From contig NZ_FYEW01000002.1 of the NCBI RefSeq assembly GCF_900187375.1, forward strand, positions 1,178,001 to 1,242,000: DNA of 64,000 bases, given 5' to 3'. The translations under genes were made by a program, and so were the position numbers. Below are positions 1 to 64,000 of this stretch, in pieces; within the stretch, counting starts at the first letter, position 1; each line of letters opens with the position of its first letter. The stretch is from Hymenobacter gelipurpurascens (lineage in GTDB: Bacteria > Bacteroidota > Bacteroidia > Cytophagales > Hymenobacteraceae). The notes beneath the pieces were generated by a model, which was given only the letters and a program-made list of their open reading frames with translations, ran no database searches and was not told where the DNA came from.

Positions 1-1
1 G

Positions 2-142
2 CTGGGTATTGGGGGCGGCTGCGATGAAGAAGCACTACGCGTGTGCCGCAATATCCCAAACCAGTGGCTGCCGGCCCGCATTGGCAGCCGCGCAGTAGTG
101 GTGCGCCACGAGCTGCCGTTTACCTTTCGCCTCGCCCAATAA
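2..142 (+). CDS. TonB C-terminal domain protein (3' end only)
   Basis: Only the last 46 codons are in the window, read in frame 2 and ending at a TAA at 140-142. The fragment reads LGIGGGCDEEALRV, then a tryptophan-proline segment, and finishes ELPFTFRLAQ. This matches the pattern of the TonB C-terminal domain in Bacteroidota energy-transducer-like proteins: a glycine run before CDEEA, a mid-domain P-x-W-like stretch, and a final beta strand of the type V-x-F-x-L-P-x-x-F. TonB domains couple inner-membrane energy to outer-membrane receptors, but the N-terminal part is missing, so a full TonB and a short periplasmic TonB-domain protein cannot be told apart. Confidence 0.75.
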   Translation: MGIGGGCDEEALRVCRNIPNQWLPARIGSRAVVVRHELPFTFRLAQ

Positions 143-219
143 GCCCCTCGCTTACAGCGAAATAGTGGCCTAGCGTTCAGCTATGTAGCCATTCCTGGCT
201 TTGACCCGTACATTACGGC

Positions 220-756
220 ATGAAACGAGCTATTCTCTTGCTTTTGCCCGCAACCGTACTGCTGGCGCCCCTCCTCACCAGCTGCGACAGCACCCCACGT
301 GAGCGTCAGGAAGTGGTAAGCCAAAGTGCCCGCCGACTGGATACCCTGGCCGACCGGGCCGCGGATAAGATAAAAGTGGCCGGCCACCGCGCGGCCCGCT
401 TCGACTCTGCTTCCAAGGCCCGCTCCCGGCAGCCACTGGATAAAGCGGCTGAGTCTACCTTCACTAATGAGCTACTGGGCACCTACGCCACCATTGAGCA
501 GCTTACCCCTACTACCATTGAGCCGGCCTATGTGCAGTTTATGCAGCAGGTGCGCGCCCACCGCAAGCAGTGGACCCAGCGCGACTGGGACTACGCCACG
601 GCTATCAGTCGCCGCCTGAACGCGCAGTTCCGCGCTATCCGGCTCGATATCAAAGGACGCGATGAGCTGCATATCCGGGCGCTCCAGACTGAGTTTACCG
701 CCCTGGAAACCGGCCGCGATGTGAAGGACTTGGGCCAGGCCGTGAAGCAGCCGTAG
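220..756 (+). CDS. hypothetical lipoprotein, 178 aa
   Basis: The N-terminus is a lipoprotein signal (MKRAILLLLP..., lipobox LTSC with the modified cysteine near residue 22), so the mature protein should be membrane-anchored. The rest is charged and helical, rich in Arg, Ala and Gln, without a catalytic motif I recognise. It resembles the many small unclassified lipoproteins of Bacteroidota. The TAG stop at 754-756 forms the start of a TAGGCCA heptamer, and a strong terminator follows at 781-806, so the gene probably ends its transcription unit. Function unknown. Confidence 0.8.
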   Translation: MKRAILLLLPATVLLAPLLTSCDSTPRERQEVVSQSARRLDTLADRAADKIKVAGHRAARFDSASKARSRQPLDKAAESTFTNELLGTYATIEQLTPTTIEPAYVQFMQQVRAHRKQWTQRDWDYATAISRRLNAQFRAIRLDIKGRDELHIRALQTEFTALETGRDVKDLGQAVKQP

Positions 757-780
757 GCCACTCTTTCCCGTTTTTTTCGA

Positions 781-806
781 AGCCCCGCCCTGCGCGGGGC
801 TTTTTG
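781..806 (+). terminator. Rho-independent terminator
   Basis: AGCCCCGC (781-788) pairs with GCGGGGCT (794-801) around a 5-base loop and is followed by TTTT. It closes the lipoprotein gene. A TTG that would extend the amidase reading frame to 804 lies inside this element, which argues against that start. Confidence 0.85.
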
Positions 807-821
807 CTTATCTGTGGTGTA

Positions 822-2339
822 ATGAATGTAAGTGTAATGCTCCTGACTGGCCTACTGATGGGGGGCCTTTTGCTGGCACCTCCCGCACACGGGCAGCAGG
901 CGCCGCTGATTGAATCGGCGGAAACGGTACCGGCCACCGACCAATGGCTGAGCCCCGGCGACCGGCTGCAGGTTCGCCTCGTAAGCCAGTCGGGGGCCCG
1001 CGTTACGTTCCTCAACGGCCAGCCTCTACTGGAACTGGACCCTACTCTGACGCAGGGAAAACGGGGTATCTACCAGGCTACCTATGTAGTGCAGCCCGGC
1101 GACACCCTGCATGATCGGCCCATTCGTTTTCAGTTCGTCACGCCGGATAGTGTAATAGCAACGGCCCAGAGCAAAAGCCTTGTCCGCTTTCTGAACCCCA
1201 ATGAGCCGCAACTGGCCCTCACCAGAGGCGACCTGGCTTACCTGAACTATGGGTTGGGCGAAGACCGGCTGGGCGGGGCCAAGCTTGGCTACCTCGATTC
1301 GTTGGTGATGCTGCATCTCACGGGCCGTGTGGGCAAGCAGTACCGGGTGCAGCTAAGCCAGACCCAAACGGCCTGGGTGCCGCAGGAAGTGGTGCGCCTG
1401 TTGCCGCCGGGTGGCTTCGCGCCCACGTCTCTTACCGGTTCCTGGAGTGTACAAGGCGATTCGCTGGTTGACTACGTGCGGGTCCCCCTCACGGCCCGCC
1501 TGCCCTACCGCTCGCAGCTGCTCACGGAACCCAGCCGACTTGTGGTAGATATTTATGGGGCTACCTCCAACACCAACTGGATAACGCAGCGGGATGGCCT
1601 GCAGGAGCTTGGCGATGTGACGTATGAACAGCTGGAGCCCGATGTGTTTCGGATGGTGCTGCACCTGCGCCACCGCCAAAGCTGGGGCTACCACATCAGC
1701 TACCGCGGCAACACATTGGAAATTCGGGTGAAGCGGCCACCGCAGAAGCTGCGTTTGCGTGGCTTGGTGGTGGCGGTTGATGCCGGGCACGGCGGTACCA
1801 ATGTGGGTGCCACCGGCGCTAGCGGTGCCCGCGAGAAAGACCTCACGCTGGCCATTGCCCTGCAGCTGCGCCAAGAACTGCAGCGGGCAGGAGCCCAGGT
1901 ACTGATGACCCGCGAAACCGACGCCACTGTGGATAACGGCGACCGGGTACGGCAACTCCGCCGGCTCAACCCCGATGTGCTTGTGAGCATCCACGTCAAT
2001 TCTTCGGGCAGCGCTACGGTGCGCGGCACCAGCACCTACTACCGCTACGTGGCGTTTCGGCCGCTTTCGGTAGCGCTGTACGAGCAGATGCGGGAGACTG
2101 GCCTACCGGGCTTCGGCAACGTGGGCAGCTTCAACTTCGGGCTGAATGGACCTACGGAGTACCCCAATGCGCTGGTGGAAACGGCTTTTGTCTCGAACCC
2201 CGAGGACGAAAAGCTACTGACCTCACCCGAGTTTCAGCAACGGATGGCCAGGGCCATGCGCACTGGCCTAGAGCAGTTCCTGAAGCATAGCCGCGCAAAA
2301 GGCCCTCGGGGCTGGCTGCTAGGCCAGTCTGCGCGGTAG
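822..2339 (+). CDS. N-acetylmuramoyl-L-alanine amidase (Amidase_3)
   Basis: A secreted cell-wall hydrolase expected to cut the bond between N-acetylmuramic acid and L-alanine in peptidoglycan, in the periplasm. I chose the ATG at 822 because the frame upstream runs only to a TTG inside a terminator, and because residues from 822 form a clean signal peptide (hydrophobic core, AHG cleavage region). The middle (about residues 230-305) looks like an AMIN-type beta domain. The catalytic domain starts near residue 313 and shows the zinc-ligand pattern: DAGHGG (His about 323), REKDL (Glu about 338), SIHVNS (His) and VETAF (Glu). 505 residues from this start. It stands alone between two terminated or unlinked units. 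Confidence 0.9.
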   Translation: MNVSVMLLTGLLMGGLLLAPPAHGQQAPLIESAETVPATDQWLSPGDRLQVRLVSQSGARVTFLNGQPLLELDPTLTQGKRGIYQATYVVQPGDTLHDRPIRFQFVTPDSVIATAQSKSLVRFLNPNEPQLALTRGDLAYLNYGLGEDRLGGAKLGYLDSLVMLHLTGRVGKQYRVQLSQTQTAWVPQEVVRLLPPGGFAPTSLTGSWSVQGDSLVDYVRVPLTARLPYRSQLLTEPSRLVVDIYGATSNTNWITQRDGLQELGDVTYEQLEPDVFRMVLHLRHRQSWGYHISYRGNTLEIRVKRPPQKLRLRGLVVAVDAGHGGTNVGATGASGAREKDLTLAIALQLRQELQRAGAQVLMTRETDATVDNGDRVRQLRRLNPDVLVSIHVNSSGSATVRGTSTYYRYVAFRPLSVALYEQMRETGLPGFGNVGSFNFGLNGPTEYPNALVETAFVSNPEDEKLLTSPEFQQRMARAMRTGLEQFLKHSRAKGPRGWLLGQSAR

Positions 2340-2682
2340 TGGGCGCATGGGTCAGATTCAGCCTCTGGCAAAAGCTATATCCTGACCAACTAACCGGTGA
2401 AAAAGCGAGAATAAATAAGAACGAAGAATATTCATGTATCTACATCCTTTATTACCACAGTGCGTATTCCCCTACTCAAATGCTTCTGCCTACTTGCTGG
2501 CTTACCCTAGGTAGCCTGGGAGCTGGCTATAGCTAGTTAGCAAAAAATAGTCGCCGACTGACAGAAAAGCTCAGCTAAGCTTCTACCTTACTGGTTGTCA
2601 ATCCGTACAGCCGGAAACTCTTCTGGTTTCTACAGTTGGCAACCTGTTCTTTCACCTACTTACCCAAAACTCCCCACCACTT
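2340..2682. other. intergenic region, no gene seen
   Basis: 343 bases between the amidase and the MFS transporter, locally richer in A/T than its neighbours around 2400-2560. A 65-codon frame crosses it but has no family resemblance and overlaps the amidase stop. It presumably holds the promoter of the transporter; I could not identify a convincing Bacteroidota -33/-7 pair. Confidence 0.5.
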
Positions 2683-4086
2683 ATGGCAAACGTTTCTCTA
2701 CTAGACCGCAGCCGTACAATTGCCGGGCCGGGCTACAACCGGTGGCTGGTGCCGCCGGCCGCACTGGCCATTCACCTGGCAATTGGACAGGCCTACGCCT
2801 TCAGCGTATTTAAAAAACCTCTGGGCGCTTTGCTCAGCGGCGATGTAGATCATCCGGCCGCCGGCGACTGGACCCCGGCCCAAATTGGTTGGATTTTCTC
2901 CATTGCCATTGTGCTCCTAGGCCTGTCGGCGGCCATTTTTGGAAAGTGGCTGGAGCGTGTTGGGCCGCGCAAGGCCATGCTGGCGTCGGCGCTGTGCTTT
3001 GGTGGGGGCTTTCTGATTGGCTCCTTGGGCGTGCATCTGCATAGCCTGGCCCTGCTGTACTTCGGCTACGGTTTTGTGGGTGGCATTGGCCTGGGCATCG
3101 GCTACATCTCGCCGGTAAGTACCCTGATTAAGTGGTTCCCCGACCGCAAAGGCGTGGCTACCGGCATGGCGATTATGGGTTTTGGAGGCGGCGCCATGAT
3201 TGGCTCCCCGCTGGCCGTTGCCCTGATGGCACACTTTAAAGACTCTGCACCGCAGGGTGTGGCGCCCACCTTCATTGTGATGGGCATCATCTACTTCCTG
3301 TTCATGCAGTTCGGCGTCTGGACCATTCGGGTACCCGCCGACGATTGGGCTCCGGCCGGCTACGTGCCCAACGCCGAGCATTCAGCCCTTATCACGAGCG
3401 GCAACGTATCGGCCGACAACGCCATCAAAACCCCGCAGTTCTGGCTGCTATGGGTGGTGCTGCTCACCAACGTAACGGCTGGTATCGGCGTTTTGGAAAC
3501 CGCTTCGCCGCTTATTCAGGAAACCTTCTCGGATAAGGCCATGGGCGCGGGCCGCGGCGTAACCGTAGCAGCAGCGGCTGGCTTCGTAGGCCTGTTGAGC
3601 TTGTTTAACCTGCTGGGCCGCTTCTTCTGGTCATCAGCTTCCGATAAGCTGGGGCGCAAAGTGACATATGCCATCTACTTTGGCTTGGGCATTCTGCTGT
3701 ACGCCCTGGTACCAACGCTAGGCCAGAATCTGCAGCTTTCGCTGTTTGTGGTGGTTGCTTGCGTGATTATCAGCATGTACGGCGGGGGCTTTGCTACCAT
3801 TCCGGCGTACTTGTCTGACCTATTTGGCAAGTACCAGGTGGGTGCTATTCATGGCCGCCTGCTTACTGCCTGGAGCACGGCCGGCGTGCTGGGCCCCCTC
3901 ATTGTGAACTACCTGCACGAGAGCCGCAAAGCCGAAGGCTTTACGGGCGCCGCGGCCTACCAGACGGTGTTCTACACCATGGCAGGCCTATTGGTAGTAG
4001 GCCTGCTGGCCAACCTAGCCGTAACAGCCGTAAACGCGAAGTACAACGAGAAAGGCCCTGTAACGGCAGAAGCCGGCGGCCACTAA
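2683..4086 (+). CDS. OFA-family MFS transporter
   Basis: A 467-residue polytopic membrane protein with about 12 hydrophobic segments. The N-terminal NRWLVPPAALAIHLAIGQAY region and the following YAFSVFKKPL, together with the FDRKGVATGMA-like loop (here PDRKGVATGMAIMGFGGGA) and the second-half GRFFWSSASDKLGRK loop, are typical of the oxalate/formate antiporter (OFA) branch of the major facilitator superfamily. Bacteroidota members are often annotated as lactate or organic-anion transporters; the substrate cannot be read from sequence. It is followed after 27 bases by a tiny membrane ORF on the same strand that I take to be its partner subunit. Confidence 0.88.
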   Translation: MANVSLLDRSRTIAGPGYNRWLVPPAALAIHLAIGQAYAFSVFKKPLGALLSGDVDHPAAGDWTPAQIGWIFSIAIVLLGLSAAIFGKWLERVGPRKAMLASALCFGGGFLIGSLGVHLHSLALLYFGYGFVGGIGLGIGYISPVSTLIKWFPDRKGVATGMAIMGFGGGAMIGSPLAVALMAHFKDSAPQGVAPTFIVMGIIYFLFMQFGVWTIRVPADDWAPAGYVPNAEHSALITSGNVSADNAIKTPQFWLLWVVLLTNVTAGIGVLETASPLIQETFSDKAMGAGRGVTVAAAAGFVGLLSLFNLLGRFFWSSASDKLGRKVTYAIYFGLGILLYALVPTLGQNLQLSLFVVVACVIISMYGGGFATIPAYLSDLFGKYQVGAIHGRLLTAWSTAGVLGPLIVNYLHESRKAEGFTGAAAYQTVFYTMAGLLVVGLLANLAVTAVNAKYNEKGPVTAEAGGH

Positions 4087-4113
4087 TTCCCCACCTCTTC
4101 AGCCTGACTTACC

Positions 4114-4260
4114 ATGAGTGTACAAACAAATCCTTCAGCCCCTGCTCCCACGGAAACCAGCTCGGGCGCTATGCTGGCTATATCGTGGCTATTTGTGGGC
4201 CTTCCACTGGTCTGGGGCGTAACCCAGACGTTCGTTAAAGCGCTGGCCTTGTTTCAATAG
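4114..4260 (+). CDS. small MFS-associated membrane protein, 48 aa
   Basis: A short frame beginning with ATG at 4114 and ending with TAG at 4258-4260. The first 16 residues are Ser/Thr/Pro-rich; the rest is one membrane segment (LAISWLFVGLPLVWGV) and a short tail ending ALALFQ. It lies 27 bases after the OFA-family transporter in the same direction and ends just before a terminator. Known biology: very small one-helix proteins of this look occur next to OFA-type MFS genes and are annotated as MFS transporter small subunit. The assignment here rests on position, size and the W-x-x-VGLP-x-x-WGV pattern, not on a search. Confidence 0.75.
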   Translation: MSVQTNPSAPAPTETSSGAMLAISWLFVGLPLVWGVTQTFVKALALFQ

Positions 4261-4288
4261 ACCGCAGTCTGTCGTATTTTCCCTCTTC

Positions 4289-4320
4289 AGAAGCACCCAA
4301 TTGGGTGCTTCTGTTGTTTG
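4289..4320 (+). terminator. Rho-independent terminator
   Basis: AGAAGCACCC (4289-4298) and GGGTGCTTCT (4303-4312) form a perfect 10-bp stem with an AATT loop, followed by GTTGTTT. It ends the transporter/small-protein pair. The next gene starts at 4340, so the DUF2007 gene probably has its own promoter or is read at a reduced level. Confidence 0.75.
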
Positions 4321-4339
4321 GCATGAAACCCCAGCTTCC

Positions 4340-4771
4340 ATGTTTTCTGATTCTACCGATGGCCCGGCCATCGTTTTGCTCCAGACTTTTGCGGATACTA
4401 TTGCGGCCCACCTTGCCAAAAACCGGCTGGATGCGGAGGGCATTCCGTGCTTTCTGAGCAATGAGAACCGCCCGTACGGCTCGGTGCTGTCGGGAGGCGT
4501 GCGCCTCTACGTGCGCGAGCCGGACGCACCTGCCGCCCATGAGCTGCTGCTGCCTCAGCACTCGCCCATGCATGCCCTCCCCGACCAGCCCGAGGGCCTG
4601 GAAGCTGCCGCGCCGCGCTGCCCCCGCTGCCACCACCACGACGTGGTATGCCGCCACACGCCCCAGCCCGCCGACAGCCTGCTTACCAAGCTCCGCCTCT
4701 GGCTGCTGGCCCCCGAAGCGCCGCAGTGCCACTGCTTCAACTGCGGCCACGAGTTTGAGCAGACACAGTAG
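4340..4771 (+). CDS. DUF2007 protein with C-terminal Cys/His cluster
   Basis: 143 residues from the ATG at 4340; an upstream TTG at 4301 would lie inside the terminator and is rejected. Residues 8-70 (IVLLQTFADTIAAHLAKN...) match the DUF2007 putative signal-transducing domain: a strand, a helix ending in RLDAEGIPCFLSNEN, and a strand LYVREPDA. The C-terminal third has CPRCHHH, then CRH, and CHCFNCGHEF near the end, giving paired CxxC motifs typical of a zinc ribbon. The stop is the TAG of a TAGGCCA heptamer. Function unknown; the fold suggests ligand or protein binding. Confidence 0.8.
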   Translation: MFSDSTDGPAIVLLQTFADTIAAHLAKNRLDAEGIPCFLSNENRPYGSVLSGGVRLYVREPDAPAAHELLLPQHSPMHALPDQPEGLEAAAPRCPRCHHHDVVCRHTPQPADSLLTKLRLWLLAPEAPQCHCFNCGHEFEQTQ

Positions 4772-4802
4772 GCCACCTGCTCTTCTATTGCTTACCAATA
4801 GC

Positions 4803-4840
4803 AAAAGCCCGCGCACCTAGAGGTAGCGCGGGCTTTTATT
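4803..4840. terminator. bidirectional terminator
   Basis: AAAAGCCCGCGC (4803-4814) and GCGCGGGCTTTT (4826-4837) pair perfectly. With A-tract on the left and T-tract on the right it can serve both the DUF2007 gene from the left and the GH3 gene from the right, which converge here. Confidence 0.85.
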
Positions 4841-4867
4841 TGGAGTTGCTAGGCCACTGCCTGCTCG

Positions 4868-7558
4868 CTAATCAATAGCTACGCTTTTGCCCGTCAAGGT
4901 CATATCAGCTTTAAGCACGTTGCCCGCTGCCACCGACTGGCCTAGCGGCTGGCCGCCGCCCGCGAAGAGCTGCACCTTGCCTGGTTGCTCCAGGCGCTGG
5001 GCCTGCTCATTGAGGCGGGAGAGCTGTCGGGGCGTGAGCGTAAACTGCACGGTCTTTTTCTCACCGGCCTTCAGGGGCACGCGGCGGAAGCCTTCCAGGG
5101 CGTGCAAGGCCACGCGGCCTTTGCCGTCGGGGTGGCGCACGTAGAGCTGCACCACCTCATCGCCGGGGCGCTTACCGGTATTTTGTACCTCCACGCTTAC
5201 GGTCACGGGCTTACCGGTTTGGGCCGTGGAGGCCACTTTCAGGTTGGTGTATTTGAAGCTGGTATAGCTTAGGCCGTGCCCGAAGGGATAGAGCGGCGTA
5301 TCCTTGAAATAGCGGTAGGTGCGGCCCGCCATGTCGTAGTTATCGAAGGGCGGCAGCTGGCTTTCCGACTTGTAGAACGTGACCGGCAGCCGGCCCGCGG
5401 GGTTGTAGTCCCCGAAAAGCACATCGGCCAGGGCCGTGCCGGCGGCCTGGCCCCCGTACCAGCTATTGACCACTGCGGGCAGGTTAACGGCCTCCCACTG
5501 GCACCCGATGGCGCTGCCGGTCATCATCACGAACACCACCGGCTTACCCGAGGAGTGCAGCACCTTCAGTAGCTCCGTCTGCACCTTGGGCAGCGCAATA
5601 CTGGTTCGGTCGCCGCCGCTGAAGCCTTCCACATTCACCTTCATTTCCTCGCCTTCGAGGCGGGGCGAGATGCCGCCCACAAACACAATAGCATCGGCAT
5701 CTTTCACCTGGCCTAGAATGTTCTGCGCATTCATGGGCACTACGTGGGCGCCGGTGAACTTAAGAATGGAGCGGCTCACGGCCTGAAAGTATTCAATCCT
5801 GATATCCAGTTTCTTACCGGCTTCTACTTTCATCGTGTGTTGGGTAGTAGACACACCCCGGCTGTTCCAATTATCTACCACCAGCTGGTTGTTGATGAAC
5901 AGCCGGTAGCCATCGTCGCCGGTAATCTGGAAGGCCATTTCCTCTGACCTCTCGGGCGTGAACGTGCTCAGGTAGCGGGCCGAAATATTCTCCGAGGGCA
6001 AGCCCTTCACTATTTCCTGCTTGGTGTTGGCCAGGTAACGGTCTAGGCCACTTTCCTGCACGGTAGCTACGGGCGCGCCTTCCAAGTTAGTACCCCGGAA
6101 GTACTCGGCCCGGAAGCCCGGCTTGCTCTCATAGGCCAGGTTCCTGTTCAGGTCGAAGGTTTCATAGACGATGTTACTGGCATAGTCAACCCCCTGTATG
6201 TAGTTCACTTGCGTGTTTTTGCCCACTTTCTCCCGGATGCCCATCAGCGGCGTCACGTTGCGGGTCGGGAACCCATTGTAGTTGCCGAGCTGCACGCTTT
6301 CGTTGTCGGCATTGGGGCCGAGCACTACGATTTTCTTCAGATCCTTGCGCAGCGGCAGGGTGTTGCGCTCATTCTTTAGGAGTACCACCGACTCCTGCGC
6401 CATCTTGAGGGCGTGCGCCTGATGCGGGCCGCTTTCCACTACGCTCATCGGAATGCGGGCGTACTTCACGCGCTCCACGGGGTCGAACATGCCCAGCTGG
6501 AACCGGATTTTGTAAAGCCGCTTCACCGATGTATCCAGCTGCTTCTCCGTAATCAGGCCTTTCTGCACCGATTCCAGCAGGGAGTTGTACGTAAACAGCT
6601 TGCCCGTAGCGCACTCAATATCGGTGCCGTGCAACACGGCGTTGGCGGCCGCAGTGGCCGCATCGGGGTCGGTTTTGTGGTGCTGCCAGAAGTCGTTCAG
6701 TCCGTCGCAGTCCGAGGTGACGTAGCCCTTGAACTTCCATTTCGTGTAGAGAATATCGTTCATCAGCTTGTCGCTGCCGCAGCAGGGCTGCCCGGCGTAG
6801 GCGTTGTAGGCGCACATTACGCCGGCCACCTTGGCATCTACCACCAGGTCGCGAAACGCGGGCAAGTAGGTGTCCCAGAGGTCGTAATCGCTGATTTGAG
6901 CGTTGTACTCGTGGCGCGATGACTCGGGGCCGCTGTGCACGGCGAAGTGCTTGGCACAGGCCGTGATTTTGAGGTACTTCGGATCATCGCCCTGAAAGCC
7001 GCGCACCAGCGCCGAGCCTAGCTGGCCCGTGAGGTAAGGGTCTTCGCCGTAGGTTTCCTGGCCCCGGCCCCAGCGCGGGTCGCGGAAGATGTTGATATTG
7101 GGCGTCCAGAAGGTGAGGCCCTGATAAATACCCCGTTCGCCACGGCGCACATATTCCTGGTGCACCGCCCGCGCCTCATCCGACGTGATGGTGGCCATCC
7201 GCAGCATAGCTTCCTGGTCGAAGGTGGCGGCTAGGCCTATGGCTTGCGGAAACACCGTGGTTTTCATGCTGGTGCGAGCCACCCCATGCAGCGCCTCGTT
7301 CCACCAGTTGTAGGCCGGTATCCCCAGCCGATCAATGGCGGCTGAGGCATTGAGCATCTGGGACACCTTCTCCGGCAGGGTCAGGCGACCCACCAAATCA
7401 TCCACGCGCTGGTCGATGGGCAGATCGGGGTTGCAGAAGGGAAGGTCGTCGGCAATACCTACGGAGGCTTGCACACTGGGGACGACGCTCGGGTGAGGCT
7501 GGCTGGGCACTGCGCCCATAAGCGCAGCCAGCCCCAGGACGAGGAGTGGGTTCTTCAT
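4868..7558 (-). CDS. GH3 glycosidase with PA14 domain
   Basis: A secreted beta-glycosidase of 896 residues; its order GH3 N-domain, GH3 C-domain interrupted by PA14, then Fn3-like domain is common in Bacteroidota beta-glucosidases and xylan beta-xylosidases. Visible: signal peptide at the N-terminus; NWWNEALHG (about 84-92), TFWTPNINIFRDPRWGRG (149-166), KHFAVHSG (203-210), and the nucleophile aspartate in TSDCDGL (Asp 283). PA14 covers roughly 480-620. The C-terminal DEVVQLYVRHP is the Fn3-like signature. NWWNEALHG and the SDCDG form lean toward the xylosidase-like branch. Expected site: periplasm or outer surface. It is a single-gene unit facing the DUF2007 gene. Confidence 0.9.
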   Translation of the reverse strand: MKNPLLVLGLAALMGAVPSQPHPSVVPSVQASVGIADDLPFCNPDLPIDQRVDDLVGRLTLPEKVSQMLNASAAIDRLGIPAYNWWNEALHGVARTSMKTTVFPQAIGLAATFDQEAMLRMATITSDEARAVHQEYVRRGERGIYQGLTFWTPNINIFRDPRWGRGQETYGEDPYLTGQLGSALVRGFQGDDPKYLKITACAKHFAVHSGPESSRHEYNAQISDYDLWDTYLPAFRDLVVDAKVAGVMCAYNAYAGQPCCGSDKLMNDILYTKWKFKGYVTSDCDGLNDFWQHHKTDPDAATAAANAVLHGTDIECATGKLFTYNSLLESVQKGLITEKQLDTSVKRLYKIRFQLGMFDPVERVKYARIPMSVVESGPHQAHALKMAQESVVLLKNERNTLPLRKDLKKIVVLGPNADNESVQLGNYNGFPTRNVTPLMGIREKVGKNTQVNYIQGVDYASNIVYETFDLNRNLAYESKPGFRAEYFRGTNLEGAPVATVQESGLDRYLANTKQEIVKGLPSENISARYLSTFTPERSEEMAFQITGDDGYRLFINNQLVVDNWNSRGVSTTQHTMKVEAGKKLDIRIEYFQAVSRSILKFTGAHVVPMNAQNILGQVKDADAIVFVGGISPRLEGEEMKVNVEGFSGGDRTSIALPKVQTELLKVLHSSGKPVVFVMMTGSAIGCQWEAVNLPAVVNSWYGGQAAGTALADVLFGDYNPAGRLPVTFYKSESQLPPFDNYDMAGRTYRYFKDTPLYPFGHGLSYTSFKYTNLKVASTAQTGKPVTVSVEVQNTGKRPGDEVVQLYVRHPDGKGRVALHALEGFRRVPLKAGEKKTVQFTLTPRQLSRLNEQAQRLEQPGKVQLFAGGGQPLGQSVAAGNVLKADMTLTGKSVAID

Positions 7559-7810
7559 CTATGGTCAGGTGAATGTTCGTGGTCCACCAGACCCATGACA
7601 ACCAACCGCTGCCCGTAGGCCAGGGGCTACTTCATGTCCTGATGACGCCTCACTAAAGTAGGCGCCTCTCCCGCAGATGCCCAGCAACCGGACTGGCCTA
7701 GGCCAGAAATAAACTCTGCAATCGTTTCAGATAGCCCTTTTTGCGGTGCAGACTGGCCGTATTTCCTGTTCACGCCTACACTGTGGCCCGCAGCCGCATG
7801 CGGAAGTGGC

Positions 7811-9040
7811 CTACCGAAACCGCCAGGCAGGCAGTACGGTGCCTTGTGGGAAGACCTCCTGCTCGGCGGGCAGTTCCAGAAAAGCTTGGCAGGCCAGCAG
7901 GCTGGCCTGGTCGCCGGAGCCGCCGGCCCGCTCGGGGTATGCCAGTATGCAGCCAGTAGGAGTGTGCTCCAGACTTACCAGCAGAAAGTGCGTGAGGCGG
8001 GGCTTGAACTGCACCTCCTGAGCCAATACAACAGGAACCGACCCACCTAGCACAGACTCCTCATAGTCAGCTGGTTGTTGCACGGCCAGCAGCCAGGGCC
8101 GGGCGTAGCGGTAGAAGTTGACGAAGGTAGAAACCGGGTTCCCGGGCAAGGCAAACACCGCGGCACCGCCCGGCTGCTGCCCAAACCAGAACGGCTTGCC
8201 GGGCCGCTGCTGCACCTCATGAAAAATCTGCTCTACCCCTATCTCCCGCAATACCTCGGGCAGGAAGTCGGCTTTGCCTTTCGAGACGCCCCCGCTCAGC
8301 AGCACGGCATCGTAGTTTTCCAGCAAATCGGGCAGGCCTAGGCGCAGGTCATCGGGGTCGTCGTTGAAGTGGAAAGCGGTGGCCTCGGCCCCGGCCTGCT
8401 GGGCGGCGGCCTGCAGCATAAGCACATTGGAGCGCCGTATCTGGTGGGGCTCGGGCTGCTGCGTGATGGGCACCAGCTCGTCGCCGGTACTGACCACGGC
8501 CACCCGGGGGCGCCGCGTAACGGCCACCAGCGCAGCGCCTACAGTAGCCGCTACCGCCAGCTCGGCGGGGCCTAGCACCGTACCAGCCGGCAGCAGCAAG
8601 TCGTCCTTGTGGCGGTCGGCGCCTTGGGCGTGCACATTGAAGCCGGTGCGCGGAGCCCCCACCTGTACTTGCGCTACCCGGTGGCCCGCCTCATCCGTCC
8701 GGAACGTGACGTCCTCATACCGAATAACCGTATCGGCCCCTTCCGGCAGCGAGGCGCCCGTCATGATTTCGATAGCAGCGGCAGAGTCCTGGAGGGGCCG
8801 CGGAACTTGGCCGGCAAACTGGGTGTGCTCCACCAGGAACTCCATTTGGCCCGCTGCCAGCGCCTCATAGCGCAGCGCAATGCCATCCATGGCTACCCGG
8901 TTGAAGGGCGGAAAATCGCGGTCGGCGTAGAGCGGCTCCCGCAGCACCCGGCCTGCCGCAAGGGTCAGGGAGATATACTCCACCGACAAGGGGCGGATGG
9001 TGGCGGCTACAAGGCGGGTGGCTTCTTCGACGGAGAGCAT
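7811..9040 (-). CDS. moeA: molybdopterin molybdotransferase MoeA
   Basis: Inserts molybdenum into adenylylated molybdopterin, the last step common to molybdenum-cofactor synthesis. I start it at the ATG ending at 9040 (MLSVEEATRLV, the usual MoeA N-terminus); a further ATG at 9070 adds ten untypical residues. Visible: FNRVAMDGIA (domain I), VVSTGDELV and LSGGVSKGKADF (MoCF domain), LPGNPVS, and the C-terminal beta domain. 409 residues, normal for the family. Divergent from moaC, so the 148 bases between them should hold both promoters. The stop TAG (7811-7813 on the minus strand) is part of a TGGCCTA heptamer. Confidence 0.95.
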   Translation of the reverse strand: MLSVEEATRLVAATIRPLSVEYISLTLAAGRVLREPLYADRDFPPFNRVAMDGIALRYEALAAGQMEFLVEHTQFAGQVPRPLQDSAAAIEIMTGASLPEGADTVIRYEDVTFRTDEAGHRVAQVQVGAPRTGFNVHAQGADRHKDDLLLPAGTVLGPAELAVAATVGAALVAVTRRPRVAVVSTGDELVPITQQPEPHQIRRSNVLMLQAAAQQAGAEATAFHFNDDPDDLRLGLPDLLENYDAVLLSGGVSKGKADFLPEVLREIGVEQIFHEVQQRPGKPFWFGQQPGGAAVFALPGNPVSTFVNFYRYARPWLLAVQQPADYEESVLGGSVPVVLAQEVQFKPRLTHFLLVSLEHTPTGCILAYPERAGGSGDQASLLACQAFLELPAEQEVFPQGTVLPAWRFR

Positions 9041-9188
9041 AGAGCGGAAAAGGACGGTGGACAGACGCATCTTTGCATCTTGGCGGTGCGGAGCACTATG
9101 GCGCCACGGAAAAGCAAAGTACTGGCCTAGCCGGTTTGTTCACTAGCGGCACAACGACCAGCCGCAAAGATGCGTCTCTACAAGTATT

Positions 9189-9677
9189 ATGTCTGACTCT
9201 CCCAAACTCACCCACCTCAACGCCGCCGGCCAGCCCGCCATGGTAGATGTGGGCGCCAAAACCCCGACCCGCCGTGTAGCCCGGGCCCGCAGCCGCGTGA
9301 TTCTCGGCCCCGAAATCATGGCGCTGGTGCGCGAAGGCGACCTACCCACCCGCAAAGGCCCCGTGTTCCAGACCGCTATTCTGGCCGGCATCATGGGTGC
9401 CAAACGCACGTCGGAGCTGATTCCGCTGTGTCACCCGTTGGGCCTCGATGATTGCCAGGTGCGCATAGAAGTGGATGGACCGGATGCCGTTGTCATTGAA
9501 TGCACGGCCACCGTAACGGGCAAAACCGGCGTAGAAATGGAAGCCCTGACCGGCGCTTCGGTGGCGGCGCTTACCATTTATGATATGTGCAAAGCGCTGT
9601 CGCACAACATCATCATTCAGGAAACGCGGCTAGTTGAGAAGACTGGCGGCAAGCAAGACTTTCATTATGCCGGATAA
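9189..9677 (+). CDS. moaC: cyclic pyranopterin monophosphate synthase MoaC
   Basis: Acts with MoaA to turn GTP into cyclic pyranopterin monophosphate. 162 residues beginning MSDSPKLTHLNAAGQPAMVDV. Signature stretches are all present: AGIMGAKRTSELIPLCHPL, EMEALTGASVAALTIYDMCKA with the conserved Asp and Lys of the active site, and a basic start region RRVARARSRV. The next gene overlaps its 3' end by 11 bases, so the two are translationally coupled. Confidence 0.96.
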   Translation: MSDSPKLTHLNAAGQPAMVDVGAKTPTRRVARARSRVILGPEIMALVREGDLPTRKGPVFQTAILAGIMGAKRTSELIPLCHPLGLDDCQVRIEVDGPDAVVIECTATVTGKTGVEMEALTGASVAALTIYDMCKALSHNIIIQETRLVEKTGGKQDFHYAG

Positions 9678-10848
9678 CACTGCCTCCGCTAGGCCACATG
9701 CCAAGCACGCCAAAATAGCGCGGCCCGATGTGGGCGAGTTTGGTCGGCACGAGCTGGCTATTCTCGGGGCACCCTGCGGCAAAATCAAGGAGCTGGTGGC
9801 GCGCCTGCTTCCCCACCTTGCGCCGACCCTGCAAGTGGCCTACGTAGATGCCGACCACGCCGCCGGCGACGATGCGGCCCAAGGCGGCAGCGGCGGTCAG
9901 GATGCCATTCTGCAAGCCGGGGCTGCCGCCGAGCTGACCGATAAAATCACGTTTACGCGGCTGGATCTGAAGCGGGACTTTTCCTCCTTTGCCCAGCAGG
10001 AATGGCTGCAGCACCAAAGCCTGGTGCTGGTGAATGGCAACCACTTCCGGGCGCGGCAGCAAATCGTGATTCTGGATCCTACTAAGCCCGTAGAAAAGAA
10101 GCTGGAACGCCTTACAGATGTACGACTGCTGCTGCTCCCCGGAGGCATAACGGAAGTACCTGGCTATCTGCAGGCACATCTGGCCACGCAGCCACAAGTG
10201 CCCGTGCTGGCCCTCTCCGATACCGCCGCCATTGCCGAATTTGTGCGCAGCTGGTGGCAGCAGGCTCTACCGCCGTTGCGCGGCCTCGTGCTGGCGGGTG
10301 GCCTTAGCCAACGCATGGGCCAGGACAAGGGCCGACTGGCCTACCATGGCCAGGAGCAGCGCGCTCACGCTGCGGGCCTATTGAAAGGTATTTGTCAGGA
10401 TGTGCTGGTTTCGTGTAGGCCAGAGCAGGCAACGGAGCTGGAAGTCGCTGGCCTTCAGCCCCTTCCCGATACGTTCGCAGGCCTGGGTCCGATGGGCGGC
10501 ATCCTGTCCGCCTTCCAGCTTGACCCCAACGCGGCCTGGCTGGTAGTGGCCTGCGACCTGCCCTTCCTCACGGAGCAGACGCTAGGCCGCCTTCTGCAGA
10601 AACGCAATGCCGGCAAGATGGCCACGGCTTTTCAAAGCCCTGAAAATGAGTGGCCCGAGCCGCTTATCACCATCTGGGAGCCGCGCAGCTACGGCACGCT
10701 GCTGCGCTTCCTGAGTCTCGGCTACTCCTGCCCCCGTAAGGCGCTCATCAACTCCGATATTGAGCTGCTGCCCACGCCCAACCCGCAGGATTTGCGCAAC
10801 GTGAATACGCCCGAAGAGGCAGAGCAGGCCAAGCGGGATTTGGGATAG
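9667..10848 (+). CDS. mobA: MobA-like nucleotidyltransferase with MobB-like N-terminal domain
   Basis: 393 residues from the ATG at 9667, which overlaps the last codons of moaC. The C-terminal half (from about residue 205) is a MobA-type nucleotidyltransferase with LVLAGGLSQRMGQDKGRL (GGxSxRMGxDK motif), LGPMGGILSAF and the metal-site CDLPFL; it would attach GMP or CMP to the cofactor. The N-terminal half (about 20-200) has a Rossmann-like layout that recalls MobB, but the P-loop position reads GAPCGKIKE (about 34-42), not a clean GxxxxGK[ST]. So this may be a MobB-MobA fusion whose MobB half has lost GTP binding; that part is inference. It ends at a large palindromic repeat. Confidence 0.85.
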   Translation: MPDNTASARPHAKHAKIARPDVGEFGRHELAILGAPCGKIKELVARLLPHLAPTLQVAYVDADHAAGDDAAQGGSGGQDAILQAGAAAELTDKITFTRLDLKRDFSSFAQQEWLQHQSLVLVNGNHFRARQQIVILDPTKPVEKKLERLTDVRLLLLPGGITEVPGYLQAHLATQPQVPVLALSDTAAIAEFVRSWWQQALPPLRGLVLAGGLSQRMGQDKGRLAYHGQEQRAHAAGLLKGICQDVLVSCRPEQATELEVAGLQPLPDTFAGLGPMGGILSAFQLDPNAAWLVVACDLPFLTEQTLGRLLQKRNAGKMATAFQSPENEWPEPLITIWEPRSYGTLLRFLSLGYSCPRKALINSDIELLPTPNPQDLRNVNTPEEAEQAKRDLG

Positions 10849-10855
10849 ATTTATA

Positions 10856-11098
10856 GAACGAGGCTCCCCTCCTGGGAAAGGAGGAATTGGGGGTGGTTGA
10901 CTGGCCTAGAACAAAATCGCTGTCATGCTGAGCTTGTCGAAGCATCTCTACCGCTTCGTTGAAAAGCCCTAGGCCAATTAGTTAGCCAGAGGTAGAGATG
11001 CTTCGACTTCGCTCAGCATGACGGTCTTTTATTGATTTACAGAGTAAACAACGATTGGTCCCCCAACCCTTCCTTTCCTAGGAGGGGAGCCTTGTTCC
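10856..11098. repeat. nested palindromic repeat between mobA and moaE
   Basis: Two inverted repeats lie one inside the other between converging genes. The outer arms (about 10856-10898 and 11053-11098) share the pattern GGCTCCCCTCCT...GGAAAGGA...GGGGG and pair imperfectly. Inside them sits copy 1 of the window's hairpin repeat (10921-11023). The structure could end transcription from both sides. It looks like one repeat family inserted into another. Confidence 0.8.
10921..11023 (-). repeat. hairpin repeat, copy 1 (reverse orientation)
   Basis: Arms 10921-10952 and 10991-11023 read GTCATGCTGAGC..GTCGAAGCATCTCTACC and its near-complement. The loop is asymmetric; reverse-complemented it aligns with the loops of the copies at 41930 and 53081 (TCT..CTAA...TGGCCTAG......AACGAAGC). 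So this copy is inverted relative to the other two. A TAGGCCA heptamer sits in the loop at 10970. Confidence 0.85.
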
Positions 11099-11105
11099 TA
11101 CAGGC

Positions 11106-11522
11106 CTACGGGTGGGCGGCCACCCACACGTCACCATCTTCGTAGAACTCTTTCTTCCAGATGGTTACAACCTGCTTTAGGGTATCAATGATATACTGGC
11201 AGGCGGCGAAGCTTTCGGCGCGGTGCGGGGTAGAAACGGCCACGATTACGGCCACATCACCAATGTACAGGGTGCCTTTGCGGTGAATAACGGTTACCTT
11301 TTCCAGCATAGGCCACTTTTCCTGGGCTTGCTCGGCCACTTTGCGCAGCTGGTGCAGCGCCATGCTGTCGTAGGCCTCATACTCCAGGCGCACCACGGGG
11401 CGGCCGGTGCTTTTGTTGCGGACGGTGCCGATGAAAGTATTTACGGCCCCGGCGCCATCGGACTGCACGGTTTGCAGGGCGGCGGCCACATCAATGGGCT
11501 GGTCGGTGAGTTCGATTATCAT
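11106..11522 (-). CDS. moaE: molybdopterin synthase catalytic subunit MoaE
   Basis: The large subunit of molybdopterin synthase; with thiocarboxylated MoaD it adds the dithiolene sulfurs to cyclic pyranopterin monophosphate. 138 residues. Visible: GAVNTFIGTVRN near the start, LEYEAYDSMA, VTVIHRKGTLYIGD, STPHRAESFAAC, and the catalytic lysine region TIWKKEFYEDG. Follows moaD on the minus strand with an 82-base gap. The stop TAG lies in an AGGCCTA motif. Confidence 0.95.
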   Translation of the reverse strand: MIIELTDQPIDVAAALQTVQSDGAGAVNTFIGTVRNKSTGRPVVRLEYEAYDSMALHQLRKVAEQAQEKWPMLEKVTVIHRKGTLYIGDVAVIVAVSTPHRAESFAACQYIIDTLKQVVTIWKKEFYEDGDVWVAAHP

Positions 11523-11604
11523 GCAGGAACGCCCGCAGCGGGCGGGCGTGGCTTATATTATTGCGGGAGAGAAAGGCGCAGCGTAGGAGGCTGCCAGCAC
11601 TGGC

Positions 11605-11847
11605 CTAGCCGCCGCTTACGGGCGGAATCAGGGCAATTTCGTCGCGTTCATGCAGGGGTGCATCGTCGGGAGCGTACTCATTATTGACGGCCACCGCCAG
11701 GCTTGAGAGGCGGCTCAACCCCGGATACTCTTGGCGCAGCTGCCCCAGCAATTCCTGCACCGACTGCCCCTCGGGAGCCGTTAGGTCTAGGGTTGGCTGG
11801 CCTACGATTTCCCGGGCAATGCCAAACAGCGCTATTTTCAGATTCAT
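11605..11847 (-). CDS. moaD: molybdopterin synthase sulfur carrier MoaD
   Basis: An 80-residue ubiquitin-like protein ending in the required diglycine (PPVSGG), which is adenylylated by MoeB and then carries sulfur to MoaE. Beta-grasp features: MNLKIALFGIAREIVG at the start, EIALIPPVSGG at the end. First gene of a moaD-moaE pair, divergent from moaA across about 258 bases. The two terminal glycine codons are followed directly by a TAG that is part of a TGGCCTA heptamer. Confidence 0.94.
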   Translation of the reverse strand: MNLKIALFGIAREIVGQPTLDLTAPEGQSVQELLGQLRQEYPGLSRLSSLAVAVNNEYAPDDAPLHERDEIALIPPVSGG

Positions 11848-12105
11848 TTTTCTTTGATTTGGTGGGTAGAAGCTGCTGGTTTGCGCAGATACGCCTGTTT
11901 TCGTTTCTGCCCGGCGGGTATTGTGTAAACTACAGCGGCCTGCCGGTTGTTACAGAACGCTATACCTGAAAATCGGAACATCTTCTGCCCCGCATATGCG
12001 TACAGGACCCAACTACGCAGATTCCGACTTTTAGAGCGACGATTACTGCACAAAAATCGTTCTTCTCTGGTACCTGCACCTCATCTGCGCAATCTTTCCG
12101 ATTCT

Positions 12106-13110
12106 ATGTCTGCTGCTCCGTCTGTTCTGTTTGATAACCATGGCCGTCCGCTGGAATACCTGCGGCTGGCCGTTACGGACCGCTGCAACCTGCGCTGCTT
12201 CTACTGTATGCCCGAAGAAGGCATCAAATACATGCCGAAGCAGGAGCTGCTGACCTACGAGGAAATGGAGCGTCTTGTAGCCATCATGGCGGGCCTGGGC
12301 GTGCGCAAAGTGCGCCTCACGGGTGGTGAGCCCTTCGTGCGCCGCGACCTGGTGCCCTTCATGAGCCGCTTGTCCGAAATACCGGGCATCGAGGAGCTGA
12401 CCATGACCACCAACGGCGTGCTTACGGCGCCCCACGTGCCGGAGCTGGCCCGCATGGGCGTGAAGGCCGTGAACCTGAGCCTCGACACCATGGACCGGGC
12501 CCGGTTCACCAGCATCACACGCCGCGATGAGTTGCCCCGCGTCATGGAAACATTCTACGCCTTGCTGGCGGCGGGGATCCGGGTGAAAATCAATGCCGTG
12601 GTGATGGACGGCCAGAACACCCAAGACATTTTGCCCCTAGCCGAGCTAACCCGCGACTTGCCCGTGGACGTGCGCTTTATTGAGGAAATGCCCTTCAACG
12701 GAGGCAGCCATGCCGCTACGCTCCCCTGGAACCACGTTCGAATTCGGGAGCACCTGGAGCTGAACCTGGGTACGCTGGAACCAGTGGTGTCTCGCCCCGG
12801 CGACACGGCTTCGCATTACACCGTTGCCGGCCACCAGGGCCGGGTGGGCATTATTGCGGCCTACTCGCGCACCTTCTGTGGCACCTGCAACCGCATCCGC
12901 CTGACGGCGGAAGGCGGCCTCAAAACCTGCCTCTACGACCAAGGGGTACTCGATATTCGGGCACTGTTGCGCGGCGGCTCCTCCGATGCCGACATTGTAG
13001 CAGCCCTAACGTCAGCTTTCCGCAACCGCGCCGCCGATGGGTTCGAGGCCGAGCGCCAGCGCCCCCTGCACCAGCTCAGCTTCGAGTCGATGAGCACGAT
13101 TGGAGGGTAG
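12106..13110 (+). CDS. moaA: GTP 3',8-cyclase MoaA
   Basis: The radical-SAM enzyme that starts molybdenum-cofactor synthesis from GTP. I choose the ATG at 12106 (MSAAPSVLFDNHGRPLEYLR); the frame stays open 53 codons further up but that stretch is not MoaA-like. 334 residues. The SAM iron-sulfur site is Cys 27, 31 and 34 (CNLRCFYC); the second cluster cysteines are in FCGTCNR and KTCLYD near the C-terminus; the protein ends in the functional diglycine (TIGG). The region between it and moaD should hold divergent promoters; no clear riboswitch fold was recognised there. Confidence 0.95.
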   Translation: MSAAPSVLFDNHGRPLEYLRLAVTDRCNLRCFYCMPEEGIKYMPKQELLTYEEMERLVAIMAGLGVRKVRLTGGEPFVRRDLVPFMSRLSEIPGIEELTMTTNGVLTAPHVPELARMGVKAVNLSLDTMDRARFTSITRRDELPRVMETFYALLAAGIRVKINAVVMDGQNTQDILPLAELTRDLPVDVRFIEEMPFNGGSHAATLPWNHVRIREHLELNLGTLEPVVSRPGDTASHYTVAGHQGRVGIIAAYSRTFCGTCNRIRLTAEGGLKTCLYDQGVLDIRALLRGGSSDADIVAALTSAFRNRAADGFEAERQRPLHQLSFESMSTIGG

Positions 13111-13173
13111 TCCTGCACTAAATTTCTTGTGGGGCGGGGTGATAGTTGCGGGAAAAGCTGATTAATACGCAGA

Positions 13174-13770
13174 ATGGCACCTCCTATGACCTCTTCTGTT
13201 TCGCTTTTGCCCGCCCCGCTAGCTGCGGCCTCCCTGGCGGAGGAACTACGCGCCGACCGCACCGGCACGCTTACTCGCCTCTACCATCGCACGTTCCCAA
13301 TGGTGCGCCGCCATGTGCTGGAGCGTGGCGGCACAACCCAGGATGCTAAAGATGTCTTTCAGGATGCGTTGATCGTGTTTTACGAAAAGACGGTAAGCGG
13401 CCAGCTCGTTCTCACCTGCTCAGCCAGCACCTACTTAGTAGGTGTGAGCCGCAATCTGTGGCAGCAGGAGCTCAGCCGCCGGAACCGTTTGCCTCTTTCG
13501 GAGCTGAATGAGGCGCATGCGCAGCTACCTGATGCAGCTGATACCCCGTCTGCCGCGCCCGCTCTGGCGGTGCTGGAATATGTGGCACAGCTCGGCGAAA
13601 AGTGCCAACGCCTTCTGCTCTCGTTCTACTATTTCCAGCAGCCGCTGGAGCAGATTGCGGCGGAGAATAACTACGGTACTGTTCGCTCGGCCACAGTACA
13701 GAAGTTCAAGTGCCTGGAGCGGCTGCGGAAAGCCGTGCGTCAAGCCGTTGCCTTTCCAGCTGCGTCCTAG
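13174..13770 (+). CDS. ECF-type RNA polymerase sigma factor
   Basis: 198 residues with sigma-70 region 2 (LTRLYHRTFPMVRRHVLERGG...DAKDVFQDALIVFYEK, about 32-75) and a region 4 helix-turn-helix in the C-terminal part (CQRLLLSFYYFQQPLEQIAAENNY followed by SATVQKFKCLERLR). Region 2 to region 4 spacing and length fit extracytoplasmic-function sigma factors of Bacteroidota. Its TAG stop is part of a CTAGGCCA element and the next ATG follows three bases later, so it is surely co-transcribed with the 98-residue gene. Start uncertain: ATGs occur at 13174 and 13186. Confidence 0.88.
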   Translation: MAPPMTSSVSLLPAPLAAASLAEELRADRTGTLTRLYHRTFPMVRRHVLERGGTTQDAKDVFQDALIVFYEKTVSGQLVLTCSASTYLVGVSRNLWQQELSRRNRLPLSELNEAHAQLPDAADTPSAAPALAVLEYVAQLGEKCQRLLLSFYYFQQPLEQIAAENNYGTVRSATVQKFKCLERLRKAVRQAVAFPAAS

Positions 13771-13773
13771 GCC

Positions 13774-14070
13774 ATGCGTCCGGAGCTCGAACACTTGCAA
13801 CACCTGGAGTACCACCTGCTAGGCCACTCCAGCCCCACTGAAGCCGCGCAGTGGCAAGCCCGACTGCAGCTAGATCCGGCGCTGGCCGCCGAGGCAGAGC
13901 AGCAGCAGCACCTGTACCAAGGCCTTTTCTTGGCTGGTCGCCAGCAGCTTCGGCAGGAACTGAATGAGATTCATGTTCAGCTCTACCGCCCCCGGCGCAC
14001 ATGGCTGCGCAATGCCGTAGCGCGCCTGCATCAGGCCCTTCGGGTGCCTCGGCTGCCTGCCCGCCGCTAA
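13774..14070 (+). CDS. small protein after sigma factor, anti-sigma-like N-terminus
   Basis: 98 residues, starting three bases after the sigma-factor stop. The first half (YHLLGHSSPTEAAQWQARL..DPALAAEAEQQQ) resembles the helical N-terminal part of anti-sigma factors (a YLLGxLSPEE-like start followed by a DP-x-LAAE helix). There is no zinc-binding HxxxCxxC and no membrane helix; the C-terminus is strongly basic. It may bind the sigma factor in the cytoplasm; that is inferred from position and the weak pattern. Confidence 0.65.
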   Translation: MRPELEHLQHLEYHLLGHSSPTEAAQWQARLQLDPALAAEAEQQQHLYQGLFLAGRQQLRQELNEIHVQLYRPRRTWLRNAVARLHQALRVPRLPARR

Positions 14071-14157
14071 TACATCCCTTTCTGCATCACTGGCTTTAGG
14101 GGCTTCTTTTCGGAGCCCCTAGGCCTCTCCATGCCCTTTCACTTCTCCCTATTTGTT

Positions 14158-14853
14158 ATGTTGTTGACTCCCGAATTCCGAAAATTCGCGGTGCAAGACC
14201 GCGGCCTGAACGGCCTCACCGTTGACCGCTACCTCCACCAGCTGGAGGGCACCGCCTACCCTAACGTGATGGGCATGACCCGCTCCGTGATTGAGGAGAG
14301 GCCTACGCGCTTCGCGGAAATCGATGTGTTTTCGCGCCTGATTATGGACCGCATCATCTTTCTGGGGCAGGCCGTCGATGACCAGATAGCCAACATCATC
14401 AATGCCCAACTGCTCTTTCTGGAATCGGTGGATAACCGCAAGGACATCCTGCTCTATATCAACTCGCCCGGCGGCTCGGTGTATGCGGGACTGGGCATGT
14501 ACGACACCATGCAGTACGTGAACCCCGACGTGGCCACCATTTGCACTGGCCTAGCCGCGAGCATGGGCGCTTTTTTGCTGTGCGGCGGGGCATTAGGCAA
14601 ACGCTCGGCGCTGCCTCACGCCCGCGTCATGATTCACCAGCCCAGCGGCGGGGTGCAGGGCCCATCGGCTGATATTGAAATTACGGCTCGTGAGGTGGTG
14701 AAGCTGCGTCAGGAGCTCTACGCCATTTATGCCGAGCGCACCGGCAAAACCCCGCAGCAAATCCACGACGACTCCGACCGCGACTACTGGCTCCGCGCCG
14801 ATGAAGCCAAAGAGTACGGCCTTATTGATGAGGTGCTGGAACGAAAGCCCTAG
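14158..14853 (+). CDS. clpP: ATP-dependent Clp protease proteolytic subunit
   Basis: Serine protease subunit of the Clp machine. I take ATG 14158 ([10 protein letters not shown]) as start, giving 231 residues; an ATG nine codons upstream is possible. Motifs: [28 protein letters not shown] with the catalytic serine (about 135), and [11 protein letters not shown] with the catalytic histidine (about 160); the Asp should be in the DSDRDYWL region. No clpX or tig gene is next to it, unlike the usual arrangement, so this may be a second ClpP of the organism. It stops with TAG inside a TAGGCCTA palindrome. Confidence 0.9.
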
Positions 14854-14879
14854 GCCTATTGGCGAAGAAAGCAGGCCGC

Positions 14880-15209
14880 TCAGTTAGCGGAAAGCTCCGG
14901 TACCAGTTTGAGCGTGAGTGTGTGGCTGTCCTGCTCGGCATAGAGCATGTGCAGCTCCAGCACCAGATAGCGCGTGGTTACGGCCTGCACCAGTAAGTAC
15001 AGCGAGGTTTCGTTGCCGGGATGCACTATTTTCTCGGCGTGGCGCGTCCAGCTGCCCAGGGGATTAATCTCGAAGTTGGGCTTGGTGCTATTCAGAAACC
15101 GAAAGTCGAAGAGCATGCTTTCCCCGATGCTGTAGTAGCCATGAAACGGCTGCGGGCCCGCCTCCACCTGCACCGTTTTCCACACCTGACAAAGTAAATT
15201 TTCTTCCAT
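14880..15209 (-). CDS. hypothetical protein, 109 aa
   Basis: Starts at the ATG ending at 15209 (MEENLLCQVWKTVQV), five bases past the stop of the molybdate transporter gene, so it is very likely the second gene of that operon. It is rich in beta-forming residues (FHGYYSIGESMLFDFRF, LYLLVQAVTTRYLVLELH) and has no signal peptide. I do not recognise a family. The frame stays open further upstream but that part overlaps the transporter in another frame. Confidence 0.7.
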   Translation of the reverse strand: MEENLLCQVWKTVQVEAGPQPFHGYYSIGESMLFDFRFLNSTKPNFEINPLGSWTRHAEKIVHPGNETSLYLLVQAVTTRYLVLELHMLYAEQDSHTLTLKLVPELSAN

Positions 15210-15214
15210 ATAAA

Positions 15215-16378
15215 TCACTTTCCTAGGCCTATCCAGCCGCGCTGCATGGCGTAGTACAGCGCCGTACCCACCACTAGGCCCACAAGGTAACCATACGGCA
15301 GCCCACTGCACAGCAACCCGACCAGCAAGGCCAGCAGCAGATCGGCGCGGGAGCCGCTGATGTCGCGCAGCAGGGTGGCCAGCGTGAGGGCCTCAAACAG
15401 CAGCAGCACGCCCAGCACCGGCAGCGGAAATATCTGTACAATCTGCTGAAAGCCCTGGCTGAAGAACAGGCCTAGCACCAAAAACAAGCCGCCATACAGC
15501 ACCACCGAGCCTCCCGTGCGGCCCCCAAACGTATAGTGGCCTACCATGCCCCCTGAGCCGTGGCACACCGGGAAGCCGCCCAGGAAGGGGTTTATAAGGT
15601 TCATGAGCGAATATGTGAAGCTGATCTGCCGCACCGTGAGCGGACGTTCCGGGAAATAATCTTCCACTACCTGCTTGGTGGCCAGCACCGAGTTGCCGAG
15701 GGAAAGCGGAATCTGGGGCAAGGCCAGCAGCACGGCGCCCAGCAGCACATCGGACCAAGCGGGTACGTGCCAGCTGGGCAGGTGCAGGGCTACGGCACGC
15801 TGCGCGGTACCAAGATCGAGCTTGAACACGAGGCCGTAGGCCACTCCCAGCGCAAGCACGACCAAGGCAGCCGGCCAGCGCCGGTTGCCCAATAGCACGG
15901 CCGTAATCAGAAAACCTGCGGCGGCCAGCGCGTAGCCCGCTAGGCCATCGGCAGGCACGTACTGTTTAAGAGCCAGGGTAGCCAGCTGCAGGGCCAGGCC
16001 AAACTGAATGCCGCGCACCACGGTTTTGGGCACCAGCCGGGCCAGAGCATCAATCAGCCCGGTAACGGAAAGCACAAACATGCTGATGCCAATGGCCAGT
16101 CCGCCCCCGAAAATAACCCGACCCGGAATTTTCTGGGCAATAACCAGGGCAGCAAAGGCCTTCAGGGGCTGTACGGGCATAGGCATGCCGTACCACAGCC
16201 CCGAAAACATCTGCATCAGGCCAAACATGATGAGCACCCCGGCGCTATCTACCCCCGAAGCGGCAATAATGCCGATGAGCAGGGGCAGGTCGGTTCCCAA
16301 GTCCCCGAAGGCTCCCGCCAGCTCATTGCGGTCGAAGCGGATGCGGGGGCGTTTGGGCGTTGTAGCGGTAAGCGGCAT
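15215..16378 (-). CDS. MOT1-type molybdate transporter
   Basis: 387 residues with about 10-12 membrane segments. The two conserved blocks of the MOT1 (SulP-related) molybdate transporter family are clear: ELAGAFGDLGTDLPLLIG near the start and GGFPVCHGSGGMVGHY in the second half. Unlike classic SulP proteins there is no STAS domain. Known plant and bacterial members take up molybdate with high affinity; its position among eight cofactor genes supports molybdate over sulfate. Two small genes form the operon: this one and the 109-residue protein. Confidence 0.88.
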   Translation of the reverse strand: MPLTATTPKRPRIRFDRNELAGAFGDLGTDLPLLIGIIAASGVDSAGVLIMFGLMQMFSGLWYGMPMPVQPLKAFAALVIAQKIPGRVIFGGGLAIGISMFVLSVTGLIDALARLVPKTVVRGIQFGLALQLATLALKQYVPADGLAGYALAAAGFLITAVLLGNRRWPAALVVLALGVAYGLVFKLDLGTAQRAVALHLPSWHVPAWSDVLLGAVLLALPQIPLSLGNSVLATKQVVEDYFPERPLTVRQISFTYSLMNLINPFLGGFPVCHGSGGMVGHYTFGGRTGGSVVLYGGLFLVLGLFFSQGFQQIVQIFPLPVLGVLLLFEALTLATLLRDISGSRADLLLALLVGLLCSGLPYGYLVGLVVGTALYYAMQRGWIGLGK

Positions 16379-16468
16379 TAGGAGGCGAAAGCGGATGGAC
16401 TAGTAAAAGTAGGAGAAGCAAGCCGCCCGTTGGCAGACCTAGGCCACCCTACCGGAGGCTAGGCTCTG

Positions 16469-17566
16469 CTACGCATCTACGGCCTGCTCTTCCCAGGCCA
16501 GTATTCCTCCATCGAGGTTGAGTAGGTTGGAGAAGCCGAACTTGGTTTGAAGCTGCTCGATAGCGCGGGCACTGCGGGAGCCGGAACGGCAATACACCAC
16601 CACCGGATGATGCCGGGGCACCGCCGCGACGCCCTTCTCCAGGCTGCTCAGCGGCAGCAAAGTAGCCCCGAAGATGTGGCCGGCGGCGTATTCATCGGGC
16701 TCCCGCACATCCAGCAGAAACGGCGGGTGCTCCGAGGCCAGCATCTCCTGCAGCTCCCGTACTGATACGGCATTCACGCCCGCGCCACAATAGTCGGCGT
16801 AGTCGGCGGGGTTAGCCGTATCCAGGTTGATAGGCGCATGGTCGGGGCGGCGGGCAAAGTTCAGGAACCGGGTCTGAAACGTGAGCACATCCAGCATCCA
16901 GAGCCTTCCCGAAAGCACCTGCCCAATGCCCAGCACCACCTTCAGGGCTTCGGTGGCCTGGGCCGTGCCTACTAGGCCGGGCAGCACGCCCAGCACGCCG
17001 GTTGCGTCGCAGTTAGGCGCTTCGTCGGCCGCCGGCGGCTGCGGAAACAGGCAGCGGTACGTGGGCCCGCCCCGGAAATTGAATACCGAAACCTGGCCCT
17101 CAAACTTGTAGATAGCCCCCGAAACCAAGGGCTTGCCAAGGCTTACGCAGGCATCATTGAGCAGGTAGCGGGTCGGGAAGTTATCGGAGCCATCTACCAC
17201 CACATCGTAATTTTCTACCAAGGCCCGCACATTCCCGAGGGTGGCGCGGCACGTATGCACCTCTGTGTGTACCAGCGGGTTGATGCGCCGCACGGCCCGA
17301 CTGGCGGCTTCGGCTTTCAACTGGCCCAGGTCGGCGGGGCCGTACAGGATTTGGCGCTGCAGGTTGCTGGCCTCCACCTTGTCGGCATCTACAATGCCCA
17401 GCGTGCCCACTCCGGCCGCCGCCAGATACTGCAGCACCGGGCAGCCCAGGCCTCCGGCACCCACCACCAACACGCGGGCATTTTTGAGACGCAGCTGGCC
17501 TTCCTCCCCTATTTCGGGCAGTTGCAGATGGCGACGATAGATCTGGCGTTCTTCGGAAGTGAGCAT
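16469..17566 (-). CDS. moeB: MoeB/ThiF-type adenylyltransferase with rhodanese domain
   Basis: Activates the MoaD C-terminus with ATP and probably supplies its sulfur. I use the ATG ending at 17566 (MLTSEERQIYRRH, the usual E1-like start), giving 365 residues. The adenylation domain has the GAGGLG nucleotide loop (36-41), RQILY, DGSDNFPTRYLLND and the PNCDATGVLG stretch. A rhodanese domain covers about residues 270-360 with active-site Cys 326 in VVVYCRSGSRS. I do not see the two CxxC zinc pairs of E. coli MoeB. Divergent from fdhD, which also needs sulfur transfer. Confidence 0.92.
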   Translation of the reverse strand: MLTSEERQIYRRHLQLPEIGEEGQLRLKNARVLVVGAGGLGCPVLQYLAAAGVGTLGIVDADKVEASNLQRQILYGPADLGQLKAEAASRAVRRINPLVHTEVHTCRATLGNVRALVENYDVVVDGSDNFPTRYLLNDACVSLGKPLVSGAIYKFEGQVSVFNFRGGPTYRCLFPQPPAADEAPNCDATGVLGVLPGLVGTAQATEALKVVLGIGQVLSGRLWMLDVLTFQTRFLNFARRPDHAPINLDTANPADYADYCGAGVNAVSVRELQEMLASEHPPFLLDVREPDEYAAGHIFGATLLPLSSLEKGVAAVPRHHPVVVYCRSGSRSARAIEQLQTKFGFSNLLNLDGGILAWEEQAVDA

Positions 17567-17681
17567 ACTTAAAGATAGCAGGCGGAAAAGGTGTCGCGCA
17601 AACGACACATCGGCTGCCTTTGCTCAAACTTACTTCCGGCCTATAAGGTTAAAGAATCGGGAATAGGCCACTCCCTACCTA

Positions 17682-18590
17682 GTGGCCTACCCCCGATTCT
17701 TTCCGCCCTTTCCTGTCCCGCCTGTGTCTGCTCCTGTTTTCCTGCCTCCTACCAGCTACGATTACGTGACCGTGCACAAAGTGCAGGGCACCGAAATAAC
17801 GGAAGCCTCCGATGTGCTGGCCGCCGAAGAGCCCCTGGAAATACGGGTGGGCTACGGCCCCGTAGGCCACCGAGAGCACCGCACGCTCTCCATCACCATG
17901 CGCACCCCGGGCCACGACTTTGAGCTGGCCGCCGGCTTCTTGCTGACGGAAGGCATTATCCGGAATCGGCAGGAGCTGCAGGGCGTCATCTATTGTCCCG
18001 ATGTAGAGAAAGAAGAGGAGCGCGAAAACGTAGTGCGCGCCGAGCTGGCCCCCGGTGCGGCCCTAGACCTGCCGCGCCTGGAGCGCCACTTTTATACCAG
18101 CAGCAGCTGCGGCGTGTGCGGCAAAACCAGCATTGAGGCGGTGCATGCTTCTTCCTGCCCGGTGTTGCCCAACAACGGGCCGCACGTAGCTGCGGCCGTT
18201 ATTCATCAGTTGCCGGAGCGGCAACGAGCGGCGCAGGCGCTGTTTGAGCAGACGGGTGGCCTACACGCCGCCGCCCTGTTCTCGCCGGAAGGTGAGCTGT
18301 TGTTGCTGCGCGAAGATGTAGGCCGGCACAATGCCCTCGACAAAGTGATTGGGGCGGCGCTGCTGCAGGAGCTGCTGCCGCTGCACAACTCGGTGCTGCT
18401 GGTAAGTGGGCGGGCATCGTTTGAGCTGGTGCAGAAGGCGGCCGTGGCGGGCATTCCGGTGCTGGCCGCCGTGGGGGCTCCTTCCTCGCTGGCGGTATCG
18501 GCGGCCCGCGACTTTGGCATGACGCTTTGCGGCTTCGTGCGGCAGGGACGCTACAACGTGTACTGCCACGAGTGGCGCATTTCTATGTAG
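17682..18590 (+). CDS. fdhD: formate dehydrogenase accessory protein FdhD
   Basis: Sulfur carrier needed to make formate-dehydrogenase-type enzymes active by sulfurating the molybdenum site. 302 residues in the longest frame. Motifs: EEPLEIRVG, TMRTPGHDFELAAGFLLTEGII, SSSCGVCGK with the functional Cys 143 and 146, LLREDVGRHNALDKVIG, SGRASFELVQKA and a C-terminal GRYNVYCHEWR. The only upstream start is GTG 17682, which overlaps a TGGCCTA heptamer; a GTG about 28 codons later would also keep the whole conserved region, so the start is uncertain. Leads a three-gene unit ending with the FdhF-like enzyme. Confidence 0.93.
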   Translation: MAYPRFFPPFPVPPVSAPVFLPPTSYDYVTVHKVQGTEITEASDVLAAEEPLEIRVGYGPVGHREHRTLSITMRTPGHDFELAAGFLLTEGIIRNRQELQGVIYCPDVEKEEERENVVRAELAPGAALDLPRLERHFYTSSSCGVCGKTSIEAVHASSCPVLPNNGPHVAAAVIHQLPERQRAAQALFEQTGGLHAAALFSPEGELLLLREDVGRHNALDKVIGAALLQELLPLHNSVLLVSGRASFELVQKAAVAGIPVLAAVGAPSSLAVSAARDFGMTLCGFVRQGRYNVYCHEWRISM

Positions 18591-18670
18591 CTACTTACAT
18601 TTCCTGAAAAGTTCAGCCGAAAGGCTGCCATTTCCGTTCTACTTACGTAACTGCCTTTTGCTTTTGCTGC

Positions 18671-19003
18671 ATGAAACTTCGTCTCGAAGACAACACCCTC
18701 CGCCTGCGCCTTTCCCCAGAAGAAGTTGCCGAATTTAGCCGACTAGGCCGGTTGCAAACGGTGGTTCCGCTAGGCCTCAACCCCCAGGACCGGCTGGTGT
18801 ACACCCTAGAGCGCAATGAGGCCATCTTGGGCACCGCGCCCGTGGTGCGCTACGGCGCTGGGGCGCTGGCTGTACAGGTGCCGGCAGCCGTAGCCGACGA
18901 GTGGACTTCTACGGCTGAAGTAAGCCTGCGTGGCACCACCGATGTGGCTGATAACCAAGTATTACATATTTTGGTAGAGAAAGACCTCGGCTGCAAACAC
19001 TAG
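18671..19003 (+). CDS. hypothetical protein between fdhD and the FdhF-like gene (DUF7009-like?)
   Basis: 110 residues, starting MKLRLEDNTLRLRLSPEEV. The layout (short N-terminal strands, SPEEVAEFSRLGRL helix, then LVYTLER and a C-terminal DNQVLHILVEKDLGCKH) resembles the small DUF7009 proteins; I am not certain of that name. It lies 80 bases after fdhD and 45 bases before the oxidoreductase, on the same strand, which suggests an accessory role in that system. Confidence 0.75.
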   Translation: MKLRLEDNTLRLRLSPEEVAEFSRLGRLQTVVPLGLNPQDRLVYTLERNEAILGTAPVVRYGAGALAVQVPAAVADEWTSTAEVSLRGTTDVADNQVLHILVEKDLGCKH

Positions 19004-19048
19004 CCCCCCGTTCTACCCAACTCCCACCGCTATTTTCACTACCCCGTC

Positions 19049-21607
19049 ATGGAAGAGTCACCAAAGTCTGACCCCGGCAAAGCCGGCAAAACTGAACAGC
19101 AAGGCGCCGAAGCGAATGTCCCGAAAAGCGGTGAGAGGAGCGACCAAGGCAATGCCCCTGCCCCCGACCACTACCGCCCGGACCCCCAGCACGACCGCGA
19201 CGAAAGCAACATAAAAGCCCCCGATGTGGCCAACGCAAAATATCAGCACCCCATTCTGGCGCAGCCGCCGGAGGCCCTCACTGGCCTAGAGCTAAGTGAG
19301 CCCGCCAAAATAGCCGCCGGCGTCACGGCTGTACTTAAATCAATGGAGTTCAGCTGGAAGGAAGGTGGCCTAGACCGAGGCACCCGCGGCCTGCTGAACA
19401 TGAACCAGAAAGATGGCTTCGACTGCTCCAGCTGCGCCTGGCCCGACCCGGACGACCATCGCTCCGTAGCCGAGTTCTGCGAGAACGGCGCCAAGGCTAC
19501 GGCTTCTGATGCCGACGACAAAGCCGCCGGCCCCGAGTTCTTCGCCAAGTATAGCCTGGCCCAGCTCTCCCAGATGACGGACCGCGACCAGAACAACGCC
19601 GGCCGCCTCACGCACCCGATGGTGAAGCGCCCCGGCGACAACCACTATTCTCCCATTGCCTGGCCCGAGGCGTTCAAGATTATTGCCGATGAGCTGAATG
19701 CGCTGGACTCGCCTAATGAGGCCCTGTTCTATACCTCCGGCAAAGTGCCGAACGAGCCGGCGTTCCTGTTCCAGCTTTTCGCCAAGCAGTTCGGTACCAA
19801 CAACCTGCCCGACTGCTCCAACATGTGCCACGAGAGCAGCGGTGCCGCCCTCAGCCCTACGCTAGGCCTAGGCAAAGGCTCCGTGACGCTCAATGACATT
19901 TATGACGCGGAGGTTATCCTGATTATTGGGCAGAACCCTGGCACCAACCACCCGCGCATGCTCTCGGCGCTGCAGAAAGCCAAGCGCAACGGGGCCAAAA
20001 TCATTGCCGTCAATCCGCTGCTGGAAGCTGGCCTGAACCACTTCAAGAACCCGCAGGATTTCATGAACCCGCTGCGGGCCCTGGGCGCCCTCATGGGCAA
20101 CGGCACCCAAATCACGGACCTGTTCCTGCAGGTGCGTGTAGATGGCGACATGGCCCTGCTGCGCGGCATCATGAAGCACCTGTTTGAGGCCGAGGATGTG
20201 AATCCCGGCCAAGTAGTAGACCGCCCGTTCATTGAGAAGTACACCACGGGCTTCGAGTCGTTTGAGCAGAATATCCGCAATACATCCTGGCAGGATATTG
20301 AGGAGCTGAGCGGCATCTCGCGGGCCCAGCTGCTTGAGGCGGCCAATATGCTGGCTACCAAGCAGAAGATCATTACCTGCTGGGCCATGGGCGTTACGCA
20401 GCAGCGCCAGGGTGTGCAAACCATCCAGGAAATTGTGAACCTGCACTTGATGAAAGGCGCCATTGGCAAGCCCGGCGCAGGCACCTGCCCCGTACGCGGC
20501 CACTCCAACGTGCAAGGCGACCGGACCATGGGCGTGTGGGAGCAGCCTACCAAGGAGTTCCAGGATTCGCTGGGCAAGGAATTCAACTTCCAGCCGCCCT
20601 ATGAACATGGCTACGATACGGTAGAAGCCATCAAGGCCATGTACAAAGGCAAAACCAAGGTCTACTTCGGGCTTGGTGGCAACCTGCTGGCCGCTGGCCC
20701 CGACACGGAGGTTATTGCCGAAGGCATGCGCAAGCAGAAGCTGACGGTATTTGTAGGCACCAAGCTCAACCGCGGCCATCTCACCACCGGCGAAACCAGC
20801 CTGCTGCTGCCCTGCTTCACGCACGCTGATGTGGACATGCAGAAGTCGGGACACCAGATGACCTCCTGTGAGAACTCCATGGGCGTGGTCAGCCAGAACA
20901 AAGGCGTGCTGGTGCCGCTGGAAGGCCAGATGATGAGCGAAGTAGCCATTCTGGCGGGCGTGGCCATTGCGACCCTCGGGGAGCGGACCAACATCGCCGA
21001 CTGGGTAGCCATGACGGAGAACTACGACGTTATCCGGGACCATATTTCGCGGGTGATTCCGGGCTTCGAGAACTTCAATGAGAAGCTGCGCCGCCCCGGC
21101 GGGTTCTACCTGCCCAATGGCCCCCGCGAGCGGAAGTTCACGACCAAGAACGGCATGGCGAACTTCACGACGACCGAACTGAAGATGTACCAGCGCGAGC
21201 TGGAGCCAGACCAACTGGTGCTGATGACGGTGCGCTCCCACGACCAGTTCAACACCACCATCTACGATTACAATGACCGGTACCGGGGCATTCAGGGCGA
21301 GCGGCGTGTGCTGTTCATGAACGCCCAGGACATGGCCGAGCGGAGCATCAAAGCCAAGGACCTGATTGATATCACGAGCCACTTCAAGGGTGAGCAGCGC
21401 ACCGTGGAGAAGTTCGTGGCCGTGCCTTATGATATTCCGAAGGGCAACGTGGCAGCTTACTTCCCGGAGGCCAACCCGTTGGTTCCTATTTCCAGTGTGG
21501 CCAAAACCAGTAATACGCCTACCTCCAAGTATGTGGTAGTGACGGTAGTGCCCGCCCACAAAACCGTGGGCGCACCCGTAGAAATCCGGATGACTGCCGA
21601 GGCTTAG
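19049..21607 (+). CDS. FdhF/YdeP-family molybdo-oxidoreductase
   Basis: An 852-residue molybdopterin oxidoreductase alpha subunit. It starts with about 65 charged, probably disordered residues, then SWKEGGLDRGTRGLL and FDCSSCAWPD (Cys 126, 129), DCSNMCHESSG (Cys 260 as likely molybdenum ligand), IGQNPGTNHPRML, GKPGAGTCPVRGHSNVQGD, and a C-terminal cofactor-binding domain. This is the YdeP/FdhF-like branch that lacks the full N-terminal 4Fe-4S site and uses cysteine rather than selenocysteine (the codon is TGC). Substrate unknown; formate is suggested by the fdhD neighbour but not shown. Cytoplasmic, as no signal peptide or twin-arginine is present. Confidence 0.92.
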   Translation: MEESPKSDPGKAGKTEQQGAEANVPKSGERSDQGNAPAPDHYRPDPQHDRDESNIKAPDVANAKYQHPILAQPPEALTGLELSEPAKIAAGVTAVLKSMEFSWKEGGLDRGTRGLLNMNQKDGFDCSSCAWPDPDDHRSVAEFCENGAKATASDADDKAAGPEFFAKYSLAQLSQMTDRDQNNAGRLTHPMVKRPGDNHYSPIAWPEAFKIIADELNALDSPNEALFYTSGKVPNEPAFLFQLFAKQFGTNNLPDCSNMCHESSGAALSPTLGLGKGSVTLNDIYDAEVILIIGQNPGTNHPRMLSALQKAKRNGAKIIAVNPLLEAGLNHFKNPQDFMNPLRALGALMGNGTQITDLFLQVRVDGDMALLRGIMKHLFEAEDVNPGQVVDRPFIEKYTTGFESFEQNIRNTSWQDIEELSGISRAQLLEAANMLATKQKIITCWAMGVTQQRQGVQTIQEIVNLHLMKGAIGKPGAGTCPVRGHSNVQGDRTMGVWEQPTKEFQDSLGKEFNFQPPYEHGYDTVEAIKAMYKGKTKVYFGLGGNLLAAGPDTEVIAEGMRKQKLTVFVGTKLNRGHLTTGETSLLLPCFTHADVDMQKSGHQMTSCENSMGVVSQNKGVLVPLEGQMMSEVAILAGVAIATLGERTNIADWVAMTENYDVIRDHISRVIPGFENFNEKLRRPGGFYLPNGPRERKFTTKNGMANFTTTELKMYQRELEPDQLVLMTVRSHDQFNTTIYDYNDRYRGIQGERRVLFMNAQDMAERSIKAKDLIDITSHFKGEQRTVEKFVAVPYDIPKGNVAAYFPEANPLVPISSVAKTSNTPTSKYVVVTVVPAHKTVGAPVEIRMTAEA

Positions 21608-21627
21608 TCCGTTTCTGCCAAATAACC

Positions 21628-21664
21628 GAAAGCCCGTTCAGCTGTAGCTGAACGGGCTTTTTGC
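21628..21664 (+). terminator. Rho-independent terminator
   Basis: AAAGCCCGTTCAGCT and AGCTGAACGGGCTTTTT form a long perfect stem with a very short loop, ending in T5. Closes the fdhD to FdhF-like unit. Confidence 0.9.
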
Positions 21665-21692
21665 TGTTGTATAGTGGCCTAGGCCACAGCGG

Positions 21693-22115
21693 CTAGGCCT
21701 TGTACTGCGCCAGCAGCCAGGCAACGGCCGCGGCTTCATCAGTAAAGTAGCGGTACGTGAGGTGCAAGTCGCGGGCCTGGGTACGCACGGTATCCATAGC
21801 CAGCCGCGCAAATACGTCGTGGGCCTGTAGAATAGCGCCGTATCGGTAGCCTCCATCCACAATGGCACTGGGGAGCCATTGCTCCAGCAGCCAGGTCTGC
21901 TCGGCGGGCTTGAAAGGCGCCATTCGCTGCTGGTCTATCAGCATTAGGCCGCGCCCCTGCCGGGCCAGCAGCTCTTTGGCGTGCTGCATGAGCGCCTGCC
22001 AGCTATTGCTATTGCGCGGCCCTGGGTGGTACTGCAACCGTATAAAGCCATGCACGTCTTCCTCTACGCGGCCTACTGCATTCTCAAGAAACAAGCGGTT
22101 GACGGGAGAATTCAT
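21693..22115 (-). CDS. hypothetical protein, 140 aa, STAS/SpoIIAA-like layout
   Basis: Alternating strands and helices (FIRLQYHPGP, QGRGLMLIDQQRM, AIVDGGYRYGAILQ, HLTYRYFTDEAAAVAWL) recall the STAS/SEC14-type fold seen in Bacteroidota proteins of this size, whose last motif is a sentence-like F.D...A..WL. No enzyme motif. The short gap to the BLUF gene upstream on the same strand (138 bases) allows co-transcription. Family assignment is tentative. Confidence 0.7.
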   Translation of the reverse strand: MNSPVNRLFLENAVGRVEEDVHGFIRLQYHPGPRNSNSWQALMQHAKELLARQGRGLMLIDQQRMAPFKPAEQTWLLEQWLPSAIVDGGYRYGAILQAHDVFARLAMDTVRTQARDLHLTYRYFTDEAAAVAWLLAQYKA

Positions 22116-22253
22116 CGACAGGAATTACCTCAGCAATAGAAAGCCTCCGCGCCGTGCATGCGGCCAGATAAGCAAAACTACAGCTAAAGATACTGGCCAA
22201 TCATTGCGGAACAACCGCTGGCCTAGCACCACTTTTCAGGCGGAGAAAGTGGC

Positions 22254-22676
22254 CTACACCGCCCCGCGCAGCATGTGCTCCTGCATCACTCTCAGCAGCA
22301 GCATATCAGCTCCGCTCAGGCCTTGTTCGGGCAGCACAATATGTTCAGGCAATACAAACCCGGGCCGGGAGGCAAAATCCTGCGGCTGAATGGGCCGGAA
22401 GGCCATGTCCCACTCAGGGAAGGTCCGTTCCGCTACTTCTTTATCGGCCAGTTTGGCCGTATCCGTATGGCGCGGGTCCTGCTCAATGTACTCGTAGAGC
22501 GTTCTTACATTGTTTACCGGCCCTTCAATGAGCTGCATAAACCGGCCCTCATGGTACAGTAGTAGGCCCGTAACCGCAAATCTGGCGTTGTTGGCGCGGG
22601 CCCGCTCCAGCAGTTCCTGTAGCTCCTCATCCGTCAGCAGATGGGTGGCGGTACTCATATAAATCAGCTGGTGCAT
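22254..22676 (-). CDS. BLUF-domain blue-light sensor
   Basis: A 140-residue single-domain flavin photoreceptor. The BLUF residues that contact FAD are in place: Tyr 6 in LIYMSTA, Asn 30 in NNARFAVTGLLLY, and Gln 48 in GRFMQLIEGP. Known BLUF proteins of this short class signal through a partner protein. The C-terminal 40 residues (SGADMLLLRVMQEHML) form a helix that could be the output surface. Downstream on the same strand lies the STAS-like gene, a candidate partner. Ends with TAG of a TGGCCTA heptamer. Confidence 0.9.
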   Translation of the reverse strand: MHQLIYMSTATHLLTDEELQELLERARANNARFAVTGLLLYHEGRFMQLIEGPVNNVRTLYEYIEQDPRHTDTAKLADKEVAERTFPEWDMAFRPIQPQDFASRPGFVLPEHIVLPEQGLSGADMLLLRVMQEHMLRGAV

Positions 22677-22784
22677 AGGATAGGAAACGGACTACAGAAA
22701 TAGAGTACAGAGTAGACTGCCAGTGTGTTAGCCAAGCATACCGCTACCGCATAAGCACACTTACTCGCTGATACCAGGATACGC

Positions 22785-22824
22785 AAAGGGCCGCGCACCA
22801 GATATTGGCAGCGCGGCCCTTCTT
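22785..22824 (-). terminator. Rho-independent terminator for the 83-aa gene
   Basis: AAGGGCCGCGC and GCGCGGCCCTT form an 11-bp stem around a 14-base loop. Read on the minus strand it is followed by TTTGCG, so the T-tract is short. It lies between the 83-residue gene and the BLUF gene. Confidence 0.6.
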
Positions 22825-22872
22825 GTACCTTAGTGGCGGGCAGCTAAAGGTGCCTAGGCCAGTACGGGGGTG

Positions 22873-23124
22873 TTAGAGTTTGTCTTGCTCGGGCTTTTGC
22901 ACGCTGTCGTCTTTGTGCGTGTCGCCGTTGATGTAGTCTTCGTCGCCTTTAGCGGCGCTATGCAGATGATAGGTCTCGTCGCCCATCGTGATGCCGGCTT
23001 CGGGGTCGGTTTGCTGCTGGCTGCCGCGCTGGCCGCTTACGGAAGTATCGCCGGCGCCGCGCTGGTTGCTGGTGGTTTGCTGGCTGTCGTCTTGAGGAAC
23101 GGGGTTCTGAGGTTCTTGGGCCAT
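22873..23124 (-). CDS. small hydrophilic protein, 83 aa
   Basis: Entirely charged and polar, very rich in Gln, Asp, Ser and Gly, with no hydrophobic core (MAQEPQNPVPQDDSQQ...). It is probably disordered, similar to small stress-type or general hydrophilic proteins common in Hymenobacteraceae. A strongly hydrophobic frame of 106 codons exists on the opposite strand, but the minus frame has an ATG start, sits before a terminator and fits the family habit better. Function unknown. Confidence 0.6.
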   Translation of the reverse strand: MAQEPQNPVPQDDSQQTTSNQRGAGDTSVSGQRGSQQQTDPEAGITMGDETYHLHSAAKGDEDYINGDTHKDDSVQKPEQDKL

Positions 23125-23307
23125 GATACGGTGGGTAAGCTACCCGAAAGGCAGCGGTGCGGAAAGGGAACAGCGGTAAGCTGTATATAGCTTACCAAAC
23201 GCGCTAGCAATGTGGCCTAGGCCTGTTTGCGGGGCGGCGTGCTATATTCTATACGCGCCAAAGCGGCCTCGGTTATACCGTCTAGGCCACTCTCTCTGCA
23301 CCGCCGC

Positions 23308-25767
23308 TTAGAAAGGATAGCCGATGGCAATGTTGAGGCGGCCCGTAGTGGGCTGCACCCGGTAGGTATTGTTCAGGCTAGGCCGAATCACTTCCTTATT
23401 GCTGTAGGGCAACCGCAGCGGATACGCGTAATCCAGTCGAATCACGAAGAACTGCACATCTACCCTGATGCCGGCGCCGGCGCCTACGGCCAGTTCTTTC
23501 AGGAAGGAGTTGAAGGCAAACTGACCGTTTTTGCCATCGGGGTTGCCTTCAGTGTCGGCGGTCTGACGGCTGTCGTCGCCATTCACCAGCCAGATATTGC
23601 CGGCATCCACGAACAAGGCGCCCTTCACGTAGGGGAACAGATCCTGGCGGTATTCGGCGTTGGCCTCAAAGCGCAAGTCGCCTACTTGGTCGTAGAAGTA
23701 GCTGCCTTCCCGGGAGATGGGGGTGCGGTATGTTCCCGGCCCTATGCCCCGCGCCGGGAAGGCCCGCACACTGTTGGGGCCACCAATACCGTACTGCTTT
23801 AGGTAGGGCAGCACCGAGGAGTTTTTATAAGGCACGCCCGCCCCAATCAGGACGCGGGTAGCAATTTTGTTGCCGCTGGTGGGGTTGGCGCTGGTGCGGA
23901 AGTAGTTGCGGAATTCCAGATCTACCTTGGTGTACTGGGCAAACTCCTGGCCGGCCAGTGCGTAGGCCTGGTCGCCGGTGGGCAGCTCGGTTTTCTTTTG
24001 CCCGGTGAGCGAGCTGTACAGGTAGGCCAGGTTACCGGCCAACTCAATGCCCCCGCTGAAGTACACCTGGTTGCGGCGCTGCTCCAGGGCCTGCTGGTTG
24101 TAGGTATAGCGGTAGGAGCTGGCCAGAATAAACTGCTGCCGGAAGGAGTTGGCCAGGAACGGCCGTTGCTCCAGGAGAGAATCAAAAGCCGCCGACGTAT
24201 TGCCGAGCTTCAGGTACTGAATATCAATGGGCCGCAGTGTCTGCTCGTTCGTGAGCTTGGTTTTCCAGGTGTAGCCGTAGTTCAGGTTGAACAGGTCCTG
24301 CTGAAAGGCGTCGCGGCGCTCTACCCGCTTGATACCGCCCCCAATAAAGGTGCGCGGCTGGAAATCGGAGTTGGTCAGGCGCACATCCAGAAACGGCAAC
24401 GGCGGTGTAATCAGTCTCGGAATCTGCAGCTGCGCATCCACACCCAGCTCGTAGCTGGTGAGGCCGATGGTGTTGGAGTTGCTGCGGGTCTGGTTCTCAA
24501 AGGAGCCCGTTACGTTCACCACCAGCTGCTCGGCGCCGCGCAGTGCGGAGCGGTTGCGGAACTGCACCTGGAAGCCGGGGCCGACAAAGCCGTTTTCCTT
24601 GCTAACCAGCAGTACCTCGGCCCGCAGGCTTTTCTTGGCGACCTGGGTCATGCGTACATAGGAGTTCAGGAAGCCGTAGCCCGCCGAGTCCGCTTTGGCG
24701 CGGGCCGGCCGGAACCCAATGTCCACGAACCGGAATACGCCCAAGCTCATCAGGCGGCTCAGGGTCTGATCCTGGCGACGGCGGCGGTACACGCTGTCGG
24801 GGTAGAGGAAGGTGGCGTTGGTGATGGATTTAGCCGTGAACACATCCTCGCTGGGGAAATACTGATAGCCCTTGTAGCGGATAGGCCGGTCGTTGAGCGT
24901 GGTATCGTTGAGACTATAATCAGTGTTGAGCCGGATGCGGTTCATCACATAGGGCTTGGCAGCCCGCTGCGGCGTCTTTTCCTTCACCTTCAGGTACACA
25001 TTCACCTGGTTATCCAGCGTGCTGTCTACCTGAAACAGAATATAGTCGGGGGCGAAATAGTAGTAGCCATTGTTCTTGAGGGCCGCATCAATGCGCGTAC
25101 GCTCGTTGGTGAAGGTTTGCAGGTTGTACGCATCGCCCACCTTCAGCAACGAAGCAGGCTGCGTAGCCCGAATAGCACTGGGAAGCAGGGAGTCGCCTTC
25201 CGGAAAATGGATTTCCTTGATGGTGTAGGGCTTGTTCACCGTGGCCGTGTAATCGACGCTGGCGGCATTGCCCTTGATCTGGATTTTGCTGTGTACTGTA
25301 GGCTTGAAGTAGCCGTTGTTGTAGAGCCGGTTCACCATCAGGCCCTTCACCTTCTGGGTATCTACCTGACTGAGCAGCACGGGCTTCTCGCCATATTTAT
25401 TAGCCAACCAGTGGCCTAGGCCCTTGGTCTTGCCCTCGCCGAGGTGCCAGAAATACAGCTTGGGGCGCTGGCCCAGAATGGAGGCGTTGGGCTTGGGCGT
25501 AATCACGCTTTCCAGCTCCGTCGTGATTTCAGCCTTACGCGGAATGGGGTTGTCAGACTTCACCTTCACGGTGCTGCCGGTATAGAGCTTGCTGCCTTCC
25601 GGAATGTACTTAAGGCCGGAGCAGGCCGCCAGCACCGATAGGCCTAGCAGCGCCGCTCCCTGGCGCACCCTGTTCCCCAGCCCCCTCCGGCTCGGGAGAG
25701 GAGGAACCAGACGATCTAACTCGGCGGCTTCCGTATGGTGTGGAGAGAAGGGCTGATGCTGTGACAT
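23308..25767 (-). CDS. tamL: TamL: outer-membrane assembly lipoprotein (BamA/TamA family)
   Basis: An 819-residue outer-membrane beta-barrel protein with N-terminal POTRA repeats. Cys 49 in LSVLAACSG is a lipobox, the mark of the Bacteroidota TamL variant of TamA. POTRA-like segments run from about 65 to 380; the barrel (surface antigen domain) covers the C-terminal half and ends GRLNIAIGYPF with the terminal Phe. The first 33 residues are odd: residues 21-33 come from a repeat-like sequence, and a GTG at 25668 would give VRQGAALLGLSVLAAC, a better signal peptide. So the true start may be 25668. tamB lies 72 bases upstream on the same strand; together they would move or assemble envelope components. 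Confidence 0.9.
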   Translation of the reverse strand: MSQHQPFSPHHTEAAELDRLVPPLPSRRGLGNRVRQGAALLGLSVLAACSGLKYIPEGSKLYTGSTVKVKSDNPIPRKAEITTELESVITPKPNASILGQRPKLYFWHLGEGKTKGLGHWLANKYGEKPVLLSQVDTQKVKGLMVNRLYNNGYFKPTVHSKIQIKGNAASVDYTATVNKPYTIKEIHFPEGDSLLPSAIRATQPASLLKVGDAYNLQTFTNERTRIDAALKNNGYYYFAPDYILFQVDSTLDNQVNVYLKVKEKTPQRAAKPYVMNRIRLNTDYSLNDTTLNDRPIRYKGYQYFPSEDVFTAKSITNATFLYPDSVYRRRRQDQTLSRLMSLGVFRFVDIGFRPARAKADSAGYGFLNSYVRMTQVAKKSLRAEVLLVSKENGFVGPGFQVQFRNRSALRGAEQLVVNVTGSFENQTRSNSNTIGLTSYELGVDAQLQIPRLITPPLPFLDVRLTNSDFQPRTFIGGGIKRVERRDAFQQDLFNLNYGYTWKTKLTNEQTLRPIDIQYLKLGNTSAAFDSLLEQRPFLANSFRQQFILASSYRYTYNQQALEQRRNQVYFSGGIELAGNLAYLYSSLTGQKKTELPTGDQAYALAGQEFAQYTKVDLEFRNYFRTSANPTSGNKIATRVLIGAGVPYKNSSVLPYLKQYGIGGPNSVRAFPARGIGPGTYRTPISREGSYFYDQVGDLRFEANAEYRQDLFPYVKGALFVDAGNIWLVNGDDSRQTADTEGNPDGKNGQFAFNSFLKELAVGAGAGIRVDVQFFVIRLDYAYPLRLPYSNKEVIRPSLNNTYRVQPTTGRLNIAIGYPF
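25672..25708. repeat. GC-rich repeat fragment at the tamL start
   Basis: On the minus strand this reads GGTTCCTCCTCTCCC, then a short GAGCCGGA, then GGGGGCTGGGGAAC, with complementary ends (GGTTCC/GGAAC). It resembles the outer arms of the composite repeat at 10856-11098 (CTCC/TCCT, spacer, AGGAGG, then GGGGG). It encodes residues 20-32 of the longest tamL frame. Confidence 0.6.
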
Positions 25768-25839
25768 GAACTACTGTTTCGGGAAAGTAATGAGGGCAGC
25801 CGGTAGGCTGACTGGCCTAGAAAGCAACTGATGAGTGGC

Positions 25840-28800
25840 CTAGCGGGGTATTGCCTTGGTCCGAGACGAATCGGTGCGGGTGAGGCGGCGGGTAGAGTCG
25901 GAACGAACGGCGGGCGTCTGGGCAGCGGCCGTAGAGTCGCGGCTTGCGCGGCGGTCCTGCTTTTTGCGCCGGCGCTCCAGCTTCATGTCCTCCTTCACGT
26001 TGTCGTCGATGCCCTTGAACAAGTCGGCCAAGTTCTGGTAGTCGCGCTGGAAGACCAGAGAGGCACCGTTGCGCACAAACTGCCCATCAATATCACTGTA
26101 GGAGTTATTACGGAAGGCCCGCAGGCGGATGCGTCCGTTGGCCAGCACGTTGTATTCCACGCTCACATCACCAGCAAAGGCACTGATGCCGCCCGCGTTC
26201 TGGCCAGTGCTGCCCTGGTTGCCGCCGCCCAGTGGCACATCGGTACCGAGGCGCACGGTGAGGCGGTTGTTGAGCAGCTGCCGGCGCACGGCCACGTTCA
26301 GGTCGGTGCGGGTTTTCTCCTGGCCGCTGCTGAAGTCGCCGTAGGAGTTCACGCCTAGCTCTACGCCCAGGTTGGAGAGGTAGCTGCCCGTGAGGTTGTT
26401 GAGTTGCTGGGTAAGCACCTGACTGGCGGAACCGCGCAGCTGCTCGGCCACCACGTTACCGCCGCTGCTCTGGAAAGGGTCATCGGCCAGGAAGCGGCCC
26501 AGCACCAGCAGCGAGAACACCTGCTTGTTCAGGTCGCTTTCGCGCGAGGGCTGCCGGAGCTCGGCCAGGCGGTTCTCAATGGGGCCGCGCAAGTCCGTCC
26601 GCGAATCTTCCGGCAGACGAACATCAAACCCGATTACCGGCTTCATCAGTTCGCCCGTTACTTTCAGGTCTACCACAAAGGGCACCGGGTTGCGGGCCAG
26701 GGCACTCTGGGTTTCATCGGCCACACCCTGCGCCGATATCAGCTCGGCGGGGGCGGCGCGCACCCTATACAGGGCCGTCACGTTGGTTTGGGCATTGTAC
26801 GGGTCGCCGCTCCAGGTGATGGAGCTGCCCGGCGCAATATCAAACTCGCGGGAAGCCAAGTCATATAATGACATCTGGTACTTGCCATCGGCTACATCAA
26901 GGCGGCCGGTGAGGGTAATATTGCCAGTCCGGTCGATGGCGGTGTTCAACGTGCCATTGGCGCGCACCAGCAGGTTATCGCCGGAGGCTTCATCTACTAC
27001 AATCGTAAACGGCGTTTTATCCGTCACGGTCACCACGGCCTGAATGTCGTAGCCGGCGGCGGTTTCGGCGGTATCAAGCGGCACCTTGCGGGCCAGCAGG
27101 CTGTCGAGCGGAGCGCTCTTATCGATGAACTCCACAATACCATCACGCTCTACCTTCACCGGATCATCAGTCGGGATGCCCACAAAGAGGTGGGAGCCCT
27201 CGGCCACCCGCGCCCGGGTCCGGACGATGGGCAGGTTCAGGTTGCCAGTGATGCGCGAATCGGAATCAACCAGCAGCTTGCCCCAGAACAGCGGGTTGTC
27301 GCGCTGGGCGTTTTGCACCGCCAAGAAGTTCTCGGTAGTGGCCTCCAGATCGAAGCGGAAATCCGTGACATAGTCGCGGGTACGGATGGCGCCGTTGATG
27401 ACCGCCTGGTTGCCCAGGGAGTCTTTCACCACGAAGTTGTTGAAGCCAATGCCCTGATCGGTGAAGGCAATAGGCTGCGAAACCAGGAAGTAAGGAGCTC
27501 CAAGCTGCGTGAGCGTGAAGGTGGCGTCGGGCGTGGTCGTAAGCGTGCCGGCAATATCGGGCTGGCTCACGGTGCCCGTCACGTTCAGCTGGCCTGCTAC
27601 GCCACCGCCCATCTGCTGCAACTGGCCTAGCGAGAAAGGCTCGATAATTTTCAGATCAAGCTGGTTAACGTTCACGGCAAACTGAATGGGGCTGGGCGGC
27701 GTGGCGAGGTAGTAGCCCACGGCCTGCACATCCATGCCCTCCTTGTTGGTGAGGCGGGCATCTACGTTGTAGCGGTCGGGCGTGGGGTTAGTGGCCTGCA
27801 GCGCCACATCCCCGATGGGCGTTTTGTTGTAGGCGAAGCCAGTCAGGTTCATATTGGCCGTAAACGCCTGCTTCGGCTGGCCTAGGCTAAACGCTACTGC
27901 CTGTCCATTTACCGTACCAGCCACCAAAGAGTCGGTCATGCCGGCGGCTTTGGCTAGGCCATTGATATCGAGGCGTGTGAGGTTGACTTGCAGCGGATAC
28001 TGCGCGCCGGCGAGGGTTTGCAGCGCCACTACCTGGTCGCCCTGGCTCAAGCGCACATTTTCGGCCCGAATGGCGCCGGTGGCGGTGGTGTAGCGCACCT
28101 CGTTGTTGGGCGCTACCGTCCACTGCTGGTTGCTTAGTACCAGTTTGGGGTCGAAGCTGAAGCCGTAGGCCTGTCCTTGGTTGAAGACCTGCAGGGCGCC
28201 GGCCAGGTCCAGCATCGTAGAGCTGTCGTTTTCGGCAATGCGCAGGTGGGTGCCTACTTTGTTGTTGGCAATGCTGCCCTTTATACTAGGGTTAGGCAAG
28301 CGCAGGCTTGTATCCTGAGACACCTGACGGAGGCCTAGGCCATAGTCCAGCTTCTGCGGATCGGAACTTACATTGAAACGCAAGGAGTCCATGGTATAGC
28401 CCATGTACACAATGCGCGGAATGCGGGTATTCAGGCGCAGGTCAGCAGCCCGACTATCGAAGCTTCCGGTCAGGTTGAAGGGCGAGAGGAACTTCAGATC
28501 AGGCACCAGCTGCTGCACAATGCGCGTGTTCTTCAGATTGGCCTCGAAGGTGAACTGCTGATTGGCATTGCTAGCCCTATACTGCACGCCCGGCAAATCG
28601 AAATACCGGTCTATGTGCTCCTGCAGAGCCGTGGCAATGTCGCCGAGGCGCGTGTTGCCGCGCAAGGTCACATCGGCTACGTTCGAGGCAAAGTCTACCT
28701 CGGTGCGGCCAGTGCGCTGCAGAATGCGCCCACTAAGGGAGTCAAGTGCAAACGGCTGATTGTTATTGACAATGACGATGCGACGGCCACTAAATGTACC

Positions 28801-31098
28801 GTTCAGTGAGTTCAGGTCGGAGCCGCTGAGGTTGGCGTTCAGGTCGCCTTGCACGCGCAGGTCGCCGCCGGTATAGAAGCCCAGAGCCGTAAGGTTGGCA
28901 CCACGCAGATTCAGGCGGTCTATAGAGTAAGTAGGATTGGCCGTATTGCGCAAGTCCACCGTCGCCAGCAAGTCGAGGTTGAGGTTGGGGTCTTCTTTGC
29001 TGCTGGCATCAATCACGTAGCGGTTGCGGTCGATGTCCACATTGGCCACAATGCCGCGGTAGGTGTAGCCCTGGTAAGTAGCCCGTTGCACCCGCGCCGT
29101 GAGCTTGCCGCGCATTTGGTTGGGGTCGAGGCCACGAGCATTGAGCGTGCCGGAAGCCGTAACGGCGCCAATAGTGGGGTCGTTGAGAATCTTGCCGACG
29201 TTGAAGTTCTGGGTGCTGAAGGTGGCACGCACCGGCTCCTGGCCTACAGGGCCAGCGCCCATATCTACCTTCGCCGCCACATTGCCAAATGAAGTAGTCG
29301 CCCGCAGATCGGTATCAAACACCATAGCCGTAGGCCTACCCTTGAAGGTGCCAGCCACCGTTATGCGGGGCGGCAGCGTGTAGCCTGCCGGAATAGTGCC
29401 CTTGGGTACCAGGCTGCGGATATCAGCATCGGTAGTCGTAAACTGCTGAATGTTCAGGTCAGTATACAGGCGGCGGTCCGTTTCTGGGAGGCCCTGAATG
29501 CGGCCGCTGGCTTTTATGATAGTATTGCGGAATCCCACTAGCTCCAGGTTCTGCACTCGCAGGTCGCCTACGCGGCCATTCACGCGGCCACTGACCAGAA
29601 TAGACTGGTTGGGCCCGGTATTGAAGGGCGCGGTGCTGGCCAGATCAGGAGCCAAGTATAGAATGTCGCGGAAGCCGAGGCGCACGTCGCGCAGGTCGCC
29701 TTCAATGCCCAGGTTCGGGAGGTCATCGGCAATGGCATCCAGGGACTTGTAGCGCATGGCCAGCGTCCGCCGGATGCGGGTGTGCGGCGTCACTAGGTCC
29801 AGGTTATCTAGGCGGGTTTCTACCGAGTCGAACTCCACATCGGCCTGGGCGCGCGTAACGGCAAAGCCGCTCTGCTCCTGCCCGGCCAGCTGGTTGATGC
29901 GGCCCGTGGTACTGTTTTCGGAGTAGAAGAGGTTCTCGGTATTCAGCGCCAGGTTCGTGAACTTGAGGTGGTTGTAGTCCATGCCGCGCACCCGGGTTTT
30001 CTGGCGGGGCTGGTTAAAGTTATCGAAGGCTACATCTACGCCCTCAATATCCGACTGCTTGAGCGTCACCACCCAGCTGGCCTCCTTACCCGTGGCGTTT
30101 TCTACTGATTTGTTCAGGTCGCGCACGGCTTCCGCGGGGTTCACCACGCGTTTCTCTACCGGCACATTTTCGTTCTGAGCATAAGCAAAGCTGGTGTTGC
30201 GCAGCTTCAGCGTATTCAGGTTTACGCGGCTGTTTACCAGATCAATACGGTCGGCCGTGATATCGGCTTCGCCAATGCGGGTGCTGATAAACTGCGCCGA
30301 CGGGTCGTTTTTATAGGTGAGGCTCACGTTGTCCAGCTGCGCCCGATTCAGGCCAAATTCCAGCTTAAGCGCGGCCGTATCAGCGGGCGTATCCGGCGGC
30401 ACTTTCGTCTGCACAATCCCGATGCTGGTGTTTTTCAGCGCGGCCTGATCTATGCGGTACGTGGAGGCATCCACGTTCACTTCGTCCATGTTCACGGCCA
30501 GCTCACCCAGCTTGGTGCGCACATTCATGCCGTCCACCTGGTCGTTGTAGGTCAGGAAGATATTGGTCAGGCGCAGGTCGCCGATATTGTACTGGAAGCC
30601 CGCACCAGTGGTATCGGCGGGCGTGGTGGTAGCCGTGTCGCCGGTAGCGAAGGCATTGACGATGAAGTCGTAGTTGCTGACGCTGTCGGGCTCGGTGCGC
30701 TTGATAGCCAGGCGACCATCGTTCAGCTCCAGGCTCTTCACATTAATCTGCGACTTGGTCAGGGCCCAGATGTCCAGGTCTAGCCCGAGGTGGCCTACGG
30801 AGATGAGCGTATCGCCTTTCTGGTCTTCCAGATACACGCCATCCAGGTTGATAGCGTGCTTGAAGTCGGTGCGAAATTTGGCGATTCTCACCTCGGTTTG
30901 CAGCTTTCCCCGTAGGTACTTCTCCGCCTGCCGGGCCACGAAATCCTGGCCCGAGGGGAATTGCAGATATAGCACGACCCCGCCAACTAAGACAAGGAGG
31001 AGCACCACGAGGCCCAACAGGGCATACAGAATACGGCGGACGGTAGGTGACAAAGTGCTGATAGTGCGGCGAAATGAAGGTGTTCCGGCTTTACCCAA
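25840..31098 (-). CDS. tamB: TamB: translocation and assembly module protein
   Basis: A 1752-residue AsmA-like protein anchored by one N-terminal membrane helix (ILYALLGLVVLLLVLVGGVVLYL, in two parts around residues 23-45) and otherwise a very long periplasmic stretch of repeating beta strands, as in bridge-like lipid-transfer proteins. The C-terminal TamB/DUF490 domain shows the characteristic GDNLLVRANGTLN..., a TG-x-x-KP motif (VTGELMKPVIGFDVRLPED), NKQVFSLLVLGRFL and the final barrel-interacting region. Tail after 1690 is charged and low-complexity. First gene of tamB-tamL. Its TAG stop lies in a TGGCCTA heptamer. Confidence 0.93.
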   Translation of the reverse strand: MGKAGTPSFRRTISTLSPTVRRILYALLGLVVLLLVLVGGVVLYLQFPSGQDFVARQAEKYLRGKLQTEVRIAKFRTDFKHAINLDGVYLEDQKGDTLISVGHLGLDLDIWALTKSQINVKSLELNDGRLAIKRTEPDSVSNYDFIVNAFATGDTATTTPADTTGAGFQYNIGDLRLTNIFLTYNDQVDGMNVRTKLGELAVNMDEVNVDASTYRIDQAALKNTSIGIVQTKVPPDTPADTAALKLEFGLNRAQLDNVSLTYKNDPSAQFISTRIGEADITADRIDLVNSRVNLNTLKLRNTSFAYAQNENVPVEKRVVNPAEAVRDLNKSVENATGKEASWVVTLKQSDIEGVDVAFDNFNQPRQKTRVRGMDYNHLKFTNLALNTENLFYSENSTTGRINQLAGQEQSGFAVTRAQADVEFDSVETRLDNLDLVTPHTRIRRTLAMRYKSLDAIADDLPNLGIEGDLRDVRLGFRDILYLAPDLASTAPFNTGPNQSILVSGRVNGRVGDLRVQNLELVGFRNTIIKASGRIQGLPETDRRLYTDLNIQQFTTTDADIRSLVPKGTIPAGYTLPPRITVAGTFKGRPTAMVFDTDLRATTSFGNVAAKVDMGAGPVGQEPVRATFSTQNFNVGKILNDPTIGAVTASGTLNARGLDPNQMRGKLTARVQRATYQGYTYRGIVANVDIDRNRYVIDASSKEDPNLNLDLLATVDLRNTANPTYSIDRLNLRGANLTALGFYTGGDLRVQGDLNANLSGSDLNSLNGTFSGRRIVIVNNNQPFALDSLSGRILQRTGRTEVDFASNVADVTLRGNTRLGDIATALQEHIDRYFDLPGVQYRASNANQQFTFEANLKNTRIVQQLVPDLKFLSPFNLTGSFDSRAADLRLNTRIPRIVYMGYTMDSLRFNVSSDPQKLDYGLGLRQVSQDTSLRLPNPSIKGSIANNKVGTHLRIAENDSSTMLDLAGALQVFNQGQAYGFSFDPKLVLSNQQWTVAPNNEVRYTTATGAIRAENVRLSQGDQVVALQTLAGAQYPLQVNLTRLDINGLAKAAGMTDSLVAGTVNGQAVAFSLGQPKQAFTANMNLTGFAYNKTPIGDVALQATNPTPDRYNVDARLTNKEGMDVQAVGYYLATPPSPIQFAVNVNQLDLKIIEPFSLGQLQQMGGGVAGQLNVTGTVSQPDIAGTLTTTPDATFTLTQLGAPYFLVSQPIAFTDQGIGFNNFVVKDSLGNQAVINGAIRTRDYVTDFRFDLEATTENFLAVQNAQRDNPLFWGKLLVDSDSRITGNLNLPIVRTRARVAEGSHLFVGIPTDDPVKVERDGIVEFIDKSAPLDSLLARKVPLDTAETAAGYDIQAVVTVTDKTPFTIVVDEASGDNLLVRANGTLNTAIDRTGNITLTGRLDVADGKYQMSLYDLASREFDIAPGSSITWSGDPYNAQTNVTALYRVRAAPAELISAQGVADETQSALARNPVPFVVDLKVTGELMKPVIGFDVRLPEDSRTDLRGPIENRLAELRQPSRESDLNKQVFSLLVLGRFLADDPFQSSGGNVVAEQLRGSASQVLTQQLNNLTGSYLSNLGVELGVNSYGDFSSGQEKTRTDLNVAVRRQLLNNRLTVRLGTDVPLGGGNQGSTGQNAGGISAFAGDVSVEYNVLANGRIRLRAFRNNSYSDIDGQFVRNGASLVFQRDYQNLADLFKGIDDNVKEDMKLERRRKKQDRRASRDSTAAAQTPAVRSDSTRRLTRTDSSRTKAIPR

Positions 31099-31314
31099 CG
31101 GAAAACCCCGGTACTAGGTTGGCAAAGGCCGTTTTCTGCCCGTGGTTCAACGGGCTAAAAGCAGGTACTGGCCTAGCGCGGGACCCATTCCACTGATACC
31201 CCATTACCCAATGTTGGGGCTACGTGCGCATGTTGATGATTTTGACCGTAGGCCACTTTCTCCCTGCCCGCGTATCCTGTTATCTTTCGCTCCAATCCCC
31301 GAAGCCCGCCCTCC

Positions 31315-34053
31315 ATGATTCTTCGTTTTACCCTGCCCTTCCGTACCGAGTGGGGCCAGCGCCTGGTGGTTTGCGGTTCCCTGCCTAGCCTAGGCCAGTG
31401 GAATCTCGACCAAGCCCTTAACCTGCACTACAACCCCGATTTTGGGCTTTGGAGCCAGGCAATCAGCCTACCCGACAATCACCTAGGCCAGGTAGAATAC
31501 AAGTATATCCTGCTGGATGAGCGCGACGGCGGCAAGCACTGGGAATGGGGACCGAACCGCACCATCGGCTACGATGCGCAGCGCTTCACGCGCATTGTGC
31601 TTGAAGACTTCTGGCGCCCCGCCGCGCAGCCCGAAAACGAGCTGCACACGGCCGCCTTCCTGAAAGCTCTGATGCGCCGCCCCGCCGCTACGGAGGCTCC
31701 GGCTACACCTGCCCTCACCAGTGAAGCAGTAGTTCGCTTCCAGCTTTCCGCCCCCCGCGTCGATCCGAACCACGTAATCTGCGTGCTCGGCTCCGACCCC
31801 GCTTTGGGTGCCTGGGATGCCAGCCAGGCCGTACTGCTTTCCGATACCGACTACCCTACCTGGTGCGCCGATGTAACCCTGGAAAATCCGGAGCAACTAG
31901 TGCAGTACAAGTACGGTATCTGGGAGCCGACGGAAAAAAAGATTCTACACCTAGAAGCTGGCGAAGACCGCCTCATTTATCCGGCCACCGACCGCCGCAC
32001 CCTGCGCGTAAAGGCTGACGATAATTTCCGCTACCCCACCGGCAACTGGCGCGGGGCCGGCGTAGCCTTGCCCGTGTTTGCCATGCGCAGCCGCAGTGGC
32101 CTAGGCGTGGGCGAATTTCCTGATCTGAAATTGCTCGTTGACTGGGCCGTAGCTACCGGCCTGAAGATGGTGCAGGTATTACCCATCAACGACACCGTGG
32201 CTACCCACACCTGGGTTGATAGCTACCCCTACGCCGCTATTTCGGTGTTTGCCCTGCACCCGCAGTACCTGCACCTGCAGGCCATTGCGGAGCTACAGGA
32301 TGCCGCCGCCCGCCAGGAGCTGGAGCAGTTGCGCGAGGAGTTCAACGCCAAAGACTTTGTAGATTACGAGCCGGTGATGAACGCCAAGTGGAAGTTCATC
32401 AAGCTTTTGTATCAGCAGGAGAAGGCAAAATTCCTGGCTGATCCAGAGTTTCAGGCCTTCCGCCAGGAGCAGGAGTCGTGGCTAGCCCCCTATGCGGCCT
32501 TCTCTGCCCTGCGCGACCGGTTCCATACCGCCGACTTCAGCCAGTGGCCCGAAGAGTTCCGGACGCCCGCCCGCGTAGCCGAGCTGACCGACGAAGCCGC
32601 TGTCGATTTCGACGAAGCTGGCATCCACTTCTTTACTCAGTTCCACCTCGATAAGCAACTACGCGAGGCAGTGGCCTACGCCCGCCAGCACGGCGTAGTG
32701 GTGAAGGGCGACCTGCCCATCGGCATCTACCGTCACTCCGTGGATGCGTGGACCCAGCCGGAACTCTATCACATGCACCAGCAGGCCGGCGCCCCGCCGG
32801 ATGATTTCTCCGTAACGGGCCAGAACTGGCGCTTCCCAACCTACAACTGGGAGCGAATGGCCGAGGACGGCTACGCGTGGTGGAAACAGCGCATGAGCAC
32901 CCTGGCCCGCTACTTCGACGCCCTGCGCATCGACCACATCCTGGGCTTCTTCCGCATCTGGGAAATTCCGGAGCACTCCGTGGAAGGCCTCCTAGGCCAC
33001 TTCTCCCCGGCTCTACCCCTGCACCAGCACGAGATTGAACAGCACATCGGGTGGTTCGACTACGGCCGCCTCTGCGAGCCTTACATCCGGTGGCACATGC
33101 TGCAAAGCATCTTCCACGGTCAGGCCCAGCAGGTGTTCGATGAATTTATGGAAGATGCCGGCTGGCATGGCGCCATCCGTCTGAAAGAGCACCTACGCAC
33201 CCAGCGTCAGATAGAGGCCTACTTCGACCAGCAGATTCTGGCAGACCCTAGCAACACTGACCACTACAAGTGGATCCGCACTGGCCTATACAAGCTGGTG
33301 AACGAAGTGCTGTTCGTGCCCGATGATCAACGCCCCGACCTCTACCACCCGCGTATTACGCTGCCCCTAAGCCAGTCGTTCCGGGAATTGGATGAGCAAA
33401 CCAAGCCGCGCCTACAGGAGTTGTACTTCGATTTCTTCTACCGCCGCCACGAGGATTTCTGGCGCGAGCAGGGCATGGTAAAGCTACCCCCCGTCCGCTA
33501 CGCTACCGATATGCTCATCTGCGGCGAAGACCTCGGCATGGTACCCGCCTCAGTGCCCGGCGTCATGAAAGCCCTCGGCATCCTGGGCCTCAACATCCAG
33601 CGCATGCCCTCCGACCCTGCGGTAGAGTTCGGCCACCCCGGCACTGCCCCCTACCTCTCCGTAGTGAGTCCCGGCTCCCACGACATGAGCACGGTGCGTG
33701 GCTGGTGGGAAGAAGACCGCGAGAAAGCCCAGCGCTTCTTCGAGCATACACTAGGCCACTACGGCCAGCAAGCCCCCCAGTTCTGCGAGCCCTGGGTTGC
33801 CCGCGAAATCACGGAACAGCACCTTGCCTCACCCGCCATGTGGGCCATTTTCCCCCTGCAGGATCTGCTTGCTATGGATAGTGGCCTACGCCGCGAAGAC
33901 CCTTTGGAAGAGCAGATAAACGTACCCTCCAACCCGACCCATTTCTGGAAATACCGGCTGCACATCAACTTAGAAGAATTAAAACAAAAATTTGCATTTA
34001 ACTCAGAATTAATAAACTTAGTACAGCAAAGTGCACGAGATAAAGTATACTAA
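31315..34053 (+). CDS. malQ: 4-alpha-glucanotransferase (GH77) with two N-terminal starch-binding domains
   Basis: Cytoplasmic amylomaltase moving alpha-1,4-glucan segments between maltodextrins. 912 residues. Two CBM20-like modules come first (about 1-110, LRFTLPFRTEWGQRL; and about 135-240, VRFQLSAPRVDPNH), then the GH77 barrel with nucleophile Asp 540 in RIDHILGF and acid/base Glu 738 in CGEDLGMVP; this is the plant DPE2-like layout, usual in Bacteroidota. The last 30 codons (from about 33962) are very AT-rich (13 of 60 bases are G/C in the line at 33961-34020), unlike the rest of the gene, yet still read as a normal family C-terminus. Confidence 0.93.
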   Translation: MILRFTLPFRTEWGQRLVVCGSLPSLGQWNLDQALNLHYNPDFGLWSQAISLPDNHLGQVEYKYILLDERDGGKHWEWGPNRTIGYDAQRFTRIVLEDFWRPAAQPENELHTAAFLKALMRRPAATEAPATPALTSEAVVRFQLSAPRVDPNHVICVLGSDPALGAWDASQAVLLSDTDYPTWCADVTLENPEQLVQYKYGIWEPTEKKILHLEAGEDRLIYPATDRRTLRVKADDNFRYPTGNWRGAGVALPVFAMRSRSGLGVGEFPDLKLLVDWAVATGLKMVQVLPINDTVATHTWVDSYPYAAISVFALHPQYLHLQAIAELQDAAARQELEQLREEFNAKDFVDYEPVMNAKWKFIKLLYQQEKAKFLADPEFQAFRQEQESWLAPYAAFSALRDRFHTADFSQWPEEFRTPARVAELTDEAAVDFDEAGIHFFTQFHLDKQLREAVAYARQHGVVVKGDLPIGIYRHSVDAWTQPELYHMHQQAGAPPDDFSVTGQNWRFPTYNWERMAEDGYAWWKQRMSTLARYFDALRIDHILGFFRIWEIPEHSVEGLLGHFSPALPLHQHEIEQHIGWFDYGRLCEPYIRWHMLQSIFHGQAQQVFDEFMEDAGWHGAIRLKEHLRTQRQIEAYFDQQILADPSNTDHYKWIRTGLYKLVNEVLFVPDDQRPDLYHPRITLPLSQSFRELDEQTKPRLQELYFDFFYRRHEDFWREQGMVKLPPVRYATDMLICGEDLGMVPASVPGVMKALGILGLNIQRMPSDPAVEFGHPGTAPYLSVVSPGSHDMSTVRGWWEEDREKAQRFFEHTLGHYGQQAPQFCEPWVAREITEQHLASPAMWAIFPLQDLLAMDSGLRREDPLEEQINVPSNPTHFWKYRLHINLEELKQKFAFNSELINLVQQSARDKVY

Positions 34054-34075
34054 ATAGACTTGGACATTTTCCTAA

Positions 34076-34119
34076 AAAGGGAGCCTCACGATGCTGTGAG
34101 GCTCCCTTTTTTTTTAATC
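34076..34119 (+). terminator. Rho-independent terminator
   Basis: AAAGGGAGCCTCAC and GTGAGGCTCCCTTT pair perfectly around a 6-base loop, followed by a run of nine or more T. Ends malQ. Confidence 0.92.
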
Positions 34120-34367
34120 ATTTCTGTCAAATCCAACTATCACAACTTTTTCGTAGAAGTTTATACGTTCCTTTGTGCCCACAAAAAACTGTCTTGAACC
34201 AAGATCCACAAATGGGAAGTTGAGACTAAAAACTCGACCATTTGCCGACATATCTACCCGATTCAGCGAAAAGGCCAGAGGTGAGTGATGCTCCAGCTTA
34301 GTTTTGTTCTAAGGCTCGGAATGATGACCAGCAACACACCATTCAAAAACATCCACATACAGTATTA
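34120..34367. other. AT-rich upstream region of the secreted protein
   Basis: About 250 bases without a gene between the malQ terminator and the T9SS protein. It should hold that gene's promoter. The composition matches the AT-rich block. I found no promoter box I would defend. Confidence 0.4.
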
Positions 34368-37300
34368 ATGAAAACACACTTACGCTTATTAATCATCTTG
34401 GCTAGTTGGATAGGGTTAGGTGGACCATCAGTAAAAGCTGAGGGGTCTAAAAACCTGACACCTGGCACCAACACTAATGCACTTACCGCCGCTACTAATG
34501 ACCGTTGCGGCTATTTAGTACACAATTCTGATCAGCAATCAGCGCAGGTAGATGTATCGTATGGATTTTTAAAGCCTGCTAGCTGGGTGAGCCCTGTTGG
34601 GGTTCAGTTCAATCCCGATTATCGACTTTTTATCCGTTTGTTGCCTAATGAGAAGCTTTCATATGGTATACAACGAGCCAATGATCCAAACTTTACTACC
34701 AGCAATTATAAGGATCTAGTTTTGACGTTGCGTTATGGTACTGGCGATGGTAAAATTGTTAAGCAAAATACGCTCGCACGTAATCCTACAACCACATATT
34801 TACTAGGCACAAACCAGGCAGGAGTCATTGACGATTATACTCAAGCGGCGGCTGGTCCTTTACCTGCTACTGGTGGCTACCAGCCACTAGAATACACCAA
34901 TAATACAGGAACTACCCAAGACTTTTTTATTGAGTTTACGCAGGCAGGAGAGTACACTGACCAAGGCACTCAACCGGGTTTTAACGACTTAAAGACGCAA
35001 GATGCTGCTTTTAATAACGGAGCAAGTGCAACAGGCAACCGTGTTTTCAGTGTCTATAACTTGTGGGATTTTACTGTAACGGGTACCGACAATCAGACTA
35101 AAAACGGACGTCTTTTTAGTAAGGCTTGGGCCTTTTCTTCTTTAGCTGCGACCAATCTGCTATCTAGTAAGTTTACGCTGTACCCGCTAGTAGAAAGTCG
35201 CTCTACAGCAAACAGCTATTACGTGAAAGCAATCGAGCTAGCTGGTCTGCGTCCGTATGCTTTCTTCTTCGTTACTAATGAGTTTGGTTCCACTGCCGCT
35301 ACCGGCCGTACTTCGGTAGCCGATCGGCGCAAAAGTCAGAATGGTAACACTGCATATGCACAGTATCCCAGCTTCGTAAACGACCCTGACCCAACTATAT
35401 GGCGTAGTGCAAGCATCCCAACAGCTTCTATTACTCCCCAGCCTTATTGCCGTAATGGTAATACAGAGGTAGCTTTTACCACTTCATCCACTGAAACTGG
35501 GCGCTTCGATATTAACATTACATATGGCGGTAACACCCGTACATTGAATACAGATGTAGTAGGCGGTTCATCCGCGACAATCATCTGGGACGGTTTAGTA
35601 AATGGTGTGCGTGTTCCAGCAGGACAAACCATCACTTATAGCTTCACAAATCGGGGGGCACCAGTCAATTTTCCTCTCTATGATGCAGAAAACAATGAAG
35701 GCGGATTTGTAGTGCGGAACATTCGTCCCTCAGCAGCAGGAGCTGACGCATTATACTGGGATGATACTAATATTACAGCCCTAGGTACAAGCAGTCTAAA
35801 TGGCACACTCAGTCCAGCTCACAGTTGGGGCAATAATGATGCTACTACCCCTGGTAACGCTGCAACTGTAAATACGTGGACTTATGGGTTTGTTAGTGCC
35901 GCAAATAGCCTAACCTATATTACTGTAAACGTATGTGACAACGATGGTGACAATGTTCCAGATAATACTGATATCGACGACGATAACGACGGGATTTTAG
36001 ATTTAGTCGAGGCTTTATCTGGCACTAGCAGCATTGACCCTAGTGCCTTTGCTGATGCTACCTCCCCTATTCGCTACCTTGACGTAGACTATGTGCATCC
36101 CATCTTTGGCGCCTTCCGCGATCTGAATAATAACGGGGTTAATGACATATTTGATACTGATGGTGATGGAATACCTAACCACTTTGACTTAGATTCAGAT
36201 GGTGATGGCCTCACTGATTCATTTGAGGCTGGCAATACTAATCTTACGTGGGTTGGTAGTGGTGGCTCTGCTGGTACTACTAGTGGTTACTCAGTTGCAC
36301 AAGGGCGCTTCACCAATACTCTTGGTTCATTATCAACTTCAGTTGGTAATAATGGATTACCAAACGCTGTAGAGAACCGCACAAATAACAACACTGAAGT
36401 ATCTACTATCCGCTACACATTGACTGATAGTGATGGTGATACGTTTACAGCAAATAACCAGACTGCCAGCAATTATAATTTCCTTGATCTAGACTCTGAT
36501 AACGATGGAATCACGGATGAGATAGAAGCTTTGGCTTCTGCCACTTATGCTACCCGTAAAGCCCAAACTAACTTTAACACGGACACAGATAAAGATGGTA
36601 TTCGGGACGCCTACGATGGAAACGTTAACGGCGGCAACTCCATTACTACCCGAGTCGACACCGATCTAGATGGAGTAGCCGATATGTTTGACCTCGACTC
36701 TGATGGCGATAATGCAACCCGCACCACTCAGCCTATTTATAAACAGACTGCTGACTGGACTGAGGGTTTTGATGCCAATGGAAGTGGAGCAGCAGGCGAT
36801 GAAATTGTAACATTGGCCCAACTCTTTGCAACTAATAATCCATTAAAAAGCAACTATTATTCTATCACTACTAATGGGGCTGGGTATGCTGCTACTACTC
36901 TATCGGCATTTTTGCAGGATTCGGACGGTGACAATATTCCGAACTTCCTTGATATACAGTCGACTTATTATCATGACGACAACTTCAATGGGTTGGTGGA
37001 TATTTACGACCCCGCATACAGTGGGACAAGTTCTACCGCTCCAGGCTATACAAGTGCTTTAGCAGATGCCTACTTCCGTCGATCGGCAGTAGCAGTTCCC
37101 CTCCCTGTACAGCTAGCCAGCTTCATGGCGAAAGCCGTAGGCCAGTCGGCACAGCTGACGTGGCGCACGGCGCAGGAGCAAAACAATGACTACTTCGTGA
37201 TTGAGCGCAGCTTCGACGGCAAGAGCTTCTCGTCGGTAGGCCAGGTAAAAGGACAGGGCACGACTTCCGTGGCTACCGACTACCGCTTCACCGATGCGCA

Positions 37301-37649
37301 GGCTGGACAGCAGGCACAGGGCCAAGTGGCCTACTACCGCCTGCGTCAGGTAGATACAGATGGCACGGCTTCTTATAGCTCCGTGCAGGCGCTTACGTTC
37401 TCCACTACCGTCGCTATCAGCGTGAAGCCTAACCCGGCTTCTGGTGAGGCTTCGCTGGAGCTGGGCACGCTGCCTGTAGGTCAGTACCAGGTAATGGTTC
37501 TGGATGTAACGGGACGCTCGGTATACCAGGCTTCGGCCCAGGGTGGCCAGGCAAAGGCACTGCCCGTAGGCCAGTGGCCGGCCGGCGTTTACCTGATCCG
37601 CGTTCAGGGACAAAACACTGTGCAGACGACGCGCTTAATCAAAGAATAG
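34368..37649 (+). CDS. T9SS-secreted protein with thrombospondin type-3 calcium repeats
   Basis: 1093 residues: signal peptide (MKTHLRLLIILASWIGLGG...), a unique N-terminal half, then calcium-binding DxDxDG-type repeats from about residue 520 (DNDGDNVPDNTDIDDDNDG, DLDSDGDG and several more), and a C-terminal T9SS type A sorting domain from about 906 (VPLPVQLASFMAKAVG...ERSFDGKSF...SVKPNPASGEASLELG...GVYLIRV...RLIKE). Such proteins cross the outer membrane through the type IX system and remain on the cell surface or are released. The first 905 codons are AT-rich; the sorting domain is GC-rich like the chromosome, so the gene looks chimeric. Confidence 0.9.
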   Translation: MKTHLRLLIILASWIGLGGPSVKAEGSKNLTPGTNTNALTAATNDRCGYLVHNSDQQSAQVDVSYGFLKPASWVSPVGVQFNPDYRLFIRLLPNEKLSYGIQRANDPNFTTSNYKDLVLTLRYGTGDGKIVKQNTLARNPTTTYLLGTNQAGVIDDYTQAAAGPLPATGGYQPLEYTNNTGTTQDFFIEFTQAGEYTDQGTQPGFNDLKTQDAAFNNGASATGNRVFSVYNLWDFTVTGTDNQTKNGRLFSKAWAFSSLAATNLLSSKFTLYPLVESRSTANSYYVKAIELAGLRPYAFFFVTNEFGSTAATGRTSVADRRKSQNGNTAYAQYPSFVNDPDPTIWRSASIPTASITPQPYCRNGNTEVAFTTSSTETGRFDINITYGGNTRTLNTDVVGGSSATIIWDGLVNGVRVPAGQTITYSFTNRGAPVNFPLYDAENNEGGFVVRNIRPSAAGADALYWDDTNITALGTSSLNGTLSPAHSWGNNDATTPGNAATVNTWTYGFVSAANSLTYITVNVCDNDGDNVPDNTDIDDDNDGILDLVEALSGTSSIDPSAFADATSPIRYLDVDYVHPIFGAFRDLNNNGVNDIFDTDGDGIPNHFDLDSDGDGLTDSFEAGNTNLTWVGSGGSAGTTSGYSVAQGRFTNTLGSLSTSVGNNGLPNAVENRTNNNTEVSTIRYTLTDSDGDTFTANNQTASNYNFLDLDSDNDGITDEIEALASATYATRKAQTNFNTDTDKDGIRDAYDGNVNGGNSITTRVDTDLDGVADMFDLDSDGDNATRTTQPIYKQTADWTEGFDANGSGAAGDEIVTLAQLFATNNPLKSNYYSITTNGAGYAATTLSAFLQDSDGDNIPNFLDIQSTYYHDDNFNGLVDIYDPAYSGTSSTAPGYTSALADAYFRRSAVAVPLPVQLASFMAKAVGQSAQLTWRTAQEQNNDYFVIERSFDGKSFSSVGQVKGQGTTSVATDYRFTDAQAGQQAQGQVAYYRLRQVDTDGTASYSSVQALTFSTTVAISVKPNPASGEASLELGTLPVGQYQVMVLDVTGRSVYQASAQGGQAKALPVGQWPAGVYLIRVQGQNTVQTTRLIKE

Positions 37650-37664
37650 CGCGCTGCTCTTTTC

Positions 37665-37712
37665 TGACAATAAAAAAGGCTCCTGCACTTGCAGGAGCCT
37701 TTTTTATTGTCA
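37665..37712 (+). terminator. strong Rho-independent terminator
   Basis: A perfect 22-bp stem (37665-37686 with 37691-37712) around an ACTT loop, with a T6 run in the descending arm. Closes the T9SS protein gene and can act in both directions. Confidence 0.92.
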
Positions 37713-37788
37713 GTTCCGCCGCCGATATGTCAACCAAGCAAGCACTTTAGAGGTATTAGCCCAACAGCTCTTACTTGCCTCCTATCTT

Positions 37789-38751
37789 ATGCCAGCCACC
37801 TCCCCTCGTCACCGCGCTCCTGCTACGCCTGCTACTGATTATGATGTGATGATTGTGGGGGCCGGCAGTGCGGGCCTGAGTGCCGCGTTGGTACTGGGCC
37901 GCTGCTTGCGCCGCGTGTTGGTGTGCGACGGCGGCAAACCGCGTAACGCCCCTTCGCCCGCCGTGCATGGCTTTCTCACCCGCGACGGAATTCTGCCGGA
38001 TGAGCTGCTGCGCCTGGGCCGGGAACAACTGACGCCTTATAAGACAGTAGAGGTGCGGGAAGCGCGCGTCACGCAGGTAGAGGTGATGGCCAAGTGCTTC
38101 CGCCTGACCGTTGAAGGGGCCACAGGCCGCAGCACCACCTATACGACCCGTAAGGTACTGCTGGCCACGGGCGTTGATGATGAGTTGCCGCCGCTAGATG
38201 GCATGCGCGACTTATGGGGCAGCGGGGTGCTGCACTGCCCGTATTGCCACGGCTGGGAAGTGCGCGACAAGCCGTTGGCCGTGTATGGCCAACATAAAAG
38301 CGTGACTGGCCTAGCCCTATTGGTCAGCCGCTGGAGCAAGGATATCATCGTGTGTACTGATGGCTGGAAAGGCCTCACGCCTAACGCGCGGCGGCGGCTG
38401 CGGCGGCAGGGAATTTCGGTACGAGAAGAGGAGCTAGATCGGCTGGTAGGCGACCAAAGTGGCGAGCTGAAGCATATCGAGTTCAAAACGGGTGAGAAGC
38501 TGGCTCGCAAAGCCGTGTTTGTACACGCGCACCAGCACCAGCGTAGCCCGCTGGCCGAACAGCTGGGCTGTGAGTTTTCTGAGAAAGGCGCTGTATTGGT
38601 TGATAAGGACCAGCAAACCTCCGTGCGCGGCTTCTACGCGGCCGGCGACATTACGCCCGGCACGCAACAGGCGCTGCTGGCCGCCGCCAAGGGCAGTCAG
38701 GCCGCCATCTGTATCAATGAGACCCTTACGCGCGAGGAGTGCCCGAAGTAG
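37789..38751 (+). CDS. thioredoxin-reductase-like FAD oxidoreductase
   Basis: 320 residues. FAD-binding VMIVGAGSAGLSAAL (about 20-34), dithiol HCPYCHGWE (Cys 150 and 153), and the closing GFYAAGDITPGTQQALLAAAKGSQAA. This is the HCPYCHG subclass related to thioredoxin reductase and to dithiol oxidases of secondary metabolism. The position of the second (NADPH) Rossmann loop reads AVYGQHKSVTGLAL, lacking the GxGxxA/G of normal reductases, so the electron partner may not be NADPH. Stands alone between two terminator-bounded units. Confidence 0.87.
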   Translation: MPATSPRHRAPATPATDYDVMIVGAGSAGLSAALVLGRCLRRVLVCDGGKPRNAPSPAVHGFLTRDGILPDELLRLGREQLTPYKTVEVREARVTQVEVMAKCFRLTVEGATGRSTTYTTRKVLLATGVDDELPPLDGMRDLWGSGVLHCPYCHGWEVRDKPLAVYGQHKSVTGLALLVSRWSKDIIVCTDGWKGLTPNARRRLRRQGISVREEELDRLVGDQSGELKHIEFKTGEKLARKAVFVHAHQHQRSPLAEQLGCEFSEKGAVLVDKDQQTSVRGFYAAGDITPGTQQALLAAAKGSQAAICINETLTREECPK

Positions 38752-38963
38752 GATTTCAGCATCAGATCAGCCCTTAAAGCTTGGGTGCTCTGCCAGGTGG
38801 CGAGCTATAATCTGGCGGGCGTAGGCCACCTCTCAACGTGAATTTCGTAGAGGCGAGGAACAGAGTTTTGGGAAATTTGTCGGCGAGAAACCAGGGTTGC
38901 TGTCAGAACGTGTAACTTACTCGCTACCATATCCCTACTATCCGGCCCACTAATTTTCACGAA

Positions 38964-41471
38964 ATGAAAACCGTTTACCTGCTGCTTTTGCTTCTGCTGC
39001 TGGTAGGCGTGAACCCTATTGTAGGTCAACAACTGCTGTTTAAAGGCCGCGTGACGGAAGCTGCCACGGGCAAAGCGGTTCCGTTTGCGTCGGTGTTTGT
39101 GCCGGGCTCCGGGCAGGGAGCTACGGCCGATGTGGAAGGCCGCTACGAGCTGAAAGCCACTGCCCCGGTTGATTCGCTGGGGGCTTCGGCTATTGGCTTC
39201 ACCACGCTAAAAAAGCGCGTGAGTGGCCTAACCACTCAAACCGTCAATTTTGTGCTGGGCTCGGGCTCGGTTTCATTAGGCGAGGTAGTGGTGCGGCCGT
39301 ATGAGAATCCGGCCTACCGGATTCTGCGGCGGGTGCAGGAGCATAAGCCTCAAAACAACAAGCGCAGTCTGGAGGCCTTCGAGTTCGACAGCTACAGCCG
39401 CACCGAGGTAGCGCTCAACAATCTGCCCGACCAGCTTAGCCGCCGCAAGCTGCTGCGCCAGATGGTGCAGGTAGCCGATAGCGCGGGCCTGCCCCGCGAC
39501 GCCAGTGGTAAGCCCATTGTGCCTTTTTTTGCCTCCGAAGTGCTTTCGCACTACTACCAGCTCAACCGCCCGTTGCGTAAGCGCGAAGAAATCAGGAAGA
39601 CGCAGCTGCACGGCGCGGCACCGCGGGAAGGCTCCGTTACTTCCCAGATTCTGGGCTCCTCGTTTCAGGACTGGGATTTCTACCCCAACTGGCAGCAGCT
39701 GCTGGGCAAGGATTTTATTTCGCCTATTGCCGAGGGCTGGAAGTTCACCTACGAATATGAGCTGCTGGACTCAGTGTTGGTAGGCCAGGATTACTGCTAC
39801 CAGATTGGGGTGAAACCGCGCCGCCCGCAGGACCTGGCCTTTGTGGGCACCATCTGGATTACGGCCGACACATACGCTTTGCGCCAGGTAGATCTGGTGG
39901 TGAGCCCGGAGGCTAACCTCAACTTTATTGACCAGATCCGGGTGAAGCAGGAGTTGCTTCCCTCGGCGGCGGGGCCGAGCCTGCCCCGGCGCACGGCGGT
40001 GGTGGTAGGCATCAAGCCAACCAAAGGCAGCACCGGTATTCTGGCCCACCTCACCATCGTCAATACCAACTTCAGCGCCAACCAGCCTAAGCCGCTGGCT
40101 TTTTACGACCGCCCCCTGGAAACTGCCGCCGATGCGTTTGAGGTGCCTCAGGGGTTTTTCGAGCAAAACCGGCCCGACTCCCTGAGCCAGCAGGAGCAGG
40201 CCACGCTGCAGGTGCTGGACTCGGTGCGGCAGCTGCCGGCCATGCGCAACCTGTTGGAGGTGGCCGATATTGCGGTAAATGGCTACTACCGGGCGGGCAA
40301 AATTGACTGGGGCCCAATTCTTACGGCCTATAGCTTTAATAATATTGAAGGCAACCGCTTCCGAGTGGGCTTCCGGACCACGCCAGAGTTCAGCCGCGAC
40401 TGGCTACTACGGCCCTACCTGGCCTACGGCACCCGCGACGGCCGCTTTAAGTATGGCCTTCGGGTGCAGCGCATTGTGGACCGCCAGCACTGGACGGTGG
40501 TGAACTTCGAGCACCGCCACGACCTCGATCAGGTAGCCCTCCTCGATAATGACTACGCCCTGGAAAACCCGCTGTTCGAGGCCTCGGCGCGCCTGGGCAA
40601 CATCAGCTCCAGCCGCCCCCTGCGCCGCAACCTGACCACGCTGGCCGTGCAGACCGACTTGTTCCGAGGCTTCACGCAGCGCGTGATGTTCCGGCGCCAG
40701 AGCTTCAATCCGCTGTACCCGTTTGCCTACTACACCCAGGAGCAGCAACCCGGCTCTCCCACCGACGACCACTTCGACCTGTCGGAAATTATGGTGGAGT
40801 CGCGGTATGCCCGCGACGAAGTGCTGCTGCCTAACAACCAGAACCGCCGCACGGCCATTGGCCTGAAACGGTGGCCGGTGTTTACGGTGCGCTACACGGT
40901 AGGCCTTGATAAGCTGCTGGGCAGCGACTTCCGCTACCAAAAAATCAACCTACTCATTGACCAAAGCGTTCGACTAGGCCAGGTAGGGCGCGCCGATTAC
41001 CGCCTTGACGCGGGCTACATTCCGAGTACGGTGCCTTACCCACTGCTGAAGTCGCACCTCGGCAACCAGTCGCCGTTCTACAATAGCGGGGCCTTTAACC
41101 TGATGCGCTACTTCGAGTTCGTGAGCGACCGGTATGTCTCGTTTCGGGTAGAGAACCAGTTCGATGGTTTCCTGCTCAACTCCATTCCGGCCATCAAGCA
41201 GCTCAACTGGCGCCTGGTAGCCACCGGCAATGTGCTGTGGGGCAGCGTGAGCGAGGCCAACCGCCGCATCAACCCCACCGAAGACCCTGTGAACGGCGGG
41301 CCGCTGCCCTCGTTTCAGTCGTTGGGCCGCACGCCGTATGCCGAGGTGGGCTACGGCGTGGAGAACATCTTCCGGGTGGCCCGCGTAGATTTCATCCATC
41401 GCCTCACGTACCGCAACTCGCCCGGAGCGCGTACCTTTGGGGTGAAAGTGAGTTTCCAGTTCAAGCTCTAA
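38964..41471 (+). CDS. DUF5686 / CarboxypepD_reg-like outer-membrane protein
   Basis: 835 residues with a signal peptide (MKTVYLLLLLLLLVGVN...VGQQ). Residues 26-110 form a carboxypeptidase-regulatory-like beta sandwich (FKGRVTEAATGKAVPFASVFV...TADVEGRYEL), as at the N-terminus of TonB-dependent receptors. The rest fits DUF5686, with YRILRRVQEHKPQNN, FIGT-like AFVGTIWITADTYALRQVDL and a C-terminal barrel-like part ending VSFQFKL. Bacteroidota-specific and probably outer-membrane; function unknown. Confidence 0.88.
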   Translation: MKTVYLLLLLLLLVGVNPIVGQQLLFKGRVTEAATGKAVPFASVFVPGSGQGATADVEGRYELKATAPVDSLGASAIGFTTLKKRVSGLTTQTVNFVLGSGSVSLGEVVVRPYENPAYRILRRVQEHKPQNNKRSLEAFEFDSYSRTEVALNNLPDQLSRRKLLRQMVQVADSAGLPRDASGKPIVPFFASEVLSHYYQLNRPLRKREEIRKTQLHGAAPREGSVTSQILGSSFQDWDFYPNWQQLLGKDFISPIAEGWKFTYEYELLDSVLVGQDYCYQIGVKPRRPQDLAFVGTIWITADTYALRQVDLVVSPEANLNFIDQIRVKQELLPSAAGPSLPRRTAVVVGIKPTKGSTGILAHLTIVNTNFSANQPKPLAFYDRPLETAADAFEVPQGFFEQNRPDSLSQQEQATLQVLDSVRQLPAMRNLLEVADIAVNGYYRAGKIDWGPILTAYSFNNIEGNRFRVGFRTTPEFSRDWLLRPYLAYGTRDGRFKYGLRVQRIVDRQHWTVVNFEHRHDLDQVALLDNDYALENPLFEASARLGNISSSRPLRRNLTTLAVQTDLFRGFTQRVMFRRQSFNPLYPFAYYTQEQQPGSPTDDHFDLSEIMVESRYARDEVLLPNNQNRRTAIGLKRWPVFTVRYTVGLDKLLGSDFRYQKINLLIDQSVRLGQVGRADYRLDAGYIPSTVPYPLLKSHLGNQSPFYNSGAFNLMRYFEFVSDRYVSFRVENQFDGFLLNSIPAIKQLNWRLVATGNVLWGSVSEANRRINPTEDPVNGGPLPSFQSLGRTPYAEVGYGVENIFRVARVDFIHRLTYRNSPGARTFGVKVSFQFKL

Positions 41472-41553
41472 CCATCAGACTGCCAACTAGTGGCGCGAAT
41501 TTTGTGCGCCGCAATTGAATCAAAAAGGCGGTTTTCTTGTAGAAAGACTCAAT

Positions 41554-41829
41554 ATGCCCAAGTACGAAGTTGCCAACCTGTCTCTGGCGGAAGCCACCCG
41601 TCATGCCCCCTTCGTGGATTACGCCCGTTGCGTTGATGCCAGCCAGCGCCCCTACAACCACGTAGGCGACTGGCCCGAAGAAGGCCACCTCTACCCCGTT
41701 CGGGTAGTCGATTCTCACACCGAAGGCATTCCTTTGGTGCACGTTCTCGGCTTCGAGGGTGAAGCCCCGTATTACAACGCCTATGCGCCTCACCGTTTCG
41801 AGATGCTGCTGACCGTTTGGCTGAACTAA
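41554..41829 (+). CDS. conserved hypothetical protein, 91 aa
   Basis: Starts at ATG 41554 (MPKYEVANLSLAEATRH); an upstream TTG at 41515 is unlikely. The polar, aromatic-rich sequence (YPVRVVDSHTEGIPLVHVLGFEGEAPYYNAYAPHRFEMLLTVWLN) looks like a small soluble domain of the kind shared by Cytophagales genomes; I cannot name a family. Followed by a strong terminator. Confidence 0.7.
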   Translation: MPKYEVANLSLAEATRHAPFVDYARCVDASQRPYNHVGDWPEEGHLYPVRVVDSHTEGIPLVHVLGFEGEAPYYNAYAPHRFEMLLTVWLN

Positions 41830-41856
41830 GCCTGACCTAGTAGCTACTGTTAAAGC

Positions 41857-41898
41857 AAAAAGCCCGGCCTTCTCCTAGTGAGAAGGCCGGGCTTTTTT
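41857..41898 (+). terminator. bidirectional terminator
   Basis: AAAAAGCCCGGCCTTCTC and GAGAAGGCCGGGCTTTTTT form a perfect stem with a four-base loop, between genes that converge. Followed by T6. Confidence 0.9.
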
Positions 41899-41929
41899 GT
41901 GGTGATATACAACCGTTGTTTCCTCATAA

Positions 41930-42022
41930 CGTCATGCTGAGCGGAGTCGAAGCATCTCTACCTCTGGCTAAATTACTGGCCTAGAAAGCGGTAGAGATGC
42001 TTCGACTCCGCTCAGCATGACG
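41930..42022 (+). repeat. hairpin repeat, copy 2 (perfect 33-bp arms)
   Basis: Arms 41930-41962 and 41990-42022 are exact reverse complements (CGTCATGCTGAGC...CATCTCTACC). The 27-base loop TCTGGCTAAATTACTGGCC/TAGAAAGC carries a TGGCCTAG. It lies right after a terminator, between converging genes. Confidence 0.93.
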
Positions 42023-42052
42023 TTTCATATCAATTTCACAGAAGACAGTGGC

Positions 42053-43555
42053 CTAGCGCTCCAGCTTGAAATCGGGGTCTTGGGTTACGCGCTGGGGCGT
42101 GGCCGATACGGCCCAGCCGGTGGCATACATCCAGCGCGTCATGCGGGTGAGCTTTGCCACATCAATGCGCGAGGCCTCGTCGCGGGGCGTGTGGTAGTCG
42201 GGGTGCAGCAGTGTGGTGAAGAACAGGGACGGAATGCCGGCGCGGGCGTAGGGCAGGTGGTCGGAACGGAAGTACCAGCCTTCGGGGTGCTTGGCGTCGT
42301 CCCAGGAGTTGTCAAGAGTGAATTTGCTGACACCTTGATTCGCTTTCAGCGCCATATCTACCAGCGCCTGGGAGTTGCGGTGCGGAGCCGTGGAGCCGAG
42401 CAACGCCGCCGAATCGGGGGCGTTGCGGCCCATCATGTCGCCATTGAGCACGGCCACAATGGACGCCTTTGGCACGGTTGGGTGATCAACAAACCAGCGG
42501 GAGCCCAGTAGGCCACGCTCCTCGGCGCCATGCCACACAAATAACGCCGAGCGGGCGCCCGGCCGCTGTTTCCAGGCCCGCCCGATGGCCAGCAGGGCCA
42601 CGCTTACGGTGGCGTTGTCGTCGGCGCCGTTCCAGATGGAGTCGCCGGCCACGGGCGTCCCGATGCCGTCGTGGTCGTGGTGGCCACTGAACAGCACGTT
42701 TTCCTTGCGCAGCTCCGGATCGGTGCCCGGCACGCGCGCTACCACATTAATGGAAGGATACTCGAAATCATTCATGCCCAGTTCCGCCTGAAAGCGGGCT
42801 TTGGGCGCCCGCAGTGCGGCGGTCAGGCTCTGTCGAACCAGCAAAACCGGAATCGGGGCGGCCGGCACCGGCATAGACGGCAGCAGGTACTGCCCATCCT
42901 GGTAGCGGTGGCCTATAAACTCCAAACTGGGCTCAGTAGGCGCATCGGCCACCAGAATAATGCCCGCTACTCCACGCAAACGCAGCGCAGCACCCTGCTG
43001 ACCGATAGCGGCCAGAGCATAGCGCATGCTCCGTAGGCTGATGTTGGCGACGGGCAGCGGCGTGGGCGGCACCAGCGGCAGAGCCACAATTTTGCCGCGC
43101 AAATCACGGCGCACCGTGTCGGCCAGGGAGTTCAGCCAGACAACGGGCCCATCGAGGCGGGCATTGATGGGGGCGGTTATCCAGGCTTCCTTCCAAAGCC
43201 CCAGCGTCCGGCCATTGAGGCTCATGCGCGAGGTAGCAGCCACCGTGATGCGGCGCAGGGGGTAGAACTGAAAGTAGGTGCCATCGTCGCCGGCAGGCTC
43301 TAGGCCAGCGGCGCGGGCGCGCTCAGCTACCCAAACGGCGGCGCGCAGCTCATCGGCGGTACCGGCACGGCGACCCCGCATACTGTCGCTGGCTAGTGAA
43401 AAAAGGTCGCGCCGGATTTCGGTTTCCCGGATGGCTTCCAGGGCTGGTGGGGCAGTAGGACCGGCCACGCCGGTGCTAGCCGACGGTGTTTTGGCGCAGC
43501 CGCCCAATAGGCCTAGCGCAAGAGCCGCGCCCGGCAACAGAGTAAGAAAACGCAT
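42053..43555 (-). CDS. M28-family metallopeptidase, lipoprotein
   Basis: 500 residues, lipobox LLGGC with Cys 20. An aminopeptidase-type M28 domain with zinc ligands in order: SGHHDHDG, NGADDNAT, GAEERGLLGS (catalytic Glu and ligand), LNGDMMGR and DYHTPRDE. A protease-associated (PA) domain is inserted around residues 130-250 (PVVWLNSLADTVRRDLRGKIV, VAGIILVADAP). Expected to trim peptides at the envelope. The TAG stop lies in a TGGCCTA heptamer. Confidence 0.92.
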   Translation of the reverse strand: MRFLTLLPGAALALGLLGGCAKTPSASTGVAGPTAPPALEAIRETEIRRDLFSLASDSMRGRRAGTADELRAAVWVAERARAAGLEPAGDDGTYFQFYPLRRITVAATSRMSLNGRTLGLWKEAWITAPINARLDGPVVWLNSLADTVRRDLRGKIVALPLVPPTPLPVANISLRSMRYALAAIGQQGAALRLRGVAGIILVADAPTEPSLEFIGHRYQDGQYLLPSMPVPAAPIPVLLVRQSLTAALRAPKARFQAELGMNDFEYPSINVVARVPGTDPELRKENVLFSGHHDHDGIGTPVAGDSIWNGADDNATVSVALLAIGRAWKQRPGARSALFVWHGAEERGLLGSRWFVDHPTVPKASIVAVLNGDMMGRNAPDSAALLGSTAPHRNSQALVDMALKANQGVSKFTLDNSWDDAKHPEGWYFRSDHLPYARAGIPSLFFTTLLHPDYHTPRDEASRIDVAKLTRMTRWMYATGWAVSATPQRVTQDPDFKLER

Positions 43556-43690
43556 AGGCAGAGGGGAAAAGTGGCCTAGAGCCAGTAGAAGACGACAAAC
43601 TCCTTAAGACCCCGGAAGATAGCGTCAAAAGCAATTGGTAGGAGTGCGTACGTAAGACGACTAAAGAAGTCCGAGCCCACTGGCTGGGTA

Positions 43691-44467
43691 TCAGGCATCG
43701 AGCAGCCCCATTTCATCTTTCAATAGTACTCCCGAAAGCTGGCGGCGCAGGGCTTCCTGCAGCAGAAAGAACAGCTTATCGGCGGCCAGCGCATAGCTTA
43801 AGCCTTCAGGCCGAATATTGGAGACGCAGTTGCGGGCTTCATCCGTGAGGCCAGGGCGGGGGCCGTAGGTGAAGTAGGCCCCCAGGCTGTGCGGGGAGCT
43901 AAGCCCCGGCCGCTCACCAATCAGAATAAGGGCAAGCTGCGCCTGCAGTACCTGCCCGATTTCGTCGCTGATGGCCACGCGGGCCTGTTCGGCAACTACT
44001 ACCGGAGCCAGCCTGAAGCCGGCTGCTTGCAGCTTCGGCAGCAGGAGCTGCAACACTGGTAACGCATGCTGCTGCACGGCCGCGGCCGATAAGCCATCGG
44101 CCAGAATAACGGCCACATCGGAAGGAGCCATCGAGTGGCCTAGCAGCAGCTCCCGGGACGCGGGGTGCAGCCGGCGGCCCAGGTCGGGGCGTTGCAGGTA
44201 CTGCGGGCGGTTTTCAGCCTGGCTCCTGACGACACATACGCGCACCGAGAGTTGCGCTAGGCCAGTCGTGAGCTTCTCCACCTCAAGAGCGGAGTACACG
44301 GCATCACGCGCAGCGGCGTGGGCCAGCCGAAACGCCAGCGCCTCCTGCAGCGGCACGCTCGTTCCAACGCGACCCAGCGCGATGCGGGCCGCCGTGAAGG
44401 CGCGTAGGCCACTCCAGGGGTCGGGGGCCGGGGGCTGAGTGTGGGCAGAAGGCAAATCGGGGGACAT
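43691..44467 (-). CDS. eutC: ethanolamine ammonia-lyase small subunit EutC
   Basis: 258 residues, matching EutC: FTAARIALGRVGTSVPLQEALAFRLAHAAARDAV near the start, ILADGLSAAAVQQHA, ISDEIGQVLQAQLALILIGERPGLSSPHSLGAYFTYGP and CVSNIRPEGLSY. Together with EutB it forms the adenosylcobalamin enzyme that splits ethanolamine into acetaldehyde and ammonia. Last gene of the eutB-VOC-eutC run. No microcompartment shell gene is nearby, so this is the short catabolic or nitrogen-scavenging type. Confidence 0.93.
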   Translation of the reverse strand: MSPDLPSAHTQPPAPDPWSGLRAFTAARIALGRVGTSVPLQEALAFRLAHAAARDAVYSALEVEKLTTGLAQLSVRVCVVRSQAENRPQYLQRPDLGRRLHPASRELLLGHSMAPSDVAVILADGLSAAAVQQHALPVLQLLLPKLQAAGFRLAPVVVAEQARVAISDEIGQVLQAQLALILIGERPGLSSPHSLGAYFTYGPRPGLTDEARNCVSNIRPEGLSYALAADKLFFLLQEALRRQLSGVLLKDEMGLLDA

Positions 44468-44524
44468 ACCAACAACTTACATGGTATCAACTCTATAACC
44501 GAGCCCTAAGAGAGCCGAATCGCC

Positions 44525-44890
44525 TTATTTTTTAAACTCGCCAATGTGCCAGAGCACCCCCGAGGGATCATGCAGGAAGCCCTCTTTGCCCCAGGGCTCG
44601 TAGCGAATAGCCGACACCTTTACTCCTTTGAATTGACCGGGCAAATCAAGTGCTTCTAACTCAGCCCAGTACTTTTCCACATCCTCGACTTCCAGAAATA
44701 GCATAGTGTTATCCACCCAGTCTGGCACGTACGCATTCTGTAGGTAGAAGCCAACGCCCTGCAGGGCAAAATATGACATGGCCGGAGACAGGACGGTTTC
44801 GGTGAAGCCGAAGGCGCGGTAGAAGCTTCGCGAGACAGCAAAGTCTTTTGCGCCGATGAAGGCGCGGATGGAAATAGCTTTTTGATTCAT
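44525..44890 (-). CDS. VOC-family (glyoxalase/bleomycin-resistance-like) protein
   Basis: 121 residues with the two beta-alpha-beta-beta-beta modules of the vicinal-oxygen-chelate fold (IRAFIGAKDFAVSRSFYRAFGF, MLFLEVEDVEKYWAELE, and the closing FLHDPSGVLWHIGEF). It lies 31 bases after eutB and 57 bases before eutC on the same strand, splitting two genes that are normally adjacent. Metal ligands are not obvious, so a catalytic role is unclear. Confidence 0.85.
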   Translation of the reverse strand: MNQKAISIRAFIGAKDFAVSRSFYRAFGFTETVLSPAMSYFALQGVGFYLQNAYVPDWVDNTMLFLEVEDVEKYWAELEALDLPGQFKGVKVSAIRYEPWGKEGFLHDPSGVLWHIGEFKK

Positions 44891-44921
44891 ATCGTCTGGC
44901 GATTTAAGTAGGCGTTTTTCT

Positions 44922-46307
44922 TCAATTATTTAACCCGCCCACGCCCAGCAGCCGGTGCTGGTCCGGAGCTGGTAGCAGCAGTCTGTCTTCGCTGAAAATA
45001 CCTTGCTGCTGCAGCCATGCCTCGAACTCGGGCGCGGGGCGGAGGCCTAGGGCACGGCGCAAGTAAAGGGCATCGTGGAAGGAAGTAGACTGGTAGTTAA
45101 GCATGATATCATCGGCGCCTGGGATGCCCATGATGTAATTGCAGCCCGCCACGCCTAGCAGCGTGAGCAGGGTGTCCATATCATCCTGGTCGGCTTCGGC
45201 GTGGTTGGTATAGCACACGTCAACGCCCATGGGCAGGCCTAGCAGCTTCCCGCAGAAGTGGTCTTCCAGTCCGGCCCGGATGATTTGCTTGCCATTATAT
45301 AAATACTCGGGGCCGATAAAACCGACCACGGTATTCACCAGCAGCGGTTGAAACTGGCGGGCTACGGCATATGCCCGCGCCTCACAAGTCTGCTGGTCTA
45401 GCCCGTGGTGGGCGTTGGCCGAAAGCGCGCTGCCCTGGCCCGTTTCGAAGTACATCACGTTCTGGCCCAGGGTGCCCCGGCCCAAACTCAGGGTTGCTTC
45501 CCAGGCTTCCTGCAGGAGCGCCAGGCTCACGCCGAAGCTGGCATTGAGCGTCTCAGTGCCGCCGATAGACTGAAACGTCAGATCAACGGGGGCCTGCTGC
45601 CGGATGAGTTCGAGCGTGGTGGTGACGTGGCAGAGCACGCAGGTTTGGGTGGGAATTTGGTATTGCTGGCGCACGGCATCCAGCATATCCAGCAGGTTGC
45701 GTACGGTGGGCAGATTGTCGGTGGCGGGGTTGATGCCGAGTACGGCGTCGCCGCTGCCGTAGAGCAGGCCATCGACGAGGCTGGCTGCAATGCCGCGGGC
45801 ATCGTCGGTGGGGTGGTTGGGCTGCAGGCGCGTGGCTAGGCGGCCGCGCAACCCCAGCGTATTCCGGAACTTGGTTACGACCTCGCACTTGCGAGCCACG
45901 GCAATCAACTCCTGGTTGCGCAGCAGCTTACTCACGGCCGCTACCATCTCTGGCGTCAGGCCGTAGGCCACCTGCTGCAGCTCCGGCTGGCCTACAACAT
46001 CAGACAGCAGCCAGTCGCGGAGCTGGCCTACGGTGAAGTGGCTGATGGGCGCAAACGCCTGGGCATCGTGCGCATCGATGATGAGGCGCGTGACTTCGTC
46101 CTGCTCATACGGCACCACTGCTTCCTGCAGGAAAGCTTTCAGGGGCACATCGGCCAGGGTAATCTGGGCGGCTACGCGCTCCTCGTAGCTGGTGGCAGCC
46201 ACACCAGCCAACTCGTCGCCAGAGCGAAGTGGGGAGGCTTTGGCCAGCAGCGCCTTTAGATCGGGGAAGGTGTAGACCCGGCTGCGAATGGTGTGTTGGT
46301 AGGCCAT
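44922..46307 (-). CDS. eutB: ethanolamine ammonia-lyase large subunit EutB
   Basis: 461 residues, full length for EutB. Typical stretches: FPDLKALLAKASPLRSGDELAG near the start, GLRGRLATRLQPNHPTDD, GINPATDN, SIGGTETLNASFGVS, YFETGQGSALSANAHHG, CKQ-like VGFIGPEYLYNGKQI, MGVDVCYTNHAEADQDDMDTLL and GIPGADDIMLNYQSTS. It holds the substrate site and the lower cobalamin-binding face. I looked upstream for a cobalamin riboswitch and saw none. Confidence 0.94.
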   Translation of the reverse strand: MAYQHTIRSRVYTFPDLKALLAKASPLRSGDELAGVAATSYEERVAAQITLADVPLKAFLQEAVVPYEQDEVTRLIIDAHDAQAFAPISHFTVGQLRDWLLSDVVGQPELQQVAYGLTPEMVAAVSKLLRNQELIAVARKCEVVTKFRNTLGLRGRLATRLQPNHPTDDARGIAASLVDGLLYGSGDAVLGINPATDNLPTVRNLLDMLDAVRQQYQIPTQTCVLCHVTTTLELIRQQAPVDLTFQSIGGTETLNASFGVSLALLQEAWEATLSLGRGTLGQNVMYFETGQGSALSANAHHGLDQQTCEARAYAVARQFQPLLVNTVVGFIGPEYLYNGKQIIRAGLEDHFCGKLLGLPMGVDVCYTNHAEADQDDMDTLLTLLGVAGCNYIMGIPGADDIMLNYQSTSFHDALYLRRALGLRPAPEFEAWLQQQGIFSEDRLLLPAPDQHRLLGVGGLNN

Positions 46308-46451
46308 AGAAACTTGTTGATCAGTACGCTTCAGCTTCTACAAACGGCACAGAGGCAGGCAGCTCTTTACTCCGCAGGCAGTACAGGCCTAGCGCCTCCG
46401 CCCAGCCCCGCACCTTGAGGCTCCCGATGGAAGAACTGCCTAAATTCTGGC

Positions 46452-47168
46452 TTACTGGGCCACCGCTGCAGGCTGCCGGAGCATAGGCTGCAGCACGGTC
46501 CACACGTTGCGGGCTACTAGGCGGTGGCCAGCGGGCGTGGGGTGAATACCGTCGCGCTGGTTGAATTTGGCTACTCCACCTACCCCTTCGAGCAGGAAAG
46601 GAATAAGCTTCACCTGGTTTTTCTGGGCTATTTCGGCGTAGAGCTTTTTGAACTGCGTGGCGTAGTCGGGGCCGAGGTTGGGCGGAATCTGCATGCCGGC
46701 CAGCACAATCTGCGCCTCGGGGCTACGGCGGCGCACCGTATCGATGATGGCTTGCAGGTTGCGGCGCGTGTCGGTGAGCGGCAGGCCCCGTAGGCCATCA
46801 TTCCCCCCTAGTTCCAGCACAAACACGGCCACCGGCTGGCGCAGCACCCAGCCCACGCGGCTCCGGCCACCAGCGGTGGTTTCGCCGCTCAGGCCGGCAT
46901 TCACGATGGTGTAGGCCAGTCCGGCCGAGTCGAGCTTCTGGCCGATGAGCGCCGGAAAAGCTTCATCCGGCTCCACGCCCAGCCCCGCCGTGATGCTGTT
47001 TCCGAAGAACAGGATGGTTTGCGGAGTTGCGTTGCGCGGGGCAGCTGGCGTTTGAGTGGCGGCAGCGGCAGGAGCTTCGGCCGCTTGGGTAGCGGTTTGC
47101 GAATCGGAAGTACAGCCGACAAGGACGCTCAGAAGGGCGCCGCTTACTAAGGACAAAACAGTTTTCAT
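46452..47168 (-). CDS. SGNH/GDSL arylesterase lipoprotein (TesA-like)
   Basis: 238 residues; lipobox LVGC with Cys 19, an Ala/Thr/Pro-rich linker, then block I ILFFGNSITAG (nucleophile Ser 58), block III ELGGNDGLRG and block V DGIHPTPAGH with the catalytic Asp and His. This fits periplasmic TesA-type arylesterases/lysophospholipases. In many bacteria TesA is encoded back to back with the YbbA/YbbP ABC pair, and this is so here: the ABC genes start 158 bases away on the other strand. Confidence 0.92.
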   Translation of the reverse strand: MKTVLSLVSGALLSVLVGCTSDSQTATQAAEAPAAAATQTPAAPRNATPQTILFFGNSITAGLGVEPDEAFPALIGQKLDSAGLAYTIVNAGLSGETTAGGRSRVGWVLRQPVAVFVLELGGNDGLRGLPLTDTRRNLQAIIDTVRRRSPEAQIVLAGMQIPPNLGPDYATQFKKLYAEIAQKNQVKLIPFLLEGVGGVAKFNQRDGIHPTPAGHRLVARNVWTVLQPMLRQPAAVAQ

Positions 47169-47326
47169 GCAGGAAGTCTTTTCACTAGTTGCGTAACGAA
47201 AGAAAGTAAACGGAAGGTTAATTCGTTTGCTATATCAGTTGCCAGCTGTCGGTTACCGGTTGATAGTACCGTTCCTGCTGGCAACTCACAACAGGAAACT
47301 GAAAACAGATCATTAGCTCATCCTTC

Positions 47327-48031
47327 GTGCTCAAAGTAGAAAACCTCACTAAGTCGTATTCCAGTGGCGGCCAGGCCCTGACTGTGCTGGAATCCGTCAG
47401 CTTCGAGCTGGCCGCCGGCGACACCTTTTCCATCGTCGGGCCTTCGGGCAGCGGCAAAACCACCCTGCTAGGCCTATGCGCTGGCCTCGACAGAGCCACA
47501 GCCGGCAGCGTGTGGCTCAATGGCGTACTGCTCGATACGCTGTCGGAAGACCAGCGCGCCGCCGTGCGCAACCAGTACGTGGGCTTTATCTTCCAGAACT
47601 TCCAGCTGCTGCCCACGCTCACGGCCCTCGAAAACGTGCAGGTGCCGCTGGAGCTGCGCGGCGAGAAAGGCTCGGCCCGGGCGGCCCAGGAGTTGCTGGC
47701 GCGCGTAGGCCTGGCCGGGCGTGGCCACCACTACCCTACCCAGCTTTCGGGCGGAGAGCAGCAGCGCGTGTCCTTGGCGCGGGCCTTCGCCAATAGGCCT
47801 ACCATCCTGTTTGCCGATGAGCCCACCGGCAACCTCGACGCCGAAACCAGCGCCACGGTAGTAGACCTACTGTTTGAGCTAAACCGTGAGGCCGGCACCA
47901 CGCTCGTGCTCGTGACCCACGACTTAGAGCTAGCGGCCAAAACCCAGCGCGTAGTCAGGATTAAGGGCGGCGCCATGATTTCTGATTCCGGCGCCCCCAT
48001 TTCAGCCCCTACTTCCTCTTCTGCCCTATGA
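47327..48031 (+). CDS. ABC transporter ATP-binding protein (YbbA/LolD-like)
   Basis: 234 residues from a GTG start at 47327. Walker [10 protein letters not shown] (38-46), Q-loop FQNFQLLP, signature LSGGEQQR, Walker [13 protein letters not shown] and switch histidine in VTHDLELA. The LolD/MacB-type ATPase belongs to the family that works with FtsX-like permeases. Stop and next start overlap as ATGA, so the two genes are translationally coupled. Confidence 0.93.
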
Positions 48032-50631
48032 GCCAGATTCCTTCGGCTAGGCCAGGGGCGGCTTGGCTCTGGCGCATGGCCTGGCGCGACAGCCGTCGCA
48101 GCCGGAGTCGCCTGCTGCTGTTCATCTCGGCCATTGTGCTGGGTATTGCGGCGCTGGTGGGCATCAATGGGTTTGGTGATAATCTGGCCCGCACTATTGA
48201 TGAGCAGGCGCAAGAGCTGCTGGGCGCCGACTTGGTACTGTCGGCGAGCCAGCCGCTTAAGCCGGAATTCCAGCCGATGATTGGCCCGGCCATTGAGACG
48301 GCTACCGCGGAAGCTGCTTTTCCCTCGCTGGTTCAGTTTCCTAAAGGGAATGGGGTGCGCCTCGCACAGGTGCGCGCCCTGGCCGGCGACTTTCCCTACT
48401 ACGGCACCTGGCTGACGGAACCGACCTCGGCCGTACAGGAATTCCGACAAGCCTGGCGCCACAACCTACCCGTGGCCTTGGTTGATGATGCCTTGCTTAT
48501 CCAGTTTGCCGCCCGCGTCGGCGACTCCATTCAGGTGGGCCGAGTAGTGTTTCGGATTGCCGGCCGCGTACGAAAAACACCCGGCCAGTCAGACTTCAAT
48601 GCTTCGGTAGCACCTACCGTCTTCATTCCCGGCGACTATCAGCTTACCGTTTCGGGGCAGCCCGACTCCGCTTCTCTGCTCGCCCGCACTCAGCTCATCA
48701 AGCCCGGCAGCCGGGTGCAGTACCGCGCTTATTATAAGCTGCGGCCGGGGGTGCCCGCCGAGCGGCTCCGCGATCCATTAGTGGATCTTCCCAGCCAGGA
48801 AAATATCCGGGCCGAGACCGTGGCCAGCCGCAAGCAGCAAACCGGCCGCGCCTTCTCCGACCTCACCCGCTTCCTGAACTTGGTGGCGTTTGTGGCTCTG
48901 CTGCTCGGTTGCGTGGGCGTGGCGAGTTCCGTGAGCCTGTATGTGCGCGAAAAAGTGGCGGCCGTGGCCGTGCTGCGCTGCCTGGGGGCCAGCGGACGTC
49001 AAGCCTTATTTATATATCTGCTCCAAACGGCCCTCATGGGCTTGGTGGGCGCGATAGTGGGCGCGGCCCTGGGCACGGCCATTCAGCTATTACTGCCTAA
49101 AGTGTTTGCTGGTTTTCTGCCGGTAGTGGTGGCTACAAGTATTTCGTGGAAGGCGGTGAGCCAAGGGGTAATTACGGGCCTGCTGGTGGCGGTGCTGTTT
49201 GCCCTGCTGCCCCTGCTGAGTATCCGGCGTGTATCGCCGCTGCGCACCTTGCGGGCCTCCTATGAGGAAGACACGGCCCGGCCCGACCCGCTTCGGCTGG
49301 TGGTGTTTGGCCTGATTTCCCTGTTTATGCTGGGGTTTGCTTACCTGCAGACGCGGGATATCAAGCTGGCTCTGGGCTTTACCGTTGGTATTCTGGTGGC
49401 GTTTGGGGTGCTGGCTGGCCTAGGGCAGGGGCTGCGGTATGCGGTCCGTCGCTTCTTTCCGGCTTCGTGGAGCTATGTGTGGCGCCAGGGGCTCGCCAAT
49501 TTGTACCGGCCCAACAACCAGACGCTGTTGCTTACGGTGTCCATTGGCCTGGGGGTGTTTCTGATGGCTACCCTCTACCTCATGCAAGGGCTACTGCTGA
49601 GCCGGGTGCAGCTCTCGGCCAGCGGCAATCAGCCAAACCTGGTGCTATTTGATATCCAGAGCGAACAGAAAGCGGGCGTAGGCCAGTTGCTGCAACGGCG
49701 CGGGCTGCCCATTCTGCAGCAGGTTCCCATCGTGACGATGCGCCTGGCGTCTATCAACGGCCGCACCATATCGGAGCTGAAAAAGGATACCACCAACGGC
49801 CCACCGGCCCGCGGCCTCACCCGCGAATACCGCGTCACCTACCGCGATACGCTCAATCCGGCTTCCGAAACCCTGGCCGCCGGAAAAGCACCTTACGTGG
49901 GAGCCGATAAGATTCCGCGAATTTCCATGGACGAGTATTTTGCCCAGCGCCTCAAGCTGAAGCTCAACGATACGCTCGTCTTCAATGTGCAGGGCGCCCC
50001 GCTCACTACCATCCTCTGCGGCACCCGCACTATTGACTGGAGCCGCGTGCAAACCAACTTTCTGGTGGTATTCCCGACCGGAGTGCTGGAGCCGGCCCCG
50101 CAGTTTCATGTGTTCCTTACGCGCGTCCCGAACAACCAGGTGCTCGGCGCCGTGCAGCGCGACCTGGTGGCGGCCTTTCCCAACGTGTCGGCCATCGACC
50201 TGGGCCTAGTGCTCCAGACTATAGACGATATTCTCAGCAAGATTTCCTTCGTGATTCGCTTTATGGCCCTGTTCAGCATTGCCACGGGCGTGGTGGTCCT
50301 GATTAGCTCCGTGATGGTGAGCCGCTACCAGCGCGTGCAGGAGAGCGTGTTGCTGCGCACCTTGGGGGCCAGCCGCCGCCAGATTTTGCGCATCACGCTG
50401 GTGGAATATGCCCTGCTAGGCCTATTGGCGGCCGTGGCCGGGCTCCTGCTGGCCGTGGTGGCGGCCTGGGCGTTGGCCGTTTGGGTATTCGAAGTAGCTT
50501 TTGTGCCGCCGCTGCTGCCTCTGCTGGTGTTGGCGGCCCTTACTACCGCCCTAACGGTGCTTATTGGCCTACTCAATAGCCGGGATGTACTCACTCGCCC
50601 ACCCTTGGAAATTCTGCGCGGAGAGGCTTGA
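48028..50631 (+). CDS. FtsX-like ABC permease (YbbP-like)
   Basis: 867 residues. An N-terminal membrane helix after a basic start (MAWRDSRRSRSRLLLFISAIVLG), a periplasmic MacB_PCD-type domain, three helices of the first FtsX module (about 285-400), four central helices (about 420-530), a second periplasmic region, and a last FtsX module (about 735-850) with ESVLLRTLGASRRQILRI. This is the YbbP double-FtsX layout. With the GTG-started ATPase it should form an exporter or mechanotransmission pump acting on lipids or lipoproteins. Confidence 0.92.
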   Translation: MSQIPSARPGAAWLWRMAWRDSRRSRSRLLLFISAIVLGIAALVGINGFGDNLARTIDEQAQELLGADLVLSASQPLKPEFQPMIGPAIETATAEAAFPSLVQFPKGNGVRLAQVRALAGDFPYYGTWLTEPTSAVQEFRQAWRHNLPVALVDDALLIQFAARVGDSIQVGRVVFRIAGRVRKTPGQSDFNASVAPTVFIPGDYQLTVSGQPDSASLLARTQLIKPGSRVQYRAYYKLRPGVPAERLRDPLVDLPSQENIRAETVASRKQQTGRAFSDLTRFLNLVAFVALLLGCVGVASSVSLYVREKVAAVAVLRCLGASGRQALFIYLLQTALMGLVGAIVGAALGTAIQLLLPKVFAGFLPVVVATSISWKAVSQGVITGLLVAVLFALLPLLSIRRVSPLRTLRASYEEDTARPDPLRLVVFGLISLFMLGFAYLQTRDIKLALGFTVGILVAFGVLAGLGQGLRYAVRRFFPASWSYVWRQGLANLYRPNNQTLLLTVSIGLGVFLMATLYLMQGLLLSRVQLSASGNQPNLVLFDIQSEQKAGVGQLLQRRGLPILQQVPIVTMRLASINGRTISELKKDTTNGPPARGLTREYRVTYRDTLNPASETLAAGKAPYVGADKIPRISMDEYFAQRLKLKLNDTLVFNVQGAPLTTILCGTRTIDWSRVQTNFLVVFPTGVLEPAPQFHVFLTRVPNNQVLGAVQRDLVAAFPNVSAIDLGLVLQTIDDILSKISFVIRFMALFSIATGVVVLISSVMVSRYQRVQESVLLRTLGASRRQILRITLVEYALLGLLAAVAGLLLAVVAAWALAVWVFEVAFVPPLLPLLVLAALTTALTVLIGLLNSRDVLTRPPLEILRGEA

Positions 50632-50785
50632 ATGGCCGTTTTTCTAGGTAATCTTATAATTTTCTAAATTATTTCATACGGCTTGGGCAACAACTGCCTG
50701 CCTGTTGCGTTAAAGGCTAGCCGAAGCGCTACAGGAAACTGTTTTGTTTCTCGGTATTGTTTCATGCCCCTAACCCCCTTTCCCC

Positions 50786-51112
50786 ATGAAAAAATTACTC
50801 GCTGTTGCTGCTCTCCTCGTAGGTGGTGTTACTGCCGCTAACGCTCAAACCAGCACGACCACAACCACGCAGTCGCAAACTACTACCCCTACTCAGGGTA
50901 CTCTCCAGACGACGCCAGCTACTACTGAAACCACCAAGTCGTCGACTACTACTACCACGACTCCGGCCGCTACCATGTCGACTCCGGCTACTACCGTTGA
51001 GACCCAGTCGGGTACCGGCGTAAGCACCGCTACCGACACGAAAGACGGCGCCAAAGTGAAGGCCAAAGACAAGAAGCGCAAGTCGAAAGTAAAGGCTGAC
51101 CCAACCAACTAA
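50786..51112 (+). CDS. Thr-rich secreted protein with Lys-rich tail, 108 aa
   Basis: Signal peptide MKKLLAVAALLVGGVTAANAQ, then about 60 residues dominated by Thr with Ser, Gln and Pro, and a basic end (KVKAKDKKRKSKVKADPTN). Low-complexity, probably disordered and periplasmic or surface-linked. The codon choice is unusually uniform (ACT/ACC/ACG runs). No family recognised. A terminator follows. Confidence 0.8.
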   Translation: MKKLLAVAALLVGGVTAANAQTSTTTTTQSQTTTPTQGTLQTTPATTETTKSSTTTTTTPAATMSTPATTVETQSGTGVSTATDTKDGAKVKAKDKKRKSKVKADPTN

Positions 51113-51138
51113 GGCAAGGCGCTTAGCGCTTTACCACT

Positions 51139-51182
51139 CAAAAGCCCGGCCGCACGCATGTGTGGCCGGGCTTTCTGTTTTA
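51139..51182 (+). terminator. Rho-independent terminator
   Basis: AAAAGCCCGGCCGCAC and GTGTGGCCGGGCTTT pair with one G-T, followed by CTGTTTT. Ends the Thr-rich protein gene. Confidence 0.8.
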
Positions 51183-51245
51183 TCTTGCTTCTGAAAACGC
51201 TGCTTTTCAACTTCTACCCGACTGCTTTACTGGCCTAGGCCTATC

Positions 51246-51890
51246 ATGAACGACCCCGAAATCCGTGCCCTGCTCTATCCGCTCTTCACGGAGGGCGTGT
51301 TCGTGGATGAGCTGCCCACCGGCACCACCCGCGCCGATGTAGTGCACATCACGCCGGATTTCATGCACGGCTACGAGGTAAAAGGCGACGGCGACACCCT
51401 GCAGCGAGTAGCCAACCAGCTGCGCTGCTACGGCGAAGTATATGATTTCGTGACGTTTGTGGTTACGGAAAAGCACCTCCCCAAACTGCTGCCGCTGCTG
51501 CCGGAGTGGGTAGGCGTGCTGGTAGCCGTGGGCCCGGAGCTGCGCACGCACCGCGCCGCCGCCTACAACGCCACCGTGGCTCATGCGCCTTTGGCAGGTC
51601 TGCTGCTCCTGGAAGAAGTAAAACAGTATTTACTGGCCCTAGGCCTATCAGGCGTGAGCACCCTCCGGAAGCGCGAGGTAATGAACCTACTGCGTACCAC
51701 CCAGCGGGTGCCGCTTTCCGGCCTGGCCTGCCACGTGCGGGAGCGGCTGATTGCGCGCCTGCCCCAACGCCTCCTCGACCGCGCCGAGCGCAAAGCTGAG
51801 CGGCAACGAAGCGGCGCCCGCCGCCGCCGGAAGCCCGTGCATAAGGCAAAGGCCAAAGCCAGGAAACGTACTACTAAGAAAGCGGCTTAG
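51246..51890 (+). CDS. sce7726-family protein with basic C-terminal tail
   Basis: 214 residues. The core (RADVVHITPDFMHGYEVKGDGDTLQRVANQLRCYGEVYDFVTFVV) fits the sce7726 family, whose Asp...ExK arrangement (here D in RADVV and EVK) resembles the PD-(D/E)xK nuclease fold. Known members are uncharacterised and often come from mobile or defence regions. The middle (VLLLEEVKQYLLALG...MNLLRTT) may be a helical binding part. The last 45 residues are Lys/Arg/Ala-rich like a histone H1 tail and could bind DNA. Faces dinB across 20 bases. Confidence 0.75.
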   Translation: MNDPEIRALLYPLFTEGVFVDELPTGTTRADVVHITPDFMHGYEVKGDGDTLQRVANQLRCYGEVYDFVTFVVTEKHLPKLLPLLPEWVGVLVAVGPELRTHRAAAYNATVAHAPLAGLLLLEEVKQYLLALGLSGVSTLRKREVMNLLRTTQRVPLSGLACHVRERLIARLPQRLLDRAERKAERQRSGARRRRKPVHKAKAKARKRTTKKAA

Positions 51891-51910
51891 CACGTCCCAC
51901 CACCTGCCCA

Positions 51911-52993
51911 CTACAGCGGCAGCAGCAGCTGGCGGCCGGGGGTGTCCTGTCCCATCGTATCGAGGTTGGAAAGCGAGGCGCCCAGCAGCCGCACACCCTT
52001 AAGTAGTGGCCACAACGACTCCAGCACCTCTCGCCCTACCTGCTCCAATATTGCTTGGCTGGTGAAAGGAGCCACCACCGTTCGGCTGCGTGTGAGCAGT
52101 TGAAAATCGTTGTATTTCACTTTCACCGTGAGCGTACGGCCCAGAATGCCGGTGCGCTGGCAGTAGCTCCACACCGATTCCAGAGCCGGCTGTAGGCCAC
52201 TCAGGAGTTCTTCCTGGGTAGTAAGATCCTGCTCGAAAGTGGTTTCGGAGCCATAGGACTTGCGCACCCGGTCGGCCACTACGGGGCGGTGGTCCTGGGC
52301 GCGGGCAATGGCGAAGTAATAGGAGCCCGCCTTGCCAAAGTGCTGGCGCAGAAAAGCCTCGGTTTGCTGGCCCAAATCTTGGCCCGTAAAGATGCCCAGC
52401 TGGTTCAGGCGGGCCGCCGTCACGTGCCCTATGCCGTGGAACTGGCCTACGCTTAGCGCCTCCACAAACGCTAGGCCCTGCGCGGGCTTTATCACGAACT
52501 GCCCGTTGGGCTTGCGGTAATCAGAGGCGAGCTTCGCCAGAAACTTATTATAGGAGATGCCGGCCGAGGCTGTCAGTTGGGTTTTGGCCAGGATCTTCGC
52601 CCTGATTTCCTGTGCCACCTGCGTAGCCGACTGAATCTGCTTCAGATTGTGCGTCACGTCCAAGTAGGCCTCATCCAGTGATACGGGCTCAATCAGGGGC
52701 GTGTATTCCGCAAAAATCTCCCGGATCTGCAGCGAGACTTCTTTATACACCTCAAAGCGCGGCTTCACGAAGATCAGTTCCGGGCATTTGCGCTTGGCTA
52801 CCGAAGATGCCATGGCCGAGCGCACCCCAAACTGCCGGGCTTCATAGCTGGCCGCCGCCACCACGCCCCGCTGCCGCGAGCCGCCTACGGCCACTGGCCT
52901 ACCACGCAAGGCCGGATTATCGCGCTGCTCCACCGAGGCGTAGAACGCGTCCATATCCAGATGGATAATTTTCCGGCTTTCCTGCTGCTCCAC
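51911..52993 (-). CDS. dinB: DNA polymerase IV
   Basis: Y-family translesion polymerase, 360 residues. Palm motifs IIHLDMDAFYASVEQ (metal Asp about 13) and SLDEAYLDVT; AAASYEARQFGVRSAM; helix-hairpin-helix GIGHVTAARLNQLGI; little-finger domain after about 240 (DLTTQEELLSGL, GRTLTVKVKYNDF). The C-terminal tail (RQLLLPL) resembles a QLxLF-type clamp-binding motif, GRQLLLPL. One hairpin repeat lies just upstream of its start. Confidence 0.94.
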   Translation of the reverse strand: MEQQESRKIIHLDMDAFYASVEQRDNPALRGRPVAVGGSRQRGVVAAASYEARQFGVRSAMASSVAKRKCPELIFVKPRFEVYKEVSLQIREIFAEYTPLIEPVSLDEAYLDVTHNLKQIQSATQVAQEIRAKILAKTQLTASAGISYNKFLAKLASDYRKPNGQFVIKPAQGLAFVEALSVGQFHGIGHVTAARLNQLGIFTGQDLGQQTEAFLRQHFGKAGSYYFAIARAQDHRPVVADRVRKSYGSETTFEQDLTTQEELLSGLQPALESVWSYCQRTGILGRTLTVKVKYNDFQLLTRSRTVVAPFTSQAILEQVGREVLESLWPLLKGVRLLGASLSNLDTMGQDTPGRQLLLPL

Positions 52994-53080
52994 TTTCTCT
53001 ATACCTAACTCTCACGAAGATACTACCCGACGAGCGCGCCCCCAAGTGGCCTAGAAGCGAAATCCAAGAGACAACCTGAA

Positions 53081-53183
53081 CGTCATGCTGAGCTTGTCGA
53101 AGCATCTCTACCTCTAACTAACTTACTGGCCTAGCAACGACTCAACGAAGCGGTAGAGATGCTTCGACTGTGCTCAGCATGAC
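53081..53183 (+). repeat. hairpin repeat, copy 3
   Basis: Arms 53081-53112 and 53152-53183 pair except for a few bases (left has AGCTTGTCG, right CGACTGTGCT). The loop carries TTACTGGCC/TAGCAACG and ends AACGAAGC, matching copy 2 in the same orientation. It sits upstream of dinB and downstream of the DUF3850 gene. Confidence 0.9.
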
Positions 53184-53340
53184 CGCTTCTATTTAAACTC
53201 TCGCTCAACACCTCCAAAAACCAGAAAGCCGGCCTCAACTTCACGGAGCGTGAGTATCGGTCGGCTTTTGCAGAATTCCGCTATCGATTGCGGGAGGTGA
53301 ATTTCGCCTTTTCTCAAAGAGAAAAGATGAGGCTAACGGC

Positions 53341-53676
53341 TTACCAGAGCTTGGTGTCGTGGATGCCGGCGGGCAGTAGCGGATGCTCGCTGAGGCCCAG
53401 GGCACACCAGCCATCTTCCAGCCCGAAAGAGCCCCCGTGCATCACGTAGCTCACCCAGCGCGTTACGCTGCGGCCGCTGTATTGCTCGCTTTCGGGTTCG
53501 TATTCGCGCAGTATCAGGGCGTCGCCTACGTGAAAATCGCGGTCATTTTCCCGCACATCGAAGGGTTTGGTCCCGGCCTCCACAGCGGTAAAGCAAGCGG
53601 GCCAGATTTTCAGTTCGTGTGTTGGGGCATGCGTATTTCCGGCTACATAGCCGAAGGTTGATATAGAAGCTTGCAT
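53341..53676 (-). CDS. DUF3850 protein (ASCH/PUA-like), 111 aa
   Basis: The core THELKIWPACFTAVEAGTKPFDVRENDRDFHVGDALILREYEPESEQYSGR and SYVMHGGSFGLEDGWCALGLS (in parts) is the standard DUF3850 signature. The family has a PUA/ASCH-like fold suggested to bind RNA, and occurs widely in phages and Firmicutes. No other phage gene is near. Its 5' side opens into a gene-poor stretch. Confidence 0.88.
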   Translation of the reverse strand: MQASISTFGYVAGNTHAPTHELKIWPACFTAVEAGTKPFDVRENDRDFHVGDALILREYEPESEQYSGRSVTRWVSYVMHGGSFGLEDGWCALGLSEHPLLPAGIHDTKLW

Positions 53677-53683
53677 GAGAAAT

Positions 53684-54343
53684 TACGTTTGAGGAAAGGG
53701 CCAGGGCCAAGTGTGGCAGGGCAGAGGCCTAGCGGCCATTCTTTCCAATGATCAATACCCGGCGACTACGGATGCCGCCGCTGGTGAGGGTGAATACCGA
53801 CTAAGGAATTGAAGTGAAGCCCAATAAGCCGATTTTCACTGAGAAAATGTGCGGACATCTTCTGTAAGCTCGTCAGGAGCCAGTACTATTCTTGCCGGCT
53901 ACACTTACCCGACACACAATATTCAACTACACAAAAAACGAGCCGTTTGGCTTCCGCACCATTTTCCTTAACCACTTTAGGGTCTGTTTAGTGCCATGGC
54001 TGTTGGATTTGTTGAGCTCTTGCCTAAGTTAACTCTTTGCCAGATAACGGATTGCCTAGCATGAGGTTGCGCTAGCCACCTTCCGGCGACTGGATAAGGC
54101 TGGTACGCAAGCGGAACTGTTGAGCTACACCAAGTGTTGGGGCATTTTTTTCCGGCAAAGCAGACCACAACGAGGAAACCAGCTTTTTTGCCCAGCAGAT
54201 GTGGCGTTTCGCCGAAACTAGGCCACCATCGGGACAGTTTGCGCGTAGCTGCATCCGTGGCAGATTTCAGCCCAACGGTGTAGCGCGTTATTCGTACTTT
54301 TCGCCTTGCCTTATCTTTACGAAGAGTATATCGCGCTCTTTCT
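53684..54343. other. gene-poor stretch upstream of the phytochrome operon
   Basis: About 660 bases with no gene I can support. Short frames exist on both strands, the longest (53977-54492, minus) overlapping the heme oxygenase gene, but none has family features. The start is AT-richer (53840-54060) and contains only one TAGGCCA, near 54221. It could be remnant coding DNA. The promoter of the bphO operon should be in its last 100 bases. Confidence 0.5.
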
Positions 54344-54907
54344 ATGTTGTTTGCCCCCGATCCGCCTGTCCTTCTCCAACGCCTCCGCAGCGAAACCCGT
54401 CCCTTCCACGATGCCCTGGAGCAAAACGATTTCAACCAGATGTTGCTGGCCGGAAACGTCTCGCCGGACACTACTACCCACTTTTTGGCCAAGCTCTATG
54501 GCTTTCTGAAGCCCTATGAGGCTCAGCTGGACCGGCACGTGTTCGGTCCGGAGTGGAACATAGAGCAACGCCACCGCGCCCACCTGATTCTGCAGGATCT
54601 GCAGCCCGCTACTGGCCTACCGCTGTGCCCCGACATGCCGCCTCTGGTCACTCAGGCCCAACTGTTGGGTGCGATGTACGTGCTGGAAGGCTCCACCCTG
54701 GGTGGGCAGGTAATTGCGCGGCAGTTGGCCAAGGCCGGCATCGACACCCGCGCCTACTTCATGGGCTACGCCGAGCGCACCGGCCCTATGTGGAAGAGCT
54801 TCTGCCAACTCCTGACCCAGGAAAGCACCGATGAAAACCAGGCAGAAATAGTGGAGTCTGCCAGCCTTACGTTCCAAAAACTGCACGCGTGGATCAATCA
54901 GCCGTAA
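54344..54907 (+). CDS. bphO: biliverdin-producing heme oxygenase
   Basis: 187 residues. Heme iron ligand His 22 in TRPFHDALE, and the distal-helix block YVLEGSTLGGQVIARQLA of the BphO-type bacterial heme oxygenases. It opens heme to biliverdin, the chromophore of the next gene's product. The stop lies 19 bases inside the phytochrome frame, so both proteins are probably made in step. Confidence 0.93.
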   Translation: MLFAPDPPVLLQRLRSETRPFHDALEQNDFNQMLLAGNVSPDTTTHFLAKLYGFLKPYEAQLDRHVFGPEWNIEQRHRAHLILQDLQPATGLPLCPDMPPLVTQAQLLGAMYVLEGSTLGGQVIARQLAKAGIDTRAYFMGYAERTGPMWKSFCQLLTQESTDENQAEIVESASLTFQKLHAWINQP

Positions 54908-57204
54908 TCTATTCCGACGAGAGCCTGCTCAATGCGCCCGTCACGCTTACCAACTGCGACCGGGAGCCCATTCATATTCCGGGCTCCGTGCAGCCTTACG
55001 GCTTTTTGCTCTGCCTCGATGAGGAAACGAAACAGATAGTACACGCCAGCGAAAACACGCTGGCGCTGCTGGGCATTGCGGCCGAAAACCTGATCGGGAC
55101 TGGCCTAGAGCAGCTCCTGAGCCCCGCTACCCTGGCGGAGCTGGAGCAGCTGTGGCCTACGCTCACCGAAATCACAAAGCTGTTGGGCGCCCGTCTGGAG
55201 CAGGTGCCCGGCCAGCCGTTCTACAAGATTATCCTGCACCGCCACGACCAACTGCTGTGGCTGGAGTTTGAGCCGGTGGCTGAAACCGGCGCCAGCGTCC
55301 TGGATTTGCCTTCCCTCAATGTAGCCCTAGGCCAGATGCTGGGTGCTACTTCCGTGCTGGAGTTCTGCCAGCACGCCGTAAGCCAGGTGCGCGACATCAC
55401 GGGGTTTGATCGGGTGGTGATGTACCGCTTTGCCGAGGACGCCAGCGGCGAAGTAGTGGCCGAAGCTAAGCGCGACGACCTGGAACCTTTCCTAGGCCTG
55501 CACTACCCCGCCACCGATATTCCGCAGCAGGCCCGCGCCATGTACCTCAAAAACTGGCTGCGCTTTATTCCGGATGTGGCCTACGTGCCGGCGCGCCTGC
55601 ACCCGGTGCTGCACCCCACGGCTCCTAGGCCACCCGACATGACGTACGCCGTGCTGCGCAGCGTCTCGCCGATCCACCTGGAGTACCTGCGCAACATGGG
55701 CGTGGCGGCCACCATGACCATCTCCATTATTGCCGATGGAGTGCTCTGGGGCATGATTACCTGCCACCACCTCACGCCGCGCCTCGTGAGCTACGAGCTG
55801 CGCGAACTGTGTTTGTTCATTGGCAAAACGTTTTCGGCCCTGCTGCGCAGCAAATTGCAGCACGATAATTTCGCCTATCAGCTGCACATTCGGGAAACGC
55901 AGGTGCGCCTGTTTGAGCTCGTAAGCCGCCACGATAACTTCATTGAAGGGCTCTACAAACGCAAGCCTTCGGTGGCCGATGTCATCAACTGCGGTGGCGC
56001 AGCCATCTGCTTCGAGGGCGAAATCATTACGATGGGCACCACGCCTACCGAGGCTCAAATTCAGGAGCTAGCGACTTGGCTGCACCAGAACGTGCCGCAG
56101 GATGCGTTTTACACCAACTCGTATGTAGCGCAGAACCCAGCGGGCGTAGGTATCCGGGGTACGGCGAGTGGCCTACTGGCAATTTCCCTGTCGCAGGAGT
56201 CGGCCGACTACATCATCTGGTTCCGGCCGGAGCAGATTCAGACCGTTACGTGGGCGGGCCAGACCCAGAAAGCGGAAGTACTGCAGGATGGACAGCTGCA
56301 CCTCTCGCCCCGCCAATCCTTTGAGGCCTGGCGTCAGACCGTGGATAGCACCTCGGCCCCGTGGCTACCCATGGAAATTGAAGCGGCCCAGGAAATCCGG
56401 CTGCACCTTTCCGATGTGCGCCTCAAGATTTTCAATGAGCTGCAGACCCGCGCCGCCAGCCTAAGCCGCCTCAACAGCGAGCTGGAACGCAGCAACAACG
56501 AGCTGGATTCCTTTGCCTACGTGGCCTCCCACGACCTCAAGGAGCCCCTGCGCGGTATTCATAATTACTCCATTTTCCTGCTCGAAGACTACGCTGAGCA
56601 GCTGGATGCTGAGGGCGTAAACAAGCTCCAGACACTAGTTCGGCTCAGCCAGCGCATGGAGTCCCTCATCGAATCGTTGCTGCAGCTTTCGCGCGTAGGC
56701 CGCCAGGAGCTTACCGTGGTGGAAACCAACGTGCAGGAAGTGGTAGAAGACGTGCTGGATATGCTGCAGCCGCGCTTCGAGCAGACCGGTACCACGGCTA
56801 CCATTACCAGCCCGCTGCCTACCATTCGTTGCGACGAGGTCCGCATCAGAGAGGTGTTCAATAACCTCATGACCAATGCCATGCGCTACAGCGACCAGGT
56901 GCAACGCCTCGTGCGTATAGGCCTAGCGCCAGCTGAGGTTCGTGGCCCCCACGGCACCGGCAACCCGGCAGATTTCCATGTATTTTATGTGCAGGACAAC
57001 GGCATCGGCATTGATCCGAAACACCATGAAAACGTGTTCAAGATTTTCAAGCGCCTCCATACGCAGGAAAAATATGGTGGTGGTACGGGAGCAGGCCTAT
57101 CTATTGCCAAGAAGATGGTGGAAAAACACCACGGCGAAATCTGGGTCGGCTCCGTATTAGGCCAAGGCGCTACGTTCTATTTCTCTCTCTCAAAACACCT
57201 GTAA
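54889..57204 (+). CDS. bphP: bacteriophytochrome histidine kinase
   Basis: 771 residues from a GTG start overlapping bphO. Biliverdin-binding Cys 23 in LTNCDREPIHIPGSVQPYG; PAS about 20-120, GAF about 145-310 with PATDIP (Asp 210) and the YRF and MTIS stretches, PHY about 320-500, then HisKA with phospho-acceptor His 548 in ASHDLKEPLRG, and a catalytic ATPase domain with N-box, DNGIGID and GGGTGAGLSIAKK. No membrane helix. Expected to sense red/far-red light and pass phosphate to the adjacent response regulator. Confidence 0.95.
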   Translation: MDQSAVIYSDESLLNAPVTLTNCDREPIHIPGSVQPYGFLLCLDEETKQIVHASENTLALLGIAAENLIGTGLEQLLSPATLAELEQLWPTLTEITKLLGARLEQVPGQPFYKIILHRHDQLLWLEFEPVAETGASVLDLPSLNVALGQMLGATSVLEFCQHAVSQVRDITGFDRVVMYRFAEDASGEVVAEAKRDDLEPFLGLHYPATDIPQQARAMYLKNWLRFIPDVAYVPARLHPVLHPTAPRPPDMTYAVLRSVSPIHLEYLRNMGVAATMTISIIADGVLWGMITCHHLTPRLVSYELRELCLFIGKTFSALLRSKLQHDNFAYQLHIRETQVRLFELVSRHDNFIEGLYKRKPSVADVINCGGAAICFEGEIITMGTTPTEAQIQELATWLHQNVPQDAFYTNSYVAQNPAGVGIRGTASGLLAISLSQESADYIIWFRPEQIQTVTWAGQTQKAEVLQDGQLHLSPRQSFEAWRQTVDSTSAPWLPMEIEAAQEIRLHLSDVRLKIFNELQTRAASLSRLNSELERSNNELDSFAYVASHDLKEPLRGIHNYSIFLLEDYAEQLDAEGVNKLQTLVRLSQRMESLIESLLQLSRVGRQELTVVETNVQEVVEDVLDMLQPRFEQTGTTATITSPLPTIRCDEVRIREVFNNLMTNAMRYSDQVQRLVRIGLAPAEVRGPHGTGNPADFHVFYVQDNGIGIDPKHHENVFKIFKRLHTQEKYGGGTGAGLSIAKKMVEKHHGEIWVGSVLGQGATFYFSLSKHL

Positions 57205-57651
57205 GTGACAGCCTTATCTCTCAAGCCCATCTTGGTGGTGGAAGACAGCGTGGAAGACTTCACGGCCCTGGGCCGTGCTTTCCGCAAGCACGCGCTCCCG
57301 AACCCGCTGTTGCGCTGCGAAGATGGCGACCAGGCCCTGGAGTATTTGCAGGGCTATGGCAAGCGTACGGGGTGGCCCCAGCAGCTGCCCGCCTTTGTAC
57401 TGCTGGACCTGAACATGCCCGGCACCGATGGCCGTACGGTACTGGCCGTGCTCAAGCAGGACCCCCTGTTGCAGTCTATCCCGGTTATCATTTTTAGTAC
57501 TTCTACCAATGCCCGGGATATTGAGGAATGCTACCGCCTGGGGGCCAACAGCTACTTCACCAAACCCATTGATTACGCTGTGCTGGAAGAGAAAACCCGC
57601 CTACTGATGAACTACTGGCTAACAGCCTCGGAGCTGCCCCATTTGAGCTAG
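57205..57651 (+). CDS. single-domain response regulator (Rcp1-like)
   Basis: 148 residues, GTG start directly after the phytochrome stop. Receiver domain with acidic pocket VVEDSVED, phospho-acceptor Asp 68 in LLDLNMPG, Thr/Ser switch IIFSTSTN and Lys in YFTKPI. The long loop after the first helix and N-terminal EDS match Rcp1-type regulators that pair with phytochromes. No output domain, so it likely relays phosphate or acts by protein contact. Confidence 0.93.
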   Translation: MTALSLKPILVVEDSVEDFTALGRAFRKHALPNPLLRCEDGDQALEYLQGYGKRTGWPQQLPAFVLLDLNMPGTDGRTVLAVLKQDPLLQSIPVIIFSTSTNARDIEECYRLGANSYFTKPIDYAVLEEKTRLLMNYWLTASELPHLS

Positions 57652-57663
57652 GAATTGCTGCGC

Positions 57664-58917
57664 GTGAAGAAGATATTACTCATCGACGACAATGAACAGG
57701 ACCGCATGCTGTATAAGCGGTTCCTGGGCAAACAGATTGGCCACGAGCGGTTTGAGATTTCAGAAGCCAGCTCGGGAGCCGAGGGCCTGATGCTGTTTCG
57801 CACCTTGCGGCCCGATTGTGTACTGCTCGACCATAACCTGCAGGACACGGATGGTCTGACTCTGCTCGGCGATTTGCAGCAACTCACACCGCCCGATACG
57901 CTGTGCGTGGTGATGATTACGGGGGGCGGCAGCGAGGCACTGGCTGTGCGCGCCCTCAACAATGGCGCCCTTGATTATCTGGTGAAGCAGCACTTTGACC
58001 CCGAGATGCTGTACAAGACCGTAACGCACGCCATCGAGAAGAACGAGTGGCGCCAGTATGTTTCTCGGTACCATGTGCAGTTGCAGACCATCAATCAGCA
58101 GTTGCGCGAGTCGCTGGAGGAGCTGACGGAAACCCGCCAGCAGATTCAGCAGACCAACGCGCAGCTGAAACTGGCCAATGAGGAAGTGCAGGCCCGCAAT
58201 GTGGAGCTGGGTACTGCCAACGAGCAGCTGGCCCGCACCAACGCCGACCTCGACAACTTTGTGTACGCCGCCTCCCACGACCTGCGCCAGCCGGTGCATA
58301 ACCTGCGCGGCCTCTTCGATGAGCTTCAGCGCTCCGCCACCTTCCACGACCCCGATGCCGACCAGATGCTGCGGCTCATGGACGACTCTCTGAATGATCT
58401 TTCCGTCACGATTACGGACTTGGCGGCCGTAGTGCAGGAAGCCCGCAAGCCTGGGGAACAAACTGCCGAGCCCGTAGCACTAGCCGACCTCACGGCCGAT
58501 GTGCTGCAGACCCTGCGCCCTCAATTGCAGGATGCCAAGGCTGACATTCAGATGGATTTTGAGGCTCTGCCCGAGATTGAGTTCGTGCGCAGCAACCTGC
58601 GCACCGTGCTGCTTAACCTGGTAGCCAACGCCGTGAAATACCGCCACCCCGACCGGCCCGCTCGCGTTCAGCTCCGCAGCCGGCTGGCTGGCAAACAGCC
58701 CGTGCTGGAAGTTCAGGACAATGGTCTGGGCCTAGACCTGGACCGCCACGGCCACGAGCTGTTTCAGCTGTTTCGCCGCTTTCATCCGCACGCCGGTGAA
58801 GGAACCGGCGTAGGCCTGTTCCTGGTGAACCGCATTGTGCAGGCCGAAGGGGGCCGTATGGAAGTGGAAAGTCAGCCTGAGCAGGGCACTACATTCCGGG
58901 TGTACCTGGGCAGCTAG
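57664..58917 (+). CDS. REC-HisKA-ATPase hybrid kinase
   Basis: 417 residues from GTG 57664 (MKKILLIDDNEQDRM); a TTG three codons earlier is possible. Receiver domain first (Asp 56 in CVLLDHNLQDTDG), a coiled coil (about 130-195; LRESLEELTETRQQIQQ and more heptads), HisKA with His 205 in ASHDLRQPVH, and an ATPase domain (NLVANAVKY, DNGLGLD, GEGTGVGLFLV). This order makes a kinase controlled by an N-terminal receiver; it may receive phosphate from the phytochrome branch. Stop TAG lies in a TAGGCCA heptamer. Confidence 0.92.
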   Translation: MKKILLIDDNEQDRMLYKRFLGKQIGHERFEISEASSGAEGLMLFRTLRPDCVLLDHNLQDTDGLTLLGDLQQLTPPDTLCVVMITGGGSEALAVRALNNGALDYLVKQHFDPEMLYKTVTHAIEKNEWRQYVSRYHVQLQTINQQLRESLEELTETRQQIQQTNAQLKLANEEVQARNVELGTANEQLARTNADLDNFVYAASHDLRQPVHNLRGLFDELQRSATFHDPDADQMLRLMDDSLNDLSVTITDLAAVVQEARKPGEQTAEPVALADLTADVLQTLRPQLQDAKADIQMDFEALPEIEFVRSNLRTVLLNLVANAVKYRHPDRPARVQLRSRLAGKQPVLEVQDNGLGLDLDRHGHELFQLFRRFHPHAGEGTGVGLFLVNRIVQAEGGRMEVESQPEQGTTFRVYLGS

Positions 58918-58922
58918 GCCAC

Positions 58923-59846
58923 TCACGACAAAGGCTGTGGCGCCGGCGACGCACCAGATCCGGCCGGCCTGGACCGGTCCTGCGGCAAGGGCACAAACTC
59001 ATGGTTGTCGTTGGGAGGCAGCGCAATGCGCCCAGCTTGCCAATCGGCCTTGGCTTGCTCAATTCGCTCCCGCCGCGACGACACGAAGTTCCACCAGATG
59101 AATCGTTCGCCCAAGGGCTCCCCGCCTAATAGCATCAGCGTGGTGGCCTCCTGAGCTATCAGTACCGGGTCTAGGCCAGGCGTAAAGACCAGCAGCTGGC
59201 CGGCCCGATAGGTGTGGCCCGCTACCTCTATACTGCCTTTGGCTACGTAAGCCCCGCGCTCCGGATAGCCGCGCGGCAGGCCAAAACGGGCACCCGCCTG
59301 CAACACCACATGCAGGTAAAATAGCGGAGAATGAGTCTTGACGTCATTATGCAGGCCAAAAGCGTCCCCCGCAATCAGGCGCATCCACACGCCCGGCTCA
59401 GTGAAGATGGGCAGCTGCTGGGGCTGATAGTTGGTGAAGGCCGGAGCGCTTTCCTCCGCTGCTTCGGGCAGGGCCACCCAGGTTTGCAGCATTTCCAGTG
59501 CGCCGCCCGCCAGCGCAGCCGGGTCCTCGAATCGCTCGGAGTGCGCTATTCCGCTGCCGGCCGTCATCCAGTTCACCTCCCCCGGTCGAATAATCTGCTC
59601 CACGCCCAGGCTGTCGCGGTGCGTAACTTGGCCGCCAAACAAATAACTGACGGTAGATAGGCCTATATGTGGATGCGGTAGTACATCCAGGGCCGGCATC
59701 AGCTCGGGCGCCACGTGTACGGGGCCGGCGTGGTCCATAAAGATGAAGGGACCCAGCATCCGGCGCAGCCGATAGGGCAGAATGCGTCGTACTCCGAACC
59801 CATTGCCCAAGTCGGCAGGGCGCGCATCGATAACCAGATCTAGCAT
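58923..59846 (-). CDS. pirin-family protein
   Basis: 307 residues, two cupin halves. First cupin has the metal motif HPHIGLSTVSYLF and GQVTHRDSLG, followed by GEVNWMTAGSGIAHSE; the second has LPRGYPERGAYVAKGS. Some pirins act as quercetinases or as redox-linked regulators; the role here is open. Its stop faces the hybrid kinase gene with 5 bases between them. Confidence 0.93.
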   Translation of the reverse strand: MLDLVIDARPADLGNGFGVRRILPYRLRRMLGPFIFMDHAGPVHVAPELMPALDVLPHPHIGLSTVSYLFGGQVTHRDSLGVEQIIRPGEVNWMTAGSGIAHSERFEDPAALAGGALEMLQTWVALPEAAEESAPAFTNYQPQQLPIFTEPGVWMRLIAGDAFGLHNDVKTHSPLFYLHVVLQAGARFGLPRGYPERGAYVAKGSIEVAGHTYRAGQLLVFTPGLDPVLIAQEATTLMLLGGEPLGERFIWWNFVSSRRERIEQAKADWQAGRIALPPNDNHEFVPLPQDRSRPAGSGASPAPQPLS

Positions 59847-59955
59847 ACAGCAAGGAAGGAGAGGTATACCTCCAAGGTATACGGAAACCTGCCAGAATCA
59901 CAACCTGCGGGTAGAGGCCTAGCACTGCAATGAGCAGTCTGGCTGGCTTTGTGCC

Positions 59956-59999
59956 AAAAAAAGAAACGACCCGGCCGCCGTAATGGCAACCGGGTCGTT
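59956..59999 (-). terminator. terminator of the tRNA gene
   Basis: AACGACCCGG (59965-59974) pairs with CCGGGTCGTT (59990-59999). On the minus strand the stem is followed by TTCTTTTTTT. It lies six bases past the tRNA 3' end. Confidence 0.85.
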
Positions 60000-60004
60000 G
60001 TAGG

Positions 60005-60077
<73 letters not shown>

Positions 60078-60303
60078 CTGTTTGGTGATGCAAATGTAGT
60101 AGGGTTTTTCGGAAAAGCCACAACACGGGGTTTGATTACCTTATTAATGACTCTTTCAGCCTGATTATCAGGCGGAAATTTTTCTACCTATGCAAGCCAG
60201 CCGGTAACTGAGTATAGAATTATGTCGTTCCCTAATCTCTGTGAAAGGCAGAGCGTAATAAAGCTGCATTGTTTTCACACACGTCTGATCTACCCAAAAT
60301 CAT

Positions 60304-61479
60304 ATGAACTCCCCTTTTCTATCCACCTCGGCCGCGTTGTCTTTTCGGTGGGCCGTTCCGGCATTGGCGCTAGGCCTATCCTTGGCCTCCTGCGGCTCAC
60401 CTTCCAGTACTGAAACTGCTACCTCCTCCGACTCTACTAACACGGTGGCCACCACCGACTCTGCCACCACGCCGCAAGGCCCCGATGCCATAAAGCCAGC
60501 TGGTCCGGCCCCGGCTTGGGCGCCCAACATCGGGCCTCAGATGCAGACCGTGATTGAAAAGCTGGAAAAGCTGCAGGGGCCTACGCCTCCCGAAAAACTG
60601 CCTGTAGCAGAGGTTCGCAAAGCGCCATCTCCGGCTGATGCCGCCATGGCCGTAATGGCAGATTTTCACGTGCAGGCCCCGCCATCTCCCCTCGATACGA
60701 TGAGCAAGGAGGTTGCGCCGGGCGTGAAAGCGCGCATCTATACGCCTAAAGGCGCTACTGGTCCTTTGCCGGTGGTGGTATACTACCACGGGGGCGGTTG
60801 GGTCATTGCTAACCTTGATACCTATGATTCTTCGGTGCGGGCGCTGGCCGAGAAAAGCGGTGCCATCTTCGTTTCGGTGGCCTACCGCCAGGCGCCGGAG
60901 CACAAGTTCCCGACGGCTCATAATGATGCCTTTGCCGCCTACCAGTGGGTGCTGAAGAACGCCGCTTCCATCAAAGGCGACCCCAAGCGCGTGGCCGTGG
61001 CCGGTGAAAGTGCCGGTGGTAACCTGGCCGCCGCTGTGTGCATGATGGCCCGCGACAAAGGCGCCATGCAGCCCAAGCATCAGTTGCTGGTATACCCTAT
61101 TGCGGGCTACGATTTGAATACGCCTTCGTATCAGAAAAACGCCAATGCCAAGCCTTTGAGCAAGCCGTTCATGGCGTGGTTCTTTGATAAATACCTGCGC
61201 ACTGCTGCCGATGGCAAGAACCCCTTGATTTCGCTGGTAACAGCGCCAAACCTGAAAGGCTTGGCGCCCGCTACTGTCATTGGAGCCGGCATCGACCCCT
61301 TGATGAGCGAAGGCAAAACTTACGCTGATAAGCTGCAGGCGGCCGGGGTGCCGGTTAAATACCAGCTCTACGACAACGTAACCCACGAATTCTTCGGCAT
61401 GGGCGCTATTATTCCTGAGGCCATGCAGGCTGAGGATTTAGCCGCCGGTGAGTTGAAGAAGGCCCTGGCTGCTCAGTAG
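60304..61479 (+). CDS. secreted alpha/beta hydrolase (HSL family)
   Basis: 391 residues; lipobox LASC with Cys 30, then a Thr/Ser/Pro linker. Hormone-sensitive-lipase class: oxyanion HGGGWVIANL, nucleophile Ser 236 in GESAGGN, acid in GIDPLMSEG, His in VTHEFFGMG. The substrate is probably a short-chain ester. Expected in the periplasm or on the outer membrane. A clean terminator follows. Confidence 0.92.
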   Translation: MNSPFLSTSAALSFRWAVPALALGLSLASCGSPSSTETATSSDSTNTVATTDSATTPQGPDAIKPAGPAPAWAPNIGPQMQTVIEKLEKLQGPTPPEKLPVAEVRKAPSPADAAMAVMADFHVQAPPSPLDTMSKEVAPGVKARIYTPKGATGPLPVVVYYHGGGWVIANLDTYDSSVRALAEKSGAIFVSVAYRQAPEHKFPTAHNDAFAAYQWVLKNAASIKGDPKRVAVAGESAGGNLAAAVCMMARDKGAMQPKHQLLVYPIAGYDLNTPSYQKNANAKPLSKPFMAWFFDKYLRTAADGKNPLISLVTAPNLKGLAPATVIGAGIDPLMSEGKTYADKLQAAGVPVKYQLYDNVTHEFFGMGAIIPEAMQAEDLAAGELKKALAAQ

Positions 61480-61496
61480 CCACCCTTCTATTCCAG

Positions 61497-61534
61497 AAAA
61501 AAGCCCTGACACTACAAGTGTCAGGGCTTTTTTG
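61497..61534 (+). terminator. bidirectional terminator
   Basis: AAAAAAGCCCTGACACT and AGTGTCAGGGCTTTTTT form a perfect stem around a short loop, with A6 and T6 flanks; it serves the hydrolase gene and the outer-membrane protein gene that faces it. Confidence 0.9.
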
Positions 61535-61580
61535 TGCGGTTATGATGGCCGCGAGTGGCCTAGAGTAGGCAAATAGCTTA

Positions 61581-63452
61581 TCAGAACCGGTTTGTGATGC
61601 CGAAGTGAATCTTGCCGGAGCCGAGTGCGAACTTCTGCTGCTGGTCGCGGCCAAGGGCGTACACAAACTGGAACTGCCCGGCCGCGGTACGAAAGCTGAG
61701 GCCGGCTCCCAGGCCAGTGGGCGTGTCCTGGGTGGTTTCAGTGGTGATGTCGCGCCGCAACCAGGCCTGATCGGCAAAGAGAAACACATAAGAATCGGCG
61801 CCCGTGAACTGGCGGAACTCGGCCGTTCCGATGGCGTACTGGCTGGCGTAGTAGTTTAGCTCATTGAATCCGCGCAGCGTCGCCAGGCCGCCAATCCGAA
61901 ACAAATCATTCAGGAACAGGCGCTGGTTTACCAACGCTTCGCCGCGCACCCGCGTGAACAACACCCCATTCCGGCCCATCCGGAAGTACCGCTCTACACG
62001 GCCGCCCACACTGATTTGAGTGGAGCGGAGGGCTACCGCTTCGTAGAGGTTTTCGCGCAGATTGGGGTTGCGGCTGATACGTTTGGTACCCACCGAGGCC
62101 TGTCCGCCCGCCAGCAAACCCCGCCGGGGCAGGTAGGGGTCATCGAGTGTGTTCCAGCTGTAGTCGAGGCCGTAAGAGTTGAACTCGGAGTCGATGTTAT
62201 CGGGTAGGCCACTGGTGTACACGGATAGCGCGGCCGAGTCGGCGAGGAGGCGGGAGCTGCGGCGCTCCGTGAAGAAGGCCACGCGGCCGGCCCGTGCCGT
62301 GGGGTAAGTCATCTGTAAGCGCGGCCGAATGGTGAGGAACTGGTCGTTTTGCTTGAGCAGGTTGAAGGTGCCACCCAGTTCCAGCGGCGTCCCGAAGAAG
62401 TTTGGGTGCACGTACTGCGCATCCAGCAACTGCGAGGAAGCATCGAGCTTGCGCCACTGCAGTCCGATGCCTTTGCCGCCGCCCTTGATGTTGCGCAGGT
62501 TGATGGTTACATCGCCGGTAATCTGCACGCGCTTCTGGCCTACCCCGGGGTTCGGGTTGGGCAGCACGCCCACAATGGCATCAAACTGACTGGCGGCGCG
62601 GTCTTCGAGCAGTAGATATACGCGGGCTTTTCCGAGCGCAAACCGCACTTCGGGCTCGGCCTTGAGGTGCAGATACGGCAGCTGACGCAGGCGCCGAGCC
62701 GCTTCCTGCACTTTTTGCTGACTGTAGGGCTGGCTAGGGAAAATCTGAAGGTAGCGCGTCAGGAAGCCCACGCGGGTTTTGGTTTTACCAACTATCTGGA
62801 TGGAATCGAACACGACGGCCGGACCGCGCTGCAACACAATACGGCCTGCCACTTCTGCCCCGCGCAGCTCCAGCGAGTCGAGCGTAACCGTTGCGAAGGG
62901 GAAACCCTGGTTCTCGGCTTCGTGCAGAATATTCTCCTGGAGTTGCGCCCACTCTTTGGGCTGGAAGGGCTGCCCCCGAAACAGCTTTTCGCGGTAGCCG
63001 GCCCGCGTCAGCAGCCCGTCGCCAAGGTTGCCGTTGCGCAGCTGTGCCCACTGGAATTTCTCGCCCACGTACAGCCGCACCCGCAAGGAGTCGTGGCCCC
63101 AGCGCATTTCATCGGCCGAGGCCGTGAGGTAGGCATCGGCCTGCAAAGCCAGCAGCAGGTCGCGCAGCTCCCGAACAGCAGCGGCAGAATCGGGCAGCAC
63201 TTTGCGGTAGCGGTAGCGCCGTATGGTCTCCTGGTCAGCTGGTTCCGTCCCCAGCACCAGCGCTACTGGCCTACGCGGTGGCAACGGCACGCGCACCGTA
63301 GAATCGGGCCGCTGGACTGGCCTAGCCGGCGCCGGCAAGGTTTGCAGCGAGGGTTGGGCCAGCGTATTCGGGGTGGTTTGGGCGCGCGCCTGGCCTAGGC
63401 CACTCAGGAGCCAGCAGCTCAGCAGACCAAGAAAGAGGAGGCGGGCGTACAT
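61581..63452 (-). CDS. BamA/TamA-family outer-membrane protein
   Basis: 623 residues from ATG 63452 (MYARLLFLGLLSCWLLSGLGQARAQ signal peptide in parts); upstream frame is unlikely. A POTRA-like region sits at about 110-300 (LLTRAGYREKLFRGQPF, VVFDSIQIVGKTKTRVGF) and a C-terminal beta barrel ends in GITNRF with the terminal Phe. It resembles the surface-antigen branch rather than BamA itself (few POTRAs). Probably folds in the outer membrane; partner unknown. Confidence 0.85.
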   Translation of the reverse strand: MYARLLFLGLLSCWLLSGLGQARAQTTPNTLAQPSLQTLPAPARPVQRPDSTVRVPLPPRRPVALVLGTEPADQETIRRYRYRKVLPDSAAAVRELRDLLLALQADAYLTASADEMRWGHDSLRVRLYVGEKFQWAQLRNGNLGDGLLTRAGYREKLFRGQPFQPKEWAQLQENILHEAENQGFPFATVTLDSLELRGAEVAGRIVLQRGPAVVFDSIQIVGKTKTRVGFLTRYLQIFPSQPYSQQKVQEAARRLRQLPYLHLKAEPEVRFALGKARVYLLLEDRAASQFDAIVGVLPNPNPGVGQKRVQITGDVTINLRNIKGGGKGIGLQWRKLDASSQLLDAQYVHPNFFGTPLELGGTFNLLKQNDQFLTIRPRLQMTYPTARAGRVAFFTERRSSRLLADSAALSVYTSGLPDNIDSEFNSYGLDYSWNTLDDPYLPRRGLLAGGQASVGTKRISRNPNLRENLYEAVALRSTQISVGGRVERYFRMGRNGVLFTRVRGEALVNQRLFLNDLFRIGGLATLRGFNELNYYASQYAIGTAEFRQFTGADSYVFLFADQAWLRRDITTETTQDTPTGLGAGLSFRTAAGQFQFVYALGRDQQQKFALGSGKIHFGITNRF

Positions 63453-63571
63453 TTGGGAACTGAAACGCAGAATTGCGCTTTTAATTTCCCGAAAGTTACT
63501 TCTTCCAGTTCCATCCCGCTCATTCCCCTGATTCACAGAATCCTTGGGGAATACGGTTGGCCTCGCCCTTC

Positions 63572-64000
63572 ATGTCCGGCCTCTACCTCCACATTCCCTT
63601 CTGCAAACAAGCCTGCCACTACTGCGACTTCCACTTCAGCACCTCTATGGCGCTGAAAGGCCGTTTGGTAGAAGCAATGGTGCGGGAAATTGAGCTGCGC
63701 CGCGACTATCTGGGCCCCGCCGCGCACATCAACACTATCTACTTCGGAGGCGGCACGCCTTCTCTGCTGACGGGGGCGGAACTGGACACCCTTTTCGAGG
63801 CCATACACCGCAACTTCTCGGTTGCCCCCGACGCGGAAATCACGCTGGAGGCTAACCCCGACGACCTCACGGCCCCAAAGCTGCGGGAGCTAGCCGCCTC
63901 GCCCATCAACCGCCTGAGCATAGGCCTACAGACCTTTCATGAGCCGCATCTGCGCCTGATGAACCGCGCCCACTCCGGTGAAGAGTCGCGGGTGTGCGTG
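63572..64000 (+). CDS. hemW: HemW / coproporphyrinogen-III-oxidase-like radical SAM protein (5' part)
   Basis: 143 codons in the window, running off its end. MSGLYLHIPFCKQACHYCDF has the radical-SAM cysteines 11, 15 and 18 with HIPFC, the mark of the HemN/HemW group; IYFGGGTPSLL, ANPDDLT and RLSIGLQTF follow. HemW binds and hands over heme and lacks coproporphyrinogen oxidase activity in studied cases; the split between HemN and HemW needs the missing C-terminal part. Confidence 0.85.
   Translation, partial: MSGLYLHIPFCKQACHYCDFHFSTSMALKGRLVEAMVREIELRRDYLGPAAHINTIYFGGGTPSLLTGAELDTLFEAIHRNFSVAPDAEITLEANPDDLTAPKLRELAASPINRLSIGLQTFHEPHLRLMNRAHSGEESRVCV

Follow-up and report, generated by a model that had tools for sequence, protein, structure and literature searches.

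A genome-wide iterated word in a Hymenobacter-like bacterium, a possible self-recognition tag of a type new to this group

Short words that are iterated over whole bacterial genomes are known as uptake sequences from two families of proteobacteria and as HIPs from cyanobacteria, and Chi and KOPS are likewise brief sequences that occur in excess on the core chromosome. To our knowledge, the described uptake-sequence systems work via type IV pili. According to published accounts, uptake sequences form dialects that have a core in common and follow phylogeny (PMC3630211), and they are strongly conserved, reside in permissive places and arise as new copies too divergent to be explained by point mutation (PMC2397512). 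HIPs are characterized by a methyltransferase that can methylate them (Elhai 2015, PMC4390886). The word TGGCCTA/TAGGCCA described here represents a further case of an iterated word, now in Bacteroidota; relatives and carriers together use five or more such words, and the machinery of both known kinds is apparently missing.

The window, i.e., the whole 64-kb stretch of DNA that was analyzed, contains 121 copies of TGGCCTA/TAGGCCA, compared with 8.35 expected from base composition and 15.4 and 18.0 expected from Markov models of order 2 and 3, respectively; the expectation of 86 from the highest-order model is high because the 5- and 6-letter subwords used by this model are inflated by the motif itself. 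A whole-genome count, named in the initial annotation as a possible refutation, was run and did not refute the observation: it yielded 7,638 copies (1,509 per million bases) in the 5.06-Mb genome vs. 560 for the reversed control word. The density was said to persist over nearly the whole window, and each 4-kb bin indeed holds 4–12 copies; an earlier hand count of at least 12 copies in one stretch also held on recount (Table 1). C or G occupies position -1 in 93% and position +7 in 94% of the window copies and A occupies position -2 in 60%, and no clear conservation is seen past approximately 10 bases around the word. The context A(C/G)TGGCCTA(G) suggested before is recovered with C or G at its end, as the extended form ASTGGCCTAS (S = C/G) makes up 65 of the 121 copies. 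This full motif, A-S-TGGCCTA-S, is non-palindromic, and the palindrome-like reading of the GGCC centre had to be abandoned: in a 224-kb stretch of the genome itself (G000), also used for the gene/intergene and spacing counts, 11 sites match the true palindrome STAGGCCTAS, compared with 349 copies of the asymmetric STGGCCTAS on both strands. Both orientations were claimed to occur at similar rates, and they do so in the window (65/56), in the 224 contiguous kb of G000 (194/194) and in the genome (3,871/3,767), as well as in the other genomes that carry the word (G111 89/67, G024 76/89, G119 70/62). Since the word lacks strand polarity, it is neither KOPS- nor Chi-like, in agreement with the poor fit to polar sites noted earlier.

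The copies were described as lying in genes and between them at the same density; their presence in both stands, the equal density does not, as intergenic DNA contains 4.96 copies per kb and genes contain 1.32 (224 kb of G000, gene calls by a longest-ORF rule). Two thirds of the copies (261 of 388) nevertheless lie within genes, and copies are denser just after stop codons. Close pairs are not depleted and an excess is confined to spacings of 50–100 bp; the 224 kb contain 10 head-to-head overlapping pairs, and those located in the window are listed in Table 1.

Table 1. Positions of the word and of selected arrangements within the 64-kb window.
Feature	Position	Copies and strand	Basis
TGGCCTA (+, 65)/TAGGCCA (56), dispersed, within and between genes; 65 as ASTGGCCTAS	1..64000		counts
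Stretch of the earlier hand count, 13 copies	7500..11610		recount
Head-to-head overlapping pair, TGGCCTAGGCCA	7694..7705	+ copy 7694-7700, - copy 7699-7705	positions
Second overlapping pair	21675..21686	+ copy at 21675, - copy at 21680	positions
Third overlapping pair	63391..63402	+ copy at 63391, - copy at 63396	positions
Intergenic inverted pair flanking a REP-like palindrome	10902..10976	+ at 10902, - at 10970	positions

Among 120 genomes of the genus, the word is found in four, with 2,302–4,028 ASTGGCCTAS each, whereas the other 116 contain 17–119. Judged by a single core protein, these carriers (G000, G111, G024, and G119), which have one consensus in common, are also the four closest genomes; near sisters such as G043 are without the word. 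In alignments spanning 24–101 kb of the 224-kb own stretch, depending on the genome, the words of G000 are intact in the other three carriers at 53/106, 68/113, and 64/144 aligned places vs. 25–28% for permuted words, i.e., their retention is 1.6–2.2 times that of control words, and in non-carriers at 15/91, 7/67, and 2/34 places. One-mismatch states are rare in genes (8/86, 7/86, and 21/116 vs. 35–37% for controls), words present only in G000 differ by one base in other carriers in 2 of 63 comparisons, and codons within words retain their synonymous spelling when amino-acid identity is equal. The copies are better conserved than the surrounding DNA and are sited in permissive regions, the flanks around conserved control words being better conserved than those around conserved words in each of the other three carriers. 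In the comparison with the non-carrier G043, conserved words do not have less conserved flanks (0.847 vs. 0.834; 13 words), which speaks against an uptake reading. Outgroup differences spread over the whole heptamer and include transitions as well as transversions. For a polarized substitution spectrum, the outgroup was unanimous at all seven positions at only 6 sites, too few to be of use. Codons touching the word are slightly less conserved toward non-carriers (G043 0.796 vs. 0.846, G029 0.797 vs. 0.812, G109 0.764 vs. 0.818), which is at most suggestive of an amino-acid cost of the words.

Relatives contain other words. AAGTATA occurs in 23 of 50 genomes of genus g5, AGGTATA in 11 and AACTATA in 4, and (A/C)CCTAGG in 2 of 7 sampled genomes of genus g6; the genus of the carriers (g1) is probably Hymenobacter, and g5 is probably Pontibacter, judging from one named stretch (L010) bearing the same word. 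This survey used samples of mostly 10–40 kb from each genome; 41 Hymenobacter genomes were represented by pooled loci of approximately 6–12 kb, so that a sparse word could be missed. The dialects follow phylogeny, as TGGCCTA is confined to one clade of four and the species with AGG and AAC form two supported clades in a tree of 13 species only. What the dialects have in common is TA, after which T almost never follows, a part so short that it could be due to chance. The g6 word is built on the palindrome CCTAGG, which is an observation against an uptake reading. GGGTAG/CTACCC, frequent in other Hymenobacter, was not counted as a dialect because only reading frames are enriched for it and intergenic DNA is not (2.26 vs. 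2.07 per kb). A search of open-licence papers gave no account of any of these words from the genera concerned. Because of the dialects, DNA uptake sequences become a better analogy than HIP1.

Of the readings considered, a self tag of the uptake type that biased recombination has spread is most likely, ahead of a methylation-linked HIP site. Judged from the sequence, we assign a probability of about 0.45 to TGGCCTA, in full ASTGGCCTAS, being a species-group self tag of the DNA-uptake-sequence type. The accumulation of the word, its upkeep among the carriers, the dialects and the absence of polarity are observed here; DNA exchange between cells would be the agent: a sequence-reading step in uptake or recombination would favour fragments bearing the tag, and the tagged allele, favoured at each exchange, would let tags accumulate in permissive places such as intergenic DNA and synonymous positions, where near-tags would be completed and lost tags refilled. 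If the preference of the reading protein shifted, the genome would follow, and family dialects, probably with homologous readers behind them, would result. More tentatively, we propose a family-wide self-recognition with switching dialects that would operate without type IV pili or DNA methylation, in which a putative new protein family might read a 7–10-base tag during DNA exchange and in which drive might have written thousands of tags per genome.

The reader of such a tag seems to work without a classical type IV pilus. In 204 genomes, with up to 9 candidates scored per genome (in G000 9 of 31 first-look candidates), no carrier had a full-length match to PF00437, the type IV pilus/type II secretion ATPase, which counts against an uptake reading; the four genomes with such a match (G036, G099, G112, and G128) are all non-carriers, and other matches are short and marginal. 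ComEC, present in 24 of 24 genomes, is uninformative because it is universal in carriers and non-carriers alike. Among the papers searched, none on transformation of Hymenobacter or Pontibacter was listed, which is another point against an uptake reading. The word is also shorter than the 10-mers of Neisseriaceae, and its rarity in acquired DNA is uneven (L129, L131, and L143), both of which likewise weigh against an uptake reading: in chosen stretches, the full form is present in 0 copies in L129 and L131 vs. 18 each in L128 and L178, L131 is yet enriched in CTAGGCC, host words are not enriched in L145, L146, and L147 and the host word is outside the top words in L141, and L143, a stretch of G171 with a modification gene, is rich in its host word.

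A site of the HIP type, recognized by a (perhaps orphan) DNA methyltransferase so that methyl-directed mismatch repair or restriction protection favours new and old copies, would agree with the replacement of words lineage by lineage, which is also seen among HIPs, with the candidate methyltransferases of G000 (two MmeI-like, one Eco57I-like, one PF01555) and with a frequency of the same order as the 1,000–2,000 per million given for HIPs (PMC4390886). We regard it as unlikely, as the word is asymmetric and a search for five Pfam families in the carriers and in several non-carriers gave none that is common to all four carriers: no carrier has PF02086, PF00145 is missing from G000 and G111, PF02384 from G111 and PF07669 from G119, and PF01555 is found in G000 only. 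No candidate of G000 resembles any of G024 or G119. An MmeI-like Type IIG enzyme (L128:4883-8341) first looked like the answer because it is common to G000, G111, G148, and G203; it was dropped since, among the matches listed, it occurs at ≥70% identity in at least 27 Hymenobacter non-carriers and has no orthologue in G024, with a remote match only, or in G119, with no match. NCBIfam and PADLOC confirmed a Type IIG-like enzyme and nothing more.

A binding site of an abundant chromosome-organizing, replication or recombination protein (Chi-like or nucleoid), maintained by weak selection per copy, would fit the even density in the window, the many intergenic copies and the upkeep at the DNA level. 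It is an improbable explanation in view of the strand balance, of near sisters such as G043 without the word and of dialects that differ inside one genus; moreover, without drive, selection would hardly be able to maintain thousands of individual sites, many of which are coding. That the word is a by-product of codon usage, mutation bias or mobile-element scars such as REP palindromes can hardly be the case, and in our view the counts already refute it. REP-like palindromes do show a slight preference for the vicinity of words, with 14 of 20 within 60 bp of a word vs. 38% of random intergenic positions, but this association is modest and intergenic DNA away from REPs still contains 4.7 copies per kb, so that REPs as vehicle of the word were rejected. 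All five stop-avoiding coding arrangements are enriched over synonymous-codon shuffles (e.g., 91 vs. 7.0), and the confinement of conservation to about 10 bases and the spread of outgroup differences over positions and substitution types point in the same direction.

Compared with known systems, the word is short and over-represented like Chi and KOPS, but it lacks their strand polarity and is not shared with sister species. REP-like palindromes adjoin some of its copies; REPs, however, are longer palindromes of which 19 of 20 are intergenic here, whereas the word has 7–10 bases and lies mostly in genes. With cyanobacterial HIP1 and alternate HIPs it has a similar frequency, the scatter in and between genes and the replacement in some lineages in common, so that the likeness in spirit drawn in the initial annotation remains, although the word is no palindrome, none of the five methyltransferase families searched is common to all carriers, and the phylum is another one. 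From the DUS of Neisseriaceae and the USS of Pasteurellaceae it differs in phylum, in its length of 7–10 bases, in the short part shared by its dialects and in carriers without a full-length type IV pilus ATPase match. Like these uptake sequences, it is short, asymmetric and present in thousands of copies on both strands, its dialects follow phylogeny with a partly shared word, it is strongly conserved in permissive places with few one-step intermediates, and it is denser toward gene ends, here just after stop codons. As close relatives with the word, without it or with other words constitute a natural experiment, the gene that reads the tag should be findable by comparison. The case is thus relevant to how bacteria select the donors of the DNA they import and to the reason for HIP-like sequences in general.

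The heptamer TGGCCTA/TAGGCCA occurs 121 times (65 + 56) in the window, against 8.35 copies expected from base composition and 15.4–18.0 from Markov chains of order 2–3. The local crowding reported in the initial annotation was counted correctly, with 13 copies between 7,500 and 11,610, and the genome-wide count proposed there gave 3,871 + 3,767 copies in the 5,060,948 bases (nine contigs) of the window's own genome (G000; window at C2:1178001-1242000), compared with 560 for the reversed letters. The annotated A(C/G)TGGCCTA(G) context also holds, as A-S-TGGCCTA-S (S = C/G): in the window C or G stands on both sides in 93–94% of the copies and A two bases upstream of the word in 60%, and the full form ASTGGCCTAS is found 4,028 times genome-wide, its reversed pattern 23 times. 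S-AGGCCTA-S is the only clearly raised one-mismatch form (91 vs. 16.2 expected in G000), the remaining ones ranging from 0.3 to 2.5 times expectation.

Judged from a scan of 28 of its 46 called ORFs, the window looks like ordinary chromosome, with molybdopterin genes, a 4-alpha-glucanotransferase, an ethanolamine ammonia-lyase, DNA polymerase IV, a likely bacteriophytochrome operon and one tRNA-Met. Placement of the word was analyzed in 224 contiguous kb of G000, in which both orientations are equally frequent (194/194), as had been suggested by the initial annotation, and in which the word lies both in genes and between them, although not at the same density throughout (4.96 per kb intergenic vs. 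1.32 per kb genic). Density peaks within 40 bp past stop codons (9.1 per kb), is lower just upstream of starts (3.4 per kb), and 18 copies provide the TAG that terminates a called gene. All five stop-avoiding combinations of orientation and frame in genes are enriched over synonymous-codon shuffles (observed/shuffled: 81/13.4, 20/0.5, 10/1.6, 59/25.5, 91/7.0). The copies are spaced almost at random (CV 0.98), apart from a surplus of distances of 50–100 bp (54 vs. 28). REP-like cores number 20 in 224 kb of G000, 19 of them intergenic and often with the word nearby.

Coordinates of features in the window and in related genome stretches
Feature	Location	Details
Molybdopterin cofactor cluster	window 7811-18590	MoeA, MobA-like, radical SAM MoaA-like, MoeB/ThiF with rhodanese, FdhD; molybdate transporter
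Bacteriophytochrome operon (likely)	window 54344-58917	heme oxygenase, phytochrome histidine kinase, response regulator, response-regulator/histidine-kinase hybrid
REP-like core pair	window 10943/11000	AGATGCTTCG / CGAAGCATCT, ~50 bp spacing
REP-like core pair	window 41953/41999	AGATGCTTCG / CGAAGCATCT, ~50 bp spacing
REP-like core pair	window 53103/53161	AGATGCTTCG / CGAAGCATCT, ~50 bp spacing
MmeI-like Type IIG restriction-methylation enzyme	L128:4883-8341	~1,150 aa; with its relatives widespread in the family, several copies in some genomes
GGGCCCC over-use, Hymenobacter genome G047	L215, C1:3825001-3845000	58 vs. 10.1 expected over 20 kb; may be one more dialect, or a HIP-like palindrome
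Blurred word around GGTATRG/GGTATAA, g5 genome G187	L210, C22:45001-65000	CCATACC 19 vs. 3.0, GTATAAA 16 vs. 2.4; possibly a dialect in transition

The top matches of a secreted protein from the window are named Hymenobacter genomes, and searches across the genus put G000 in a group of 120 genomes that form one genus. When ASTGGCCTAS was counted in every one of the 120, G000 included, four carriers stood out with 4,028 (G000), 3,506 (G024), 3,339 (G119) and 2,302 (G111) copies, the remaining 116 genomes containing 17–119; the word consensus is identical across the four. By 4-alpha-glucanotransferase the three other carriers are the closest relatives of G000 (88, 87, and 86% identity) and the next ones, G043 (84%), G029 (83%) and G052, G109, and G081 (82%), are all non-carriers, so that a single origin of the word in a small clade is most likely.

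Within this clade the word is maintained and is not a fossil. In alignments of G000 with other genomes, covering 24–101 kb, its words are intact at 53 of 106 aligned places in G024, 68 of 113 in G119 and 64 of 144 in G111, compared with 25–28% for permuted 7-mers; the non-carriers G043 (15/91), G029 (7/67) and G109 (2/34) all fall under this control level. Of the 73 words that could be aligned in G024, G119 and G111 alike, 22 are shared by all three and 21 are found in none of them. One-mismatch states at genic aligned words are found in 8/86 (G024), 7/86 (G119) and 21/116 (G111) cases (controls 35–37%), the aligned place in G024 and G119 mostly holding either the complete word or a sequence two or more steps away from it. 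G111 has the fewest copies and more half-way forms, as if the word-making process were weakening there. At words unique to G000 the other carriers are one base off in 2 of 63 comparisons. Moreover, word-touching codons keep their spelling between carriers (0.64–0.73 vs. 0.55–0.57) at about equal amino-acid identity; therefore it is the DNA and not the protein that is conserved. Around conserved words the flanking sequence is less conserved in the three other carriers than around conserved control words (0.80 vs. 0.84–0.86), which does not apply to the comparison with G043 (0.847 vs. 0.834; 13 words).

Related genera over-use other words, here called dialects. AAGTATA occurs 32 times in 21 kb of Pontibacter oryzae (L010), and a count in 204 genomes of six genera of the family found 4,114–11,818 copies in 23 of the 50 genomes of g5, by inference Pontibacter, and near-control counts in Hymenobacter. 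Sampling of g5 genomes with lower counts yielded AGGTATA in 11 (G148, G150, G157, G164, G169, G176, G177, G185, G186, G188, G194) and AACTATA in four (G154, G163, G174, G184); the other 12 include the weak or intermediate G159, G162, G192, and G193, the variant G187, and G153, G173, G175, G179, G181, G182, and G183, whose samples showed no word. A tree built on a single protein common to 13 g5 genomes groups its four AGG species together (support 100/100), and its two AAC species likewise make up a clade of their own (100/99). (A/C)CCTAGG was found in two of seven sampled g6 genomes (G199, G203), and no word in sampled stretches of g2 (four genomes), g3 (two) and g4 (four). AAGTATA, AGGTATA, AACTATA and CCTAGG reach 2.5–4.3 times their genic density in intergenic DNA and are over-represented in almost every reading frame, and T is nearly excluded (2–5%) directly after the terminal TA of the first three and of TGGCCTA. 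Separately, several coding frames of G029, G109, G081, G002, and other Hymenobacter samples show an excess of GGGTAG/CTACCC that intergenic DNA does not, due either to a codon-pair effect or to the sequence being a weak word.

ASTGGCCTAS is missing from L129 and L131, stretches of 16 kb each that surround modification genes in G000, compared with 18 copies each in L128 (16 kb) and L178 (20 kb). Likewise, the host word is not enriched in low-GC stretches of G171 and G195 (L146, L147) nor in L145 of G203, and is not among the top words in L141 of G154. Depletion in acquired DNA is a lead rather than a result, because L131 is nevertheless enriched in CTAGGCC (11 vs. 1.3) and L143 of G171, with another modification gene, is as dense in the host word as elsewhere (60 copies in 15 kb).

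Turning all kinds of near-word into full words at thousands of places, most of them neutral, would require a fixation bias rather than per-site selection or a single mutation type. Biased uptake and recombination, as for the DNA uptake sequences DUS and USS, is one recorded process of this kind, and we tentatively read the word as an uptake-type tag (probability roughly 0.45). Methyl-directed mismatch repair has been proposed as the bias behind the highly iterated palindromes (HIP) of cyanobacteria (PMC4390886), and a methylation-type site of this kind is a less probable reading. The dialects, the asymmetric word, its permissive places and the few half-way forms favour uptake and recombination instead, as does the lack of a methyltransferase common to the carriers in the five Pfam families searched: PF00145 is absent from G000 and G111, PF02086 from all four carriers, PF02384 from G111 and PF07669 from G119, and PF01555 occurs among carriers in G000 only. 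The comparison of G000, G024, and G119 counts most, since G111 may be losing the process; no family match is common to these three by sequence, and the G000 candidates have no similar counterpart among those of G024 or G119. An MmeI-like Type IIG enzyme was rejected as maker, its family-wide distribution not following the word (at most three candidates scored per genome). That the word is a structural or recombination site seems somewhat less probable again, a mere by-product is very improbable, and the remaining probability belongs to something else.

ComEC is present in 24 of 24 genomes, carriers and non-carriers alike. PF00437, the type IV pilus ATPase family, has full-length matches in 4 of 204 genomes, no carrier among them, and short matches of ~60 positions above cut-off in three more g5 genomes (at most nine candidates scored per genome); the uptake machine, if uptake is true, therefore differs. 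Within Bacteroidota, uptake words have been sought in Riemerella, where the k-mer table starts with A-rich 10-mers (PMC7965970). Riemerella anatipestifer is described as naturally transformable with ComEC, DprA, ComF, RecA and proteins of unknown function (PMC8459023), and thus offers a precedent in the phylum for uptake by unfamiliar machinery.
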